Source: Buxus sempervirens
Lineage: Eukaryota > Streptophyta > Magnoliopsida > Buxales > Buxaceae
Assembly (NCBI GenBank): GCA_947561395.2
Contig: OX387183.1
Location: 43,952,890-44,016,889, forward strand
Direction: 5' to 3'
DNA length: 64,000 bases
Made by a program: the position numbers and the translations under genes. The notes beneath the pieces were generated by a model that was given only the letters and a program-made list of their open reading frames with translations, did no database searches and had not been told where the DNA came from. Positions 1-64,000 of the stretch are shown piece after piece (positions within the stretch are counted from its first letter, which is position 1; every line of letters starts with the position of its first letter).

Positions 1-987
1 AATTAAGGGAGAACTTTAGAAACAAAGAAAAGGAAATTAATTAGAGTTAATTTCAAAATGTTAAATAGGACGAATTATTAAAATGGGAAAATTTGGTTAT
101 TGGACTTCCATGGATTTGGATTTTGGCGGTTCGGTGTTGGAACAAGTGGGGGTAGTCTTGGAATTTCCCAAGCCTAAATTATGAAGGTTTAAAATTAAGT
201 TAAATAGGCATCAAATATTGGTTTAAATAAATTGATAATAGTGTGTTTGAAATTTATTATAAATTGGAAGGTGCTAATGTAAGGTCTTGGTGGAGTGGCG
301 AAAATTAAAGAGTAGGGGTTGCCTAGGTAGGATGTTGCGGTGGATGAGCACGCACCAGATCAGAGTTAAAGTTCGTCGAGCGGCAAGTGTAATTGCGGAG
401 GGTATAAATACTTTAAGAAATTAGGTTTTGGGTTTTTGCCCTAAATGCGCGTATAGTCTATTGAGGGGTTTGCGGCTGCGGCGTCTATTTAGGGTTCTTC
501 GAGAGAAGGAGTTGAGGAAGTTTCTGCGGGAGAGTCGAGCTGAGGAAGATTTACCGCCAGTAGGTATTGGTTAACAAGAAGTTCGGAAAGGTTTTTCTTC
601 CTTCAGGGAACCTCTGTTCGACCATAGCGAGCAGTCGGCCGAACTGCTGATTTGGGGATTTTCTCTTCGGGGTTGCCGATTGCCAAGACTTGGAAGCATA
701 AAAAGGTGAGTGGCACTGTTTTACAACTGAATCTTTGGTTTATTCCTGTATTTGGTTTGAATGAATGCATGTTTATTGAATGAAGTATTCTCGGTTTCCT
801 GGGCAAAGACAGTTCCGAAGGGTTTCGCACAGCGGAATTGGGGATAACTGGGAAGCATGATAGATTAAATCCAAATTAGGTCTGGAAGTGTTCTGGGGGT
901 ATTGGGAGACTAGAGAAGTAGTTACAGACTGAAACAAATCAGCCAGACATAGAGATCTCGAAATAACAGAGACGTAAAAATCGCAGT

Positions 988-1260
988 GGGTATCCGCCCA
1001 CTTGGCGCCCACTTGCGCCCACTTCGGGAAGTAGGCGCCTAAGAAATCTGACTCGGCGCCGAGCTCGCGCTCACTTGGCGCTCAGCTCGCACCCACTTAA
1101 TTTAGATGCGCCTATCTCGCGCCCTTCTTGCGCCTATCTCGCGCCTATCTCGCGCCGAGCTCGCGCCCACTTACCATCGAGTGAGCGCATACCCTAGTTT
1201 TTACTTAAAACGATCCGCTCACTCGGCGCTCACCTGGCGCTCACTTCAGGAAGTGAGCGC
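988..1260. repeat. GCGCC-rich short repeat cluster inside the LTR
   Basis: Around fifteen copies of short units such as GGCGCCCACTT, GCGCCTATCTC and GGCGCTCACTT, some forming local dyads (for example CGGCGCCGAGCTCGCGC). The block is far richer in G+C than its surroundings. It is less regular than the palindrome arrays of elements A and B. Confidence 0.75.
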
Positions 1261-1593
1261 ATAGTCCATCTTTCTTGTTGAAGTTCAAAATTGAGTAAAC
1301 CAATGGGGATTTTGATGCTAGAGGGTCTCCGATCACTTAGCGAAGTACTTGTTTAGGACGTTAGAGACAAAATTACTTATGAGAACAGTGAAGATAGATC
1401 CTGGAATTTCGTAAGAGCTTCTGAGGTAGACGTAGAGTAAGATTTAGGTGATGTTCGGGATACCCAACACTGGGGCTCTTATTTTAGTCCTTTTGGGTTA
1501 TACACTATACTGTACTTGATTGAGATTTATTAAACCCTGTTTTCTTGATGGCGAGTTCTGAATTATATTTCAAAGATTATTTACTTGTTTACT

Positions 1594-1655
1594 TGTGAAG
1601 AATTAATTGTTCTGGTTGGAACACTTGTGAAGAATTACTGTTCTGGTTGGAACAA
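1594..1655 (+). repeat. Tandem duplication, about 31 bp
   Basis: Two adjacent copies of a unit reading CTTGTGAAGAATTA.TGTTCT followed by GGTTGGAACA, differing by a few bases. Confidence 0.8.
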
Positions 1656-1820
1656 TTTGTGATATGTGTACTGAATGCGGAGTTTTGTTGGTTTTTATCG
1701 GTTTTTGGCTTAGCTTGTCCTGGATCCAGAGTCTAAGCTTAGTAATATGATGTATTTTGTTTTATTGGTGTAATGTCATGGCCATGGAATGTTGCCACGA
1801 CTGGTGTAGAGCAGCCAGAA

Positions 1821-1932
1821 ACCCTGAGTAGGCCTGGTTGTCAGTGCCGATACTCGGAGTAGGCCGGCATTGGATGACGATACCCTGAGTAGGCCGTCAT
1901 TTCATAGTGTCCGATACCCTGAGTAGGCCGGA
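1821..1932 (+). repeat. Four spaced copies of CCTGAGTAGGCC
   Basis: CCCTGAGTAGGCC or a close variant (CTCGGAGTAGGCC) recurs four times at intervals of 34-40 bases within the transcribed part of the LTR. Confidence 0.8.
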
Positions 1933-2595
1933 ACTGTGTACATGGAGGTGTGGATGTCGCTCTGGCATGTCGATTAACCAATTCAAGCAACTACATGACA
2001 TTGACCAATGTTGGTATTTGTTTTTGTTTGACGTGATATGTTTTATTTGCTGGTCTATTGGTGCGGAGTGGCCCATGATAAACACTCTAGTATTTCAAAA
2101 ACCTGAGTTGTTGAACTATGTTTTGTTCGATATGTTGCTACCTGGTTATACGTGACTTTACGGCTATATGCATGATTGATATCGTCTTTACTGCTTGGTT
2201 TATACGATGGTTTTCCTCACGGATGTAAATTGGATCGTTGAAGTTTTGTTGGGTTATACGTGTTATCATCATTGTATATGGTTTGTAATCGTGGCATGTT
2301 TTAGAACTGAACTAAATGTATTTGTGCATGCATGTGCTGCTCACTGGGATATTCGTATCTCACCCCGTTGCTTTCGTTTTTGTTTTCAGATACTCTTGGA
2401 GAGCTCGATACTTGCGGGTAATTACTTGGACATGTGAGTTTTATTTTAGTTTGGGAATATTTTAGCGCACTCTGTTATATAGTTATTGTTGTTATCATGT
2501 TTTTCCTTCACTCTGATATTGCGATCCTGTGTTTTAAATTAACCTCCGGGGATGAGTTACGGTGTTATTTCGTTACTCAGATCCGGGGCGTTACA

Positions 2596-3159
2596 TTTCT
2601 TGAGTCTTCTATTTATCACAATCTTTCAAATGAATTTGGTTTGATTCAATTTAAATTTGATTTGGATGATTTCAAGACAAATGGCTCCATTTTTTACCGA
2701 ATTTTCCGGATTTGTCTTAACTTGGTTGTGTTCAAGTTTTGCTTTGATTTCCATTTAATAGTGATGTCCCAGAAGTGATACTTCCATAAAAGAAAGTCTA
2801 AGATTTATTGGACTTCTCATGTGGAGGGATCATACATGTGTTTAATCCTTTTCAAGCATTTTTGATTATTTTAATTAGCAAGCTTTCTTTATTTTGAGCA
2901 TGAACAACACTTCACAACCACTTTGTGTGGATGAATAGGGGTGCCTAACACCTTCCCCTATTCATAATCTAATCCCCTTACCCATCTCTGGATTTTTATT
3001 TTAAGGTAGAATTATTTTAATCTAGATTTGCCCTTTGTGCTTGTTTTGATGATTTTGGTGTCCATTCACACCTAAAAAGAATGGTGGCGACTCTTCCCTT
3101 TTTTCAAATCCTGTGTGATGACCGGAAAGTCACAAGATTGATTTTTTCCATGTCTCACA
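2596..3159 (+). mobile_element. Tat-type LTR fragment (3' end), plus orientation
   Basis: Reverse-complement homologue of the distal part of the element A LTR (4387-4980). It includes the ATTTGGTTTGATTCAATTT and CCTAACACCTTCCCC stretches, the internal ATGGTGGCGACTC motif and the terminal GTCTCACA. Its left part is cut off by the Tekay-like LTR that ends at 2595. No PBS follows the terminus, so this is a solo LTR or 3' LTR remnant. Confidence 0.8.
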
Positions 3160-4386
3160 AGCGCAAATGAAAAAAGTAAATGCCGAAACAGCAATTAATG
3201 CATGTTGTGGGCTTTGACTTTTTTGAAATCAGTCTGATTATCCTTATACACCTCATCCTCTTCAATGCTATGGGTCCGATTAGGATCGGCCGGAAGAGAC
3301 TTCAACAAAGAAGAGGTAAAGAAGAAATATTCCAGAATTCACTGAATCTTCGGCGAAGGATTTCATGCTCCGGAGGATAACACACCGTATTGCTTCGACG
3401 GAGTGTCTTCTTTGCATCATATGAGCGGTTTGTGCTCACCGATTTTGAGTCCATAGCTTCAGGGAATCGGTCATTCTTATGACCAAAATTTAAATTAATC
3501 GGCTGTTTGTTTATGACTGATTTACGTAACATAAAGGTCCTTCTTCCGGAACTTCTGAAACATAAAGAGGGTTTACCTGAGATTCGGCAAGTTCCTCTGG
3601 CATTACTTTTCCAACATGTCGAGTACTTCTTCTTACCGCCATTAGTGCTCTTTCAAAGACTAAGGGTCCCACCAGGCGTGCCAAAAAAGTATGTTCCTCT
3701 GAAATTGGGCCGGTGTGGACACGTGGCAATGTTGATGATGTGTCCCTGTGTAGGCGTGCCAGTATCATTTGATACAATGATTTTGGATCGGGTCTTGACC
3801 CCGGGCACCTGTTTCAAATCTAAACCGAGGGTCGGTTCAGTCATACTGCAAGTCACCTGTAATAAAGCCGGTCAGGCGATAATATGAAGACTAGGGGTTC
3901 GGTCTTCGTTTGGGTTCTTGTAAGTGTTTGAAAGCGAAAGGAACTAATGGCATGAAATTTCTTTATTATAAAATCGGCCGATGGCCGTAAGTTACAATAG
4001 ATAATCCCTAGAAGGAAATAAAAAGAAGAAGAAAACTAATAAAGCTTGCAGGACCGGCTGCTAACAAAGTCAATTCGGGGGTTCACCTAGGATTGCTATT
4101 TGACCGAAAATACGCAAGTCACCTGGCTTGATCAAAGTGAGTCTCGAGACCGGCTGTTTGGGATTCTGTAGTCGTGTTCGGGGTATAGAACTGCGAGTTA
4201 GGGGCGGCCTCAACTTACTCTCCGGTGGCAGGGTTCTGGTGTCAATCGGAGTAAACAGGGGTCTAAGGTGTCACTGCAACTGGAAGCAATGAGAAAAGTC
4301 CTAGTTTATCCTTCTGGCTACAGTGTAGGAGACGAGATAAAGATCATGGATGATCAAAATTATAATAACCGGTTGCAGTTGGATGG
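3160..4386. other. Flanking DNA left of element A; no gene recognised
   Basis: Single-copy-looking sequence between the LTR fragment and element A. Short open frames overlap each other on both strands without recognisable domains. Before A inserted, this DNA would have been continuous with 35658 onward. The last five bases (GATGG, 4382-4386) are the left target duplication of A. Confidence 0.55.
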
Positions 4387-5857
4387 TGTGAGACACGGGA
4401 AAAATCACCGGGATGATCATCCCTCCGTCAACACACGGGGATCGACATAAAAATTGGGAGAGTCGCCACCATTCAGAATTTTGAGGTGAGAATGGACACC
4501 AAAAGATTCAAAAATAAGCAAAAAGGGCTAAAAGGCCAATTCTAGGGTGAAAATAACCCTACTTGAAAATCAAATCCAGAGATGGGTAAGGGGATTAGAT
4601 TATGAATGGGGGAAGGTGTTAGGCACCCCCATTCACCCACACAAGGTGGTTGCCAAGTGTTTGTTCATGTAAAAAATGAGAAAGCTTGCTAAAATCATTG
4701 AAAACATTGGAAAAGGACAAGTGTATGATATCTTCACATGAAGATCCAAATGGGTTCCAGATCCTCTCTTATGTCAATATCATCTCTGGACTATCACAAA
4801 AAGATGGAAATCAAAGCAAAAGTTGCTCAAAACCAAGTTGAGGCAAATCCGGAGAATTTGGTAAAAAGTAATGCCATTTGTCTTGAAATCATTCAAATAC
4901 AATTTTAAATTGAACCAAACCAAATTCATTTGAAAGATTATGGTAAATAAGAGACTCATGCAAAATTTCAAGTAAATCCGGTTGAAATCCTAGGAGTTAT
5001 GCTCCTTTAAAGTTGCTGCTGGGGAAAATCAAAAGTGATAAGCATGCAAGTTTGGAAAATCACCTAGAAACATCCACTCCATAAATATCCACGAAATTTG
5101 GTGTGATTGAAGTCTGTATGGCCAACTTTCAGATGAAACTAGCCTCATACAAAAATTCATTCGGATGTGCCTTGGGTGGTCTCCCGAACAGGCCCCGAAG
5201 ATCATAGATTTACCCAGAAAAGTACTGATGAGCAGTTCTGAGTAAATCTGTTACCAATAATACAAATGGAGTCAAAAAATTATGAAACCAACTGGATTTG
5301 AAAATATACTCATAAAGGAGTGCCCAGAAACAATAATCACTCAGATCGGATTTAAAACAAACACATGGCGCTCCGTCGAAGTGACAAGTTCCGTATTTAA
5401 ACCTGAACTGTCCAATCAACTTCGACAGAGAGGTGTCAAAAATCCGCTTGATAGAAATTAATGAAATTTGGTAGGCATAAACTAGACAGCCTCACCTTTC
5501 CCATGGTTCTAGAATCACTACAAAATTCATCCGGACGATGAAGTTAAGAGTGTCCAAAGCAGGGGTACAGTTGCTGTCAAGTTAAGCCTTTTTTGAACAA
5601 AACCAACTCAAAACTGTGTTAAAGTGTGTGTGATTCGTGCAAGATGAATCCAAATCTTTTAAAAACCTTTTAAAAACATTCCAGAATTGATTGAGGCCAT
5701 TTATTTCAGATTTATCACAATAAATGGAATAAACCCAAAATATGAGCCTATCCCGCCAAAACGGGTGTAATGTATGTGTAAGTGAAAATCATTCAAGAAC
5801 AATATAACAACATAGCATGCATTCTCATTCATTTAAAATAGGGTCCTAAAAGCAACC

Positions 5858-6090
5858 TAGGGTTCTGTTCCATTATCGTTTCCCTTAGTTCTCTCTCCCC
5901 GTTAAACACGGTTCTTCAAGATAATCTTGGGGTACTTTGAATATGAAATGGGCTTCAAAGATTCAAAAGGCTTTATTCTAAATAGGTTCTAGTACTAGGG
6001 TTAATCCCCAGTCTCGTTTCTCCTAGATCCCGCCTTCACGTTTTACGGCTAGGGGGAGTCTTGAGATACTTTGAGCCGGGGAAGGATTTT
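5858..6090 (-). repeat. Duplicated block in the transcribed LTR region
   Basis: Two related blocks each contain a GAATAA(A/G)GCC signal, a 'ctcaag/cttgaag' stretch and a 'ccgt.aa..cg' motif. A clearer version of the same duplication is in the element B LTR (48715-49010). Confidence 0.55.
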
Positions 6091-6187
6091 CATACACACA
6101 AAAAGGCCTTATTCTACAGAAAGGTAGAAGAAGAGATCTAGATCTAGAAATGTAAAAACAGAAAATAAAAGAAAAGTTTGAGGCTTA

Positions 6188-6318
6188 CCTGGGTTCTGGA
6201 AGCGATCCCGCAGCGGTTTCCCTCTTCTCTCGGAGCTCTTCTTCGCAGAGATTCTTGGCAAGAATTGTTTGCAAGAGAGTTCATGGCCATTTGCTTAAGG
6301 AGGAGCCTCCTATTTATA
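6188..6318 (-). promoter_or_regulatory. LTR promoter TATA box and conserved splice donor
   Basis: The minus strand reads GCCTATAAATAGGAGG, followed about 125 bases later by CCAGGTAAGCC. The same pair, about 100 bases apart, occurs in the element B LTR (TATA near 49160, donor near 49060), in the plus LTR at 43912 (TATA 44323-44330, donor 44426) and in the adjoining minus LTR (TATA near 43645, donor near 43545). Conservation of both across diverged LTRs suggests that a leader intron begins in the transcribed LTR. Confidence 0.7.
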
Positions 6319-6485
6319 GGCAAAGGCTAGGGTTAGGGTTGGTGAGAATGGTAGACACAACATAATGTCTATAGCCCACCAACCTTAACCCTAAGGCTAT
6401 TTCCGAGATTTCCCCTCATTTAATGAGGGATATGATGGTAAAAGTGAAAAGCTCTCGGAAAACCCTAATTTTGAGCAAAACTTGT

Positions 6486-6629
6486 GTATCCGGCATATTA
6501 GGCCGGATACACAAGTACCTTAATGTATCCGGTATATGATGCTGGATACACTGAGGTCTACTTGTATCCGGCATGTTCCATCGGATACAAAGAAGGACAC
6601 TTGTATCCGGCCTGAGTTGCCGGATACAA
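6486..6629. repeat. Palindrome array P1 of element A (3' LTR), four units
   Basis: Four imperfect palindromes of about 25 bp, spaced about 39 bp, of the form GTATCCGG-8/9 bases-CCGGATAC. They start near 6486, 6525, 6564 and 6603. They lie about 170 bases upstream of the LTR TATA box on the minus strand. Confidence 0.9.
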
Positions 6630-6729
6630 GGAAAAAACTCATTTTCTCAAATTTTGTGCTGGTCTTCAAGGAGATAATGATTTTTGATAATTATTGATCA
6701 TTTTGACAGTGCAATTTGGGGTGTCTACA

Positions 6730-7260
6730 ACTGCACCTCTTTGTGGGAGTTGCGAAGCAATGAGCTGCAAAGATTATACAAGCCCAAATTGCACTCCCTT
6801 AACCTTGATTTGCTTGGTTCAATTCAATTTTGTAAAAAAATAATTTTTAGGTGAAGATTTGCCAAAAAGCCCTAACTTTAATGGGGGCATTTCTCCAAGA
6901 ATTCTTAAACTCCACTGAGCTCTCGTGGCTATGAAGTGGATTTTAAGCCCAAAAATAGGATTTTTGAAAACTGATTTTTTTATCAAACCAAGTTAAAAAT
7001 TGAGTGGATATCTTCCTTTTTGACCAACACATTTCCCAAAGTTGTCCTAAATTCCACTGAGCTCTCGTGGCTGTGAGGTGGATTTTAAGGCAAAAATAGG
7101 ATTTTGTGAGAAAATAGCTAACTTTGCAGCGCATCTTTGCTCTTTTTTCTTTTTTTTTTCTTCTTTTTTTTTTCTTTTCTCCTTTTTTCCCTTTTTTCCT
7201 TTTCTTTTTTCCTTTTTTCATTTCTTTTTCTCTTTTTTCCCTTTTTTTTTGTTTTTCTTT
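6730..7260 (-). other. Element A: polypurine tract and 3' non-coding region
   Basis: Directly inside the 3' LTR the minus strand reads CACAAAGAGGTGCAGT, a degraded version of the polypurine tract seen intact in element B. Two copies of a 'ccactgagctctcgtggct.tga.gtgg' block follow (about 6911 and 7050), also present once near 49775 in B. A polypyrimidine run (T/C only) spans about 7137-7256. Frames open across that run are low-complexity artefacts. Confidence 0.65.
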
Positions 7261-7328
7261 GTATCCGGTATGTTTAGCCGGATAAGAGTGAGCTTGTGTG
7301 TATTCGGCCTGATTCACCGGATACACAC
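7261..7328. repeat. Palindrome array P2 of element A, upstream of the PMD gene
   Basis: Two units with the same stem as the LTR array: GTATCCGG...CCGGATA at 7261 and GTATTCGG...CCGGATAC at about 7301. They immediately precede the presumed 5' leader of the plus-strand PMD gene. Element B has its own array at the equivalent place (49927-50027). Confidence 0.85.
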
Positions 7329-8610
7329 GCTTTTATTAAGTCACGCACGACGGCGACTTTTCATTTCTTCTCCGATTGCCAACCCCGGTTACAAGTTTCT
7401 CCTCCTTCGTCGCCTGATGGTTTTTCTTTCTTCTCCGGCGGCTTCCGACGACTCTTGGAGCTCCGGCGACTCCTATTAACGCCGGCGACACTCTGTGATT
7501 GCATATTCCCTGTGGCGGCCGAGCCCTAGCTCTTTTCAGATTGGCTGTCTTCTGGCGACTATTCTCCAGTGATCGTCTCTGACTTCAGGCAGCCCTTCCT
7601 TCTTTATCCTGCTTCCTCATTTGCACTTGAGGTACCACATTACACTGTTCGTCCATCAACCAGGTTGGTGCATTTGCTTTGCACTTTGTAATTAAATCCC
7701 AAATCGCTCATGACCTGGTTCTATGATTTTGCATTTCCATTTTTGTTGATGGTAGAACTTTCTGACTTAATGCCATGCTGTGTAGCTTGCTTTGACTTGG
7801 CAGATTGCTTTGCACTGTATTTGTTTATTGCCAAGTATGATGCTTTGCCGCTTGCGACCATGATTTTCAATTTAGAGTAACTGAGAACACTGCATCGCTT
7901 GATTGCTTTTGTCGATTGCACCGGATAAGCAAGCATATTTTTTGCTGTGTTAAACCTCTGAACAATTGATTGCCTGTATATTGATTCCCACCTGAATTGC
8001 TGCCTTTTAACAACTTCATGACCGTCGATGATAGGGGAGTCTTCAGATGCCATGTTATTTGTTGTTGTTGTTTTTTTTTTCCTTTATCCATGACCAGTAA
8101 TTCCGCAAGATTGATCACTTAACACTAGTTTTACTTCTGAATTCTTGACTGGCATTATCCGACACCTTCGGATGGTTTGCCAATGATACTGAAATTGATT
8201 ACATCCTTTGCTTGTGCATTGTCGGCATGACTTTCAGATTTTGACAATTATTGATGGGGAACTGCACATCACCATACCTTGCTGTAAAATTTTCCCAATT
8301 CCTCTTGACTTTCCGACCTGGCTTGTCGATCTTTACTTCTGCTTTTATCCTGTCTCCATGAATATGTCCTGAAATCACAACAGATTAGGAAATGTGAAGT
8401 ATCGTAGTAATCTTTTAGGAAAAATGTTTTAGAATTAGAAATATCTCTCACTTCCCAAAACTTTGTAGATAACACAAATGAGATAAAATTTCTACGAGAC
8501 ATGATTCATGACAATTTTGAAAAATAATCATGTAAGATTGGATGTGAACTGTAAGCAAAGCCAAATTTCATAAATTTAGACTGAAATTCATAAAACACTT
8601 CCCTGTGTAG
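7329..8610 (+). other. Presumed 5' leader and leader intron of the element A PMD gene
   Basis: A pyrimidine-rich stretch with repeated CTCCGGCGACT-type words (about 7375-7500) matches in style and position the B leader at 50040-50350. An AT-rich, intron-like region follows, ending TGTAG directly before the ATG at 8611. In B the same arrangement ends CCGTAG before the ATG at 51434. A leader intron whose acceptor abuts the start codon is therefore likely, with a donor near 7630 or 7662. No other gene is visible here. Confidence 0.45.
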
Positions 8611-10747
8611 ATGGCTAGGAGTCGTTCCCGAGTTAGAGAGGAGGCTGACCCTGCTGATCAGCCCTCCACTTCGCGGGCTCGGACAGAGGCGAGTTCCAGC
8701 GGCACCCTGTCGGAGCCGCTAGATGTCTCCAGGGAGAGCTCTGCTGAGGTAGGCTTTCAAGTTCTTCTTTTCCTCCTTCTATTCTCCTCCCATACCAATC
8801 TTCACACTCTTCCTTTGGACTTTAGCCCATTGTTGCTCCAGTTCGAGGTCGGGGCAGAGGCCGAGGCAGGGTTCAGGATCAGGCCCTTGAGGGCGAGGGA
8901 GGCAGAGGCCGAGGCCGAGGCAGAGCCAGGGGCGCGGCTCAGGATGGTACAGCCGTAGCTTTTTTAGGGGTCTCTGCAGAGCTGAGAGCATCTGTTTAGG
9001 ATACAAAGCTCCTCAGTGTCTTGGATAGCCACCCCTCTATGTGCATCCGGGCCGATGTGCCTCTTCCATATCATTCTTCCCATCTGCGAGGCAGTTGGGG
9101 GAGATTTAGTGTGTTGGCACAGTCGCTTTCCCCAGCGCTTAGACGTGAGTTTGGGAGGTGCCACTTGGATCATTTCCTTAGCATCCCATCGTTCAGAGCC
9201 GACCGTCCACTAATCTTCGCCATGATGGAGAGATATTTTCCGGAGACTCAGTCATTCCATCTGTCGGACGTGGAGTTGGGGATCCGCCCCTCCAATTTTG
9301 TGATGATCACTGGTATTCCTTTGACGGGGCGGACCATCGTCTTGGATCGGCCTTCTGCGGAGGATATCGGCCTCCTCCTGGGATATCCGGACCTGCCTCA
9401 TGCTGCTTGGGATGGGCGGAGTGGTCGCCTCTCTATCACTTGGCTGCGGAAGAGCCTGGCTCATCATTATGGGGGGAGACACGCAACTGTTGCTGTGGAG
9501 GACGCAGCCTTTGTACCTATCTTCCGGCATGTTTTCCTGTTGATGCTCGGGAGCTGCTTCTTTTCGGAGGATATGACCAGCATCAGCCCGCTTTTCTTGG
9601 ATGCTCTGCGAGATTTTCATCAGACTCGCCAGCTAGCATGGGGTCGACTCATCTATGGGACCATCCTAGCTGGGTTGTGCTGAGCGGTTCGAGGCCTGGC
9701 ATCCCCGAGAGGTGATGGAGTCAGCTGCAGGTTTTTCTGGCAAATCATGTAGGTATTAAGTTGTCTTGTCTCATTCCTTGGGCTTTATCTTCCTTTATTT
9801 CTGTCTGATTTTTCTTTTGCCAGGTGTTTATGTACACCTATATGACCTTCTTCCGCCCATCCCCTATATCTGGCGTGGCGGCGTTCCCTATGGCTTTGAG
9901 GTGGTCGGCCCAGGTCCGAGATGCTGATAGGAGTCAGCCTCGCACTGCTCGGGTGCATTTGGACCGTGCCCGCTGATCCGATGTAAATCCTTTCTCCTTC
10001 TTCTGTGCGCACCCCAATTTCAGGCCGCACGACGAGGTGCATGAAGAGGTGATGCTCGCCTCGGGACTGGTTTGGAATCGCCACTGCCTGAGAGGTGCAG
10101 GCAGACACAAAAGGGGCACCTATTCGGGCCTAATTATTCTGGTCTGCAGCTTATTAGAGTTCTGAGTAAGTTCTCGGTTACGTCTAGGGAAGCCCGAAGA
10201 CACCCTAGCCCGCCCCGTCGATTGACAGGTCCCGTGGGTCTCCTTGGTCTTAAGTCAACTTAATTCTCACCCTTCCTAGACCAGCATGCACACTTATTTG
10301 GTCTGAGTGGGGACCATTGAAGGCGTAGGTCCCCTTTATTTTGATTTTATCTTTTTATTTAGTGGAATGGGTTGATCCGGGTCCCGTTGGAAGACCCGTG
10401 GGTTGCCATGATTGGGCCTGGGGCCCAGTTGGGTTATTGGGTAACCCATTTGGTTATTTAGATTTTATTTATTTACAATTTGTTTGGGCTTAATGGGTTT
10501 GGAATGGGCCCATTAGCCAGTGTCAAGTGGCCTTGGGCCCGTTCATTGAAAACGGGCCCGGTTTGGGCCGGTCAAAAGTGGACCCCACAAGTGGGCCCAA
10601 GGTGCCTTGGGGGGCCTATAAGGGCCCATGGTCTATGGAGGGCTAAGAATAGCCCAATCAACTTCCTGGGTCGATTCAGACCGGTTTGGGTTGGATTTGG
10701 GTCCACCCGGGTCGGAAAAAATGGTTTTTAAAGTTACTTCATGGAGT

Positions 10748-10853
10748 GACCGTATTTAATTCACGGTTTGGTCAGAACCGTAATTTTAATACGGTTCAGG
10801 CCAGACCGTAGATTAACTACGGGCACACCTGGACCGCTCTGAGTATACGGTTT
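10748..10853. repeat. Palindrome array in element C, transcribed part of the LTR
   Basis: Units of the form ACCGTA...TACGG: ACCGTATTTAATTCACGGT, AACCGTAATTTTAATACGGTT, ACCGTAGATTAACTACGGG and one partial. Confidence 0.85.
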
Positions 10854-11663
10854 TTGCTCAATTTCGCACTTTTGTGTCGATTCAACTTGGGATCAGTCCG
10901 GCTATCTCCTTGGGACCTCCAATGGCTTCTATGGTGATTCCAGGGCCTTCAGAATCCTTCATTTCCTCCTTTGGGCTTGAAAAGGACATTTTTCTTCTTT
11001 GATTCTTCTTTGAAGAAACCGGATCCTTTCTTATTCGTTTACCTCCAATTTTAAGAATGGAATATGGGGTATTTACAGGGAATTGAGTAACCTCAAAGAA
11101 GTCATGTCCCAATTTAACATAGAACAAGGAGGACCATTAAATTGGTTGATCAAAGTGTCCTTTGGACACTTTCTTTCTTTCTTTCTTTTATATATGATCA
11201 ACTCCTTTCTAAATTCAGCTTGCCATGACTTAAAAGAAAACAGCAAAAAGGTTAGTGGAAGATGTAGAATGTACAATAACTTGAAAAGAAATTAAAGCTT
11301 ATCCCATTGTATTTAAATGGATGAAAAAATACTTACAATGCTATTTATGACTATCTTTAATTGTCCTTCTGAATTTGAGCAATTTTGGCAGCGCTTCCGC
11401 GTCCTCCGAGATTTTCTAAGTTGATTTTAAAAGAGGTTTGGTGGTAGGTTATGCTCAAAGGAAGATCAGAAAGGATTTGGGCATGCTTTTGGTGAGACAG
11501 GGGTATTTTAGGAATGAAAAAGGTTAGGGTATTGGGGAAACGGCAATTGGACAGAAGTTGGCCATAGAAAACATGAGAGGAGAAGGGGGGAATCGGCCCA
11601 GGGGAAGGCTTGCTGAAATGAGGGGGGTGGTCTCTCTATTTATAGGCAAAATTTTCGTGCCCG

Positions 11664-14600
11664 TGTCAGCACCTCATTTTTGCACCCAAAAAAATGAAAG
11701 AATAAAACCCTAATCGAAAAAGTCAAACCTGAAGGGGTCAAAAAGTTGACTTTTTGATCGGGTGCAAATTGACCACCAAACTTTATACCATTGGAAAGAG
11801 GACTTCAATACGATTCTAACGCAACTGAGTTTGCTCAAATCGGAGTCCGGATAAAGAAGTTATGGGTTGGTCAAATCTGGAAATAGCATAAATCGACTTT
11901 CTGCAAAACTCCAAATTAGCTGCTCAATTGGACATCAGCAGAAAGAGCGCGTCGACACGACTCCAACGCAACTGAGTTTGCTGGAATCGGAGTCCCGGAT
12001 AAGGAGATATGAGCAAAACTGGCTCCGGGACGCGAATTCGCACTTCTGCTAAAAAGCCTGAATTTGCTGCCAAACTTTAGCTTAGTGGATAGGGAATCTC
12101 AACCTGATTCCAACGCCACTAAGTTTGCTGAAATCGGATATCAAATGAGAAAGTTATGAGCAGTCAAAAATTTCGGAAAATCTGCACATGTGGCAAGATT
12201 GAAGAAACGACAAAAAATAAAAATCTAAGAATAAAATAATAATATTTTGTAAATATCTAACAATTAAATTAAATCAAAAATAAAATAGAAAATAGAAAAC
12301 ACATGTGTCTTCTAACCAAAAAATCTTAAGAATAAAATAATAATAAATCTTAAAGAATCTAAAAATTAAGATAAATAAAAAATAAACAAAAAAATATCAA
12401 CCACATGTCATCACTATGGATAAGCTTAATGAGTTGGATTCGATGAGAATAAAAAATATTTAAGTTTTAGTTACATGAAACATAAAATTAAAATTCAGTC
12501 AAAAAAGGTGATTAAAATTCATTTTTAGGTCATTTTTTCAACTATAAAAGGGGGGCCACCCCCATTCCATTCTAAGCACCAAACCTCTCTCTTCTTCCCC
12601 TTTTGCTCTCTCCCACTTCACTACCCCTCTCCTCTCTTGTGTTTTTGCTCATCCCATACTCTGCCAAAATCCCCACTTCACTTTCAGACATAATTTTCCT
12701 TCCCATTTTACCCCTCAACCATACCTAATCCCTTCCCCTTTTACCCTTTCGATCTAGGAAGGAGGAGAACCCCCTTATCAACCCATTTTTGGAAATCTAA
12801 AGGAGTGCGGAAGCGCTGTCCAAATTTCTCCTCAACTCTAATCCCTTTTTACCTAAAGCAAGAGAGGCCCTGTTCAAATCAATTCGTGAAATCCAACGGA
12901 GGTGCGGAAGCGCTGCCAAAATTCTCGGAAAACCGTCACACATCAACAAGAAGAAGGTAATAGCAAAAGAATGTTTCTGGTAATGTAATATTCAACATGT
13001 CTTAAATTTGACTTTGTTTTTAAATCCTCTTTATCTACTATTTGTTTCATTACGTTTATCTCACCGGCTTGCTCTTATTGTACGCGGCATTGAGTTCCCC
13101 ATGGTGAAGGTACCCAACTAAGAGGTGAAAAGAAAATGTCTTTTGGTTATAGGACTCAAGCTAACACCATTTCTCTTTTGTTAAATTGATACTTACCCAT
13201 CTTGGCTATTCATTACGGAGGGAGTTGTCCTCCTTGGGAATCTGTTGTAACCCATAAAATTTCCTCCCTCTATCCCTTCTAAAAGTCCTCATGCATGTGG
13301 GTTTACAAGCAATGGAGTGTTAAAGAGGAAAGATGAAGATTGGCAGCCAAGTGAAGATATTTGCACAATAAGATTGTGCTAGGATCACCAGCAGAGGTTG
13401 CCGAATGACAATAGAAGACATCCAAATCGATCACCACTGAAAATGTTGCAAAATTGTAAAATCGGGCGAAGCCCGTATTTTATGTACGGACCAGGAGTGC
13501 CCATATTCAATATACGGTCCGGTCTGAACCGTGTTAAAATTATGGTTCAGACCAAACCGTAGAGTAAATACGGGCAGACCATGGGCCTAGATGGGCCCAC
13601 CAAGACACCCCGGGCCCACATGTGTGGTCCACATTTCGACTGGCCTAAACCAAGCCCGTTTTCAACAAACAGGCCCAAGGCCACTTGACTCTGGCTAATG
13701 GGCCCACTCCAAGCCCACTAAGCCCAAACTAAAATTGTAAATAAATAAAACTTAATAAAATAAACAAATGGGTTACCCAATAACCCAACTGGGCCCCAGG
13801 CCCAACCATGGCAGCCTACGGGTCTTCCAACGGGACCCGGGTCCGACCCACTTCACTTAAATAAATAAAAAAGATAAAATCAAAATAAAAGGGACCCACA
13901 CCTATAGAGGGCCCCGCCAGACCCAACAAGGCAGCATGCTGGTTTAGGAAGGGTGAGATTGACTCAAAAATCAGGGAGACCCGAGGGACCCGTCAGACTG
14001 GCGGGGCGGATCGGAGTGTCTTTAGGACTTCCCCGGACCGTAACCGAGGACTTAGCTAGAACTCTAATAAGCCGCAGACCAGACTTAGACCCGATAGGGC
14101 AAACATCGTGTCTGCCTGCACCTCTCAGGTAGTGGCGACTCCGAAAGTCCCGAGGCACGCACGAAACCCTCCACGTGCGCTTCGTGTGCGATCTAGGTCA
14201 GATTTAGGTGCGCACAGCTTGAACTACTTTTATCAATGAAATTCTTCAGGAATCACTAACTTTTGTTCTAGCAAATGTGTTGGATTTTTCTCCCCTTTTC
14301 CTACATACAAAGAAGTCACCATGACAGAAAGATGATTCGATGGTATGGGGTAAAGTGTGATTCAAAGGCATTCTCTTTATTTTCAAAAAGGGAGCATGTT
14401 CCCTTCCTCATCTTCAAATTCTAATGTACCCCTATTAAGTCCCCTTAATCCTTTCTTAATATGTTGTCATTTCATTTCATTTTTTTTTGGTTTGATTGGT
14501 AGGAGATCAACAAGGTTTTTTTTTTAAGTATTGCACCACTGTAGGCCCACACAGGGGCCCACATAATTTCAAGCAACCCCAAAAACCCAAAATAGACCTT

Positions 14601-15012
14601 GGATTTGACAGTCCAAATTGATCCAATGTGGGCCTTCCAACGGGGCCCACCTCCGACCCACTTCACTTTAATGGATAAAAAGATAAAAATGAATAAAAGG
14701 GACTTACACCTGCAAAGGTCCCTACCAGACTTAATCTGATACATGCTGGGCTAGGATCAGGGTGAGACTAAGTTGACTCAGAACCAGGGAAACCCAAGGG
14801 ACCCGTCATTTGACGGGGCGGACCGGGGTGTTTTCGGACTTCCCCGGACCGTAACCGAGAACTTGCCCGAATCTCTAAAAAAGACGCAGACCAGCAAATC
14901 TTAGACCTGTATAGGCACCCAAGTGTCTGCCTGCACATCTCAGGCAGTGGCGACTCCGATACCTCGAAACCCCAACGCATTCCGTGCGGCGCCTCACCGG
15001 GACGTGCGCACA
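11664..15012 (+). mobile_element. Element D: short LTR element nested in C
   Basis: Starts TGTCAGCACC and ends GTGCGCACA, with GCCCG duplicated outside (11659-11663 and 15013-15017). It holds one apparently full LTR (11664-14216, TATA box ACTATAAAAGG at 12541), about 300 bases of unrecognised sequence, then the 3' 500 bases of a second LTR copy (about 14511-15012). No gag or pol remains. Both LTR ends keep an internal TGGCGACTCCG motif, as other Tat-type LTRs here do. It belongs to the same family as C but lies in the opposite orientation. The 5' end of its second LTR is deleted. Confidence 0.85.
13470..13585. repeat. Palindrome array in element D
   Basis: CCCGTATTTTATGTACGG, CCCATATTCAATATACGG and related units, at the same relative place in the LTR as the array at 10748-10853 in C. 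Confidence 0.85.
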
Positions 15013-15013
15013 G

Positions 15014-15256
15014 CCCGTATTTGAACTACGGGCATGCCTTGCCCATACTTCAAGTATTGGCGTGCCTTGCCCGTACTTCAAGTACGGGTGTGCCTTGCCC
15101 ATAATTCAAAGATGGGCGAAAAACGCATATTTCCAAATCTCGCAAAATCGTCCGTACAGGACGCGTGTCCCGCCGTACAACGACACGCGTCCCCTTCTAG
15201 AAGCTTTCCCGTATTTGAAGTACGGGCATGCCTCGCCCGTACTTCAAATACGGTCC
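15014..15256. repeat. Palindrome array in element C, upstream of its TATA box
   Basis: At least six units such as CCCGTACTTCAAGTACGGG, with near-identical spacers (CATGCCTTG / TGTGCCTTG). Before D inserted, this array lay directly upstream of the C promoter. D's target duplication GCCCG is the first half of one of these stems. Confidence 0.9.
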
Positions 15257-17359
15257 AGCACGTTTTTAAAATGTTTGGATTTCAAACATTTATTCAATTT
15301 GGTTTATTTAAAGATTTTTATCCGATTTTTTGATTATTTTATTATAAAAACGAGATTCTTTTATTAAAATATTATTAAAAAATAAAGATATTTTTACTAA
15401 ATGATTATTTTATTTATTTAATTCATTTATTCTGCTTTTAGCTGCTGTTTTGCCACATGGGCAGCTTTCTTGAAACTTCAACTGCCCATAACTTTTCCGT
15501 CTGATGTCCGATTTCAGCAAATTTGGTGTCGTTGGAATCGGCTCGAAACCCACTATCCATTGGGATCAAATTGGCCAGTTGAATTGGGGTCAAGCAAAAA
15601 GTCAACTTTCGCTTCCCCAAAAGTTTGACTGGCTCATAACTTCCTCATCCGGACTCCGATTCTGGCAAACTCAGTTGCATTAGAACCGTGTCGAAATGCT
15701 CTTTTCAATGAGAGGAAGTTTGATGGCCAATTCTCTTTGGATCAAAAAGTCAAATTTTGGCCCCCTCAGGGTTTGACTTTTTAGTTGAAATTTTCATTTT
15801 CTGCAGTTTTGGGGGTGCCAAAATCAGGTGTCTACATCTTCCTTTTATTTCTTTTTCTGCATCTTGACTGTATCTGACCATTTCTCTTCTTTGCAGCTCA
15901 TCCTGTACCGCTTTAACGACGTGGATGTCGGAGTGTCCCGTGAGATGGCAGTACAGGACACCTTTGATAGAGATCGGCAACGTCAGCCCTACCAGTGCTT
16001 CCTTGGGAGGCTTGGTAGGGTGATGTACTTGGGAGAGCGCCTGTACTATCAGCACACCGGCGCACTTCGTATCCCCGTTCCTCCTCCTCCTGTGGGTCCC
16101 GACACGCTCCTGCTGGGTTTTGATGTTGATCAGTTTGATCATTTCCAGGATGCGGAGGGGCTCACAGTAGCTGGGGATTACGACGAGTGGATCCAGAGAG
16201 TATCCATTGGGTGCTTGATGGATCGACCCACTCGTGCTAGGGTGACCGAGATCGGTGGGATCTGTATCCGGATCCATGAGGACACGGTGAGTCTTGTAAT
16301 CTTCACATCCACTTTTCTTCCCTTCTGTATTTTTGACCCCAATTCTGTTCTTGTTGGCAGGTACACAAGCTGAATACTATCCGGGACCGGTTCGAGAGTC
16401 AGTGGGCCGCGATCGATGATATGATCGCCGAGCATGATGCGGTCGTGGCCCAGAGGGATGCTCGTATCAGGGAGCTGGAGGCCTTGGTTGCTGAGCTCCA
16501 GGCTACACAGGTATCTGGTCTTCTTATAATTTCGTTTCTTTCATGTTTCTGCTATTCTGCTATTCTAATATGCTGGTTTGATTTTTGCAGGGCCCGGTCC
16601 CGGATCATGACGCTGCCTTTGAGCATGATTTCCTCATTCCTGACCCGTCTCCCGCTCGGGCTACTGATCCTGTGGACGTCCCAGCTGCTGCTGCGGATGC
16701 CCCGGCTGCTCCTTCATCTCCAATGATGGTTCCTAAGCCGGAGGACATCCCTGCTGCTGACCCAGTGGAGTCGGATCCCCCAGTCCCTGCTATAGATATC
16801 CCTAGTATGTTTTCTTTAATTTTCCCTTTTTGGTTCATTTTGACGTTTTTATTTCTGACTTTATCTCCATTTAGCACAGATATTTCTGCTCTTGGCCCTT
16901 CCTCTGATGCTGCTGGGCCTTCTGGATCTGCGGGTCCAGTCAAGCCTGCTCGTGCTGAGCCCAAGGTATCCTCTCCAGATTTTGCTCCTGCTCCGCCCCC
17001 AGACCTCGAGGAGTATTGCTTGGAGTATCAGATCCAGCAAGTGGTGGGTCGGCTTCCTTGTCACGCTGCCGAGCGTATTCTGGCATACTCTAGGGGCCGA
17101 TCACTTCGAGGAAGAGGCCGTAGAGGAGGACGCGGCCGAGGACGCGGGGATGATCCTGCACAGAAGTAGGAGATTAGGATTTTTATGTATTTTTACTCTT
17201 TTGTACCAAGAAACTTGCATTTATATATGAAAGAAACTTTTTATTCATTCTCTCTTGTCTTGCACTTCTTTTCTTTTCCATTTCATGCAATTATGACTTG
17301 TACACAGGTAAGAAATTCGGATTTTCCTCCTTTTACTCTTTTTTTTTGCATTTTTCCTT

Positions 17360-17502
17360 TGTATCCGGCATATCAGACCGGATACATTGAGTTTTCTTTG
17401 TATCCGGCATAATATGCCGAATATGCTCAAAGCTCTTTGTATCCAGCATTGTTCACCGGATATGAAGAAATTCCTTTGTATCCAGTCTGATATACCAGAT
17501 AA
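17360..17502. repeat. Palindrome array P3 of element A, next to the DUF7745 gene promoter
   Basis: Four units (starting about 17361, 17400, 17439 and 17478; period 39 bp) with stem GTATCCGG/CCGGATAC, the last two decayed (GTATCCAG...CCGGATA, GTATCCAG...CCAGATA). The array ends 12 bases before a TATA box. Confidence 0.9.
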
Positions 17503-17513
17503 TTTAAAACATG

Positions 17514-17522
17514 CTATAAATG
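17514..17522 (+). promoter_or_regulatory. TATA box of the element A DUF7745 gene
   Basis: CTATAAATG, about 110 bases before the chosen ATG and directly downstream of the palindrome array. Element B has CTATATAAAC (54672-54681) in the same position relative to its array and ATG. Confidence 0.7.
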
Positions 17523-17632
17523 CAACCAGTCTCGGGATTTGAGCATTTTTTTACGAGTTTTTGAGTTTAGAAATCCCCTTTTTCGCCTTTTTCTTCCTCC
17601 CCTTGAGTTCTAGCTTGCTCCCATCATATCTA

Positions 17633-19329
17633 ATGGAATCCGGATCATCTTTTGCCTTACCATTGTCTATCCACACAGCCTCCCCTGCAAAACAGCCTTT
17701 TAGATCAAAACCACCTAATCTTACTAGGTACAATCCTATGGACTCTTTTTATAATAGTTGGGTTAATTCTATGACCGTGGATGAGGAGAGGAGATGGGAT
17801 TCCAACCATCTAGGCCACATTCTGCTTATCCCGAAGGTTCCCTTCAAGTGGGAGATTATTGAAGCCCTGATTGGCCATTGGGTACCCGACCTCAACCTTT
17901 TCCGTTTTGGGACCCATGAGATGACCCCAACCATTGAGGAGGTTGAAACTATCTTGGGCTTGAGGTTTGATGAAAAGGTAGTGAATCCACCCCTTAGGCC
18001 CAACTACAAGAAGGAGGCTTCTACTTTCTTGGGCATAGGGAAGAAGGACTTAGGGGACTCTGACACCCTTTTGACATTGTCTAAGTCTTTTTTGACTGAG
18101 AAGCTCTTGAGAGGGGAAAATAAGGAAGCTAGGTTTAATGCATTGACTCTGATAGTGGTCAACCAGCTACTTTTCCCACGAGATGATGATGAGGTAGACT
18201 TGGCTCTAATCTCAGTGATATGCCAGGTTAGGGAGCGGGAGAGGTTGGCTCCTATGATTTTGGTAGAGATGTACCAGGCACTGACTGACTGCTACAATAG
18301 GAAGTCGAAACACTTCTTAGCATGTGCCCCGATCCTGCAGGTAAATTTTTTTTTTCTGCTATTTCTTTTTTTTTTGCTTTCTTTTTTTTTGTCTTTTTTC
18401 TTTTACAATGTTGATATATCTCTATTTCTTTGCAGCTTTGGCTACTTGATCATTTGAGTCAGATTGAGGAGATCAATCGACACTTCTTCCCCAGCTTGAA
18501 GGTTCCTATCTTGATGAGCAACCGGGGGTGTCCCAACATTCCAGGAGGTAAACAGGGCTGGTTTACTTTCTTGGGTTCACTCCAGGATGATCAGGTGAGG
18601 TGGCCTGTTACCTACCAGCCCAATGCAGAGATCGTGATCAGCTTCCGAGACCGTAATTTCCTGATTCTGGCTGGCCTGAGACATGCAGTGCTTTATCTTC
18701 CTTTGTGGGTCCTTCGTCAATTCAGAGCGACCCAGGGGATTATGATCCCAGGTGGGTATGAGGATCATCTTGGGCCCCTTTCTCTAGCTACCATGACGCT
18801 GAATGCCTGGTTGATGAGGGAGTGGTCATATGTTCGCTTCATATGGGGCCCCGTCTTCTCAAAGTCCCATGTGAAGGACTATCTCTTCTGGATCAGGGAG
18901 CAGATACAGAGTTAGGCTCCAGTACCCGAAGATCCTCCTGCAGTCTTGGCTCCTACTTAAGAGGATATTTTAGAGTCTGAGAGAGCTTCCCACAAGCGAC
19001 TTCAGCAGATATGGGTACGAGAGGCCCAGGAGCTTAGGATACGGGGCCTTGACATGGAAAGGCAACTTGCAGAGCAGGTATCTCGCCGTCTAGCTATGGA
19101 GAAGCAACTTGAGGAGCATAGGTAGGCCCGCTGTCTTGAAGTCCGAGCACTGAGGCAGAAGCACCAGGATTCTTTAGCCGACCTTAGGAGCATGCGGATT
19201 AGGCAGACTCTTTCAGATTAGGTCATTTCCTTCTTGAGTGATCCCGCTGCAGAGGGGGCTTCTGGAGTTATTGCAGCTCAGGCAGCTCGGATTCGAGAGC
19301 TTGAGGAGCGGCTAGGAGACAGAGATTAG
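17633..19329 (+). pseudogene. DUF7745-like gene of element A, two exons, antisense to gag-pol
   Basis: Exons 17633-18340 and 18436-19329, with a 95-base pyrimidine-rich intron (GTAAAT...TTTGCAG). The start is chosen by alignment with B (SKPPNLTRYN follows about 25-30 residues after the Met in both) and by the upstream TATA box. The fold-family signature is a WDS.HLGHIL block, EALIGHWVPDLNLFRF, MTPTIEEVETILGL, then FNALTLIVVNQLLFP and FLACAPILQLWLLDHL. This pattern matches DUF7745, a plant domain of unknown function often linked to retroelements. The C-terminal third is a coiled coil rich in Glu, Arg and Leu, ending RIRELEERLGDRD. Exon 1 is fully open, but exon 2 has stops at 18913, 18958, 19123 and 19219. 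Molecular function is unknown. Confidence 0.8.
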
Positions 19330-20278
19330 CCTTATTTCCTGCACGCATTTTTTTCTTTTTTCCTACCTTTGTACAAAAGCAAACTCCAATAGTGGAAAGA
19401 CAAAGGATTTAATTCAAAGTGAAATTTTTATATTATTGGCCTCAGAATGCTCAGATGCTTGTAAAAACAAAGGTTTTATGAAAAGTATTTGATTTATCAT
19501 CACTGGCCAAAGTATAGTTTTTCTTTTTTTATTTTTTTTATTTTTTGAAATTTGGTCCATGCACTTAATCACCTATAATTAACTGAATTAAAACCAGGTT
19601 AAATAATGAAGAGGGTAGTCCAAGGAATAATGAGGGATCAAAACCATCCATCTTAGGACCCTTAGAGTCATCCTTAAATTCCTCCTCTTCCAGAATTGAC
19701 TGTATTACCCAATCTGCTTAGTCTCAGTACTTGTGCTGATTTCTCTTCAAGCTCGGGTCACATGGTCAACTCAGCTTTTAATTTTTTTTTCTTCTTTCCT
19801 TCTTGCCAATATTGCCCCTAGCGCCAGTTACGGTTTTCACTAGGGCCGGCTTTTGCATTCCGTCATCACCAATTTCACTCTAAAATTAGAATGAACATAC
19901 TAAGATAACCGAGGACTTAGAAATAGGACGAAACAAAGGCTAGGCTCGGTTTATGAAAGAAAAAGTATTAAAGGCTTAAAATTTTTCTCATGTTGAAATA
20001 GGTCAACCGGACTTACAGTCATGATGAATTTAACCTCATTTCCCAAATTGCATTCTTTGCATCTTTTTTTCACACTTGGCTTTCATTTGCCATTTTTCTT
20101 TGTTTTTTTTTTTCTTTTTTCCTTACTTTGCCCCAATTTGTTTTGCCCTAATATAAGACTGTAAATCCGGTTTAGGTTTATCAAAGAAACGAACCGGCTC
20201 AACTTGGCTAGGCTAGGGATTAAAATTTTGAAGGAAATAAAGAAAAATGGCCTCGGATCATTTCCTAGTAATGTTTAA
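19330..20278. other. Spacer between convergent DUF7745 gene and pol in element A
   Basis: About 950 bases of AT-rich sequence with T-runs, holding the presumed 3' ends of two tail-to-tail transcription units. Element B has a similar spacer (56489-57419) with recognisable shared blocks ('gccaattacggttttcactagg', 'ataggacgaaacaaaggctagg'). No further gene is visible. Confidence 0.6.
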
Positions 20279-23200
20279 TCAAGGAAAATACCTTTTTACT
20301 GCATCAGAGTTAATTGGCTCAGGAAAATCTGTCCCATCCATTTCTGCTAAGATGAGTGCACCCCCTGACAGGACTTTCTTGACAACATACGGCCCTTCTC
20401 AATTTTGCTTGAACTTACCACGAGGATCTTCCAAAAATTGTAAGATTTTCTTTAGCACCAAGTTTCCTTCTTGGAAAGTTCTGGGCCTCACTTTCTTATT
20501 GTAGGCCCGGGCCATTCTCTTCTGATACAACTGTCCATGACATAGTGCTTTCAATCGCTTCTTTTCTATTAGGTTGAGTTGATCATGTCTTGACTGTACC
20601 CATTCGGCTTCTTCCAGTTCTGCTTCCATGAGCACTCTAAGTGATGGGATCTCTACTTCCACGGGCAAAACTGCTTCCATCCCATAGACTAGGGAGTACG
20701 GGGTTGCCCCTGTTGAAGTTCGGATCGAGGTTCTGTAGGCATGTAGAGCAAGCGGTAGAATTTCATGCCAATCCTTGTAACTTACTACCATCTTCTGAAT
20801 GATTTTCTTTATATTTTTATTTGCTGCTTCCACTGCCCCATTCATCTTTGGCCTGTACGGAGCTGACTTGTGGTGGGTGATCTGAAACTACTCACACATC
20901 TTCTTCATGTCCTTGTTCTTAATATTTGAAGCGTTGTCTGATACTATGGCACTTGGCAGTCCATAGCGACAAATGATATTGTGCTTCAAAAACTTAATAA
21001 CATGGTTGCTTGTGATGTTTGCATACGATGCTGCTTCCACCCATTTAGTGAAGTAATCAATCGCCACCAGGATGAATCTGTGCCCGTTCGATGCCTTAGG
21101 GGAGATCATGCCAATAACATATACGCCCCACATAGAGAAGGGCCATGGTGATGTCATGTTGTACAACTCACCTGGGGGTGCATGCTTGTTATCCGCATAT
21201 ATCTAACATTGGTGGCACCTCCTGACATGTACACAGCAATCATGTTCCATGGTCGACCAGTAATAGCCCAACCTCAAGATCTTCTTTGCCAGCATGTGCC
21301 CGCTCATATGGGGCTCGCAAATTCCTCCATATACAGTCTCAATCAGTCTTTCCGATTCAATCTTGGCTACATATCTGAGCAGAATATCGTTATGTGACCT
21401 CTTGTACAAATGTCCACCACTTAGCAGAAACTGACCAGCTAATCTCTGTATTGTCCTTTTCTCAGTAGACATTGCATTTTCTGGTAACCTCCGATTGTTC
21501 AAGAAATTTTTGATATCTTGAAACCATGGTGTTTCTTCTTCTGGTGCTCCTTCTAGAACGAGACAATAAGCCGGTTCATCTCTGACCTCAATTTCCAGCG
21601 GTTTGATGTCTACCCCTTCTGGCATGCTGACCATGGAAGCCAATGTTGCTAGAGCATCCGCGAACTGATTCTTGGCCCTTGGCATATAGTTGAAGGAAAT
21701 TCGAGTAAAGTTTGTGCTTATTTCTTCCAAATACTGGTGATAGGGGATCAATTTGTGATCCTTGGTTTTCCACTCACCAGTTGTTTGGAAGATGATAAGA
21801 CTCGAATCTCCGTATACGTCAAGTTCCTCCACTTCATGATCTATGGCGGCTTGCAACCCAATTATACATGCTTCATGCTCTGCAATATTATTGGTGCACT
21901 GCAATCTCAGCTTTACTGCAATCGGGATGTGGGACCCATCTGGTTTGACCAAGACTGCCCCAATTCCATTGCCATCCATGTTGGCGGTCCCGTCGAAGAA
22001 CATTTGCCAAGAACTTTCACTTTCCTCTTCTTCAGTGTACAGTATTGCCTCATCGGGAAAGTTGGTCTTCAAGGGTTGATATTCTGGCAGAGGATGTGCA
22101 GCCAGGTGATCAGCTATGGCTTGACCCTTGATCGCCTTCTGGGTGATGTATGTGAGGTCAAACTCGGACAGTAGCAGTTGCCACTTTGCCGTCCTGCCAG
22201 TCAGTGCCGGTTTCTCAAATAAATACTTTAGCGGGTCCATCCGGGATATCAATAGTGTGAAGTGACTAAGGAAGTAATGCCTTAGCCTCTGAGTGGCCCA
22301 CATTAGAGCACAGCAAGTCTTCTCCAATGGTGAGTACATGGCTTCATATTCCGTGAATTTTTTACTCAGATAGTAAATGGCCCTTTCTTTTCTACCAGTC
22401 TCATCATGCTGCCCCAAGACACATCCCATTGACGTTTCCAACACTGACAAGTACAGGATCAGTGGTCTTCCTGGGGTTGGTGGCACTAGTACAGGTGGGT
22501 TCAGTAAATATTCCTTGATCGTATCGAAGGCCTGCTGGCAATCTTCATTCCAGATGTCAGGTTATCCTTCCTCAGAAGCTTGAAAATTGGTTCACAAATA
22601 GCAGTGAGCTGCGCTATGAACCGGCTTATGTACTGAATTCTTCCGAGAAAACCACGAACCTCCTTCTCGGTTCTGGGTGTTGGCATTGGCTTTAGCCGGG
22701 TCAATTTCAATTCCTCTTCTGCTCACTATAAACCTCAGTAACTTCCCTGATGTAGTCCCAAAGACGCATTTAGTCGGGTTAAGCCGTAAACTGTACTTTC
22801 TGAGTCGATCAAACACTTTCTTCAGATTGATCAAGTGGTCCTATTCTTTGCATGATTTGGAAATCATATCGTCCACGTAGACCTCCATCTCCTTATGGAT
22901 CATGTCATGGAATAGTGCAGTCATGGCCCGCTGGTATGTTGCCCCAGCGTTTTTAAGCCCAAATGGCATGACTGTATAGTGGAATGTGCCCCAAGGTGTG
23001 ATGAACGCTGTTTTCTCTTGATCTTCCATAGCCATCTTGATCTGATTATATCCAGAGAAACCATCCATGAAGGAGAATAGGCTATGTGCCGCAGTATTAT
23101 CGACCAGAATGTCTATGTGTGGGAGCGGAAAATCGTCCTTTGGGCTTGCCTTATTCAGATCTCTATAGTCCACGCACATTCTGACTTTCCCGTCCTTCTT

Positions 23201-23905
23201 TGGTACTGGCACTATGTTTGCAAGCCACTCAGGATACGTAGAGACTGCCAGAAATCCTGCTTGGAATTGCTTGACCACTTCGTCCTCGACCTTCAGAGTC
23301 CATTCAGGTTTTAATCTTCTCAGCTTCTGCTTGATTGGCTTAACCCCTGGTAAAATTGGTAACTTGTGCACCACCATGTCAGTGTCCAACCCCGGCATGT
23401 CCCGATACGACCAAGCAAACACATCCTTGTAATCTGCCAAGAATCGTTACATTTCATTTTGCTGCACATTAGACAAGCATGACCCGATTTTCACAATCTT
23501 TGGGTCCTCTTCGATCCCAAGATTTATGGATATGGTCTCCTCAATATTAGGTTGGACCCCCTTTTCATGACGTTCCAATTGGTATTCAATTTCTTTTGGA
23601 ATGTCTTCTTCTTCGACCTCGGTCTCTTCTTCGATCCCCATGAGGTCAAAGTCGAGCTTGAAGTCGAAGTCATATTCAACCTGGTCCAATTCGATCTGAT
23701 TATATGGTTCATAAGTGGTTTGGACCTTTTTGAAAAAATTAAATTTTCTAGAAAAAATGGAAAAATCTTTTTGGGTTTTTTGTGAGCCTTCTAAACATAA
23801 TTCCCCTGAAGACGAAGGCCCATTAAAACCTTCAGGGAAATGGCAATCTACTATTGGAGTTTTTTTTGGAAGCCGCGTCAGTTTGCCACACAGATGCTGC
23901 TTCAA
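20279..23905 (-). pseudogene. RT - RNase H - second RNase H - integrase (pol) of element A
   Basis: Homologous along its length to the B pol frame. The RT has KDGKVRMCVDYRDLNKA, LPHIDILVDN, FSGYNQI and the catalytic YVDDM. The Ty3-type RNase H begins near 22486 (LYLSVLETSMGCVLGQHD). A second RNase H follows (SSWQMFFDGTANMDGNGIGA), which is diagnostic of the Tat lineage. The integrase has an HHCC region, an IVSDNASN block and NGAVEAANKN. The first catalytic Asp is replaced by Tyr (WGVYVIGMI against WGIDVIGMI in B). Stops occur after NEM near 23444, in SCKE*DHL near 22842, near 21168 and 20886, and at a Trp codon near 20400. Small indels shift the frame around 22685 and 22560. The protein would be nuclear-targeted through integrase, but this copy cannot be made. 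Confidence 0.9.
23860..23867 (-). other. A8 run at the protease-RT frame change (element A)
   Basis: In the sense strand the upstream frame reads TCC AAA AAA AAC TCC. The RT frame continues one base back as CCA AAA AAA ACT CCA. This is a canonical -1 slippery heptamer A AAA AAC, and B has A AAA AAA at the same place. A mutation or an intron would also explain the frame change. Confidence 0.5.
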
Positions 23906-25618
23906 AGGTAAGGGGAGTTTCCTCCCAATTGTTTAATACAAAATTTTTGGGAGCAGGGGAAATAGGGAAAGCCTGCTCCTCAAGCCCCGCGTCCGATGCC
24001 ATCATCACTGGGTGGGTACTGACCTTTTCTGCTACGGGGCCCAATCCAGATATGACCTCATCTGGGATCTTCACTGCGGCCCAGTCAATGAATGGTAGCT
24101 CGTTGTCACTACCAGTTTTATCGCCTTCAGTCATGGCGAAGAATGCACCGACATCTTCAGAAAAGTCTGTCTGCTGCTCCGGCTGTGGCCCAGGCCCGCC
24201 CAAAGTTCCAAGCATAGGAGATGGGTTATAGGGTTGCAAGGTTGGAACAGAAGGCCTTTGATAAGGATTGATGTTGTGGTAAGGAGGTTTGGACTAGTCC
24301 ATAGGATGAGACAGTTGGATTGTATAGGAGGGTTTAGGGAAATTTTCCCTTAAGTGAGGGAGTTTTCCTTTGCTTCATTTTTCTCCTTCTTCATGCTTCA
24401 TCCTCCTCCAGCCTCTGGGCTTGAAGCCCAACCCTACTTTAGGGATCAGTTTCTTGGCCGTGATTGGCTCTACCATTCCCTGCAAATTGATTTCCAGGCC
24501 TTTCCCCGGATGAAAGTGGTATTTCTCCATCACTTTCTTTATCATTTCTTCTGCAGTAGTCCCCTTTTCCTTCTTTTTCTCACACCCCCCAGGTATGAAA
24601 TTTACCGCCTCAAATTGAAACGAGTGAAACGCAATCTTGTCAACAGTTAAGTCCACATTTATTAAGGGTACGTCAGGTGACACAATGGGAGGCACCAAAT
24701 TCTCGGCTAGGACTGTTATCACCCTTTGCCCTCTTATGTATTTCACCCTTTGGTGGAGCGTGGACGGTATTGCCCTAGCCGAGTGTATCCACGGCCTTCC
24801 TAGGAGTAGATTGAAGGCTGCGGGTATATCCATCACCTCAAATGTGATATTGAAGATATTCGGCCCAATTGTGACCAGCAGTTCAATCTCCCCTAGGGAG
24901 TGGGTCTTGGAGCTATCAAAAGCCCTCACTATCCTCCCATTTTATTTGATCTTTGACTGATCCAGACCAAGCTTGGTAAAAGTGATTAACGGGCAGACAT
25001 TTAATGGCGACCCGTTGTCAATTAAAACCCGTGCAATCATGCTGCCCTTACAAAGCACTGTGATGTGCAAAGGGTTAACGTGATAGCACCCACCTGGGCT
25101 GATCTCACCCTTAGAGAAACTTATCACATTATGTGACAAGATTTGACCAACCATTTTGCCAAGCTGGTCTGGATCAATGGTCTAGGATACATGTGCACTC
25201 TGTGGCACCCTTAACAATGCATCCCTGTGCTTTTCGGAATTCAGCAAAAGGCCCAGTATTGAAATCTGGGCCGGGACCTTGTTCAACTGATCCACAAGAT
25301 TAAATTCACTTTTTTTTATGATTTTTATGAGGTCTGCTGCCTCATTTTCTGCACCCTGGGGGTGTCTTCTCCTATTTTGGCCTTTCCTTTCTGTTTTCTT
25401 TTTTCTTCATTTTCTTTTTTCTCTTTCTCTGCTTCTGTCTCCTTCTCTTTCTCTTCGCCCCCAGCACATCTCCCTGACCTCGTCATGAGGTTCACCTCCT
25501 CCTAGTTCTGGTTCCTAACCACTGGAACCGTAGCCGTGATTCCCTCGTTGTAATTCCATGGTACAGCAGCCTCAGAATAGGCTACTTTGGGGATATTAAC
25601 CAATAATGGCTGGAGTTT

Positions 25619-28541
25619 TGTAACGCCCCGAACCCGGGTCAGTGCAAACCGGTACCTAACCCGAACCCGGTTCGCTACTGTAACAACCCAAGTCCAGTTC
25701 AACAACCAAACTCGAGGTGTTACCATGAAGTTGGGGTCAGATACAAACCAAGATTCACAATAATTTTAAAATTTACAAATTAATTACATAAGAGTTATGG
25801 TGGCCAAATAAAAACAATTCTTTATTCAATAGTATCAATTTTGTTTACAATAACATTTATCTAATCAACATGTGGCATTAATACCAATTATAAGTCTACC
25901 CATCAAATTAAAACCCCATCTTCGCGATCTCTCCAAGTAACCTGAAAAATAGGGGAAAACGGAGTGAGATTTACATCTCAGCAAATAGCAGGTGCATGCA
26001 ATTTGAAACAGTCCAATATAAGCAAATAGTCATGAGGTATTCGATTAATCAACGATAAGACGAGAAATCCAAGTTATTCATGGCAATTACAAATAAGGCG
26101 ATGAAACATATGATCATGTATAAATACCAGTCTCTTGATGTTAACGAGGTAAAACCGACAAAGCGATAAAACACGTGCCATTGCAGGACTCACAAAGATG
26201 ATAAGTATTTGAGATGACACTCAACTAAATGCTGTTCCACCGTGCGGCTTAGGGGCAGTGCTACTTAATGATACTCAAGCCCCATGCAGCGCAACTTAGG
26301 CAAGAGCCGTAGTCACCAACTTATTACGCACGAACTCCGCAGAGTTGGACGTACCACCAGCATGCAGCACCAGAATCAATACATGGAGTGTGGTCGCTTA
26401 TCCACATGTACAGGGAATCACCAGCGGCTCACCGGGGTGTCCCTCCAGACATAGGACCCTCCCAGAGCAAACTAACTTGCAAAGGGAAGCACGCTCGCAT
26501 ATAGGAGTAAATCAATCCAAACTAAATACCACTTAGCTAACCAGCCAAAACTATGGATCCATATACAGCTAAGCCCACTGACACAAACCATGATAAAACC
26601 ACATACGGGAGGACACGTAATGTAGGAGGCATACACACTTTTACCCATAAAGGATTACACATCTCTACATAGAGGATTACCCATCTCTGCCGTAAAAGAT
26701 AGTATCAAACTCAACCACAAAAGCCGTATCACCCAACCGTAAAATTAAAGAGGACAATATCATACCACATACCAATCCATACCAAAGTATTCCATTCCTT
26801 GTGAAATCCATGATTCAATCATAACAAATAAAGTCTGAGTTTATGCAATTCCAGTAGCCAATATTCCTATATAAAGCTCAAAATAAAGTAAATCCATTCT
26901 TACTTAGAGTTTTCTTTATTAATCCCTTTTATTAGAATCCAATTTCCTACCTTAGCACCTAAGCTAACTTCTATTTGAATTTTCTGTATTTTATTTTTCC
27001 AGCATGTTCTACAGACCTAGAATGAAGTTTAAAAGATGTTTATAAGCTATAAATTTCAGTAGTATTATTTCTAGTAATATCCATATCCTTTGACTCTTTT
27101 ATAAACAATCCTTTCATTATAACCTTCTATTTATTGCTTAATCTTTCCCAATCAATTTTATAATTTTTATAGCTTAATTAGGTCCTTATAAAGATGCTAA
27201 CATGCTTAACTAATCATAAGAATTATTGGGTATTTATTCGAATTACAAAATCCCCAAAATCTACAAATTTTACTTAGAGCGCCTACCTCTACAAGGCTGG
27301 GCGATCCTAGGCAATCCTAGGCGCTCGTGCAATTTTTAACAGAATTTTCCAGATCTTCCAATTTCGGATTTTCATGCTTTTGCTTTATGTTTTCTTGGTC
27401 TAAATTAATCTACAAACTTTCTGAAACATAACTAGAGCCTTCTAGATTAATCCTTATAAATTAAATACCATCCTAAAATTTATTTAATGGTAAAACCAAG
27501 TTTTCTCCATTATTTCAACAAATCCTTCAAGAACACCAAATACTAAAATATAACAATTTTGATTCCATGTAAATACTGTTTCGACTAATCCATCCAATCC
27601 ATATAAAATCACAGAAAACGAAATCATGCAGTTCCTCACGTTTTTCAAGGGTTACTACTTGCCTTATACGCTAAATCCTTCTTCCATTGCACCTTCTAAT
27701 TCTGGACCAGACTTTTGCTCCCAAACGCACCAACCTAGACTCTTCCCATTCAAATCTCGACCGTTCACATTGTAGCTCCATCAGTCACGAACAAAACCTC
27801 CAAATTTGAAGGCGATCCACCATACGGATTTTCCCCGATCGCGTTTTGATGGTGACTGGTCAGACACCTCCATTAGAGACCTCCTTCCTTTCTCTCCCTC
27901 TTTTCTCTCCATAAGAAACCCACGAAAATTACCTTTTGTCTAACCTTAGTCTCCTATTAATACTAGGCTTTAGATATCCTAAACCAATCCTAATTGGCTA
28001 ATTTAATTTGGGCTAACCCAACCATGGTCTAGTTAATGTCTAATCCTTCTAATTTAATTCCTACTTTTTCTCCACCTTCTATTTTCTACTTAAACAATAC
28101 AAATTAAGTTTCTTATTATCTAAACTCATGAAAATAACCTATTTTCGTGCAAAATATTTAATTAAACATTATTATCACCTAAAACCTTATTTTCTCCAAA
28201 TTAAGACGTGAAATCTCCTAATTACCCTTTTTCCCACTTTTAGGCTTTTATAAATTTCTTTTAATTTCTAACTTGTCAAACTAATTTGTTTTCTTCTATT
28301 TTCTAATTCTAATTATTATTTGATGATCTATTTACTAATTACCCTTTTCTGAAAATTACCAAAATACCCTTTTTATTCTTTTAGGCTAATTTCATTAAAA
28401 TTCTTTCTTTATTTTCAGCTTAGGACTCATGTGAATTAATTATCCTCTAAATCTTCACTTTTTATTTTAACTAGGACTTAATTCATATTTTCTTTTATTT
28501 ATTATTTATTTATTTATTAGGTGAAAATTCGGCGTTTTACA
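25619..28541 (-). mobile_element. Element E: solo LTR, Tekay/Del-like
   Basis: Starts TGTAACGCC and ends GGCGTTTTACA, with AGTTT duplicated outside (25614-25618 and 28542-28546). At 2.9 kb with no PBS, gag or pol it is a solo LTR. The orientation is set by similarity of 25619-25990 (reverse complement) to the 3' end of the LTR at 1-2595. Removing the insert and one AGTTT rejoins the interrupted gag-protease frame (LQPL.VNV), which aligns with LPPLVINV in B. Frames inside it have no recognisable domain. Confidence 0.92.
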
Positions 28542-30671
28542 AGTTTGGACCGGGATGTATGGGCCGGTTTAAGGATAGTGTGGGATGGCTGAACATTTAC
28601 AACCAAGGGCTGGAGCTTGGATTTTGCGGGGACAGAAGAAGTGATGGAAGCAGTGGTGGGGTCAAGGTTGATGACCAGTGGAGCCTTGGATGGCTTGGAT
28701 GGTGAATAAGTGGGTGGACTGAAATTAAAGACCAATGGAGGCCTTGCAGTGTTTATTTGGGCCATGAGGGAGGAGACCAGTTCAAAGAGGAACTGATGTC
28801 CTTAGCGGCATGATTATTTTTCTGGGAAACCATATTGACCTCCTCCTCTTCTTTTTCTTGGAAAAAATGGACCTTGACCGTGGTCCCTACGGGAGTTATG
28901 AGCTAAGATGGGTCAAAGGCCCTCCTTGTGGTGGATATGGCAGTGATAGAGTTGGATGGGCCTGCCCCATTGTGGTAAGGCAGAGCGTTCTGTCCAATAT
29001 CATTCCCGAACGGGGCGGATGCAGCAGTGTTGAACACCAAGGCCTTCTGGTCCAACAGGTCCTGGACCGCATGCTTCAGCATCCAGCAAGTGTCAGTAGA
29101 GTGCCCCGGTGCACCCATGTGATAGTCGCAAGTGATTGCTGGATCAAAATTCCTTCCCTTTGGGGCATTTGGGTTGGGTTCTTTCAGAGTCAAATATTCC
29201 CCCTTCAGCAGGGTTGGCAGCAGTTGGGACAGCGATATCGGGAGAAGAGTAAAAACTCTATTCCTCCTTGTTGCCATCCAGGCCTCCCGCTCCTCCTTAG
29301 TAAAGGCCCTCCTCTGATTTACAGGCACGGAAGGGGAGAAATTGACATTATGCGGGGTCTAGTACAACTGCTAGGCCTGTTGGGCCTGCTGGGGTGCAGA
29401 GATGTTAACATGGAGTGGTTTCTTGGCAGGAGGAGCCTGGACCAGGTTCACTTCTCCTTCCTTTCGGGCCCTTGTCTTTTTGAACCCAGTTCCCTTCTTC
29501 TGTGCCATGGAGGCAGAGGAATCAGACTACCGAGTCAAAGTAGAATAGTCGATAAGCCTTCCTGACCTAATCCCCTCCTCGATCCGGTCTGCCACCTGGA
29601 CCAGGGCTGCAAAATTGGTGGTGATCTGCCCCACCAAATGGTTGTAGAAGGGCTGCCCCAGTGTGCCCATAAATGTTGAGATCATTTCAGGCTCCAGCAT
29701 AGGCGGCCTGACCTGGGAGGCGGCCTCTCTCCACCTCTTGGCGTACTGCCTTACAGACTCCTCTTTCCCTTTGCTCATTCTCATCATGTCATACCGGTCT
29801 GGCACGATCTCTGAGTTAAACTTATACTGGTCTAGAAACGCATCAGCCAGGTCCTTCCATCTCCTGATCCTGTCATGGTCTACCGTGGCAAACCACCTCA
29901 GGGCCGACCCTGTCAGACTCCTCTGAAAGAGTTGGATTAGTATGCCGTCATCTTGGCCAAATTGGCATAGGGCCCCGCAGTATAGCTTCAAGTGGCTCAT
30001 AGGGCAACCTGTGCCGTCAAATTTGTCAAAGTCCGGGCACTTGAATTTGGCCGGTAGACATACATCCGGGTACATGCAGAGCTCATCAAAAGTGGTGCAT
30101 CCATAGCTGTTTCCCCCTTTTACCTCTTTCAGTTCTTCCTGGATTCTCTCTATCCTAAGTAACATTTTCCTTTCAGTTTCTTCCCTGGCTTTTTTCTTCT
30201 CCAGTTCTTTCTCGGATTCTGCTGTATTTTCCATGATCAGAATGGGTTCAGGGACTGGTTCAGAAATGGGCTCAGGCATGGATTGAGCCGGAGGCGAAAT
30301 GTAGGCCTGAGGTGGATGTGCCTGATGGGAAGTCGATGCTTGATTTTGGGCTTGGGCCTGTTGGGCCTGAGCCGCCAGTAAATCCCCCAGCATCTTGGCC
30401 AGACCAGCCACTTGCTCCTGCAGCTGAGCAAAGTCTTGTGCGGGGACAGTAGCTTGTGCTTGGTTCTCTTCAGTGTTCATGGCTCTGGCTTTGGATCTGG
30501 TCACGGGAGCAATGATTGCAAATAAGTGTACCTGGGGTAGGAAAAACCAAAGAAACTTGTCAGCTTCCATTTAATTTGAGACACACCCCTATAAATGTAG
30601 ACAAGTGGGTTAAGTGAACACAAATCTGATTTTTTTTATTTTTATTTTTATTTTTATTTTTTATTTTTTGC

Positions 30672-31190
30672 TTGGAATATTCTGAGGCTTCCAAATGTCC
30701 TAAAAATTTTGACTTTAAGTGGTTCTTGTGACCAAACAAAGGTTTTTGGAATATTCTGAGGCTTCCAAATGTCCTAAAAATGTTTGACTTTGAGTGGTTC
30801 TCGTGACCAAACAAAGCTTTTTGGAATATTCTGAGGCTTCCAAATGTCCTAAAAATTTTGACTTTGAGTGGTTCTCGTGACCAAACAAAGGTTTTTGGAA
30901 TATTCTGAGGCTTCCAAATGTCCTAAAAATGTTTTGACTTTGAGTGGTTCTCGTGACCAAACAAAGGTTTTTGGAATATTCTGAGGCTTCCAAATGTCCT
31001 AAAAATTTTGACTTTGAGTGGTTCTCGTGACCAAACAAAGGTTTTTGGAATATTCTGAGGCTTCCAAATGTCCTAAAAATTTTTGACTTTGATTGATAAA
31101 AATAACCAACCAAAGGTTTCTTGGAATATTCTAGGGCTTCCAAGTGTCCCACAAATGTTTTGATTTCATTGATAAAAATAACCAACCAAA
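30672..31190. repeat. Seven tandem repeats of 74-76 bp in the gag leader of element A
   Basis: Units start TGGAATATTCTGAGGCTTCC near 30673, 30747, 30822, 30896, 30972, 31046 and 31122; the last two are more diverged. They lie about 100 bases upstream of gag on the minus strand. The 156-residue frame across them is a by-product of the repeat period being close to a multiple of three. Confidence 0.93.
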
Positions 31191-31471
31191 GGTTTTTCCT
31201 TTTCTGAATTTTCTAAGTTTTCAAGTTCAAAAGCTTGATTGAAACATGTTTGGATTGAATTGGTATCAAAAAATATGACACCTTAGCTTGCTCTTTGAGT
31301 TTTTAAAATTAGGTTTAATCCTAACAAAATATTTCTTTTTTTTGTTTTTTTATTTTATTTTTTTGAAACATTTTTATATTCTCTTTGGGGTGCCTAAGGA
31401 TTAACCACATTGTTTAGGCATTTTATTCTGGAAATTCAGGCTGAAAAAGCCAGTTTACACATTTTCTGCAT

Positions 31472-31610
31472 GTATCCGGCATTAAGGGCCGGATAAGGAT
31501 ATGTCTTATTGTATCCGGCAATAATGACCGGATACACGCATACACCTTTGTAACCGGCAATTTATACCGGATATGAATAAAAGTCTTCTTAACCGACCTG
31601 AGTTGCCGAT
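31472..31610. repeat. Palindrome array P4 of element A, in the 5' leader
   Basis: Four units starting about 31472, 31511, 31551 and 31590 with the A-type stem (GTATCCGG...CCGGATA), the last two decayed to GTAACCGG...CCGGATA and TAACCGAC...TTGCCGATTA. The period is again 39 bp. No TATA box or coding frame is evident beside it. Confidence 0.85.
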
Positions 31611-32921
31611 TATTATCGAAATGGCCCTTTTTAACTCATTTTTTCACCAGATTAGGTTATTTTCATTCCCACTTGATGTTCACCTTGACTTGGCCTTTAA
31701 AACTTGCCCCAAATTGGGCTTTGACATCATTCTTGCTACAATTCATACATTCATGAGGGTGCTTGTACCCTTCAAAGTTATGCACCCCTTGTTGGACTTG
31801 ATACACTTGGTTGCCTCTTTGATTGGACTTTGCGTAGGATGACCATTAAATTGAGTTGGAAACTCAGCCTATGGGTTACACCAACCTTAGGTTATAAACA
31901 TTTTTGGGAAAAATTTCATCCCAAGCATATGGACACCATGGTTTTTAGTTCACATGAAGATGATAAAATGAATACATGGCTTTACCTTGCCACCTTGTGT
32001 TACCTTCAATATGGTACTATACCTTGGCCTGTGAACATGCAAACGGCCTTCCCACATTTACACCCAATTCCCCAAACGCATTTGTGTACTTTTAGCTGAA
32101 AACGTGTTTTTCCACCTTCAAGCGTATGGTTTTTGGGTTTTGGCTTAATTGGCAACTTAGAACTCAAGTCTAGTGATGCCCGAAATCGAATCACAGATCC
32201 CATTGTCATCACATCATTGACTTAAGCTCTAAGGTGAATGTTTTCACTTTCGCTTTCCGAAGTCACGACCTCGGTGCGCCAAGCTACCCACATTCATGGT
32301 TCAACTTTCTATAGGTAATGGGTAGGCTGTGCAAAGCGTTTAAAGTGCTCAAGTGCATTTAAAATTGAGGTACATTCACAACGTCCCAGTCCCTTGCCAC
32401 TCTTTTTCGTAGCCATGCATACAATTTCAAGCCAAAGCATATACAATCATATTGAAAGCAACCTCCAAGCCAATCAAGATGGTAACCACCCAAACATGCT
32501 TATGACCAAAAATGACACCCAAAACATGTTATTGTACAAACCAATTAAAACATGAAAGGCATGCTTGAAACCCCGAAAGTATTACCCCAAATTTTCAGAT
32601 TTTCATGCTTTTTCTCATGCTCAAAGTGTACCATTTCTACCCAAATTGAGGCCTAAAAATTCAGCACTACTTGACATGATATAAGAGAGGTTTTGATGAT
32701 TGAAACATGCTTGAAAACCCCAAAATATACACTAAATGTCCAGATTTCATGCTCTTCATTTTTTTTTGTACTCAAATGACATTGTTTTATGCTCAAATCC
32801 AAGCCTAAAAAAACAGCACCTATTAACATGGTACAAATAGCCTTTTAGCTAGGGAAAATATGCTTCAAATCCCAAAAATGACCACTGAATTTTCAGATTT
32901 TATTGCTCATTGTTTTCATGC
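31611..32921. other. Remaining 5' leader of element A
   Basis: About 1.3 kb without a supportable gene on either strand. Long AT-rich leaders between PBS and gag are usual in Ogre-like elements. Confidence 0.55.
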
Positions 32922-33393
32922 CCCAATTTTTACGTCGATCCCCGTGTGTTGACGGAGGGATGATCATCCCGGTGATTTTTCCCGTGTCTCACAACTGGCG
33001 ACTCCGCTGGGGATTTGTGGATTTAAGCCATTTTGGTGTTTTGTTCATGCTTTTCGTTACTTTTGAATGCTTGCTTTTTTGATTACTTTATTTGTGCATA
33101 TTGATACATTCAAATCAGATTGGGATGCTTTGGAATTTCTATGGATGAAGGCATGGGCATGTTGCTTGATTTTTGGGAAACCCATGTTGTGATATGACTT
33201 GGCTATGTTATAATATATGTTGTTTTGGGGTTTCAATGCCAGGAGTTGAAAAAAAAAAGACATATTTGAAATCTAGAAATGTTGTGTTAATTTTGGGTAT
33301 TCAAACATGTTTCCCATGAATAATGCTTTTTCGTGCTTAATGTTTGTTTTATGCCATGCTTTTTGATTTAGGCGTATGAAATGACGTGATCAA
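32922..33393 (+). other. Inverted 472-bp segment carrying LTR end, PBS and start of leader
   Basis: All of element A reads on the minus strand except this piece. It reads on the plus strand: last 72 bases of the LTR (to CTCACA at 32993), two bases, PBS TGGCGACTCCGCTGGGGA (32996-33013), then leader. At the right junction the minus-strand LTR stops exactly where the inverted piece would continue it (AGTCGCC at 33394, equivalent to 4461). Turning the piece round restores an LTR of about 2331 bp against 2343 bp for the other copy. The PBS fits the tRNA-Arg-type PBS I recall for Ogre/Tat elements. Confidence 0.85.
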
Positions 33394-35652
33394 AGTCGCC
33401 ACCATTCAGAATTTTGAGGTGAGAATGGACACCAAAAGATTCAAAAATAAGCAAAAAGGGCTAAAAGGCCAATTCTAGGGTAAAAATAACCCTACTTGAA
33501 AATCAAATTCAGAGATGGGTAAGGGGATTAGATTATGAACGGGGGAAGGTGTTATGCACCCCCATTCACCCACACAAGGTGGTTGCCAAGTGTTTGTTCA
33601 TGCAAAAAATGAGAAAGCTTGCTAAAATCATTGAAAACATTGGAAAAGGACAACTGTATGATATCTTCACATGAAGATCCAAATGGATTCCAGATCCTCT
33701 CTTATGTCAATATCATCTCTGGAAGATCACAAAAAGATGAAAATCAAAGCAAAAGTTGCTCAAAACCAAGTTGAGGCAAATCCGGAGAATTTGGTAAAAA
33801 GTAATGCCATTTGTTTTGAAATCATTCAAATACAATTTTAAATTGAACCAAACCAAATTCATTTGAAAGATTATGGTAAATAAGAGACTCATGCAAAATT
33901 TCAAGTAAATCCGGTTGAAATCCTAGGAGTTATGCTCCTTTAAAGTTGCTGCTGGGGAAAATCAAAAGTGATAAGCATGCAAGTTTAGAAAATCACCTAG
34001 AAAAATCCACTCCATAAAACTCCACGAAATTTGGTGTGATTGAAGTCTGTATGGCCAAATTTCAGAAAAAACTAGCCTCATACAAAAATTCATTCTGATG
34101 TGCCTTGGGTGGTCTCCCGAACAGGCCCCGAAGATCACAGATTTACCCAGAAAAGTACTGATGAGCAGTTCTGAGTAAATCTGTTACCAATAATACAAAT
34201 GGAGTCAAAAAATTATGAAACCAACTGGATTTGAAAATAGACTCATAAAGGAGTGCCCAGAAACAAAAATCACTCAGATCAGATTTAAAACGAACACATG
34301 GCGCTCCGTCGAAGTGACAAGTTCCGTATTTAAACCTGAACTGTCCAATCAACTTCGACAGAGAGGTGTCAAATATCCGCTTGATAGAAATTTATGAAAT
34401 TTGGTAGGCATAAACTAGACAGCCTCACTTTTCCCATGGTTCTGGAATTACTCCAAAATTCATCCGGACGATAAAGTTATGAGTGTCCAAAGTAGGGGTA
34501 CAGTTGCTGTCAAGTTAAGCCTTTTTTGAACAAAACCAACTCAAAACTGTGATAAAGTGTGTGTGATTCGTGCAAGATGAATCCAAATCTTTTAAAAACC
34601 TTTTAAAAACATTCCAGAATTGATTGAGGCCATTTATTTCAGATTTATCACAATAAATGTAATAAACCCAAAATATGAGCCTATCCCGCCAAAACGGGTG
34701 TAATGTATGTGTAAGTGAAAATCATTCAAGAACAATATAACAACATAGCATGCATTCTCATTCATTTAAAATAGGGTTCTAAAAGCAACCTAGGGTTCCG
34801 TTCCATTATCGTTTCCCTTAGTTCTCTCTTCCCGTTAAACACGGTTCTTCAAGATAATCTTGGGGTACTTTGAATATGAAATGGACTTCAAAGATTCAAA
34901 AGGCTTTATTCTAAATAGGTTCTAGTACTAGGGTCAATCCCCAGTCTCGTTTCTCCTAGATCCCGCCTTCACATTTTACGGCTAGGGGGAGTCTTGAGAT
35001 ATTTTGAGCCGGGGAAGGATTTTCATACACACAAAAAGGCCTTATTCTACAGAAAGGTAGAAGAAGAGATCTAGATCTAGAAATGTAAAAACAGAAAATA
35101 AAAGAAAAGTTTGAGGCTTACCTGGGTTCTGGAAGCAATCCCGCAGCGGTTTCCCTCTTCTCTCGGAGCTCTTCTTGGCAGAGATTTTTGACAAGAATTG
35201 TTTGCAAGAGAGTTCATGGCCATTTGCTTAAGGAGGAGCCTCCTATTTATAGGCAAAGGCTAGGGTTAGGGTTGGTGAGAATGGTAGACACAACATAATG
35301 TCTATAGCCCACCAACCTTAACCCTAAGGCTATTTCCGAGATTTCCCCTCATTTAATGAGGGATATGATGGTAAAAGTGAAAAGCTCTCGGAAAACCCTA
35401 ATTTTGAGCAAAACTTGTGTATCCGGCATATCAGGCCGGATACACAAGTACCTTAATGTATCCGGGATATGATGCCGGATACACTGAGGTCTACTTGTAT
35501 CCGGTATGTTCCATCGGATACAAAGAAGGACACTTGTATCCTGCCTGAGTTGCCGGATACAAGGAAAAAACTCATTTTCTCAAATTCTGTGCTGGTCTTC
35601 AAGGAGATAATGATTTTTGATCATTTTGATAGTTCAATTTGGGGTGTCTACA
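33394..35652 (-). mobile_element. Element A 5' LTR (lacking its last 72 bases, which are inverted)
   Basis: Nearly identical to 4461-6729, with scattered substitutions and a short deletion near the outer end. The TATA box lies near 35243-35252 and the splice donor near 35120. The outer end TGTAGACACCCC abuts the GATGG duplication. Confidence 0.93.
35419..35560. repeat. Palindrome array P1 of element A (5' LTR), four units
   Basis: Same four-unit, 39-bp-period array as in the 3' LTR, with a few base differences (for example GTATCCTG for GTATCCGG in the last unit). Confidence 0.9.
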
Positions 35653-37133
35653 GATGGATTGTGTCCTCGAGCTCTTCGGGTTTGTGCCTTTTATAGCAAA
35701 TCTTTGACGGTTGCTTAACGTCCCACTCTTGCACGATCTTCGAGGGATCCCTTTCTCATGTCTGCAGGTCCCTATTTATTATCCGTTTTGCTTTACAACA
35801 AAGTCTTCCAACGACCCACTTTTAGGAAGTTTAACCCCACCTTATATAACCACTCCACGTTTTTAGAAAGTGGGGGACCGCACTCTTCATGTCTTTAGAG
35901 AATTACCGGAGTATCTTTAACGAGCCGTAATCGGCTAAAAATAACCTTTTCTTAAATAAAAGGTTACTCAAATACCTTCTATTAAAATAAAAGATACCGA
36001 AGTATCTTTAAAGAGCCGAAATAGGCCGAAAGGCATAATTGGTCAAATGCACCTTTTATCAAATAAAAAGATATCGAAATATCTTTTCTTAAAATAAAAA
36101 ATGAACAACCGATTAAATCGCCCGGGAAATGATCATGGGGTTGATCAAGCGTCCAGCAATTTTCCTCAAACCCAATAAAGTAGCACATGCCATGATAACT
36201 CCTTTAATGGCTTTAATGGCAAGAAGAAGTAATCATTCACTATCACTTGACCAGCTTTTCTGATTTAAAAATTGGTTATGTTTGTGATCAATTAGTTGAA
36301 AAGAGTGATTAGCTTATTCACTCCGGAATTGATTTGGGACTCTTATTTTGTAGCCACATGAGACTCCATTCTACCGCCGGGCTATGGCAGGTGTAAACAA
36401 CATGTTAATCATAAACAAATAAATAGATCAACAAATTAACCAAACCAAAAAAGTTATTTGAACCGACAAAATGTAGAGGATGATAATATTGCTTGCTCAC
36501 GGTTATCAAAATAGCACAAAAGAAAACTCAAGGAATAACAACATATTTATAGAACACCATACAAATTAACAATATCAACGACAAATTTACAAATGTACAA
36601 ATAAATGAATACAAATACAAATAAATCAAAAATAGATTCTCAAAAAGTTATGAACCTAAAAATACAAATAAATGATTCTCAAATGAATTTAATGAACAAA
36701 ATAATACAAAAAAAAAAAATACAAATGAATACACCATCTAAAGCTATCGACATTGAATGAATAATGATAGATTCCAAAAGAAAAAGAAAAGATTTAGGGC
36801 TCTCATATTTAGCAGAAATAAGGAGATATAAAAAAAAAAAGTAAATAGCATAAAATACCTTTAAAAAGAAATCAATATACCATCCAAAGCTATTGACATT
36901 GAAGGAATAATAACAAACTAAGAAAAAACATTTTCTTTTAGCTTTGACGTGGTAGAAACGAGGAGAGTGTTAAAAGGGAGAGAAAAAAAGAAAAAGATTT
37001 CTCTGCCAAAGCTATCATCCTAATCAACATTGCAGCGATAAAAAATATTGTAGGGTTTTGGAGAGCTTGGCAATGAAATTGTGTTGGCAATGGAGAGGGA
37101 GCTTTGGTCTCTTCAACAGTGAGGAAGTGCAGG
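35653..37133. other. Flanking DNA right of element A; no gene recognised
   Basis: Begins with the right GATGG duplication. AT-rich, with a degenerate 'aaagctat.gacattgaa.gaataat' repeat at about 36739 and 36885 and A-rich stretches (36560-36850). I see no coding sequence with a recognisable domain. Confidence 0.5.
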
Positions 37134-37475
37134 CAAGGACAGAGCTACGTTAGTTATGGCCAGGGGGACAATTGCCCCTCATGAGCTTTTATTTTTCATA
37201 TATTTTTGTAATAAAAAAAGACATTTGTTGCCCCTCCTAACTCAAATGATAAACACACCCCACAAGAATTGGGGAATGAAGCACACGACTCGTTCGACTC
37301 TCAACTCTCAACTCTCAACTGCTTCTTCGCTCAATCGCTGTCCTTCCTCGTTGTCTTCACTCAATCGTTCTCTTTTCTCATTACACATTCTTGTAATTTA
37401 TTTAAATTAAATTTTAATATTTTTATGCTTCATAGATCTACCCCTCCTGAGTTAAATATCCTGGCCCCACCCCTG
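37134..37475. mobile_element. hAT-type MITE, 342 bp
   Basis: Flanked by the 8-bp duplication AGTGCAGG (37126-37133 and 37476-37483), the length typical of hAT elements. The termini CAAGGACAGAGCTACG and CTGGCCCCACCCCTG form a poor inverted repeat resembling the CAGGGGCGGAGC-type ends of plant hAT MITEs. It has no transposase. Confidence 0.75.
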
Positions 37476-37836
37476 AGTGCAGGCTACTAGACTTAATGTT
37501 GTTTTGAGGAAGGATAAGAAAAATTTTAGCACGCGCTTTGGCTTATCTTCTCTTGAATAATATGGTAAACCTAGCAATGAAATGGTGTTGGAAATGGAGA
37601 GGGAGTATGTTTCCCTTCTAACAATTGCAAGAATGGTAAATTGTGTAAATTGGATTTTTACTTTTCTTTTTAAATAAAAAAAGGAAAAGAAAAATAAATA
37701 AATAAATAATGCACAAGCCATAAGGTCATTCCAACGGTTTGTAAGACTACAATGCATAAACATTGGTGACTGAACTTTAATTATGTTAGAAAAATATCAC
37801 TAAAAATTAATTTTCCTTGTTAGGATTCATTATTGA

Positions 37837-37940
37837 TGTTGATGGACGCATATATGTAGGTTTTGTCAAAGTCATTGTTTACTTATTTAATGTTGATGGA
37901 CGCATATATGTAGTTTTGTCAAAGTCATTGTTTACTTATT
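37837..37940 (+). repeat. 54-bp tandem duplication upstream of the PUP gene
   Basis: Two copies of TGTTGATGGACGCATATATG... through TTTACTTATT, differing by one deleted G and the last bases. They lie 50-150 bases upstream of the TATA box and may be promoter elements. Confidence 0.9.
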
Positions 37941-37986
37941 CAATTTAGGTAAGAGGCTTATTAGAATATCAAGCATGGGCGACCTC

Positions 37987-37995
37987 TATATAAAT
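37987..37995 (+). promoter_or_regulatory. TATA box of the PUP gene
   Basis: TATATAAAT, 134 bases upstream of the ATG, which leaves a leader of about 100 bases. No other TATA-like word lies between it and the start codon. Confidence 0.7.
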
Positions 37996-38128
37996 CAAAT
38001 AAGTCTTCCTGTTAAGCAATCAATCTTCAGTCCATCAGAGCAAAAGACATTGAAAAGATTCCTCATTTTCTTTTTCACTTTTTCTGATTTTATACCGAGA
38101 AGTTTTTCTTCAAATAGAAGATATAGGC

Positions 38129-39323
38129 ATGACTGCCGACAACACACTTGAGGAAGGACTCCTTGGTCATGAAGAACCCTGTAAGAACAAACTCACTGAC
38201 TACGGATCAAGATCAGCCCTCCTTGCCAAATGGGGCCTCATACTCCTAAACTGCGGATTGAACGCCCTTGGTAGCATGGCGCCATTGATGACCAGAGTCT
38301 ACTACCTGCACGGAGGTAATCGGAAATGGATGTGTAGTTGGTTACAAACCGTGGGCTTCCCTGTACTGTTCGTCCCCATAGCAATCTTGTATCTTCGCGA
38401 TCGCAAGTCAGGTGTCAGAAACTTTGCTCCACCAAAGCTAATGGTGTTCAGTGTTTTAATAGGCCTCGTAACAGGCGTAATCGGCATTTCTTACTCTTAT
38501 GGTTTGTTGCTCCTTCCTGTATCGACATCAACACTCATCATGTCTACCAACCTGGTTTTCACGGCTTTCTTCGCCAGGCTTATCGTACGGCAGAAATTCA
38601 CTCCCCTTTCAATTCTTGCAATTTTATTGATGACCCTGGGTGCAGCCCTGATAGGGATAGCCAAGGAGAGTTATTCCAATTCTGGCGTCTCTAATGGCAA
38701 ATACATGTTAGGATTCTTCCTGACAATCATAACCGCAGCATTAACTGGTTTTACCTTACCATGCAGCGAGTATGCCTTTGCTACGACCACCAAGTCAAGT
38801 GCTTTCTCTGTGGTTTTGCAGTTTTTGGTTGGCAGTAGTTTCGTTGGCACCATCGTCTCCACTATTGGGATGCTTATAAGCAAGGATTTTCAGGTAGGTG
38901 CTGATAAATCGATTAAATAAAACTTGTTAATTATCTTGTTCTAGCTCTCTCAAAAATCCGAGTTACTAATCGGGTCGTTTCTGATTTGTTCTCTTCTCCA
39001 TCCAGGCGATTCCGGGAGAAGCCAGTGAGTTCGGGTTGGGCATGACGATGTACTATGTTCTACTAGCTTCAAGCGCGATGGTCTGGCCAATGCTCATGAT
39101 GGGTAACTACGGACTGGTCTTCTGCACTTCATCTTTGTTTGCTGGAGTTTTTGGGGCTTTGATGGTTGCTGTTGCAGAGGTTGCTGCAGTCATTATGTTC
39201 AATGAGCAATTGACGAGAGAGAAAAGCTTTTCTTTCGTTCTCTGCTTATGCGGCTTCACCTCTTACTTCTATGGAAGCTATAAGGAAAGCAAACAGCAGA
39301 AGCATGAGGCCGTTTTATCTTAG
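38129..39323 (+). CDS. Purine permease (PUP family), two exons
   Basis: Exons 38129-38893 and 39006-39323, with intron GTAGGT...TCCAG, give a 360-residue protein, the usual PUP length. A short hydrophilic N-terminus (GLLGHEEP) is followed by about ten membrane segments typical of the drug/metabolite transporter superfamily. Family blocks include GSMAPLMTRVYYLHGGNRKW, QTVGFPVLFVPI, SYGLLLLPVSTSTLIMST, LVFTAFFARLIVRQKFTPLS and, in exon 2, LFAGVFGALMVAVAEVAAVI and FNEQLTREKSFSFVLCLCG. PUPs carry adenine, cytokinins and related bases across the plasma membrane or tonoplast by proton symport. Which member and which substrate cannot be told from sequence alone. The reading frame is intact with good splice sites, so it is probably an active host gene. 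The start is the first ATG after the TATA box. Confidence 0.93.
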
Positions 39324-40250
39324 CATAAGTCAAAAAAGGAAATGATCTAATTTTGTATTATTTTTCCAACATGCATGGTTGTATAATCAATCTACCCGGT
39401 GTCTAAATTTGCTTCGGCACAATTATGATAGACAAAATGTTTATAATTTTTCAATATCCATTAATTGCTATTGTTATTTGTCATGTAACTATGGGGAAGG
39501 GCCGGCACTTTTACAGACACGTTGAAAAGTCCTTTCACAAGTTGAAAAGTCCTTTCACACGTTGAAAAGTCCTCTTTTCATAAGGAAAATTTGTAAAAAT
39601 AATTTTCTTTAATGCAATAGACTATAGATAAACTCAAGTAGTCCAATTTTGCCCCTATATTTTTTTATTACAAAAGAAAAACCAAATGATATCTAGGATT
39701 CCAATGTGGGATATATAATTGAAATATCATTTAGTAGAAAAAAAAATCCTAATGTAATCTTGGTTAACCAATGTTGGATAATTCAAACATCAACTAATAG
39801 AAAATAGGCCAAATGATATGTAGGACATCTGAAAATATCATTTGTTGCTGTTAGACAGAAAAAAAAAATTATGTCTGGGTTTCTTTAATGTAGAAAATTC
39901 AAATATCATTTAGTATAAAATTAATAAACCAAATGATTTCTAGAGTTTCCAAAATATGGGATACTTGAAATATCATTCGATAGTAAAAAGTCGAATGATA
40001 TTTCAAGTAATTAGGCTAGGAGAGGCAAACTTGGACTTATGAAATTATCCATAGTGCCAATTACCTTCATGTAAATTATTTCTAAAAAGTTTACCCCTAA
40101 ATGTGCAAGAGAGAAGAATGAAGAAATGCCGGCCGCTAAATACAAAAGTAAACGGACGTTATGCGATTTATTAAATAGAAATGACGCGTAAGAGACTTAG
40201 TGCAAGAAATTAATTAAGGGATTGGTGCCACCCTTATCCTTTGTCATTAA
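39324..40250. other. Downstream region of the PUP gene with AT-rich repeats
   Basis: Contains the presumed 3' UTR, a 20-bp triplicate (GTTGAAAAGTCCTTTCACA..., 39519-39580), and a set of degenerate units between 39682 and 40010. Each of those is bounded by AATGATAT on one side and ATATCATT on the other. No gene is visible. Confidence 0.6.
39682..40010. repeat. Degenerate repeats bounded by AATGATAT / ATATCATT
   Basis: About four units of 75-100 bp, each CCAAATGAT(A/T)T...(A)TATCATT, in which the ends are inverted repeats of each other. This may be a satellite-like expansion or nested copies of a small MITE. Confidence 0.65.
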
Positions 40251-40270
40251 TTTGGTTCACATCGTTGAAC

Positions 40271-40384
40271 TTTCCTCCTGTCCTCTTCTTTACTTCTAAA
40301 AAAGAAATTTCTTGCATTCACATGTTGTTTCCTCCTGTCCTCTTCTTTACTTCTAAAAAGGAAATTTCTTGCATTCACATGTTG
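40271..40384 (+). repeat. 57-bp perfect-register tandem duplication
   Basis: TTTCCTCCTGTCCTC...CACATGTTG at 40271-40327 is repeated at 40328-40384 with one base difference. Confidence 0.92.
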
Positions 40385-40559
40385 TATGTAGCATCTCTCT
40401 CAAAGAGCAGGAATTTGTCAAAGCTGATTTTCTCAAATTGGAGACAGAACCAAATATGTAAAACCCCCAACGTAAACCAACCTAACCCAAAGCACAATCG
40501 GTGCAATTTGGTTCTAGCGAATTTCACAAGCATTAATTTGGTTACTTTTAATCAATTAA

Positions 40560-41050
40560 CAACACTTTTTTTTTTTTAAAGGTAATTCAAAATTTTGTAT
40601 TGATAAAGAGGAATATGTATAATGTGTAGATCAGCACAAGTACCTAACTATCTGAAGTAATTAGCTATACAAAACATCTACAAGAGGGTCCTCTAATCAA
40701 AAATCAAATATACAAGAAGAGGTGGTTCTTTATATGAATATGTATGCACACAATCTAGATTTGAAACTTCCATGAAAGGTTCCAATTGTTTGCTATGCAG
40801 CGATTCCTAGCTGTGTCAGAAACCCAAATATCCTTTTCCCAAAATTTTGATCTGGTATCCATTGTAACAAATCTGGTTACAAATTCTGCACGTAAGTAGT
40901 TGTTTCTAAACATCTTCTATTTCTTTCCAACCAGATATGGTAAACTGAAGCAGCAAAGGAAACTTTAACAATAGCAACAGTGGGCAGCTTACCAATAAGT
41001 TTTGTTTCCGCCCATGCAACAAGTTGATCCCATGCCACCAAAAATAAATA
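40560..41050 (-). pseudogene. LINE ORF2 C-terminal remnant
   Basis: On the minus strand about 41040-40885 translates as VAWDQLVAWAETKLIGK followed by VKVSFAASVYHIWLERNRR, matching the zf-RVT region at the end of plant LINE ORF2. Nothing upstream (RT or endonuclease) is recognisable, and the plus-strand T-run near 40566 would be the A-tail of the insertion. Confidence 0.6.
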
Positions 41051-42430
41051 TGTTTACAAAATCAAAATATATTTAAAGAGCCTAATCAAATAAATAATAA
41101 ATATGCGTATAATATTTACTTTGTTTGGTTCGGTTCGGCTCGGAGCAAAATACATGCAAGTCGGGTTTTTGGTCAGTTCAGTTTAATTGAGCCTTTAATC
41201 CAAAATTGAACCCTTATTTCGTTTTTACTTTTAGAATCAAAACTGAACCAGAAATGCATGATACAATCCCAACCACTAATTGATCCAAAATTGGTTTGGT
41301 GTGAAGTGGTTTTCGGGTTTACCAAACCCGAGTTGCAACCGTAGAAACTAATGTGAAAGAAAAGTGCAGCGGATGCTTTCCCATTATGGTTTGGCTTTGA
41401 TGTCTAACCAAATTTAAACTTTAATCAAAGGTTAAATTTGGTAAAAATAACACTGAAGTGGTAAAAGTAGATATGGGCGACGAGCGTTGATTATGTGGTC
41501 CGGCACTATGATCCCACATTGAAATTAGTTGTCATATATGTCTTCAACCATATTTAAGTATCAATTAAAAGAGAACCAATTTTGCAAAACATTGCAAATA
41601 TATCGTCTTCAAAGTTTTTTATCTGAAAAATTAAGAAAGGTTTTTTTAGTTGACAGGAGTGATATTTTTAAGATTTTTAAACCTCAACGAAGGTATCTTT
41701 AATATGTATAAACATTTTAAGAAGGTATAAAAAGGGCATAAATTTCATCTAATTAGTTATAATTAATAATATCAATAAACCAAACACGTCCAATATATTA
41801 TTGAAATTTGCAAATTAACTCCATATATTACCAATATCTACAAGCAACTTAACAGGAGGTAGATAAATCTCAAAAAGCATAAAACATGAAGTGTGTTATT
41901 TCACAAATTAATACAAAGGGCGATATTCGTAATTTGCATAAACCTCAAAGTGGTATAATCTATCTATAATATGTACAGTGGGAAGGGGTTGCCTATTTAA
42001 AGAACTAATGTAACAAAACCATGTAGAAAAGGAAGAATAGCAGTCTTTAACCCAAATTAAGAAGAAAGCCTTGAAAACACAAGGGAAGAAAAGGGAGAAA
42101 CTTAAAAATTCTTCAAATTAAAATAAATTCGTGTACAACCTTTACCTCTTATTGATAGACCTCTAATTGCCCTAAAACATGTTAAAAATCTTAAAAAATT
42201 AGAATTAGTGTTCATAGTAAACAAACTAAGAGTAAAAATCGAACACTAGAACCTCTTGAAGACTTAATTAATACAATTCAAATAAGTAAGGGGAAACAAT
42301 TTACAAACAAAAATTCTATCTTCACTAAATAACTAATTATTCTGCACTGATGCGAGTTCTACTTGTCCTACATCAAGAATATATAGAAATGAAGAATTAT
42401 CTTTTCCTAAAACAACCTTACAATGCTCAG

Positions 42431-42483
<53 letters not shown>

Positions 42484-42999
42484 CTACATGAGTGAGCGGT
42501 ATTTCTATTTTTTATTCTCCAAAAAATACCCAGTTGCAGATACTTCTGCAGGTGCCAGTCACTGGTTTACTTATAAGACAACCTGCCAACCAGCAGCAAA
42601 TGAAACCAGAGACATCCGTGTGACATCTCTTCATCTTCATTTCTGTTTTTATCTTTTCTTTCGTCCTTTCTTGATGATTTGGAAAATCAACTTAAGGTTA
42701 AAGCTTTAAAAACTCAATTAAAAGTCTTCCAATCCAAACTCTAGCTGACTAATACCAAAGTCATTTGAAGGTTTTCATGAAGTAGAAAATGCAATAGAAA
42801 TTCCATTCAAATCTGATGAAGACCGAAGAAAATACATTTGTTGAAAGCTACTTGTTAAAATCATCAAGACCAAGAGTGACCATGCAATATGGATTGGGAT
42901 CACTCGAAATATGTTAGAAAAAAAATTCATAATCATTTAGGGTACAGATTTGACTTAGATCTCTCATTGATTGGAGAGAGGAAGCCAAATCCACCCAAA
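41051..42999. other. AT-rich intergenic DNA, no gene recognised
   Basis: No recognisable domain on either strand. The only clear feature is a (TA)n microsatellite at about 42433-42481. Confidence 0.5.
42433..42481. repeat. (TA)n microsatellite
   Basis: Uninterrupted TA dinucleotides, about 24 units. Confidence 0.97.
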
Positions 43000-43911
43000 T
43001 TGATAAAAAAACACCAAAATAAAAGATATTAGACCATAAGGTCTTCTCTCAAAGATTAAAGTCATTTGAAACCATTTCTCAAAACCCTGGAGATTATTCT
43101 AAGGCTTTTGATCTCAGATCTACCATATTGATCATGATAAATCCAAAATCTAAACCTATATTAACCAAAAGAAATAAACTAGTGAAAATGGGTGAAGTTG
43201 TGTGAGAAATCTGAATTTTAGGAGGAAAAAGAGGATCTAATGCTATGAACACCATAGATCCATGTGATTCCTCAAGATTTGAAATAAAATCATAACAATA
43301 CAACCACACACAGAATATTAAAAGACCTACAAAGCATCATCACAAAAAAGGGGTTCTATCCTAGGGATCCATTCCTATTCTCGTTTCCCCTAGCTCTCTC
43401 TTCACGTTTTAGGCTAAAGAGGGTGCTTAAGGTACTCAGAGGTAGGTTTGGGGCTACAAGCACAATCAGGTCTCTACACTACAGAAAGGGAGAAGATGAG
43501 ACTATCCTAAGATTAACAAAAGAAAAGAGGAGAGGAGAGGCTTACCTTGGTTGCTTGAGAGAGTTGAGAGGCAAGGGTTCCCTTCTTCTCCAGGAGCTCT
43601 TCAAGCTTCAATTTTCAAACATTTGTTTGAGGAGAGACCCTCTATTTATAGGCAAAGTCAAGGGTATAGGAGGTCACAAGGGTAGGCCAAAGTTTCTTTC
43701 TAGATTCTTCCAACTCAATTTTAAGGCATGAGTTGGAGTGAATCCAAAGGATTCGGAGGGCAAATAGGGAAGATCAAGTCTCCTAGAAAGAGGTAAAAAG
43801 GATAAATAAGGCTCAGATCCCGAGCCTTTGCGAAACTGCGCAAAATGAACGTGTCCGCATATACAATGCGGTCATGTTCAGTCTACACTATATATGCGGA
43901 CAATACCAAAC
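43000..43911 (-). mobile_element. Tat-type LTR fragment, minus orientation
   Basis: Shares with the B LTR the word CTACCATATTGATCATGATA (43121-43140 and 48489-48508), the CCCCTAGCTCTCTCTTCACG block, a TATA box (near 43645) and a splice donor (AAGGTAAGC near 43545). It stops at 43911 where an oppositely oriented LTR begins. Two palindromes (GTCCGCA...TGCGG, 43853-43901) lie upstream of its TATA box. The left limit is approximate. Confidence 0.7.
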
Positions 43912-44595
43912 TGTAGACACCCCAAATTGCACTACAAGATGAGAAAATAAAGAAAAATATTTAATTGGGGTTTGAAACAGGTCAAAAAAGTGTAAAAATT
44001 GATCAGACCTGTATTGCCCGCATTAAAAGTGCGGACTTGTGGTGACCGCATTTGTTCTGCGGTCATTACGTAACGGCATTGAAAATGCGGTCAAGGCATG
44101 ACCGCAATTCAAATGCGGTCACGTGTAATTTCGGTTTTTTTTCTAATACTCAATTTTGAGCCATATTTACCACTCTTACCTCTCTCTAGGGGTTTCGTTT
44201 ACCCCGTTTTACCCTCCATTGGTTCTTAAATTTACCCCAACTCAAGTTTTAAAACTTAGTTGGAACATTCTAGAACCTTATTTTGGGCTACCCTTGTGAC
44301 CACCCATGTCCTTGCTCTTGCCTATAAATAGAGGGCCTCTCCTCTAGCAAATGGCTGAGAATTGAAGACCAGAAGAACTCTAAGTGAAGAAGAGAACCCC
44401 TGCCTCTCTGCTTTCTTAAGTCCAGGTAAGCCTCTCTTCCATTTTATTTTCTATCTTTAATTTCTAGGATTATTCTGATCCTCTCCCTTTTTGTAGAATA
44501 AGGCCTGTGTATGATTGTAACTCGAAACCTAAATCCAAGTACCTCAAGTATCTCCTCTAGCCGTTAAACGTGAAGAAAGAAGTGTGGGCAGCACA
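43912..44595 (+). mobile_element. Tat-type LTR fragment, plus orientation, cut by a CACTA end
   Basis: Starts TGTAGACACCCCAAATTGCA, as the A and B LTRs do. It has TATA at 44323-44330, splice donor CCAG/GTAAGC at 44426 and an AATAAGGCC signal near 44500, then breaks at a CACTA terminus. The continuation of the LTR is not found further right. Confidence 0.85.
44017..44120. repeat. Palindrome array with ACCGCA/TGCGGT stem
   Basis: Four units including GACCGCATTTGTTCTGCGGTC and GACCGCAATTCAAATGCGGTC, about 205 bases upstream of the LTR TATA box. The stem differs from those of A and B. Confidence 0.92.
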
Positions 44596-45250
44596 CACTA
44601 CAAAATTGGGCACTTTTACCGGCGGTTTTTAAACAGCCGGTAAAAGAGAAAAACCACCGACAAAACTTTAGCCGGCGCTTTCGGGGTGCGCCGATGGATG
44701 TGACAACGGCAAAAACATTTGCCAACGGCTTTCCTGGCGATCAACAATACCTGCCAGTAAAACTGACATGAATGCCGGCGGCCACAATAACCGTCGGCAA
44801 ATCTTTTTCTGGTGGTTATAATGGCCACCGGCAAATGGGTAAGACCGGCCAAACCCATCGCCGGCGGCTGAGATAACCGCTGGTAATAATATACACCGGC
44901 GGGACTTTGGCTGCTGTCAAATGGGTTAGGCTGGTCTAACCCATTCGCCGGTGGCCACAATCACCGCCGGAAATGGTATACGCCGGCGGTCAGCTGGCCG
45001 CCGGGGAATGGGTTGAGAAGTCTTACCCATTCGCCGGCGGCCACAGCAACTGCCAGCAATGATATATGCCGGCGGTTGTTGTGCCGCCAGCGAATGGATT
45101 AGGAAGTGTAACCCATTCGCCGGCGGCTATGGTAACTGCCGACATATATCATTGCCGGCAGTTATTGTGGCCACCGACTAATCCACTAGGGGCGACCCCA
45201 TGATTTACCAGAGGCAAAAAACCGCCAGTAATACTCTTTACCAGCGGTTT
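44596..45250. mobile_element. CACTA (EnSpm-like) transposon terminus with subterminal repeats
   Basis: Begins CACTACAAAATTGGGC after the trinucleotide ACA. For about 650 bases it carries alternating copies of GCCGGCGG and its complement with AATGGGTTAG-type spacers, the subterminal pattern of CACTA elements. No matching GTAGTG terminus is found to the right and no transposase is visible, so the other end is lost or unrecognised. Confidence 0.7.
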
Positions 45251-47766
45251 TCAGAGCTCAGATTTTTGAATGTTCTGTTTGTATTTTCTATTCCGAATTT
45301 TTTTAACCTGTAAGTTTTGCCCTGAACTATATATATACACCTGTAGAAACATCTTATGATAACAACCAAATCTTCTCAAGTGCCACAAAAAAGATTAAAT
45401 TAACATAAATAAAACCTTAACAATTAATAAAAGTGCTAATACATTGTATTTCCATAAAACATACATACACTCTAATAATTAATTTAAAAATATATGGTAA
45501 TTAAAATTTTTAATAATTGTGTCAAATACATGTAATTAAACTAAAAAATTCAATAGCTCTTCAGTTATAGTCGTCGCTTGCTGGTCCACCTTCCAATAAT
45601 GCACAAGTTGATTCATCCTGCTTCCTGCAAAAAAAAAAATTTGATAAGTTTAACATGAATGTTATATGACAAATAAACAGTATAAAAGACATACATAAAA
45701 CTTTCAATTATAACAAACATTTGCAATTACGCAAATTGAGTTTTCATATACACTAAATTAAAAGTGATTAATTAATTTCAAGTTAGATTTATTTTAAAAT
45801 CCCTAAAGAAATAAATAAATAATAATAATAATAAATAGCCCAAAATACATTAAAAATGAGAGCTATTTCTTAATAAAAAAATTCTAAGTCTCAATCAATA
45901 AAGATGAGCCCAAATTTTGGCAGCATCTCCCTTAAAATGGAAGGGGTGACCACGCCCAAATAGGTCCTAAAATCAAATAACCTGCAATAACCTACAATGG
46001 TGTTGTACTTTCATGGTTTTACACATCCTTTCTTTGAACAATACAAGTGTTACTACAAGTTTAATCTTTCCATGATATAAGAATGCAATCACTATAAAAT
46101 TGTGCCTTTATGGCGAGTCTCAAAGTGGCAGCTTTATGAATACAAATTGATAGAACTAAAAAAGAACTAGATTGTTAAAAGATGATCAACTAACCAAATG
46201 CAAACCTTTAGTCTATACCATATAGAAACAACAAATTGATCACAGATAGAAGCTAGAATCATCAAGGATATCCAAAGTAAAGAACCTGTGCTTCATTTGC
46301 TTAAATCAAAACTTATCTGCAACTGTTTAAGTTTAGAAAATTTACTCTTTACTTGGAGAAGAAGAAAGCAATGACGAACCTTACCAATGGAGAAGAAGTT
46401 TGATGAACATGTGCCTTGATTTGGGGAAAAAACCAATGTCGTAGAAAACGCAAACCGGTACTGGAAGTCATGTCTTTTACTCCTTTAATGAAGAATAAGA
46501 ATTCTGGGTTAGATTGGAAGAGGTACTACGATGACCCAGATCTCTTCCCCCTTCCACAAGAGTTCCTCAGTTGATCTTATCTCTCTGCCTATAGAATTAG
46601 GATTCTTAACAACGATAGTATACATGTGAATAGACTTGCTTCTTTTGCCTTTCACATGTATGATATCGTTGTCAAGAATCCTAATTCTCGAGGCAAAGAG
46701 ATAAGATTAACCGATGAACTCTTGTGGAAGGAGGTAGAGATCTGGGTCATCATAGTACCTCTCCAACCTAACCCAAAATTCTTATTGTTCATTAGAGGAG
46801 TAAGAAGATATGCCTTATTGATTTTTCTTGTCTAAAAAGCCTAGAAGCCCACACAACACCTAAAAGTTCCCTCGCTTGAGCCGAAATTTCAGCAGCACCT
46901 CCCCTAAAATGGAAGGGGTGACCAAGCCCAAATAGGTCGCAAAAACAGATAACCTGCAATAAAAAATCTATATATCATTCATACATCTAATTCCCACCCT
47001 CAATTTCAATTATCCAATTCCTTTTCATCCATGCAAAAAGGTGATATATAATTTTTGAACTGTATAAATATTTCAGAAATTGAAGAAAAGTGCTATATAA
47101 GTGGTTTGGTTGTAACCTGAGGAAGTTCGTAGACACCCCGTGTTACCCCGCTAGATAGCGGGTTCCCATGATTCTGAATTTAAGGCTGAGTTAACTATAT
47201 CCTATTCTTGCATGCTTCATGTTTAGGCTTGTTTGGACCTTTTTTTTTTTTTTTTTTTTGAGGCTTTGGGTACAGGTTGCAACCACCTTCAAAAGGAAAA
47301 TAGTGCATTACTGACTTAACAAACCAGCCATCCTTTAAGCATTTAAACCAATCACCAAAAGACAACATACAAAACAGGCCACATGAAGTATATGTTCATA
47401 TATGATGAAAATTATGCTAAAATAATACAAATGAGGGGTATGTGCAACAATATGAACAAGTAAATAGCAACTGGAGCAATGGGAACCCACTATAGCTAAA
47501 CAAAATACAGAAGGAAAACTAAGGGATGAAGACATCAAACAATCAAGTCCATAACTGTACCCAGAAACCAACAATTGAGGAAAAAAACCAGCTGTGAAAG
47601 GAAGAAACCAGCACCCAACATCAACATCATTTGTCTAGATCCATGGCTATAACAAAATTGCATGATACATCCGTGGATGGGTGCAAAGAGTTCATGGCAA
47701 GTGGGGAGGAAGTGGGTGAGTCTTCTTCACCTAACTCCAATGGGAAATAAACCCAGAATAACCAGT
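45251..47766. other. Non-coding DNA between the CACTA end and element B
   Basis: Holds an 85-bp direct repeat (45905-45990 and 46877-46964, GGCAGCA.CTCCC.TAAAATGG) flanking a long hairpin (46468-46812), a possible LTR-start fragment (GTAGACACCCCGTGTTACC near 47133) and a poly-T run near 47241-47261. No gene can be supported. Parts may be interior of a decayed CACTA element. Confidence 0.5.
46468..46812. repeat. Long near-perfect hairpin, 162-bp arms, 20-base loop
   Basis: 46468-46629 is an inverted repeat of 46651-46812 with roughly one mismatch per eight bases, and the loop is 46631-46650. A transcript through it would fold into a long duplex of the kind processed by Dicer-like enzymes. It could equally be a foldback transposon. 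Confidence 0.85.
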
Positions 47767-49572
47767 TGTGAGACATGGAAAAATCAATTTAATGATTTCC
47801 TAATCATCACACGGGATTAAATTAAAACAAAGAGTCGCCACCATTCAATTTAGGTGTGAATGGACACCAAAATATCAAATAAGCACAAAAGGCAATTTTA
47901 GGGTAAAAATAACCCTCCTTAAAAAAAACCAGAGATGGGTAAGGAGATTAGGTTATGAACAGGGGAAGGTGTTAGGCACCCCTATTCATCCACACAAGGT
48001 GGTTGCCAGGTATTGTTCATGTTTAAATAAAGGAAAAAAAGGCTTGCTATAAAATTCATGAAAAATCACAAAAAAGACAAAATTGTATGGTTTTTTTCAT
48101 ACGAATAGTCTGATTGATCTAGAATCTTCAAATATGATCATACCATTCCTAGGGTTTCATGATCAAAACAAAATTGAGATGAAATCAAATAAAATCAATT
48201 TAAAGTGAAAAATCCAAAAATATGGCTTCAAGTCAAATTCTAGAAATCTAGAAAAATATGATTTTTATAAAATATTTCAAAATTGAACTTGAACAATCCA
48301 GGATATAAGTATAGCCCAAATTTCACATTAAATCTGAAAATCAAAACAAAAAATACCCACGTTGATGAAGAACATCAAAAGGGGAGAACTTAGACCGTAG
48401 GATCTTCTCTCAATAATGAAAAACGACTCAAAAACAACATCATGAAACCCTAGAATTTACTTTCCGGCTTCTAGATCCAGATCTACCATATTGATCATGA
48501 TAAATCCAGGATCTTAGCCTAAAATCACAAAAATCACGAAAACAGTGCTGTAGGTGCAAAAGTGGCAAAAATCCAAATTTTATAAAAAAGTGGGGATCTC
48601 AAGCTATAAACATTATGGATTCATGGATTCATTCAGATATATCATAAAAAGCATTCAAACATGATCAAGATATTCAAAACAATCACATCTCACAGATTAG
48701 AGCACATGGAGGTCTACCCTACGGATCCACCTGTTCTCTTTTCCCCTAGCTCTCTCTTCACGTTTTACGGCTAGAGAGGATTCTTGAGGTACTTAGAGAT
48801 AGGTTTGGTGATACAAACACAATTAGAGGCTTTATTCTATAAGAAAAAGAAAAACAGATATGGGGTTCTATTCTAGGGATCCACCTGTTCTCTTTTCCCC
48901 TAGCTCTCTCTTCACGTTTTACGGCTAGAGAGACTCTTGAGGTACTTAGAGGCAAGTTTAGGAATACTAGATACAAAAGATGGCCTTATTCTACAGCAAT
49001 AGAGATGATCCTATTACTTCTAGAATTGAAGACAGAAAATAAAAAGGAAAAGGGACTTACCTGGATTGAGCAAGCAAAGCAGCAGGGGTTCCTCTTCTTC
49101 TCTTGGAGCTCTTGATTCTTCAAATTTTCGTGGCCTTTTGCTTGAGAATCTCACCTCTATTTATAGGCAAGCACAGGGGTAAGGCTGGTCCAGTATTTGG
49201 CAAGATAGAATTTCAGTTTGAGTTAAATACAAGATAATGCCCATCCATAGCCAACCAAGGTGGCTTCAGCGAATAAAATACGTAATTCGCTCATTTAAAG
49301 ATATATTGGACTAAAGATAAAGCTCGGAAATCGAGAGAAGGACAAAACTCGCATGTGTCTTTAGTGACTGTGAATGCACTACGGTCCAATGGTGACCGTA
49401 TAGTTACTACGGGCGCGCCTGACCGTAGAGAATTTTCGAGCGCGACGGGCCCATGAAGGAAATACGGGCAAAGTCTGCTTAGTCAGTTTTTATGCATTTT
49501 TGACCTGTTTTAAGCTCTAATTATATGTTTTTATTATTTTCTCATTCTGTAGTGCAATTTGGGGTGTCTACA
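47767..49572 (-). mobile_element. Element B 3' LTR
   Basis: The minus strand starts TGTAGACACCCCAAATTGC and ends TGTCTCACA. TATA lies near 49157-49166 and splice donor CCAG/GTAAGT near 49060. The internal GGTGGCGACTC motif is about 70 bases from the end. A block of about 150 bp is present twice (48715-48864 and 48865-49010), each copy with the CCACCTGTTCTCTTTTCCCC segment and an AATAA-type signal. Confidence 0.9.
49380..49468. repeat. Palindrome array of element B, LTR copy
   Basis: TACGGTC...GACCGTA, ACCGTATAGTTACTACGGG and two weaker units, about 215 bases upstream of the LTR TATA box on the minus strand. Confidence 0.8.
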
Positions 49573-49591
49573 GCTGCCCCCTCTTTGCTGG
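49573..49591 (-). other. Polypurine tract of element B
   Basis: The minus strand reads CCAGCAAAGAGGGGGCAGC immediately before the 3' LTR, the expected primer for plus-strand synthesis. Confidence 0.9.
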
Positions 49592-49926
49592 TAATTGGAA
49601 CCAATTACAAGCAGAGAGCAAAAAGACCCACCAATTGCACTTTCTAAGATTTTTGTCTAATCAATTACACTTTGCAAGGATTAAATGGATGATTTTTTGA
49701 AAAAAAGAATTGCTTGTGGAAGATTTGCTAAGAAATCCCTCAACTTAAGGGCCAAATCCTCCTCTCTCCTCTCACTGAGCACTTGTGGGCTATGAAGTGA
49801 GATTTGAGACAAAATTTTTAAACAAAAGTGGGTAAGGTGGCAATCCTTGCAACTTACAACTAATATGGACATTAATCTTTTGAAAAGTGTGGAGAAAATA
49901 ATAAAATGTGCAATTTTTTGGCTTCG

Positions 49927-50027
49927 CCCGTATTTCTATCACGGACAAATCCTACCCGTAGGTTGTTCACGGGCGAACGGGACCGTATTGCTTTCACGGG
50001 CGTCTGATGCCCGTACTGATGTTACGG
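49927..50027. repeat. Palindrome array of element B, upstream of the PMD gene
   Basis: Four units: CCCGTATTTCTATCACGG, CCCGTAGGTTGTTCACGGG, ACCGTATTGCTTTCACGGG and CCCGTACTGATGTTACGG. It sits at the same place as the A-type array at 7261-7328. Confidence 0.9.
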
Positions 50028-51433
50028 ATTTTACTCTCCTTCTTAAGACCGCGATCGCAAATTTTCTTCTTCTGCTCGCATTCAAACCCTAATTTCTCTG
50101 CACCCGTGCTATTTTCTCCGGTCCTTGCTCTCTTCTTCTTCAACAGTGTTCGTCTTCTATCTCCGACGACCACTGATCTCCGGCGACTCTCTCATTCTCC
50201 GGCGATCACTTGCTTCTCCGGTGAGTTTTCCTGTTTCCGGCGACCTTCAGAGATCTTCAACCAGCGACATTGCAGCCGTCTTCCTTCTCAGGATTCAATT
50301 CGAAGCATCAATCATCCTCGAACCTCTTCTGTGGGTGAACAAATTGGAAGCAAGGTGTGATCTTTGTTTTCAAATTTTCCCATTTCGACTGATACAAATA
50401 AGTGGCCGAATCCTCAAACATTTTTATATACAGCATTCATACAAATTTTCTTTATTGTCCCCAATTTCCATGCTCACTGTTGGGAAATATGCATTCGACC
50501 AAAAATTTTCCTGATTTGTTTCTTAGACTTGAATCTTTGCTTGGCATTATTTTCTCCTCATGCGATTTTTTATTTGGCCGAAATTTCTCTAAGCTTCTCA
50601 TGTGACAGTAATTTTTTTCTTGATTAAACCAAATGCTTATTTTGTCTACATTGGTCTGATTTGATTTGCAATTTCTATGCCACATGAATCTCTGTTTCCA
50701 CATGTAAGTAACAATCCAAATCAAGCTGGATTTTGGGGATTTTTCTGTCTATATTGAGGATCCCAAAATTTTTCAGCATTTGCTTGTTTTGCTGATGCCA
50801 ACTGACAGTATTTCTCTGATTCTTGTTATGCCTATTTTCATGTGATTTTCTGCTTTGATCAGTTTACTTTTGTGTCTCTGAATGGACAAATTTGCTGGAT
50901 GAATCTCCCAACTCTGAAACTTGCTTGTACTGATTTTGTGGCTTTGTATGAATTCATGTTGGACCCATGCCTGAATTTGCTTGATGAGCTTGCTTTTCCC
51001 AATCGTTTTTCTTCCAATTTACCATGTATGAACTGTATTCTTCTGGAACCATTTTTATGATTGACACATGGTTGACTTTATGTCATCTTTGTTCAAAATA
51101 TGAATTCTTCAATCACTTGAATATTCCAAGCTTTTTGCCAATTCCCTGAAATCACACAAAATTAATAGTTTAGGGAATTAAAGCATTCTATACACAAATC
51201 AGAGTTTATTTTTTCTTTTTCAATTTAGAAATAAACCCAGAACTTTTAAGCATAAATATATTTTCTTAATTAAATCAAAGGTGAAAGGTGAACTCCTTCC
51301 GTTGATTCGCATTTTCTTCCATTCTCCCTTTTTCCTTTTTCCTGCAAATCAGTTAAACTTGGTTAAAATGGAAATCAAGCAATTAAAAAATTTTAACAAG
51401 AACAATTAACCAACTCCCTGATTTGAACCGTAG
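50028..51433 (+). other. Presumed 5' leader and leader intron of the element B PMD gene
   Basis: Begins pyrimidine-rich with CTCCGGCGA words (50120-50240). A likely donor is AAG/GTGTGA at 50355, and the likely acceptor CCGTAG directly precedes the ATG. The roughly 1.1 kb between them is T-rich and intron-like, with no coding frame of note. Confidence 0.5.
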
Positions 51434-54305
51434 ATGGCCCGCCTTCGATCAGCTTCCCGGGATCCTGCAGATGAGCCTTCCTCTTCGAGGGTTAGGCGAG
51501 ATCCTGCTGATGTGGCCTCGTCTTCGAGGGCCGAGAGGGATTCGGATTCTGATGTCCCTGATCTTCCTTCTGGGGATTCGCGTGAGGCGACCCCAGAGGT
51601 ATACTCTAACCTTTTTGAAATTTCATATCCTTTCCCAAAATACATCTTCCTGATTCTTTCCTCCCTTTAATTATTTTCTTTTAGCCGGCTGTTGAGGCTT
51701 CTGGCAGAGATAGGAGCCGTAGCAGGCGTCGAGCTGGATGCAAAGATGGAGGCCTTGATGAGGGCTGTAGAGGAGGCTGCAGATGGGGCCGTGGCAGAGA
51801 CGAGGCCAGGACCAGGGTTGAGATCCCTGAGGAGGTGGCTGCCCAGATTAGGGATACCGATCTTTTGCATGGCTTGAGGACTCATCCCTCAGCGTGTATT
51901 AGGGCGGATATCCCTTTGGAGTATGCTATGTCCCACTATAGAGGGAGCTGGGCCAGCTTCACTAGATTTTTGGGAGCGTGCAGTTCGGCCTACCGTCGGG
52001 AGCTAGGCTTGTATGGTTTTGGTATGTTTATCACCATCCCGGACGTTCGCTTGGATCGAGCCCTCATTGCTGCATTGCTCGAGAGATTTTTCCCAGAGAC
52101 TTTGAGCTTCCACTTCCCAGATATTGAGATCGGGATCCGGCCTTCTGACTTCACCCTTATCACTGGGATTAGGATGGTTGGTGATATCATTCCTGAGATG
52201 GCGATGCCAGAGGCTGATGAGGTTGCAGCTTATCTTGGATATATCGTGCTGCCACCAGAGGCCTGGGATCGGGGGAGAGCGAGATTGTCTCTGACATGGT
52301 TGAGAGAGACTTTCAGGAGGAGGCAGTTTGGTCAGCTTGCTGCCAGTGACCACGTTTTTCCATATGCCTTCCGATTCCTCTTTCTGTATATGATGGGATC
52401 TTGTTTCTTCCTAGAGGACACGACTTCAGTTAGTCCTCATTTCCTGAGCTTACTGGGAGATCTTCAGCGGGCGAGGAGGTATGCCTGGGGCTCGCTTATT
52501 TTTGGCACTATTTTGGCTGGCCTTCGCCGATCAGTGAGCGGCCTCTCTACCTCCAGAGGAGCTGGAGTTGGGTGCAGATTCTTCTAGCCCTTTCTGCAGG
52601 TGAAATATTTATTTTTCTTTCTTTCTTTCTATTTCTTTTTTTCTTTTTTTTTCTATTCTTCTGATCTTTTATTCTTTCTGCAGTTCTTTGCTAGGGTTTA
52701 TATACCCTATTTCCGCCCTACCTCTACGATGTTTGAGGAGACGTACCCCATGGCACGTAGATGGTGTCATGTAGAGCACGACTCTGAAAAGAGTCGTCCT
52801 AGGTCCGCCCGGGCCCACTTGGACAGGTTGTACCGGTCTGAGGTAATCTTCTTTAATTCCTCTACTTTCTTCTTTTCTTTTCTTCCTGAATCACATATCT
52901 GATGTCCTGTTCTGTTTTTCAGCTATTTCTCCCCAGGATGGAGGATATTCACGAGGTGGTGGCCCTGCATGCAGCCAGAGATGATGCATTTGTCCCTGAC
53001 CAGAGACGACAGAGATACCAGTTCTTTATCGGTCAGCTGGGCAGCATCTGGTACTGCGGCGAGCGCTTCTTCTTTCAGCATGTGGGAGAGCCGCAGATTC
53101 CTGCCATCCCGCCAGATACTACTCCTTCCTACCCTCCTATGCCTGTTGATCCTTCCCAGTTCCTAGATTGGACTGAGGCAGAGACATTATTGGAGGAGGG
53201 TGACTATGATGCCTGGTTTAGGCGAGCTTCAGTTGGGTGCCTCATGCCACCTATGCCTGTCCGTGGCGGAGTCACTGAGATTGGAGGGGTAGTGATTAGG
53301 GCCTATGACACTACGGTATGCCTTCTTCCTTTTCACCTTTTTATTTTCATTTGCTCTTGACATTTTCTGACCCTTTCTTTTCTATTTCAGGAGGCTCAGT
53401 TGGCAGAGATCCGATCTTGATATGCTGATCTAGAGCGCCAGCGAGATGCTGCGATCGCCGAGCGGGATGCCCTTTATATTACCATTTCAGACCTCCGGGG
53501 GCAGCTAGCTAGAGCCCAGGGACAGGAGGGTCCATCTGATGCACAGGACCAGGCGGGTCCATCTTATACTCAGGCTAATTTCTTCTTTTATTTCCATTCC
53601 TGCTCTTGTATTAATTTGTCTGGTTCTGACTGAAATTCCTTCTCTTAGTTTCAGGAGGACACAGCCGGCCCTTCTTCACCTGCTTCACCCGTGCCCATGC
53701 ATTTTCGGGATGAGGTATTTTCTGTGGCACGGGTGGAGTTCGTGACGTCTCCCAGTCCAGTAGAGGTTCCTGCAGCAGAGCCCGAGGTAGAGGCTACTGA
53801 TATTGCACCTGCTGCTGAGGATGTGCCAGAGTCGGCCCCAGTAGCTGAGACTGCTCCTGTGGCATCTGCGGATGTAGATATGGATTCGGCTATGGACGCT
53901 GCTGTGGTAGAGCCTACTGTGGAGGCCGTGGTGATGGAGGAGGCTGCAGTTGATCCTGTGCCTGAGGTGGATGCTGATGTACCAGGGACATCTGCTCCTG
54001 CTGGTCCTGTTATGGAGGCTATAGAGGAGACGCCTGCTGCTGCTGATCCTTCTGCGGATTCTTCCCGTACTGATTCTGATCCCGAGTCTACGGGATATGT
54101 AGATACTTCAGGGTACGTCCCTCCTGATCATCCCACTACTGGCCTTGTGCCTTTATATATGTGGTATGATATTCAATCTGTTTTGAGCAGGATGACTCGT
54201 AGCACCGCCCGCAATATTGTGCGGCATGTCTTTAAGCGTAGGCGATCTTCAGGCCGTGGTCGGGGTAGAGGACGAGGCCGTGGCTGTAGGGGCGGACCTG
54301 CATAG
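51434..54305 (+). pseudogene. Plant mobile domain (PMD) gene of element B, six coding exons, antisense to gag-pol
   Basis: Exons 51434-51598, 51685-52599, 52684-52842, 52923-53315, 53391-53573 and 53655-54305 (821 codons plus stop). Exons 3 and 4 have 159 and 393 bases against 159 and 390 in A. The N-terminus is Arg/Ser-rich. The PMD has LDRALIAALLERFFPETLSF, FTLITGIRMVG, ARLSLTWLRETFRRRQFG and ARRYAWGSLIFGTILAGL. The next exon has EMYPMARRW-like ETYPMARRWCHVE. Exon 5 is a coiled coil. Exon 6 is an acidic, Ala/Val/Pro-rich linker followed by LYMWYDIQSVLSRM and a GRGRGRGRG tail. Two stops break it, at 52585 (TAG where A has TGG) and 53418 (TGA). Intron 5 would need a GC donor (CAG/GCTAAT), perhaps a mutated GT. 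A nuclear protein is likely by analogy with MAIN. Confidence 0.85.
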
Positions 54306-54519
54306 ACAGTAGATTAAGATTTTTCATATATACTTGTATTTTTGACAAAATTGATGTAAACATTCATATATATATAAAAGAAATTTAATTTTCACTCATT
54401 TGTGTTCTTTTCTGCTTTTTTTCAGTATTTATTGCATGATGAATGTTAAAACAGGGACAGGTAAAGCTTAGGGAAACAAGGAAATTAAGAATTCCCATTT
54501 TTTTGCATTTTTCGAAGGA

Positions 54520-54648
54520 ACCGTATTTAATCTACGAGCAAGCCGTGCCCGTAAAGTTAATACGGGTGCACTCTGCCCGTGAATTTTTCACGGTCAAGTG
54601 TGTCCGTAGTTCCTATACGGGCGGGGTTTGCCCGTAGTATAATTACGG
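54520..54648. repeat. Palindrome array of element B, next to the DUF7745 gene promoter
   Basis: Five units, including CCCGTAAAGTTAATACGGG, CCCGTGAATTTTTCACGG and CCCGTAGTATAATTACGG. It ends about 25 bases before the TATA box, the same layout as 17360-17502 in A. Confidence 0.92.
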
Positions 54649-54671
54649 ATTTTACTGCCTTACGATTTTTT

Positions 54672-54681
54672 CTATATAAAC
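54672..54681 (+). promoter_or_regulatory. TATA box of the element B DUF7745 gene
   Basis: CTATATAAAC, about 90 bases before the ATG at 54772. Confidence 0.75.
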
Positions 54682-54771
54682 TCATAGGGAACGTCATTGT
54701 GACACTTTTAATAGTTGGAAAACTCCCTGAGCACGTCTTTCCTCACTTTCCTTGGCTTCTTTGGCGCTTCC

Positions 54772-56488
54772 ATGGCTTCCCCTGTACCGTTCTCTTCTGT
54801 CGTTGAATCTCCTCCTGCAAGACACCTTGTTAGATCAAAACCTCCTAATCTTACCAGGTACAATGTGGTAGATTCTTTTTATGACAGATGGATTAACTCC
54901 ATGACCCTTGATGAGGAGATTCGTTGGGATTCCATCCACCTAGGGCATATCCTACACCTCCCTAAAATTCCCTTTAAGTGGGAAATCATTGAAGCTCTAA
55001 TTGGACACTGGGTTCCTGAACTGAATCTCTTCCGTTTTGATGACAAAGAGATGACTCCTACCATAGAAGAGATTGAAACCATCCTTGGCTTAAAATTTTC
55101 TGAAAAGGTTGTGAACCCACCCCTAAAGCCTAGTTACAAAAAGGAGGCCTCTACATTCCTGGGTATAGGGAAGAAAGACTTAGGGAATTCTGAAACCCTA
55201 TTGACCTTGTCCAAGACCTTTTTGACTGAAAAACTTCTAAGGAGTGGGGACAAGGATGCCAGGTTTAATGCATTGACTCTGGTAGTGGTCAATCAGTTGC
55301 TTTTTCCACGGGATGATGACCAGGTTGACTTGGCTCTCATCTCAGTTATCTGCCAGGTTAGGGAACGTGAGAGATTGGCCCCTATGATATTAGCAGAGAT
55401 ATACCAGGCCCTTACTGACTACTATTTTAGAAAGAAGAAACGCTTCCTTGCCTGAGCCCCTATCCTACAGGTAAAAAATATGCATATATTATTTTTTTTC
55501 TTTTTTTTTTCTTCTTCTTCTTTTTCTTTTTGCTTTTCATTCTTCTCTTTTTTTTTCTTTTTGAAATAAGTTGAAATTCTCCCCTTTTTTGCAGCTTTGG
55601 TTGCTTGACCACCTGAGCCAAGTTGAAGAGATAACTCGCCGCTTCTTTCCAAGGTTGAAAGTTCCTGTTCTGATGAGCCACAGGGGTTGCCCTAATATCC
55701 AAGGCGGCAAGCAGGGATGGTTCACTTTCTTGGGTACTCTCTAGGATGATCAAGTGAGATGGCCTGGCACTTATCAACCCAATCCAGAGACAATGATCAG
55801 CTTCAGAGATAGGAACTTTCTGGTCCTGGCAGGCTTGAAATCTACTGTTCTCTATCTTCCTTTGAGGGTTCTTCGGCAGTTTGGAGCGACCCATGGAATT
55901 ATGATCCCAACTGGCTATGAGAGCCTTATAGGGACACTTACATCAACCACCATGGGGCTAAATGCTCAATTAATGAATTAGTGGTCCTATGTTCGCTTTC
56001 TGCGGGGTCCTGTCTTTTCTGAGTCCCATGTGAAGGACTATCATTTTTGGATCAAAGAGCAGGTGCAGAGTCATGCCCCAGTACCAGAGGACTCTCCTGC
56101 AGTTCTTCCTCCTACCTATGAGGATATTCTGGAGTCAGAAAGGGCAACCCATAAGCGGCTTCAACAAATATGGGTACGAGAGGCTCAAGAACTTAGGATA
56201 AAAGTCCTTGTTCTGGAGAGAAAGCTTGAAGAGCAGAAGTCTGGCCGCCTTGCTATAGAGAAGAAACTTGAAGAACAAAGGCAGGCTCGTCGCTTTGAAG
56301 TCCGAGTGATGCGGAAGAAATATCAGGATTCCTTGGCCGACCTTAGGGCATTGAAGATCAAGCCTTCTTTTTCAGATGAGGTCATCTCCTTTTTGAGTGA
56401 TCCTGATGCAGAAGGTGCTTCTGGAATCATTGCAACTCAGGCAGCTAGGATTAGGGAACTTGAGGAGCAGTTAGGGAGTAGGGATTAG
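54772..56488 (+). pseudogene. DUF7745-like gene of element B, two exons, antisense to gag-pol
   Basis: Exons 54772-55470 and 55595-56488; exon 2 is 894 bases in both A and B. An in-frame Met 19 codons upstream (54715) exists, but 54772 aligns with the A start. The DUF7745 blocks are WDSIHLGHILHLPKIPFKWE, EALIGHWVPELNLFRF, MTPTIEEIETILGLKF, FNALTLVVVNQLLFPRDDD and CQVRERERLAPMILAEIYQA. The coiled coil is intact (ERKLEEQKSGRLAIEKKLEE) and the protein ends RIRELEEQLGSRD. Stops lie at 55453 (TGA for Cys), 55742 (TAG for Gln) and 55979 (TAG for Glu). All three differ from the four in A, so both genes decayed independently from an open ancestor. Function is unknown; the helical tail suggests oligomerisation. 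Confidence 0.82.
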
Positions 56489-57419
56489 ATTCTTTTATCT
56501 CTTTTTTTTTCATGCTTTTATACAAAAGCAAACTCCATTAGTGGAAAGATAATAGATTTAATTCAAAAATAGGTTTTATATTATTGGCCTCAGAATTCTC
56601 AGATGCTTATAAAAACAGAAGTTTAATGAAAAAGTATTTGATTTCTCATCACTGGCCAAAGTATAGTTATTTTTTTTTTTTTTGAAAGCTGATCCAAAAC
56701 ACTTAATCACATATAATTAAAGGAATTAAAATCAGGTTGAATTATGAAAAGGGTAGTCTAAGCAATAGGGAGAGACCAAATTTGTCTACCCCGTGGCCTT
56801 TAGAATCATCCCCTAATGGCTTTACCTTCATGATGGACCCTGCTAATCTGCCCAGTTTCCAGTGCTTATGCTGATTACATTTGGACCACATGATCAACTC
56901 AACCTTTGATTTGATATTTTTTCTTCTTTTTTTTTTCTTTTTTTTTTTGCCCTTCTTGCCCCTAGTGCCAATTACGGTTTTCACTAGGGTTGGCTTCTGC
57001 ATTCCGTCGTCACCAATCTTACTCTGAAAGTTGAATGAATATACTAAAATCACCGAGGGCTTAATAATAGGACGAAACAAAGGCTAGGCTCGGTTTATGA
57101 AAAAAAAGGTATTAAAGGCTCAAAATTTTCTAAGTGTGAAAAATGGGTCAACTGGACTTACAGTTATGCTGAATTCAATCCCATTCCCCTTATTTTGTAT
57201 TTGGCTTTCATTTGCCCCTATTTTTTTCTCTCTTTTTTTCTCATTTTTTTCTTTTTGCCCCTATTGGCTTTGCCCTTATTGGCCTTGCCCCAGTATAAGA
57301 TTGTAAGTCCAGTTTAGGTTTAACAAAAAAGACGAACAGGCTCAAATTGGCTTGACTAGGGATGCAAATTTTGGGATATAAGGAACAATGGCCTCAGATC
57401 ATTTCCTAGTAATATTCAT
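56489..57419. other. Spacer between convergent DUF7745 gene and pol in element B
   Basis: Tail-to-tail spacer similar to that in A, with T-runs and shared blocks. No gene is visible. Confidence 0.6.
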
Positions 57420-60400
57420 TCATGGAAAATATCTCTTTACTGCATCAGAGTTAATTGGCTCAGGAAAATCTTTCCCATCCATTTCTGTTAAGATGAGGGC
57501 ACCTCCTGATAGGACCTTCTTGACCACATAAGGTCCTTCCCAATTTGGTTTGAATTTTCCACGAGGGTCTTCCAAAAAGGGTAAGATTTTCTTCACTTCT
57601 AAATTTCCTTCTTGGAAAGTTCTGGGCTTCACCTTCTTATTGTAAGCCCTGGCCATTCTCTTCTGATACAATTGGCCATGACAAAGCGCTTTTAATCGCT
57701 TTTCCTCTATTAGATTGAGTTGATCATGTCTTGATTGTATCCATTTAGCTTCTTCTAATTCAGCTTCCATTAGCACTCTTAGTGAAGGTATTTCCACTTC
57801 CACTGGTAAAACTGCTTCCATTCCATATACTAAAGAGTACAGGGTTGCCCCTATAGAATTTCGAATTGAGGTTCTGTAAGCATGTAGGGCCAGTGGCAGC
57901 ATTTCATGCCAATCTTTGAAACTTACTACCATCTTTTGAATAATCTTCTTTATATTCTTATTTGCTGCTTCCACTGCCCCATTCATATTTGGTCTATAAG
58001 GAGCTGACTTATGATGAGTAATCTGAAATTGTTCACACATCTTCCTCATGTCTTTGTTCTTAAGGTTTGAAGCATTGTCTGTTACTATAGCACTTGGAAA
58101 ACCGTAGCGACAAATGATATTGTGCTTCAAGAATTTCAAAACGTGGCTACTTGTAATGTTTGCATATGAAGCTACCTCTACCCACTTGGTGAAGTAATCA
58201 ATTGCTACAAGTATAAACCTGTGTCCATTTGATGCCTTTGGAGAGATCATTCCAATGACGTCTATACCCCACATGGAGAAAGGCCACAGAGATGTCATAC
58301 TGTGTAATTCACTTGGGGGTGCATTCTTGTTATCCGCGTACACTTGGCATAAATGACACCTTTTGACGTGTATATAGCAATCATGCTCCATAGTCAACCA
58401 GTAATATCCCAATCGCAGAATCTTCTTGGCGAGCATGTGCCCGTTCATATGAGGTCCACACACTCCTCCATGTACAGTTTCAACTAGCCTTTCTGACTCG
58501 GTCTTGGCAACACATTTAAGTAGTATATCATTATGTGATCTTTTGTACAACTGCCCACCACTTAGTAAGAACTGTCCTGCCAATCTTTGTATTGTTCTTT
58601 TCTCTGTAGAAGTGACATTTTCTGGCAAACTCCGATTACTTAAGAAGTTCATAATATCTTGAAACCATGGTACCTCCTCTTCTGGGGTTTCTTCTAGAAC
58701 AAGGCAATAAGCTAGTTCATCTCTGACTTCAATTTCCAATGGTCTAATATCAACCCCTTCTGGCATACTGACCATTGAAGCCAATTTTGCTAGAGCATCC
58801 ACAAACTGGTTTTTGGCCCTTGGCATATAATTGAAGGAAATTCGTGTAAATTTATTGCTTATTTCTTCCAAATACTGGTGATAGGGGATCAATTTGTGAT
58901 CCTTGGTTTTCCATTCACCAGTTGTTTGGAAGATGATAAGACTCGAATCCCCATATACGTCAAGTTCCTCTACTTCATGGTCTAAGGCGGCTTGCAATCC
59001 AATTATGCATGCTTCATACACTGCTATATTGTTTGTACATTGGAACCTTAGCTTTACTACGATTGAGATATGTGCCCCATCTGGCTTGATCGAAACAGCC
59101 ACTATTCCATTTCCATTCATATTGGCGGCCCCATCAAAGAACATTTGCCAAGAGCTTTCACCTTCTTCTTCTTCAGCAAATAGGTTTGCCTCATCAGGGA
59201 AGTTGGTCTTTAAGGGTTGGTATTCTGGTAAAGGGTGTGCAGCTAAGTGATCAGCTATGGCTTGACCTTTAATGGCTTTCTGCGTGATATAGGTGAGGTC
59301 AAATTCAGAGAGTAATAACTGCCACATCGTTGTTCTGCCAGTTAAAGCTGGTTTCTCAAATAGATACTTCAAAGGGTCCATTCGGGATATCAATAAGGTG
59401 GAATGACTAAGGAAATAATGCCTCAGTCTTTGAGTTGCCCACACTAAAGCACAACAAGTCTTTTCTAGAGGGGAATATTTTGCTTCATATTCTGTAAATT
59501 TCTTACTCAGGTAGTAAATCGCCCTCTCCTTTCTGCCTGTATCGTCATGCTGTCCTAAGACACACCCCATTGACGTCTCCAAAACTGACAAGTATAAAAT
59601 CAATGGTCTTCCTGGAGTTGGTGGTACTAGCACAGGTGGGTTCAACAAATATTCCTTTATTGTGTCAAAGGTTTCTTGGCAATCGTCATTCCAGACTGTC
59701 GGGTTATTCTTTCTTAGAAGCTTGAAAATTGGTTCACAGATGGCGGTAAGCTGTGCTATGAACCGGCTTATGTACTAAATCCTTCCAAGAAAACCCCGAA
59801 CTTCCCTCTCGGTTCTAGGTGATGGCATTTCAATGATTGCTTTAGCTTTAGCTGGGTCTATCTCAATTCCCCTTCTACTTACTATAAAGCCCAATAATTT
59901 CCCTGATGTAGCCCCAAAGACACATTTTGCAGGGTTAAGCCTTAGACTGTATTTCCGGAGCCGGTCAAATACATTCTTCAAATTGATCAAGTGGTCTTCT
60001 TCTTCACATGATTTGGCTATCATATCATCCACATAAACCTCCATCTCCTTATGGATCATATCATGGAATAAGGCTGTCATGGCCCGTTGGTAGGTTGCCC
60101 CAGCGTTCTTAAGCCCAAATGGCATGACAGTGTAATGGAAGGTACCCCAAGGGGTGATAAAGGCTGTCTTCTCTTGGTCTTCCTTAGCCATCTTAATTTG
60201 ATTATACCCAGAAAACCCGTCCATGAATGAGAACACGCTATGTACCGCAGTGTTGTCCACCAATATGTCTATGTGTGGAAGTGGAAAATCATCCTTTGGA
60301 CTTGCCTTATTCAAGTCTCTGTAGTCTACACACATTCTGACCTTTCCATCCTTCTTTGGTACTGACACTATATCTGCAAGCCATTCAGGGTAAGTGGAGA

Positions 60401-61046
60401 CTGCTAAGAACCCAGCTTGGAATTGCTTAACCACTTCATCTTTGACCTTCAATGTCCATTCAGGTTTTAACCTTCTCAGTTTCTGCTTAACTGGCTTGGC
60501 ATCTGGTAGAATGGGTAGCCTATGCACCACCATATCTGTGTCTAACCCCGGCATATCCCGATATGACCATGCAAACACATCATCATAATTAGCCAAGAAT
60601 CGTATCATTTCTTCCCGCTGTACCTCAGATAGACATACCCCAATCTTCACTATTTTTGGGTCATCTTTGGTCCCTAGGTTTATTGATATGGTCTCTTCAA
60701 TATTGGGTTGGACCCCCTTTTCATAACGCTCTAATTGATATGTGATTTCTTTTAGAACGTCGTCTTCTTCGTCCTCGGTCTCTTCTTCAACCTCCATTAG
60801 GTCAAAGTCGAGCTCAAGGTCGAAGTCATACTCATCCTGCTCCAATTCCGTTTGCTTATATGGTTCATAAATGGTTTGGACCTTTTTGAAAACTCTATCT
60901 TTTCTAGAAGAAATTGAATAATCTTTTTGTGTTTTTTGAGAGCCTTCTACAAAATCTTTTCCTGAAGACGAAGGCTCATTAAAACCTTCAGGGAAAGGGC
61001 ATTCCACTAATGGAGTTTTTTTTCGGAAGCCATGTCTGTTTGCCAA
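57420..61046 (-). pseudogene. RT - RNase H - second RNase H - integrase (pol) of element B
   Basis: One frame broken by a single TAG at 59775-59777 (GRI*YISRF; A has GRIQYISRF). The RT (61046-59778) has KDGKVRMCVDYRDLNKA, FSGYNQI and YVDDM. The following 742-residue stretch holds a Ty3-type RNase H (about residues 1-140) and a second, archaeal-type RNase H (about 165-300, MFFDGAANMNGN and DVYGDSSLIIFQ). Integrase follows, with an HHCC zinc region (about 398-450), a core with intact DDE residues (WGIDVIGMI, IVTDNASN, NGAVEAANKN) and a C-terminal GPYVVKKV block, ending KRYFP. The enzyme would copy the element RNA and insert the DNA in the nucleus. The dual RNase H places it in the Tat lineage. 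The TAG is a C-to-T change of CAG. Confidence 0.92.
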
Positions 61047-64000
61047 ACAAACGCGGCTTCAAAAGTAAGGGGAGTTTCCTCCCAATTATTCAGAATAAAA
61101 GAATCTGGGGCAGGGATACAAGCCTGCTCCTCAAGCTCCGGGTCTGCATCAGAAATCACCAGTACTGGGTGAGTTGCATCCCCTGCATCTTCTGTAGGGC
61201 TAGTTCTAGATGGAACTTCTACTGCAGCCCAATCAATAAAAGGTAGCTCCTCTGCTACTTTTTCTTGGTTGCCTTCTGTCATGGCAAAAAATGTTCCCAC
61301 GTCCTCAGAAAAGTCCTGCTTCTGTTCTGTCTGTGGTCCAGGCCCACCCAATGCTTGTGGGGGTGGAGGTGGAACATATGGTTACACGGTTGAGGACTTG
61401 GGTTTCTGGAATGGGTTGACATTTTAGTATGGGGGTTTGGACTGATCCTCAAGAGGAGACAGCTGAATCATGTGAGAAAGCTTAGGAAAGGTTTCCCTGA
61501 TGTGCGGGAATTTTATGTCTTCTATTTCCTTCTGACTTTTCCATTTTCTTGGCCTGGACCCCAATCCTGCTCTATGAACCATCTTCTTAACCTTTATTGG
61601 TTCTATCCTTCCTTGCAGGTTAACCCCCAGACCTTTTCCAGGGTGGAAATTGTACTTTTCCAGCACATTTTTGACCATTTTCTCTGCACAGGTCAATTTT
61701 CCTTCTTTTTCCTGATACCCCCCAGGTATGAAATTAACAGTTTCAAATTGGAAAGAGTGAAATGCCATCTTATCAGCAGTCATTTCCATGTTAATACAGG
61801 GTACATCAAGGGACCACATAGGGGGAACCAAATTTTCAGCTAGGACAGTAATCACCTTTTGCCCTCTAATATATTTGACTCTTTGATGGAGGGTAGATGG
61901 TATGGCCCTAGCTGTATGAATCCACGGCCTTCCTAGGAGTAGGCTGAAAGCTGCAGGTATATCCATCACCTCAAATGTGATGTTGAAAATATACGGTCCA
62001 ATTGTGACCGGCAGTTCAACCTCCCCTAGGGAGTGTGTTTTAGAGCTGTCAAATGCTCTTATGATTCTTCCATTTTGCTTTATTTTGTTTTGCTCCAGAC
62101 CGAGCTTAACAAAGGTTACTAATGGGCAAACATTGAGAGCCGACCCATTATCAATCAAGACCCGGGCTATCATGCAACCCTTACTGAGTACAGCCATGTG
62201 CAATGGGTCAACATGATGGTACTCTGCAAGGCTGATTTCAGTCTCTGAAAAAGTTATGACATTATGAGATAATATTTGCCCAACCATCCGGCCTAGTTGG
62301 TCTGGTTCAATGTTTTTAGGCACATGGGCCCCCTGGAGTATCCTTAACAAGGAGTCCCTATGTTTTTCAGAATTTAACAAAAGGCCCAGTATTGAGATCT
62401 GGGTAGGGACCTTGTTCAACTGTTCGACAACATTGAACTCACTCTTTTTTATTATCTTCATGAGGTCAGCAGCCTCACTGTTAGTTACCTGAGGGGCATC
62501 ATCCCCTATCTTGGTCTTTCCTTTATTTTTTTCTTCTTCCTTCTCCTTCTCTGTTTCCTTTTGTTTTTCTTCCGCCCCTACACATTTTCCTGACCTCATC
62601 ATGAGGTTTACTTCTTCCTTACTTTCAGTTACAGGGCATGTAGTGGTAAAAGCTTCACTGTAGTTCCATGGTACAGCCGATTCAAAGTAGGAAGGCTTGG
62701 GGACATTTATCACCAAGGGAGGAAGTTTAGACTTGGATGCGGAAGTCTGGGTAAATGGAACATTAATAACCAGAGGTGGAAGTTGTTTTGATTGAGGGGT
62801 TGTATAAGTGACTGATGCACTAAGGGGGTCACAGTTTATGACCAATGGTGGTTTAGCTTGAATGGGTGGAGTAAAAGTGGATGGATTGTAATTAATGACC
62901 AAAGGTGGCTTGGCGATGTTCATCTGGGCCATGAGGGATGAGACCCGGTCCAAAGATGAGCTAATGTTCTTTGCAGCACTATTGTTCCCCTTTGAAATCA
63001 CATTTACTTCTTTGTCTTCATTTCTCCTGTCAAAATATACTTTGACCGTTGTCCCTATGGGGGCAATTAATTGAGATGGGTCAAAGGTTATTTTGTCAGA
63101 AGAGATGACTCCTATGACATTAGATGGGCCCGCCCCGTGATGCTGGGGCAGTGGGTTTTGTCCAATGTCAGTTCTTGGAGGATTGGGAGCCCCTGTATTG
63201 AAAGACAGGGTATTCTGGTCCAATAAATCCTGAATGGCATGTTTCAAAGGCCAGCAATTGTCAGTAGGGTGCCCAGGTGCACCCATATGGTAATCACAAG
63301 TGGTGGAAGGGTCAAAATTTCTCCCCTTGGATGCATTCGGATTAGGTTCTCTTAAGGTGACATACCCTGCTTTCAATAAAGTGGGCAGCAACTGAGAAGG
63401 AGTCATGGGAATAGGGGTGAAAACCCTATTTCTCCTTGCTGCAAAATAGGCATCCTTTTCCTCCTTAGTAAAAACCCTTTTTTGGTCTGAAGGTGCTGCT
63501 GGAACATTAACCCTCATGGGGGCCGGGGTAGATCGAGCAGGTGGAGTAGGAAAATGAGCTGGTATGTTGATTTGTATGGGCTTGTTAGGGCAAGATGGTG
63601 GCTGTACCATATTTACCTCACCCTCCTTCTTGTTCCCATTCTTCTTTATCCCGCTTCCTTTCTTCAGATTAGGGTCTTGCTGACTAACCATGGCAAAGTG
63701 GTCAATTATCTTACCTGACCTGATCCCGTCTTCTATTCGGTCAGCCACTTGAACCAAGGCAGCAAAATTAGTGGTGGTCTGACCCACCAGGTGGCTGTAG
63801 AATGGTTGACCCAAAGTGCTGATGAAAGTAGAAATCATTTCCTGTTCTAGCATGGGTGGCCTGACCTGGGAGGCCGTCTCCCTCCACCTCTTGGCATATT
63901 GCCTTACAGTCTCATCCCTTCCTTTGCTCATTCTCATGACGTCGTACCTGTCTGGCACGATCTCTGAATTGAACCGGTATTGAGCCAGGAAGGCATCAGC
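61007..64000 (-). pseudogene. gag - protease of element B, N-terminus outside window
   Basis: From the right edge the frame continues the Retrotrans_gag core (FNSEIVPDRYDV, RQYAKRWRETASQVRPPMLE). A basic linker, the zinc-knuckle-like CDYHMGAPGHPTDNC (C-x2-H-x5-H-x4-C), repeated PPLVIN words and a Glu/Lys-rich stretch follow. The protease has VLIDNGSALNVCPLVTF and LLGRPWIHTARAIP. TAA stops at 61424 and near 61386 interrupt the tail after the protease; beyond them the same frame runs to the A8 site. The aspartic motif is DNGS rather than DTG/DSG, as I recall for Tat-lineage proteases. Gag would form cytoplasmic particles. Confidence 0.88.
61016..61023 (-). other. A8 run at the protease-RT frame change (element B)
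   Basis: The upstream frame reads TCC GAA AAA AAA CTC CAT TAG. The RT frame reads TTC CGA AAA AAA ACT CCA. The run fits a -1 slippery heptamer (A AAA AAA), and the upstream frame stops three codons later. The same arrangement is found in A. Confidence 0.5.

Follow-up and report, generated by a model that had tools for sequence, protein, structure and literature searches.

Arrays of CCG-N11-CGG dyads beside the promoters of giant Buxus sempervirens retrotransposons, candidate operators for a proposed element-encoded protein

The window, by which we mean the whole stretch of DNA analysed, is 64,000 nt of Buxus sempervirens (GCA_947561395.2, contig OX387183.1, 43,952,890-44,016,889, forward strand). 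Two large retrotransposons, A and B, lie in it on the minus strand, and consequently their PMD (plant mobile domain) and DUF7745 genes run antisense to gag-pol. The features of A are as follows, with arrays given without strand.

33394..35652, minus strand: 5' LTR, LTR start motif at 35652
35419..35560: 5' LTR array, four A-type dyads, 39-bp period
31472..31613: gag-leader array, three good A-type dyads and one degenerate
29527..30570, minus strand: gag (PF03732, E 1.5e-11)
20282..23866, minus strand: RT, RNase H, additional RNase H and integrase region
17633..18337, plus strand: DUF7745 gene exon 1, exon end inferred (ORF 17561-18457)
17361..17502: DUF7745-promoter array, four A-type dyads, the last degenerate
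9000..9680, plus strand: PMD exon, antisense to gag-pol (PF10536, E 9.8e-11 for ORF 9021-9683)
7261..7324: PMD-promoter array, two A-type dyads, upstream of the antisense PMD gene
6486..6627: 3' LTR array, four A-type dyads
4387..6729, minus strand: 3' LTR

The 5' LTR is 97.2% identical to 4461-6729 (2269 aligned columns), its inner end being broken by an inversion at about 32922-33393, and its array lies about 166 bp upstream of a TATA box at 35252. ORF 17561-18457 matched both PF24924 (E 2.2e-20) and PF10536 (E 1.9e-12). The gag-leader array is found at the same place in L036. A preliminary description of this DNA had reported arrays of 39-bp period at the LTRs, the PMD promoter, the DUF7745 promoter and the gag leader of A, with the DUF7745-promoter array 12 bp before a TATA box; that distance (17502 to 17515) was confirmed, and arrays were present at every place it had reported in the window. 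The PMD gene of A is interrupted by an insertion, D, whose limits follow from alignments with L030 and L037 that make 15845 and 10004 neighbours. Its three arrays were absent from the preliminary description.

10004..15845, minus strand: D, insertion in the PMD gene of A, no ORF reaching 200 aa
10750..10850: D array 1, (A/C)CCGTA, 28-bp period
13473..13573: D array 2, 28-bp period
15015..15253: D array 3, two sub-arrays

Element B, the 5' end of which lies beyond the window, and a further LTR, C, occupy the right-hand part.

43912..44580, plus strand: LTR C, LTR start and TATA box (44580 is not a defined right end)
44018..44118: C array, ACCGCA-N7-TGCGGT, 28-bp period, 106 bp inside the LTR starting at 43912
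47766..49572, minus strand: 3' LTR of B
about 49368..49468: B LTR array, B-type, degenerate, one of four lattice units keeping both triplets
49928..50027: B PMD-promoter array, B-type, four dyads
51685..52584, plus strand: B PMD exon (PF10536, E 8e-16 for ORF 51835-52587)
54521..54648: B DUF7745-promoter array, B-type, five lattice units, four with both triplets
54772..55452, plus strand: B DUF7745 gene exon 1 (PF24924, E 6.2e-18 for ORF 54715-55455)
57420..63958, minus strand: B gag-pol (RNase H, additional RNase H and integrase; RT; gag region)

The arrays of B have a 27/28-bp period, and the CCCGTA-type stem claimed for B at its LTR and both antisense promoters was borne out. An LTR pair had also been proposed near 43912; the third stem, ACCGCA/TGCGGT, is there, but the two pieces are not a matched pair, being head-to-head and about 72% alike.

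The arrays share one exact grammar. CCG-N11-CGG occurs 40 times in the window against a mean of 2.34 in 100 dinucleotide shuffles of it, none of the shuffles exceeding 10 at any spacer between 0 and 59, and it ranks first among all scored combinations of triplet, reverse complement and spacer (1-39). Most of these sites (34 of 40) belong to the arrays, or to LTR pieces, of four elements. The core is constant, and the bases beside it vary by family: TATCCGG, CCCGTA, ACCGCA and AACCGAA, the last a type additional to the three stems described earlier. The earlier view that stems differ between families, position being conserved and sequence changed, thus holds for the position and the flanking bases; the stems are nevertheless not unrelated, as the unchanged CCG-N11-CGG core is common to A, B and C, and we rejected the reading that they are.

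Across the genome, too, the spacer is exact. CCGTA-N7-TACGG was found at 28,303 places, whereas spacers N8 to N12 summed to 423. The A-type pattern, GTATCCGG-N7..10-CCGGATAC, was found at 20,481 places and its reversed pattern at 0; in all 50 of these places that were listed the spacer was N9, although N7 to N10 were permitted. The A dyad was also met in 24 viral contigs of IMG/VR, at one place each and as a pattern match only, which we took as coincidence.

Within the window arrays, half-sites are 82-92% identical between units and loops and linkers 31-45%. For A the between-unit identity is 0.85 in the stem (8 bp), 0.45 in the loop and 0.35 in the linker; for B it is 0.82 in the core and 0.31 in the loop; half-site and loop stand at 0.92 versus 0.43 in C and at 0.88 versus 0.45 in D. 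Degenerate arrays exist as well: that of the B LTR, L104 with one pair, and the A leader in its last unit. In L102 the bases inside the triplets are mixed.

Random placement of the arrays, an outcome that would have spoken against the preliminary description, was not seen. Among the 20,481 A-type places, 21 clusters (50 places) were listed, and all 11 clusters fetched from these lay at a canonical place (five in LTRs, five at DUF7745 promoters, one in a gag leader). Among 30 listed DUF7745 copies, counting that of the window, each had one or more A-type dyads at the promoter place, and in 26 of the 30 the array start lay 199±3 bp upstream of the matched frame. In three LTR types the array lies about 95-220 bp from the LTR start. 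When three of the 30 copies were left out for low lattice score, the mean pairwise difference among the other 27 was 0.072 in the stem, 0.188 in the loop and 0.212 in the linker (p 0.0015 and 8e-5), and 24 TAT/ATA columns had no differences at all.

Array presence and type follow the DUF7745 protein. In a tree of 12 rows, arrays mark one clade (8 of 8 rows versus 0 of 4 in its sister clade) and the stem type tracks the DUF7745 subclade. The suggestion that stem type is tied to the encoded proteins stands to this extent, but covariation is unproven without a repeated independent switch. Few families were sampled, and the PMD genes compared are those of A and B. Between these two, PMD is the most divergent protein compared (51-52% amino acid identity, dN 0.49), followed by gag (65%, dN 0.23), DUF7745 (76-77%, dN 0.15), RT (86%, dN 0.07) and RH-INT (89%, dN 0.05). 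Within families both PMD and DUF7745 are under purifying selection, PMD being constrained at a dN/dS of 0.062-0.067. The synonymous difference of PMD is high as well (pS 0.83, compared with 0.54 for RT, 0.60 for RH-INT and 0.65 for DUF7745 exon 1), so PMD could have been swapped through recombination; pS is also high for gag (0.76) and for a 51-codon piece of DUF7745 exon 2 (0.83). Pfam found no known DNA-binding domain in the scanned exon pieces of PMD and DUF7745, a PDB sequence search with PMD B and DUF7745 A gave nothing at E<=1, and a homologue search with PMD B gave 0 at E<=0.001 among 7,200 candidates.

From these patterns in the DNA we propose, with a probability of roughly 0.6, that an element-encoded dimeric DNA-binding protein acts on the promoters of its own element through the arrays, which would be its operators. 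The dimer would recognise two mirror-oriented CCG half-sites 14 bp apart, and the bases beside the triplet would give family specificity. Such a protein, bound at each promoter of its element (those of the LTR and the two antisense genes and, for A, the gag leader), could co-ordinate transcription of the element; its most likely mode would be activation or anti-silencing, and its own gene would be under feedback. In D, the B-type operator lies within DNA that gives no blastn match to B, as expected of a trans-acting factor. Perhaps the binder is the antisense-encoded PMD protein, our leading though tentative candidate; another protein of the element, apart from PMD and the related DUF7745 protein, would take what remains of the joint probability.

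The alternative that survives best, although we consider it unlikely, is that CCG-N11-CGG is bound by a host factor, of transcription or of chromatin, for which the families have evolved sites, their flanks reflecting host paralogues or drift. A core identical in all families seen is explained equally well in this way, and D, without long ORFs, also has arrays. However, one host factor does not explain flanks that differ between families, these flanks are kept within a family (the A stem at 0.85 over 8 bp, the TAT/ATA columns invariant in 27 copies), and the arrays follow one DUF7745 clade.

Within the element-encoded reading, the binder might be DUF7745 and not PMD, which we regard as improbable. 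Its core promoter adjoins an array, as autoregulation would have it, array presence goes by DUF7745 clade and array position is kept in the 30 listed copies, and its charged, possibly coiled-coil C-terminal part (judged by eye) could dimerise. On the other hand, the A and B proteins have remained 76-77% identical despite differing operators, and the PMD genes bear the same arrays.

It is very improbable that the arrays are RNA hairpins serving, for example, packaging, processing or small-RNA production. The dyads can pair, the gag-leader array is in a transcribed leader and the full-length RNA spans the internal arrays; moreover, among 117 one-sided stem changes a G-T (G-U) pair is retained in 52, of which 34 sit at the outermost base, and two-sided changes number 12 against 3.6 expected if independent. 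But 10 of those 12 come from three rows that fit the lattice poorly, pairing survives in just 5 of the 12, the array of the 5' LTR is situated upstream of the TATA box, and the exact letters, beyond pairing, recur in the units of every family; we set this reading aside on the one-sided changes and the array positions. Just as remote are neutral tandem repeats, expanded, homogenised and functionless: Retand (Tat) elements commonly contain tandem arrays, whose function is called unknown (PMC11963269), and ours decay in copies (C>T or G>A account for 90 of 100 stem changes), but homogenisation predicts loops and linkers as alike as stems, contrary to what is observed, and explains neither why different families place the arrays alike ahead of TATA boxes and gene starts nor the fixed spacer.

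With LTRs, gag, RT and INT, A and B are not MULE-type DNA transposons. They resemble Ogre elements, as described in PMC6317226, in large size, in the additional RNase H between RNase H and integrase that defines Tat/Ogre there (ORF 57420-59648 reads RT_RNaseH, then RVT_3, then rve), and in a PMD gene as extra ORF, given for 57% of Ogre elements; in A and B the PF10536 match is antisense, between pol and the 3' LTR. The regulatory dyads are described here and not in that account. Retand elements likewise belong to the Tat lineage, with antisense ORFs located between pol and the 3' LTR and with family-specific tandem arrays, and a regulatory role has been suggested for their antisense protein (PMC11963269). 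That protein is TRP28, in contrast to PMD and DUF7745 here (Transposase_28 had no match among 16 scanned ORFs, part of those of A and B), and the same account neither links the arrays to promoters nor describes palindromic operators built on an invariant core. Among host PMD proteins, MAIN and MAIL1 are required for the expression of genes sharing the promoter 'DOWN' motif; these are host genes, and in PMC7156037 the motif is not described as palindromic nor direct binding shown.

The role of PMD genes in giant plant retrotransposons is called unknown in PMC9289625; one exact DNA grammar that ties PMD genes and tandem arrays to promoters makes the question directly testable. The closest parallel in logic is the VANC/VANDAL anti-silencing system of Arabidopsis (PMC5735166, PMC10398659), in which a protein of the element binds the motif and takes away silent chromatin marks, and to which the arrays had been likened at the outset. 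There, as here, family-specific short motifs are repeated in the element's own non-coding regions and change between related families, and co-evolution with an element-encoded protein has been proposed. The logic fits; the protein families, the element class and the palindromic form differ. VANDALs are DNA transposons with VANC, whereas ours are LTR retrotransposons with PMD and DUF7745: no VANC-type (DUF1985) protein was matched by Pfam in the exon pieces, antisense first exons giving PMD and DUF7745 only and later pieces DUF7745 or weak matches. VANDAL motifs are of 9 bp in one orientation as described, and ours are palindromic CCG-N11-CGG dyads at fixed spacing, known from sequence. By this analogy, with somewhat less than an even chance, Ogre/Tat elements may possess self-encoded, sequence-specific control as the LTR-retrotransposon counterpart of VANC, in which a dimeric PMD or DUF7745 protein would read the invariant core, flanks would be re-specified in each family so that families stay regulatorily private, and non-coding elements like D would tap in. 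If so, regulators that target their own element and switch specificity have arisen in two classes of transposable element that differ greatly, and these families provide a natural set of operator/protein pairs in which to follow changes in DNA-binding specificity.

Profile matches identified RT, RH, an additional RH and integrase in each of elements A and B, which are 78% identical in nucleotide sequence across 8 kb and can be classed by sequence as related Tat/Ogre-type retrotransposons. Both carry an antisense gene pair, PMD and DUF7745, between pol and the 3' LTR. The DUF7745 ORFs also match the PMD profile (17561-18457, E 1.9e-12; 54715-55455, E 5.8e-11), and therefore the two genes are probably distant paralogues. 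A stop separates open stretches of the PMD region in A (8997-8999), and B's DUF7745 gene has two in its exon 2 (55742-55744, 55979-55981). Both copies seem to be decayed, except that an intron might explain the PMD break. The gag leader of A contains a 74-bp tandem repeat of about 6.5 copies (30672-31156), with related repeats at locus L036, and a G-patch domain (E 1.4e-6) lies near the end of the gag-region ORF of B (61424-63958). Between the elements, a purine-transporter-like ORF (38129-38920; PUNUT, E 4e-59) is probably a host gene. A segment at 32922-33393, inverted relative to the rest of A, holds the primer binding site (plus-strand match at 32996) and the inner end of the 5' LTR; 32922-32993 matches 4387-4458 reversed at 98.6%. 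The main features are:

C3:43952890-44016889: the window, from a genome of 676.5 Mb
4387-35652, minus strand: element A, ~31 kb including insertion D; LTRs 97.2% identical
3' part alone inside the window, minus strand: element B
10004-15845: element D, a 5.8-kb insertion within A's PMD gene, with three arrays

D is an insertion because its two sides adjoin in copies L030 and L037. An ORF scan found no ORF of at least 200 aa in D, which has internal copies, inverted and direct (10003-10634 versus 13576-14217; 11670-12258 versus 15386-15830). Groups of arrays with a 28-bp period recur on C1, ~0.9-1.0 kb apart.

Every array of the preliminary description was found in the window, together with three more, all in D. 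The stems are TATCCGG-N9-CCGGATA in A, (A/C)CCGTA-N7-TACGG in B and D, and ACCGCA-N7-TGCGGT in the LTR starting at 43912 (C); centred on the triplet, all become CCG-N11-CGG. This arrangement occurs 40 times in the window, against at most 16 for each other spacer from 0 to 36 and a mean of 2.34 in 100 dinucleotide shuffles (maximum 10 across spacers 0-59). Raised counts at spacers 37, 39 and 50 (20, 23 and 20) are interpreted as reflecting the periods of the arrays. Of the 40 dyads, 34 are located within the elements (11 in A, 9 in B, 10 in D and 4 in C) and the remaining 6 are scattered. C's four include one lone C-type dyad (43854-43872) in a minus-strand LTR piece at 43855, part of a head-to-head pair of LTR pieces ~72% alike (43395-44580). 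The mirror spacing CGG-N11-CCG is likewise raised (24 versus 2.35 in shuffles) because half-sites alternate every 14 bp in 28-bp arrays. The period is independent of the stem: type E dyads repeat at 38-39 bp, as in A, and those of locus L102 at 28 bp apart from a single 41-bp step.

Genome-wide, we counted places per pattern and used the same pattern reversed as control. GTATCCGG-N7..10-CCGGATAC gave 20,481 places (control 0), with N9 in all 50 listed among them. CCG-N11-CGG-N11-CCG gave 28,546 forward and 28,631 reverse (controls 2,450 and 2,651), and type E, AACCGAA-N7-TTCGGTT, 1,634 (control 24). CCGTA-N7-TACGG gave 28,303 places (control 1,785), and N8..12, five spacers pooled, 423 (~85 per spacer); the control for the latter, 5,027, exceeds the signal and so depends on letter order, and the comparison that matters for this spacer is N7 versus N8-N12.

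Between array units, only the half-sites are kept. Unit-to-unit identity in A (14 lattice units, one LTR) was 0.85 for stem, 0.45 for loop and 0.35 for linker; for core, loop and outside it was 0.82, 0.31 and 0.31 in B (13 units), 0.92, 0.43 and 0.42 in C (4 units), and 0.88, 0.45 and 0.40 in D (13 units). In L102 (4 units) and L105 (3 units) loops gave 0.38 and 0.38 and outside 0.36 and 0.48, the core being 1.00 by construction since matching units alone were taken. The same pattern was found between 27 of 30 A-type DUF7745 copies (30 loci cut from 132 scored, the window's own among them; L046, L052 and L064 excluded for low lattice score), where mean pairwise difference was 0.072 for stem, 0.188 for loop and 0.212 for linker (stem versus loop and linker, one-sided Mann-Whitney, p 0.0015 and 8e-5). 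The 24 TAT/ATA columns had zero differences, and 90 of 100 stem changes were C>T or G>A, as would be expected from decay of methylated sites. The 117 bp from array to gene are conserved like the stems (major-base frequency 0.969 versus 0.958). Over 960 stem pairs in all 30 copies there were 117 one-sided changes, 52 leaving a G-T pair, and 12 two-sided, 10 of them in the three poor lattice rows.

The claim that array position is conserved held: all 11 A-type clusters fetched, of 21 listed (50 places, among the 20,481), stood at a canonical place (LTR 5, DUF7745 promoter 5, gag leader 1), and L028 has the PMD-side array too. Among the listed places, five LTR-DUF7745-LTR trios keep the same order with spacings of 14.9-15.7 kb and 4.7-5.7 kb. 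All 30 DUF7745 copies have one or more A-type dyads upstream (lattice scores 49-62 of 64), and in 26 of them the array starts 199±3 bp before the matched frame. For LTRs of the three types A, B and C (sampled in the window and at L028, L029 and L031), distances measured from the LTR start are 94-223 bp for CCG-N11-CGG pairs and 386-410 bp for the TATA box. Exceptions are one L029 reading that crosses a nested junction (pairs 362-479, TATA 655) and L025/L027, one place (pairs 581-659, no TATA call). At L029 (C1:3408500-3411500) and L031 (C1:3433500-3437500) an A-type LTR adjoins a B-type LTR piece, which we interpret as nesting of an A-type element within a B-type LTR. Among 30 PMD B loci, from 131 scored, an array was seen in L081 only, the 1.5-kb flank being too short to reach it.

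A family search for DUF7745 (5,751 candidates, 118 places scored) led to eight loci picked for apparent diversity. Four had arrays: B-type in L101, AACCG(C/T)A in L102, whose inner bases vary, a degenerate array resembling it with one exact pair in L104, and AACCGAA in L105. L098, L099, L100 and L103 had none within 560 bp upstream of DUF7745. A midpoint-rooted tree of the first 130 residues (12 rows: these loci, window A and B, two hand-picked A copies; long-branch warning for L099 and L103) split the 8 arrayed from the 4 arrayless rows with support 100/100. Clade support was 100/98 for A, 86/84 for B and 94/93 for C-like; the ACCGCA LTR at 43912 has no DUF7745 gene assigned to it. The proposal that stem type covaries with DUF7745 phylogeny thus agrees with the separation of the rows, but the tree contains no repeated switches and is therefore not statistical proof of covariation.

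Between A and B, amino-acid identity falls from RH-INT (89%) and RT (86%) to DUF7745 (76-77%), gag (65%) and PMD (51-52%), with dN of 0.052, 0.072, 0.149, 0.225 and 0.494. Within families, dN/dS was 0.067 for PMD B (434/435 pairs, 30 loci), 0.062 for PMD A (6 rows) and 0.063 for DUF7745 A (26 of 30 loci, those holding an anchor word, with the window's copy). PMD is therefore constrained inside the family and the most divergent across families, in parallel with the change of operator. A counter-argument is that PMD also ranks among the highest in synonymous difference (pS 0.83; gag 0.76, a 51-codon DUF7745 exon-2 piece 0.83, others 0.54-0.65), so that the module may have been exchanged. The alignable block of A and B starts just within the DUF7745 coding region (17680/54809); the promoter and array have been replaced, or have diverged past recognition, and the gene remained similar.

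We propose that an element-encoded dimeric protein would bind the arrays at every promoter of its own element, PMD being a likelier candidate than DUF7745. The LTR arrays, ~165-215 bp upstream of the TATA box, a position typical of activating elements, would suit activation, and feedback would be allowed by an array adjoining the antisense-gene TATA box.

The word DUF7745 was not found in the literature searched, and in the open-licence PMC titles and abstract openings listed, dyads of this kind were not seen described for any retrotransposon. PMD is present in 57% of Ogre elements (PMC6317226), and Retand elements carry antisense TRP28 ORFs, for which a regulatory role is suggested, and arrays of unknown function (PMC11963269). 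VANC proteins recognise family-specific motifs by binding tandem arrays in VANDAL non-coding regions (PMC5735166; PMC10398659), and a 2025 meeting report mentions unpublished VANC-DNA structures (PMC12859917). As CCG and CGG are CG/CHG methylation sites, the putative binding here could be coupled to methylation, as for VANC.
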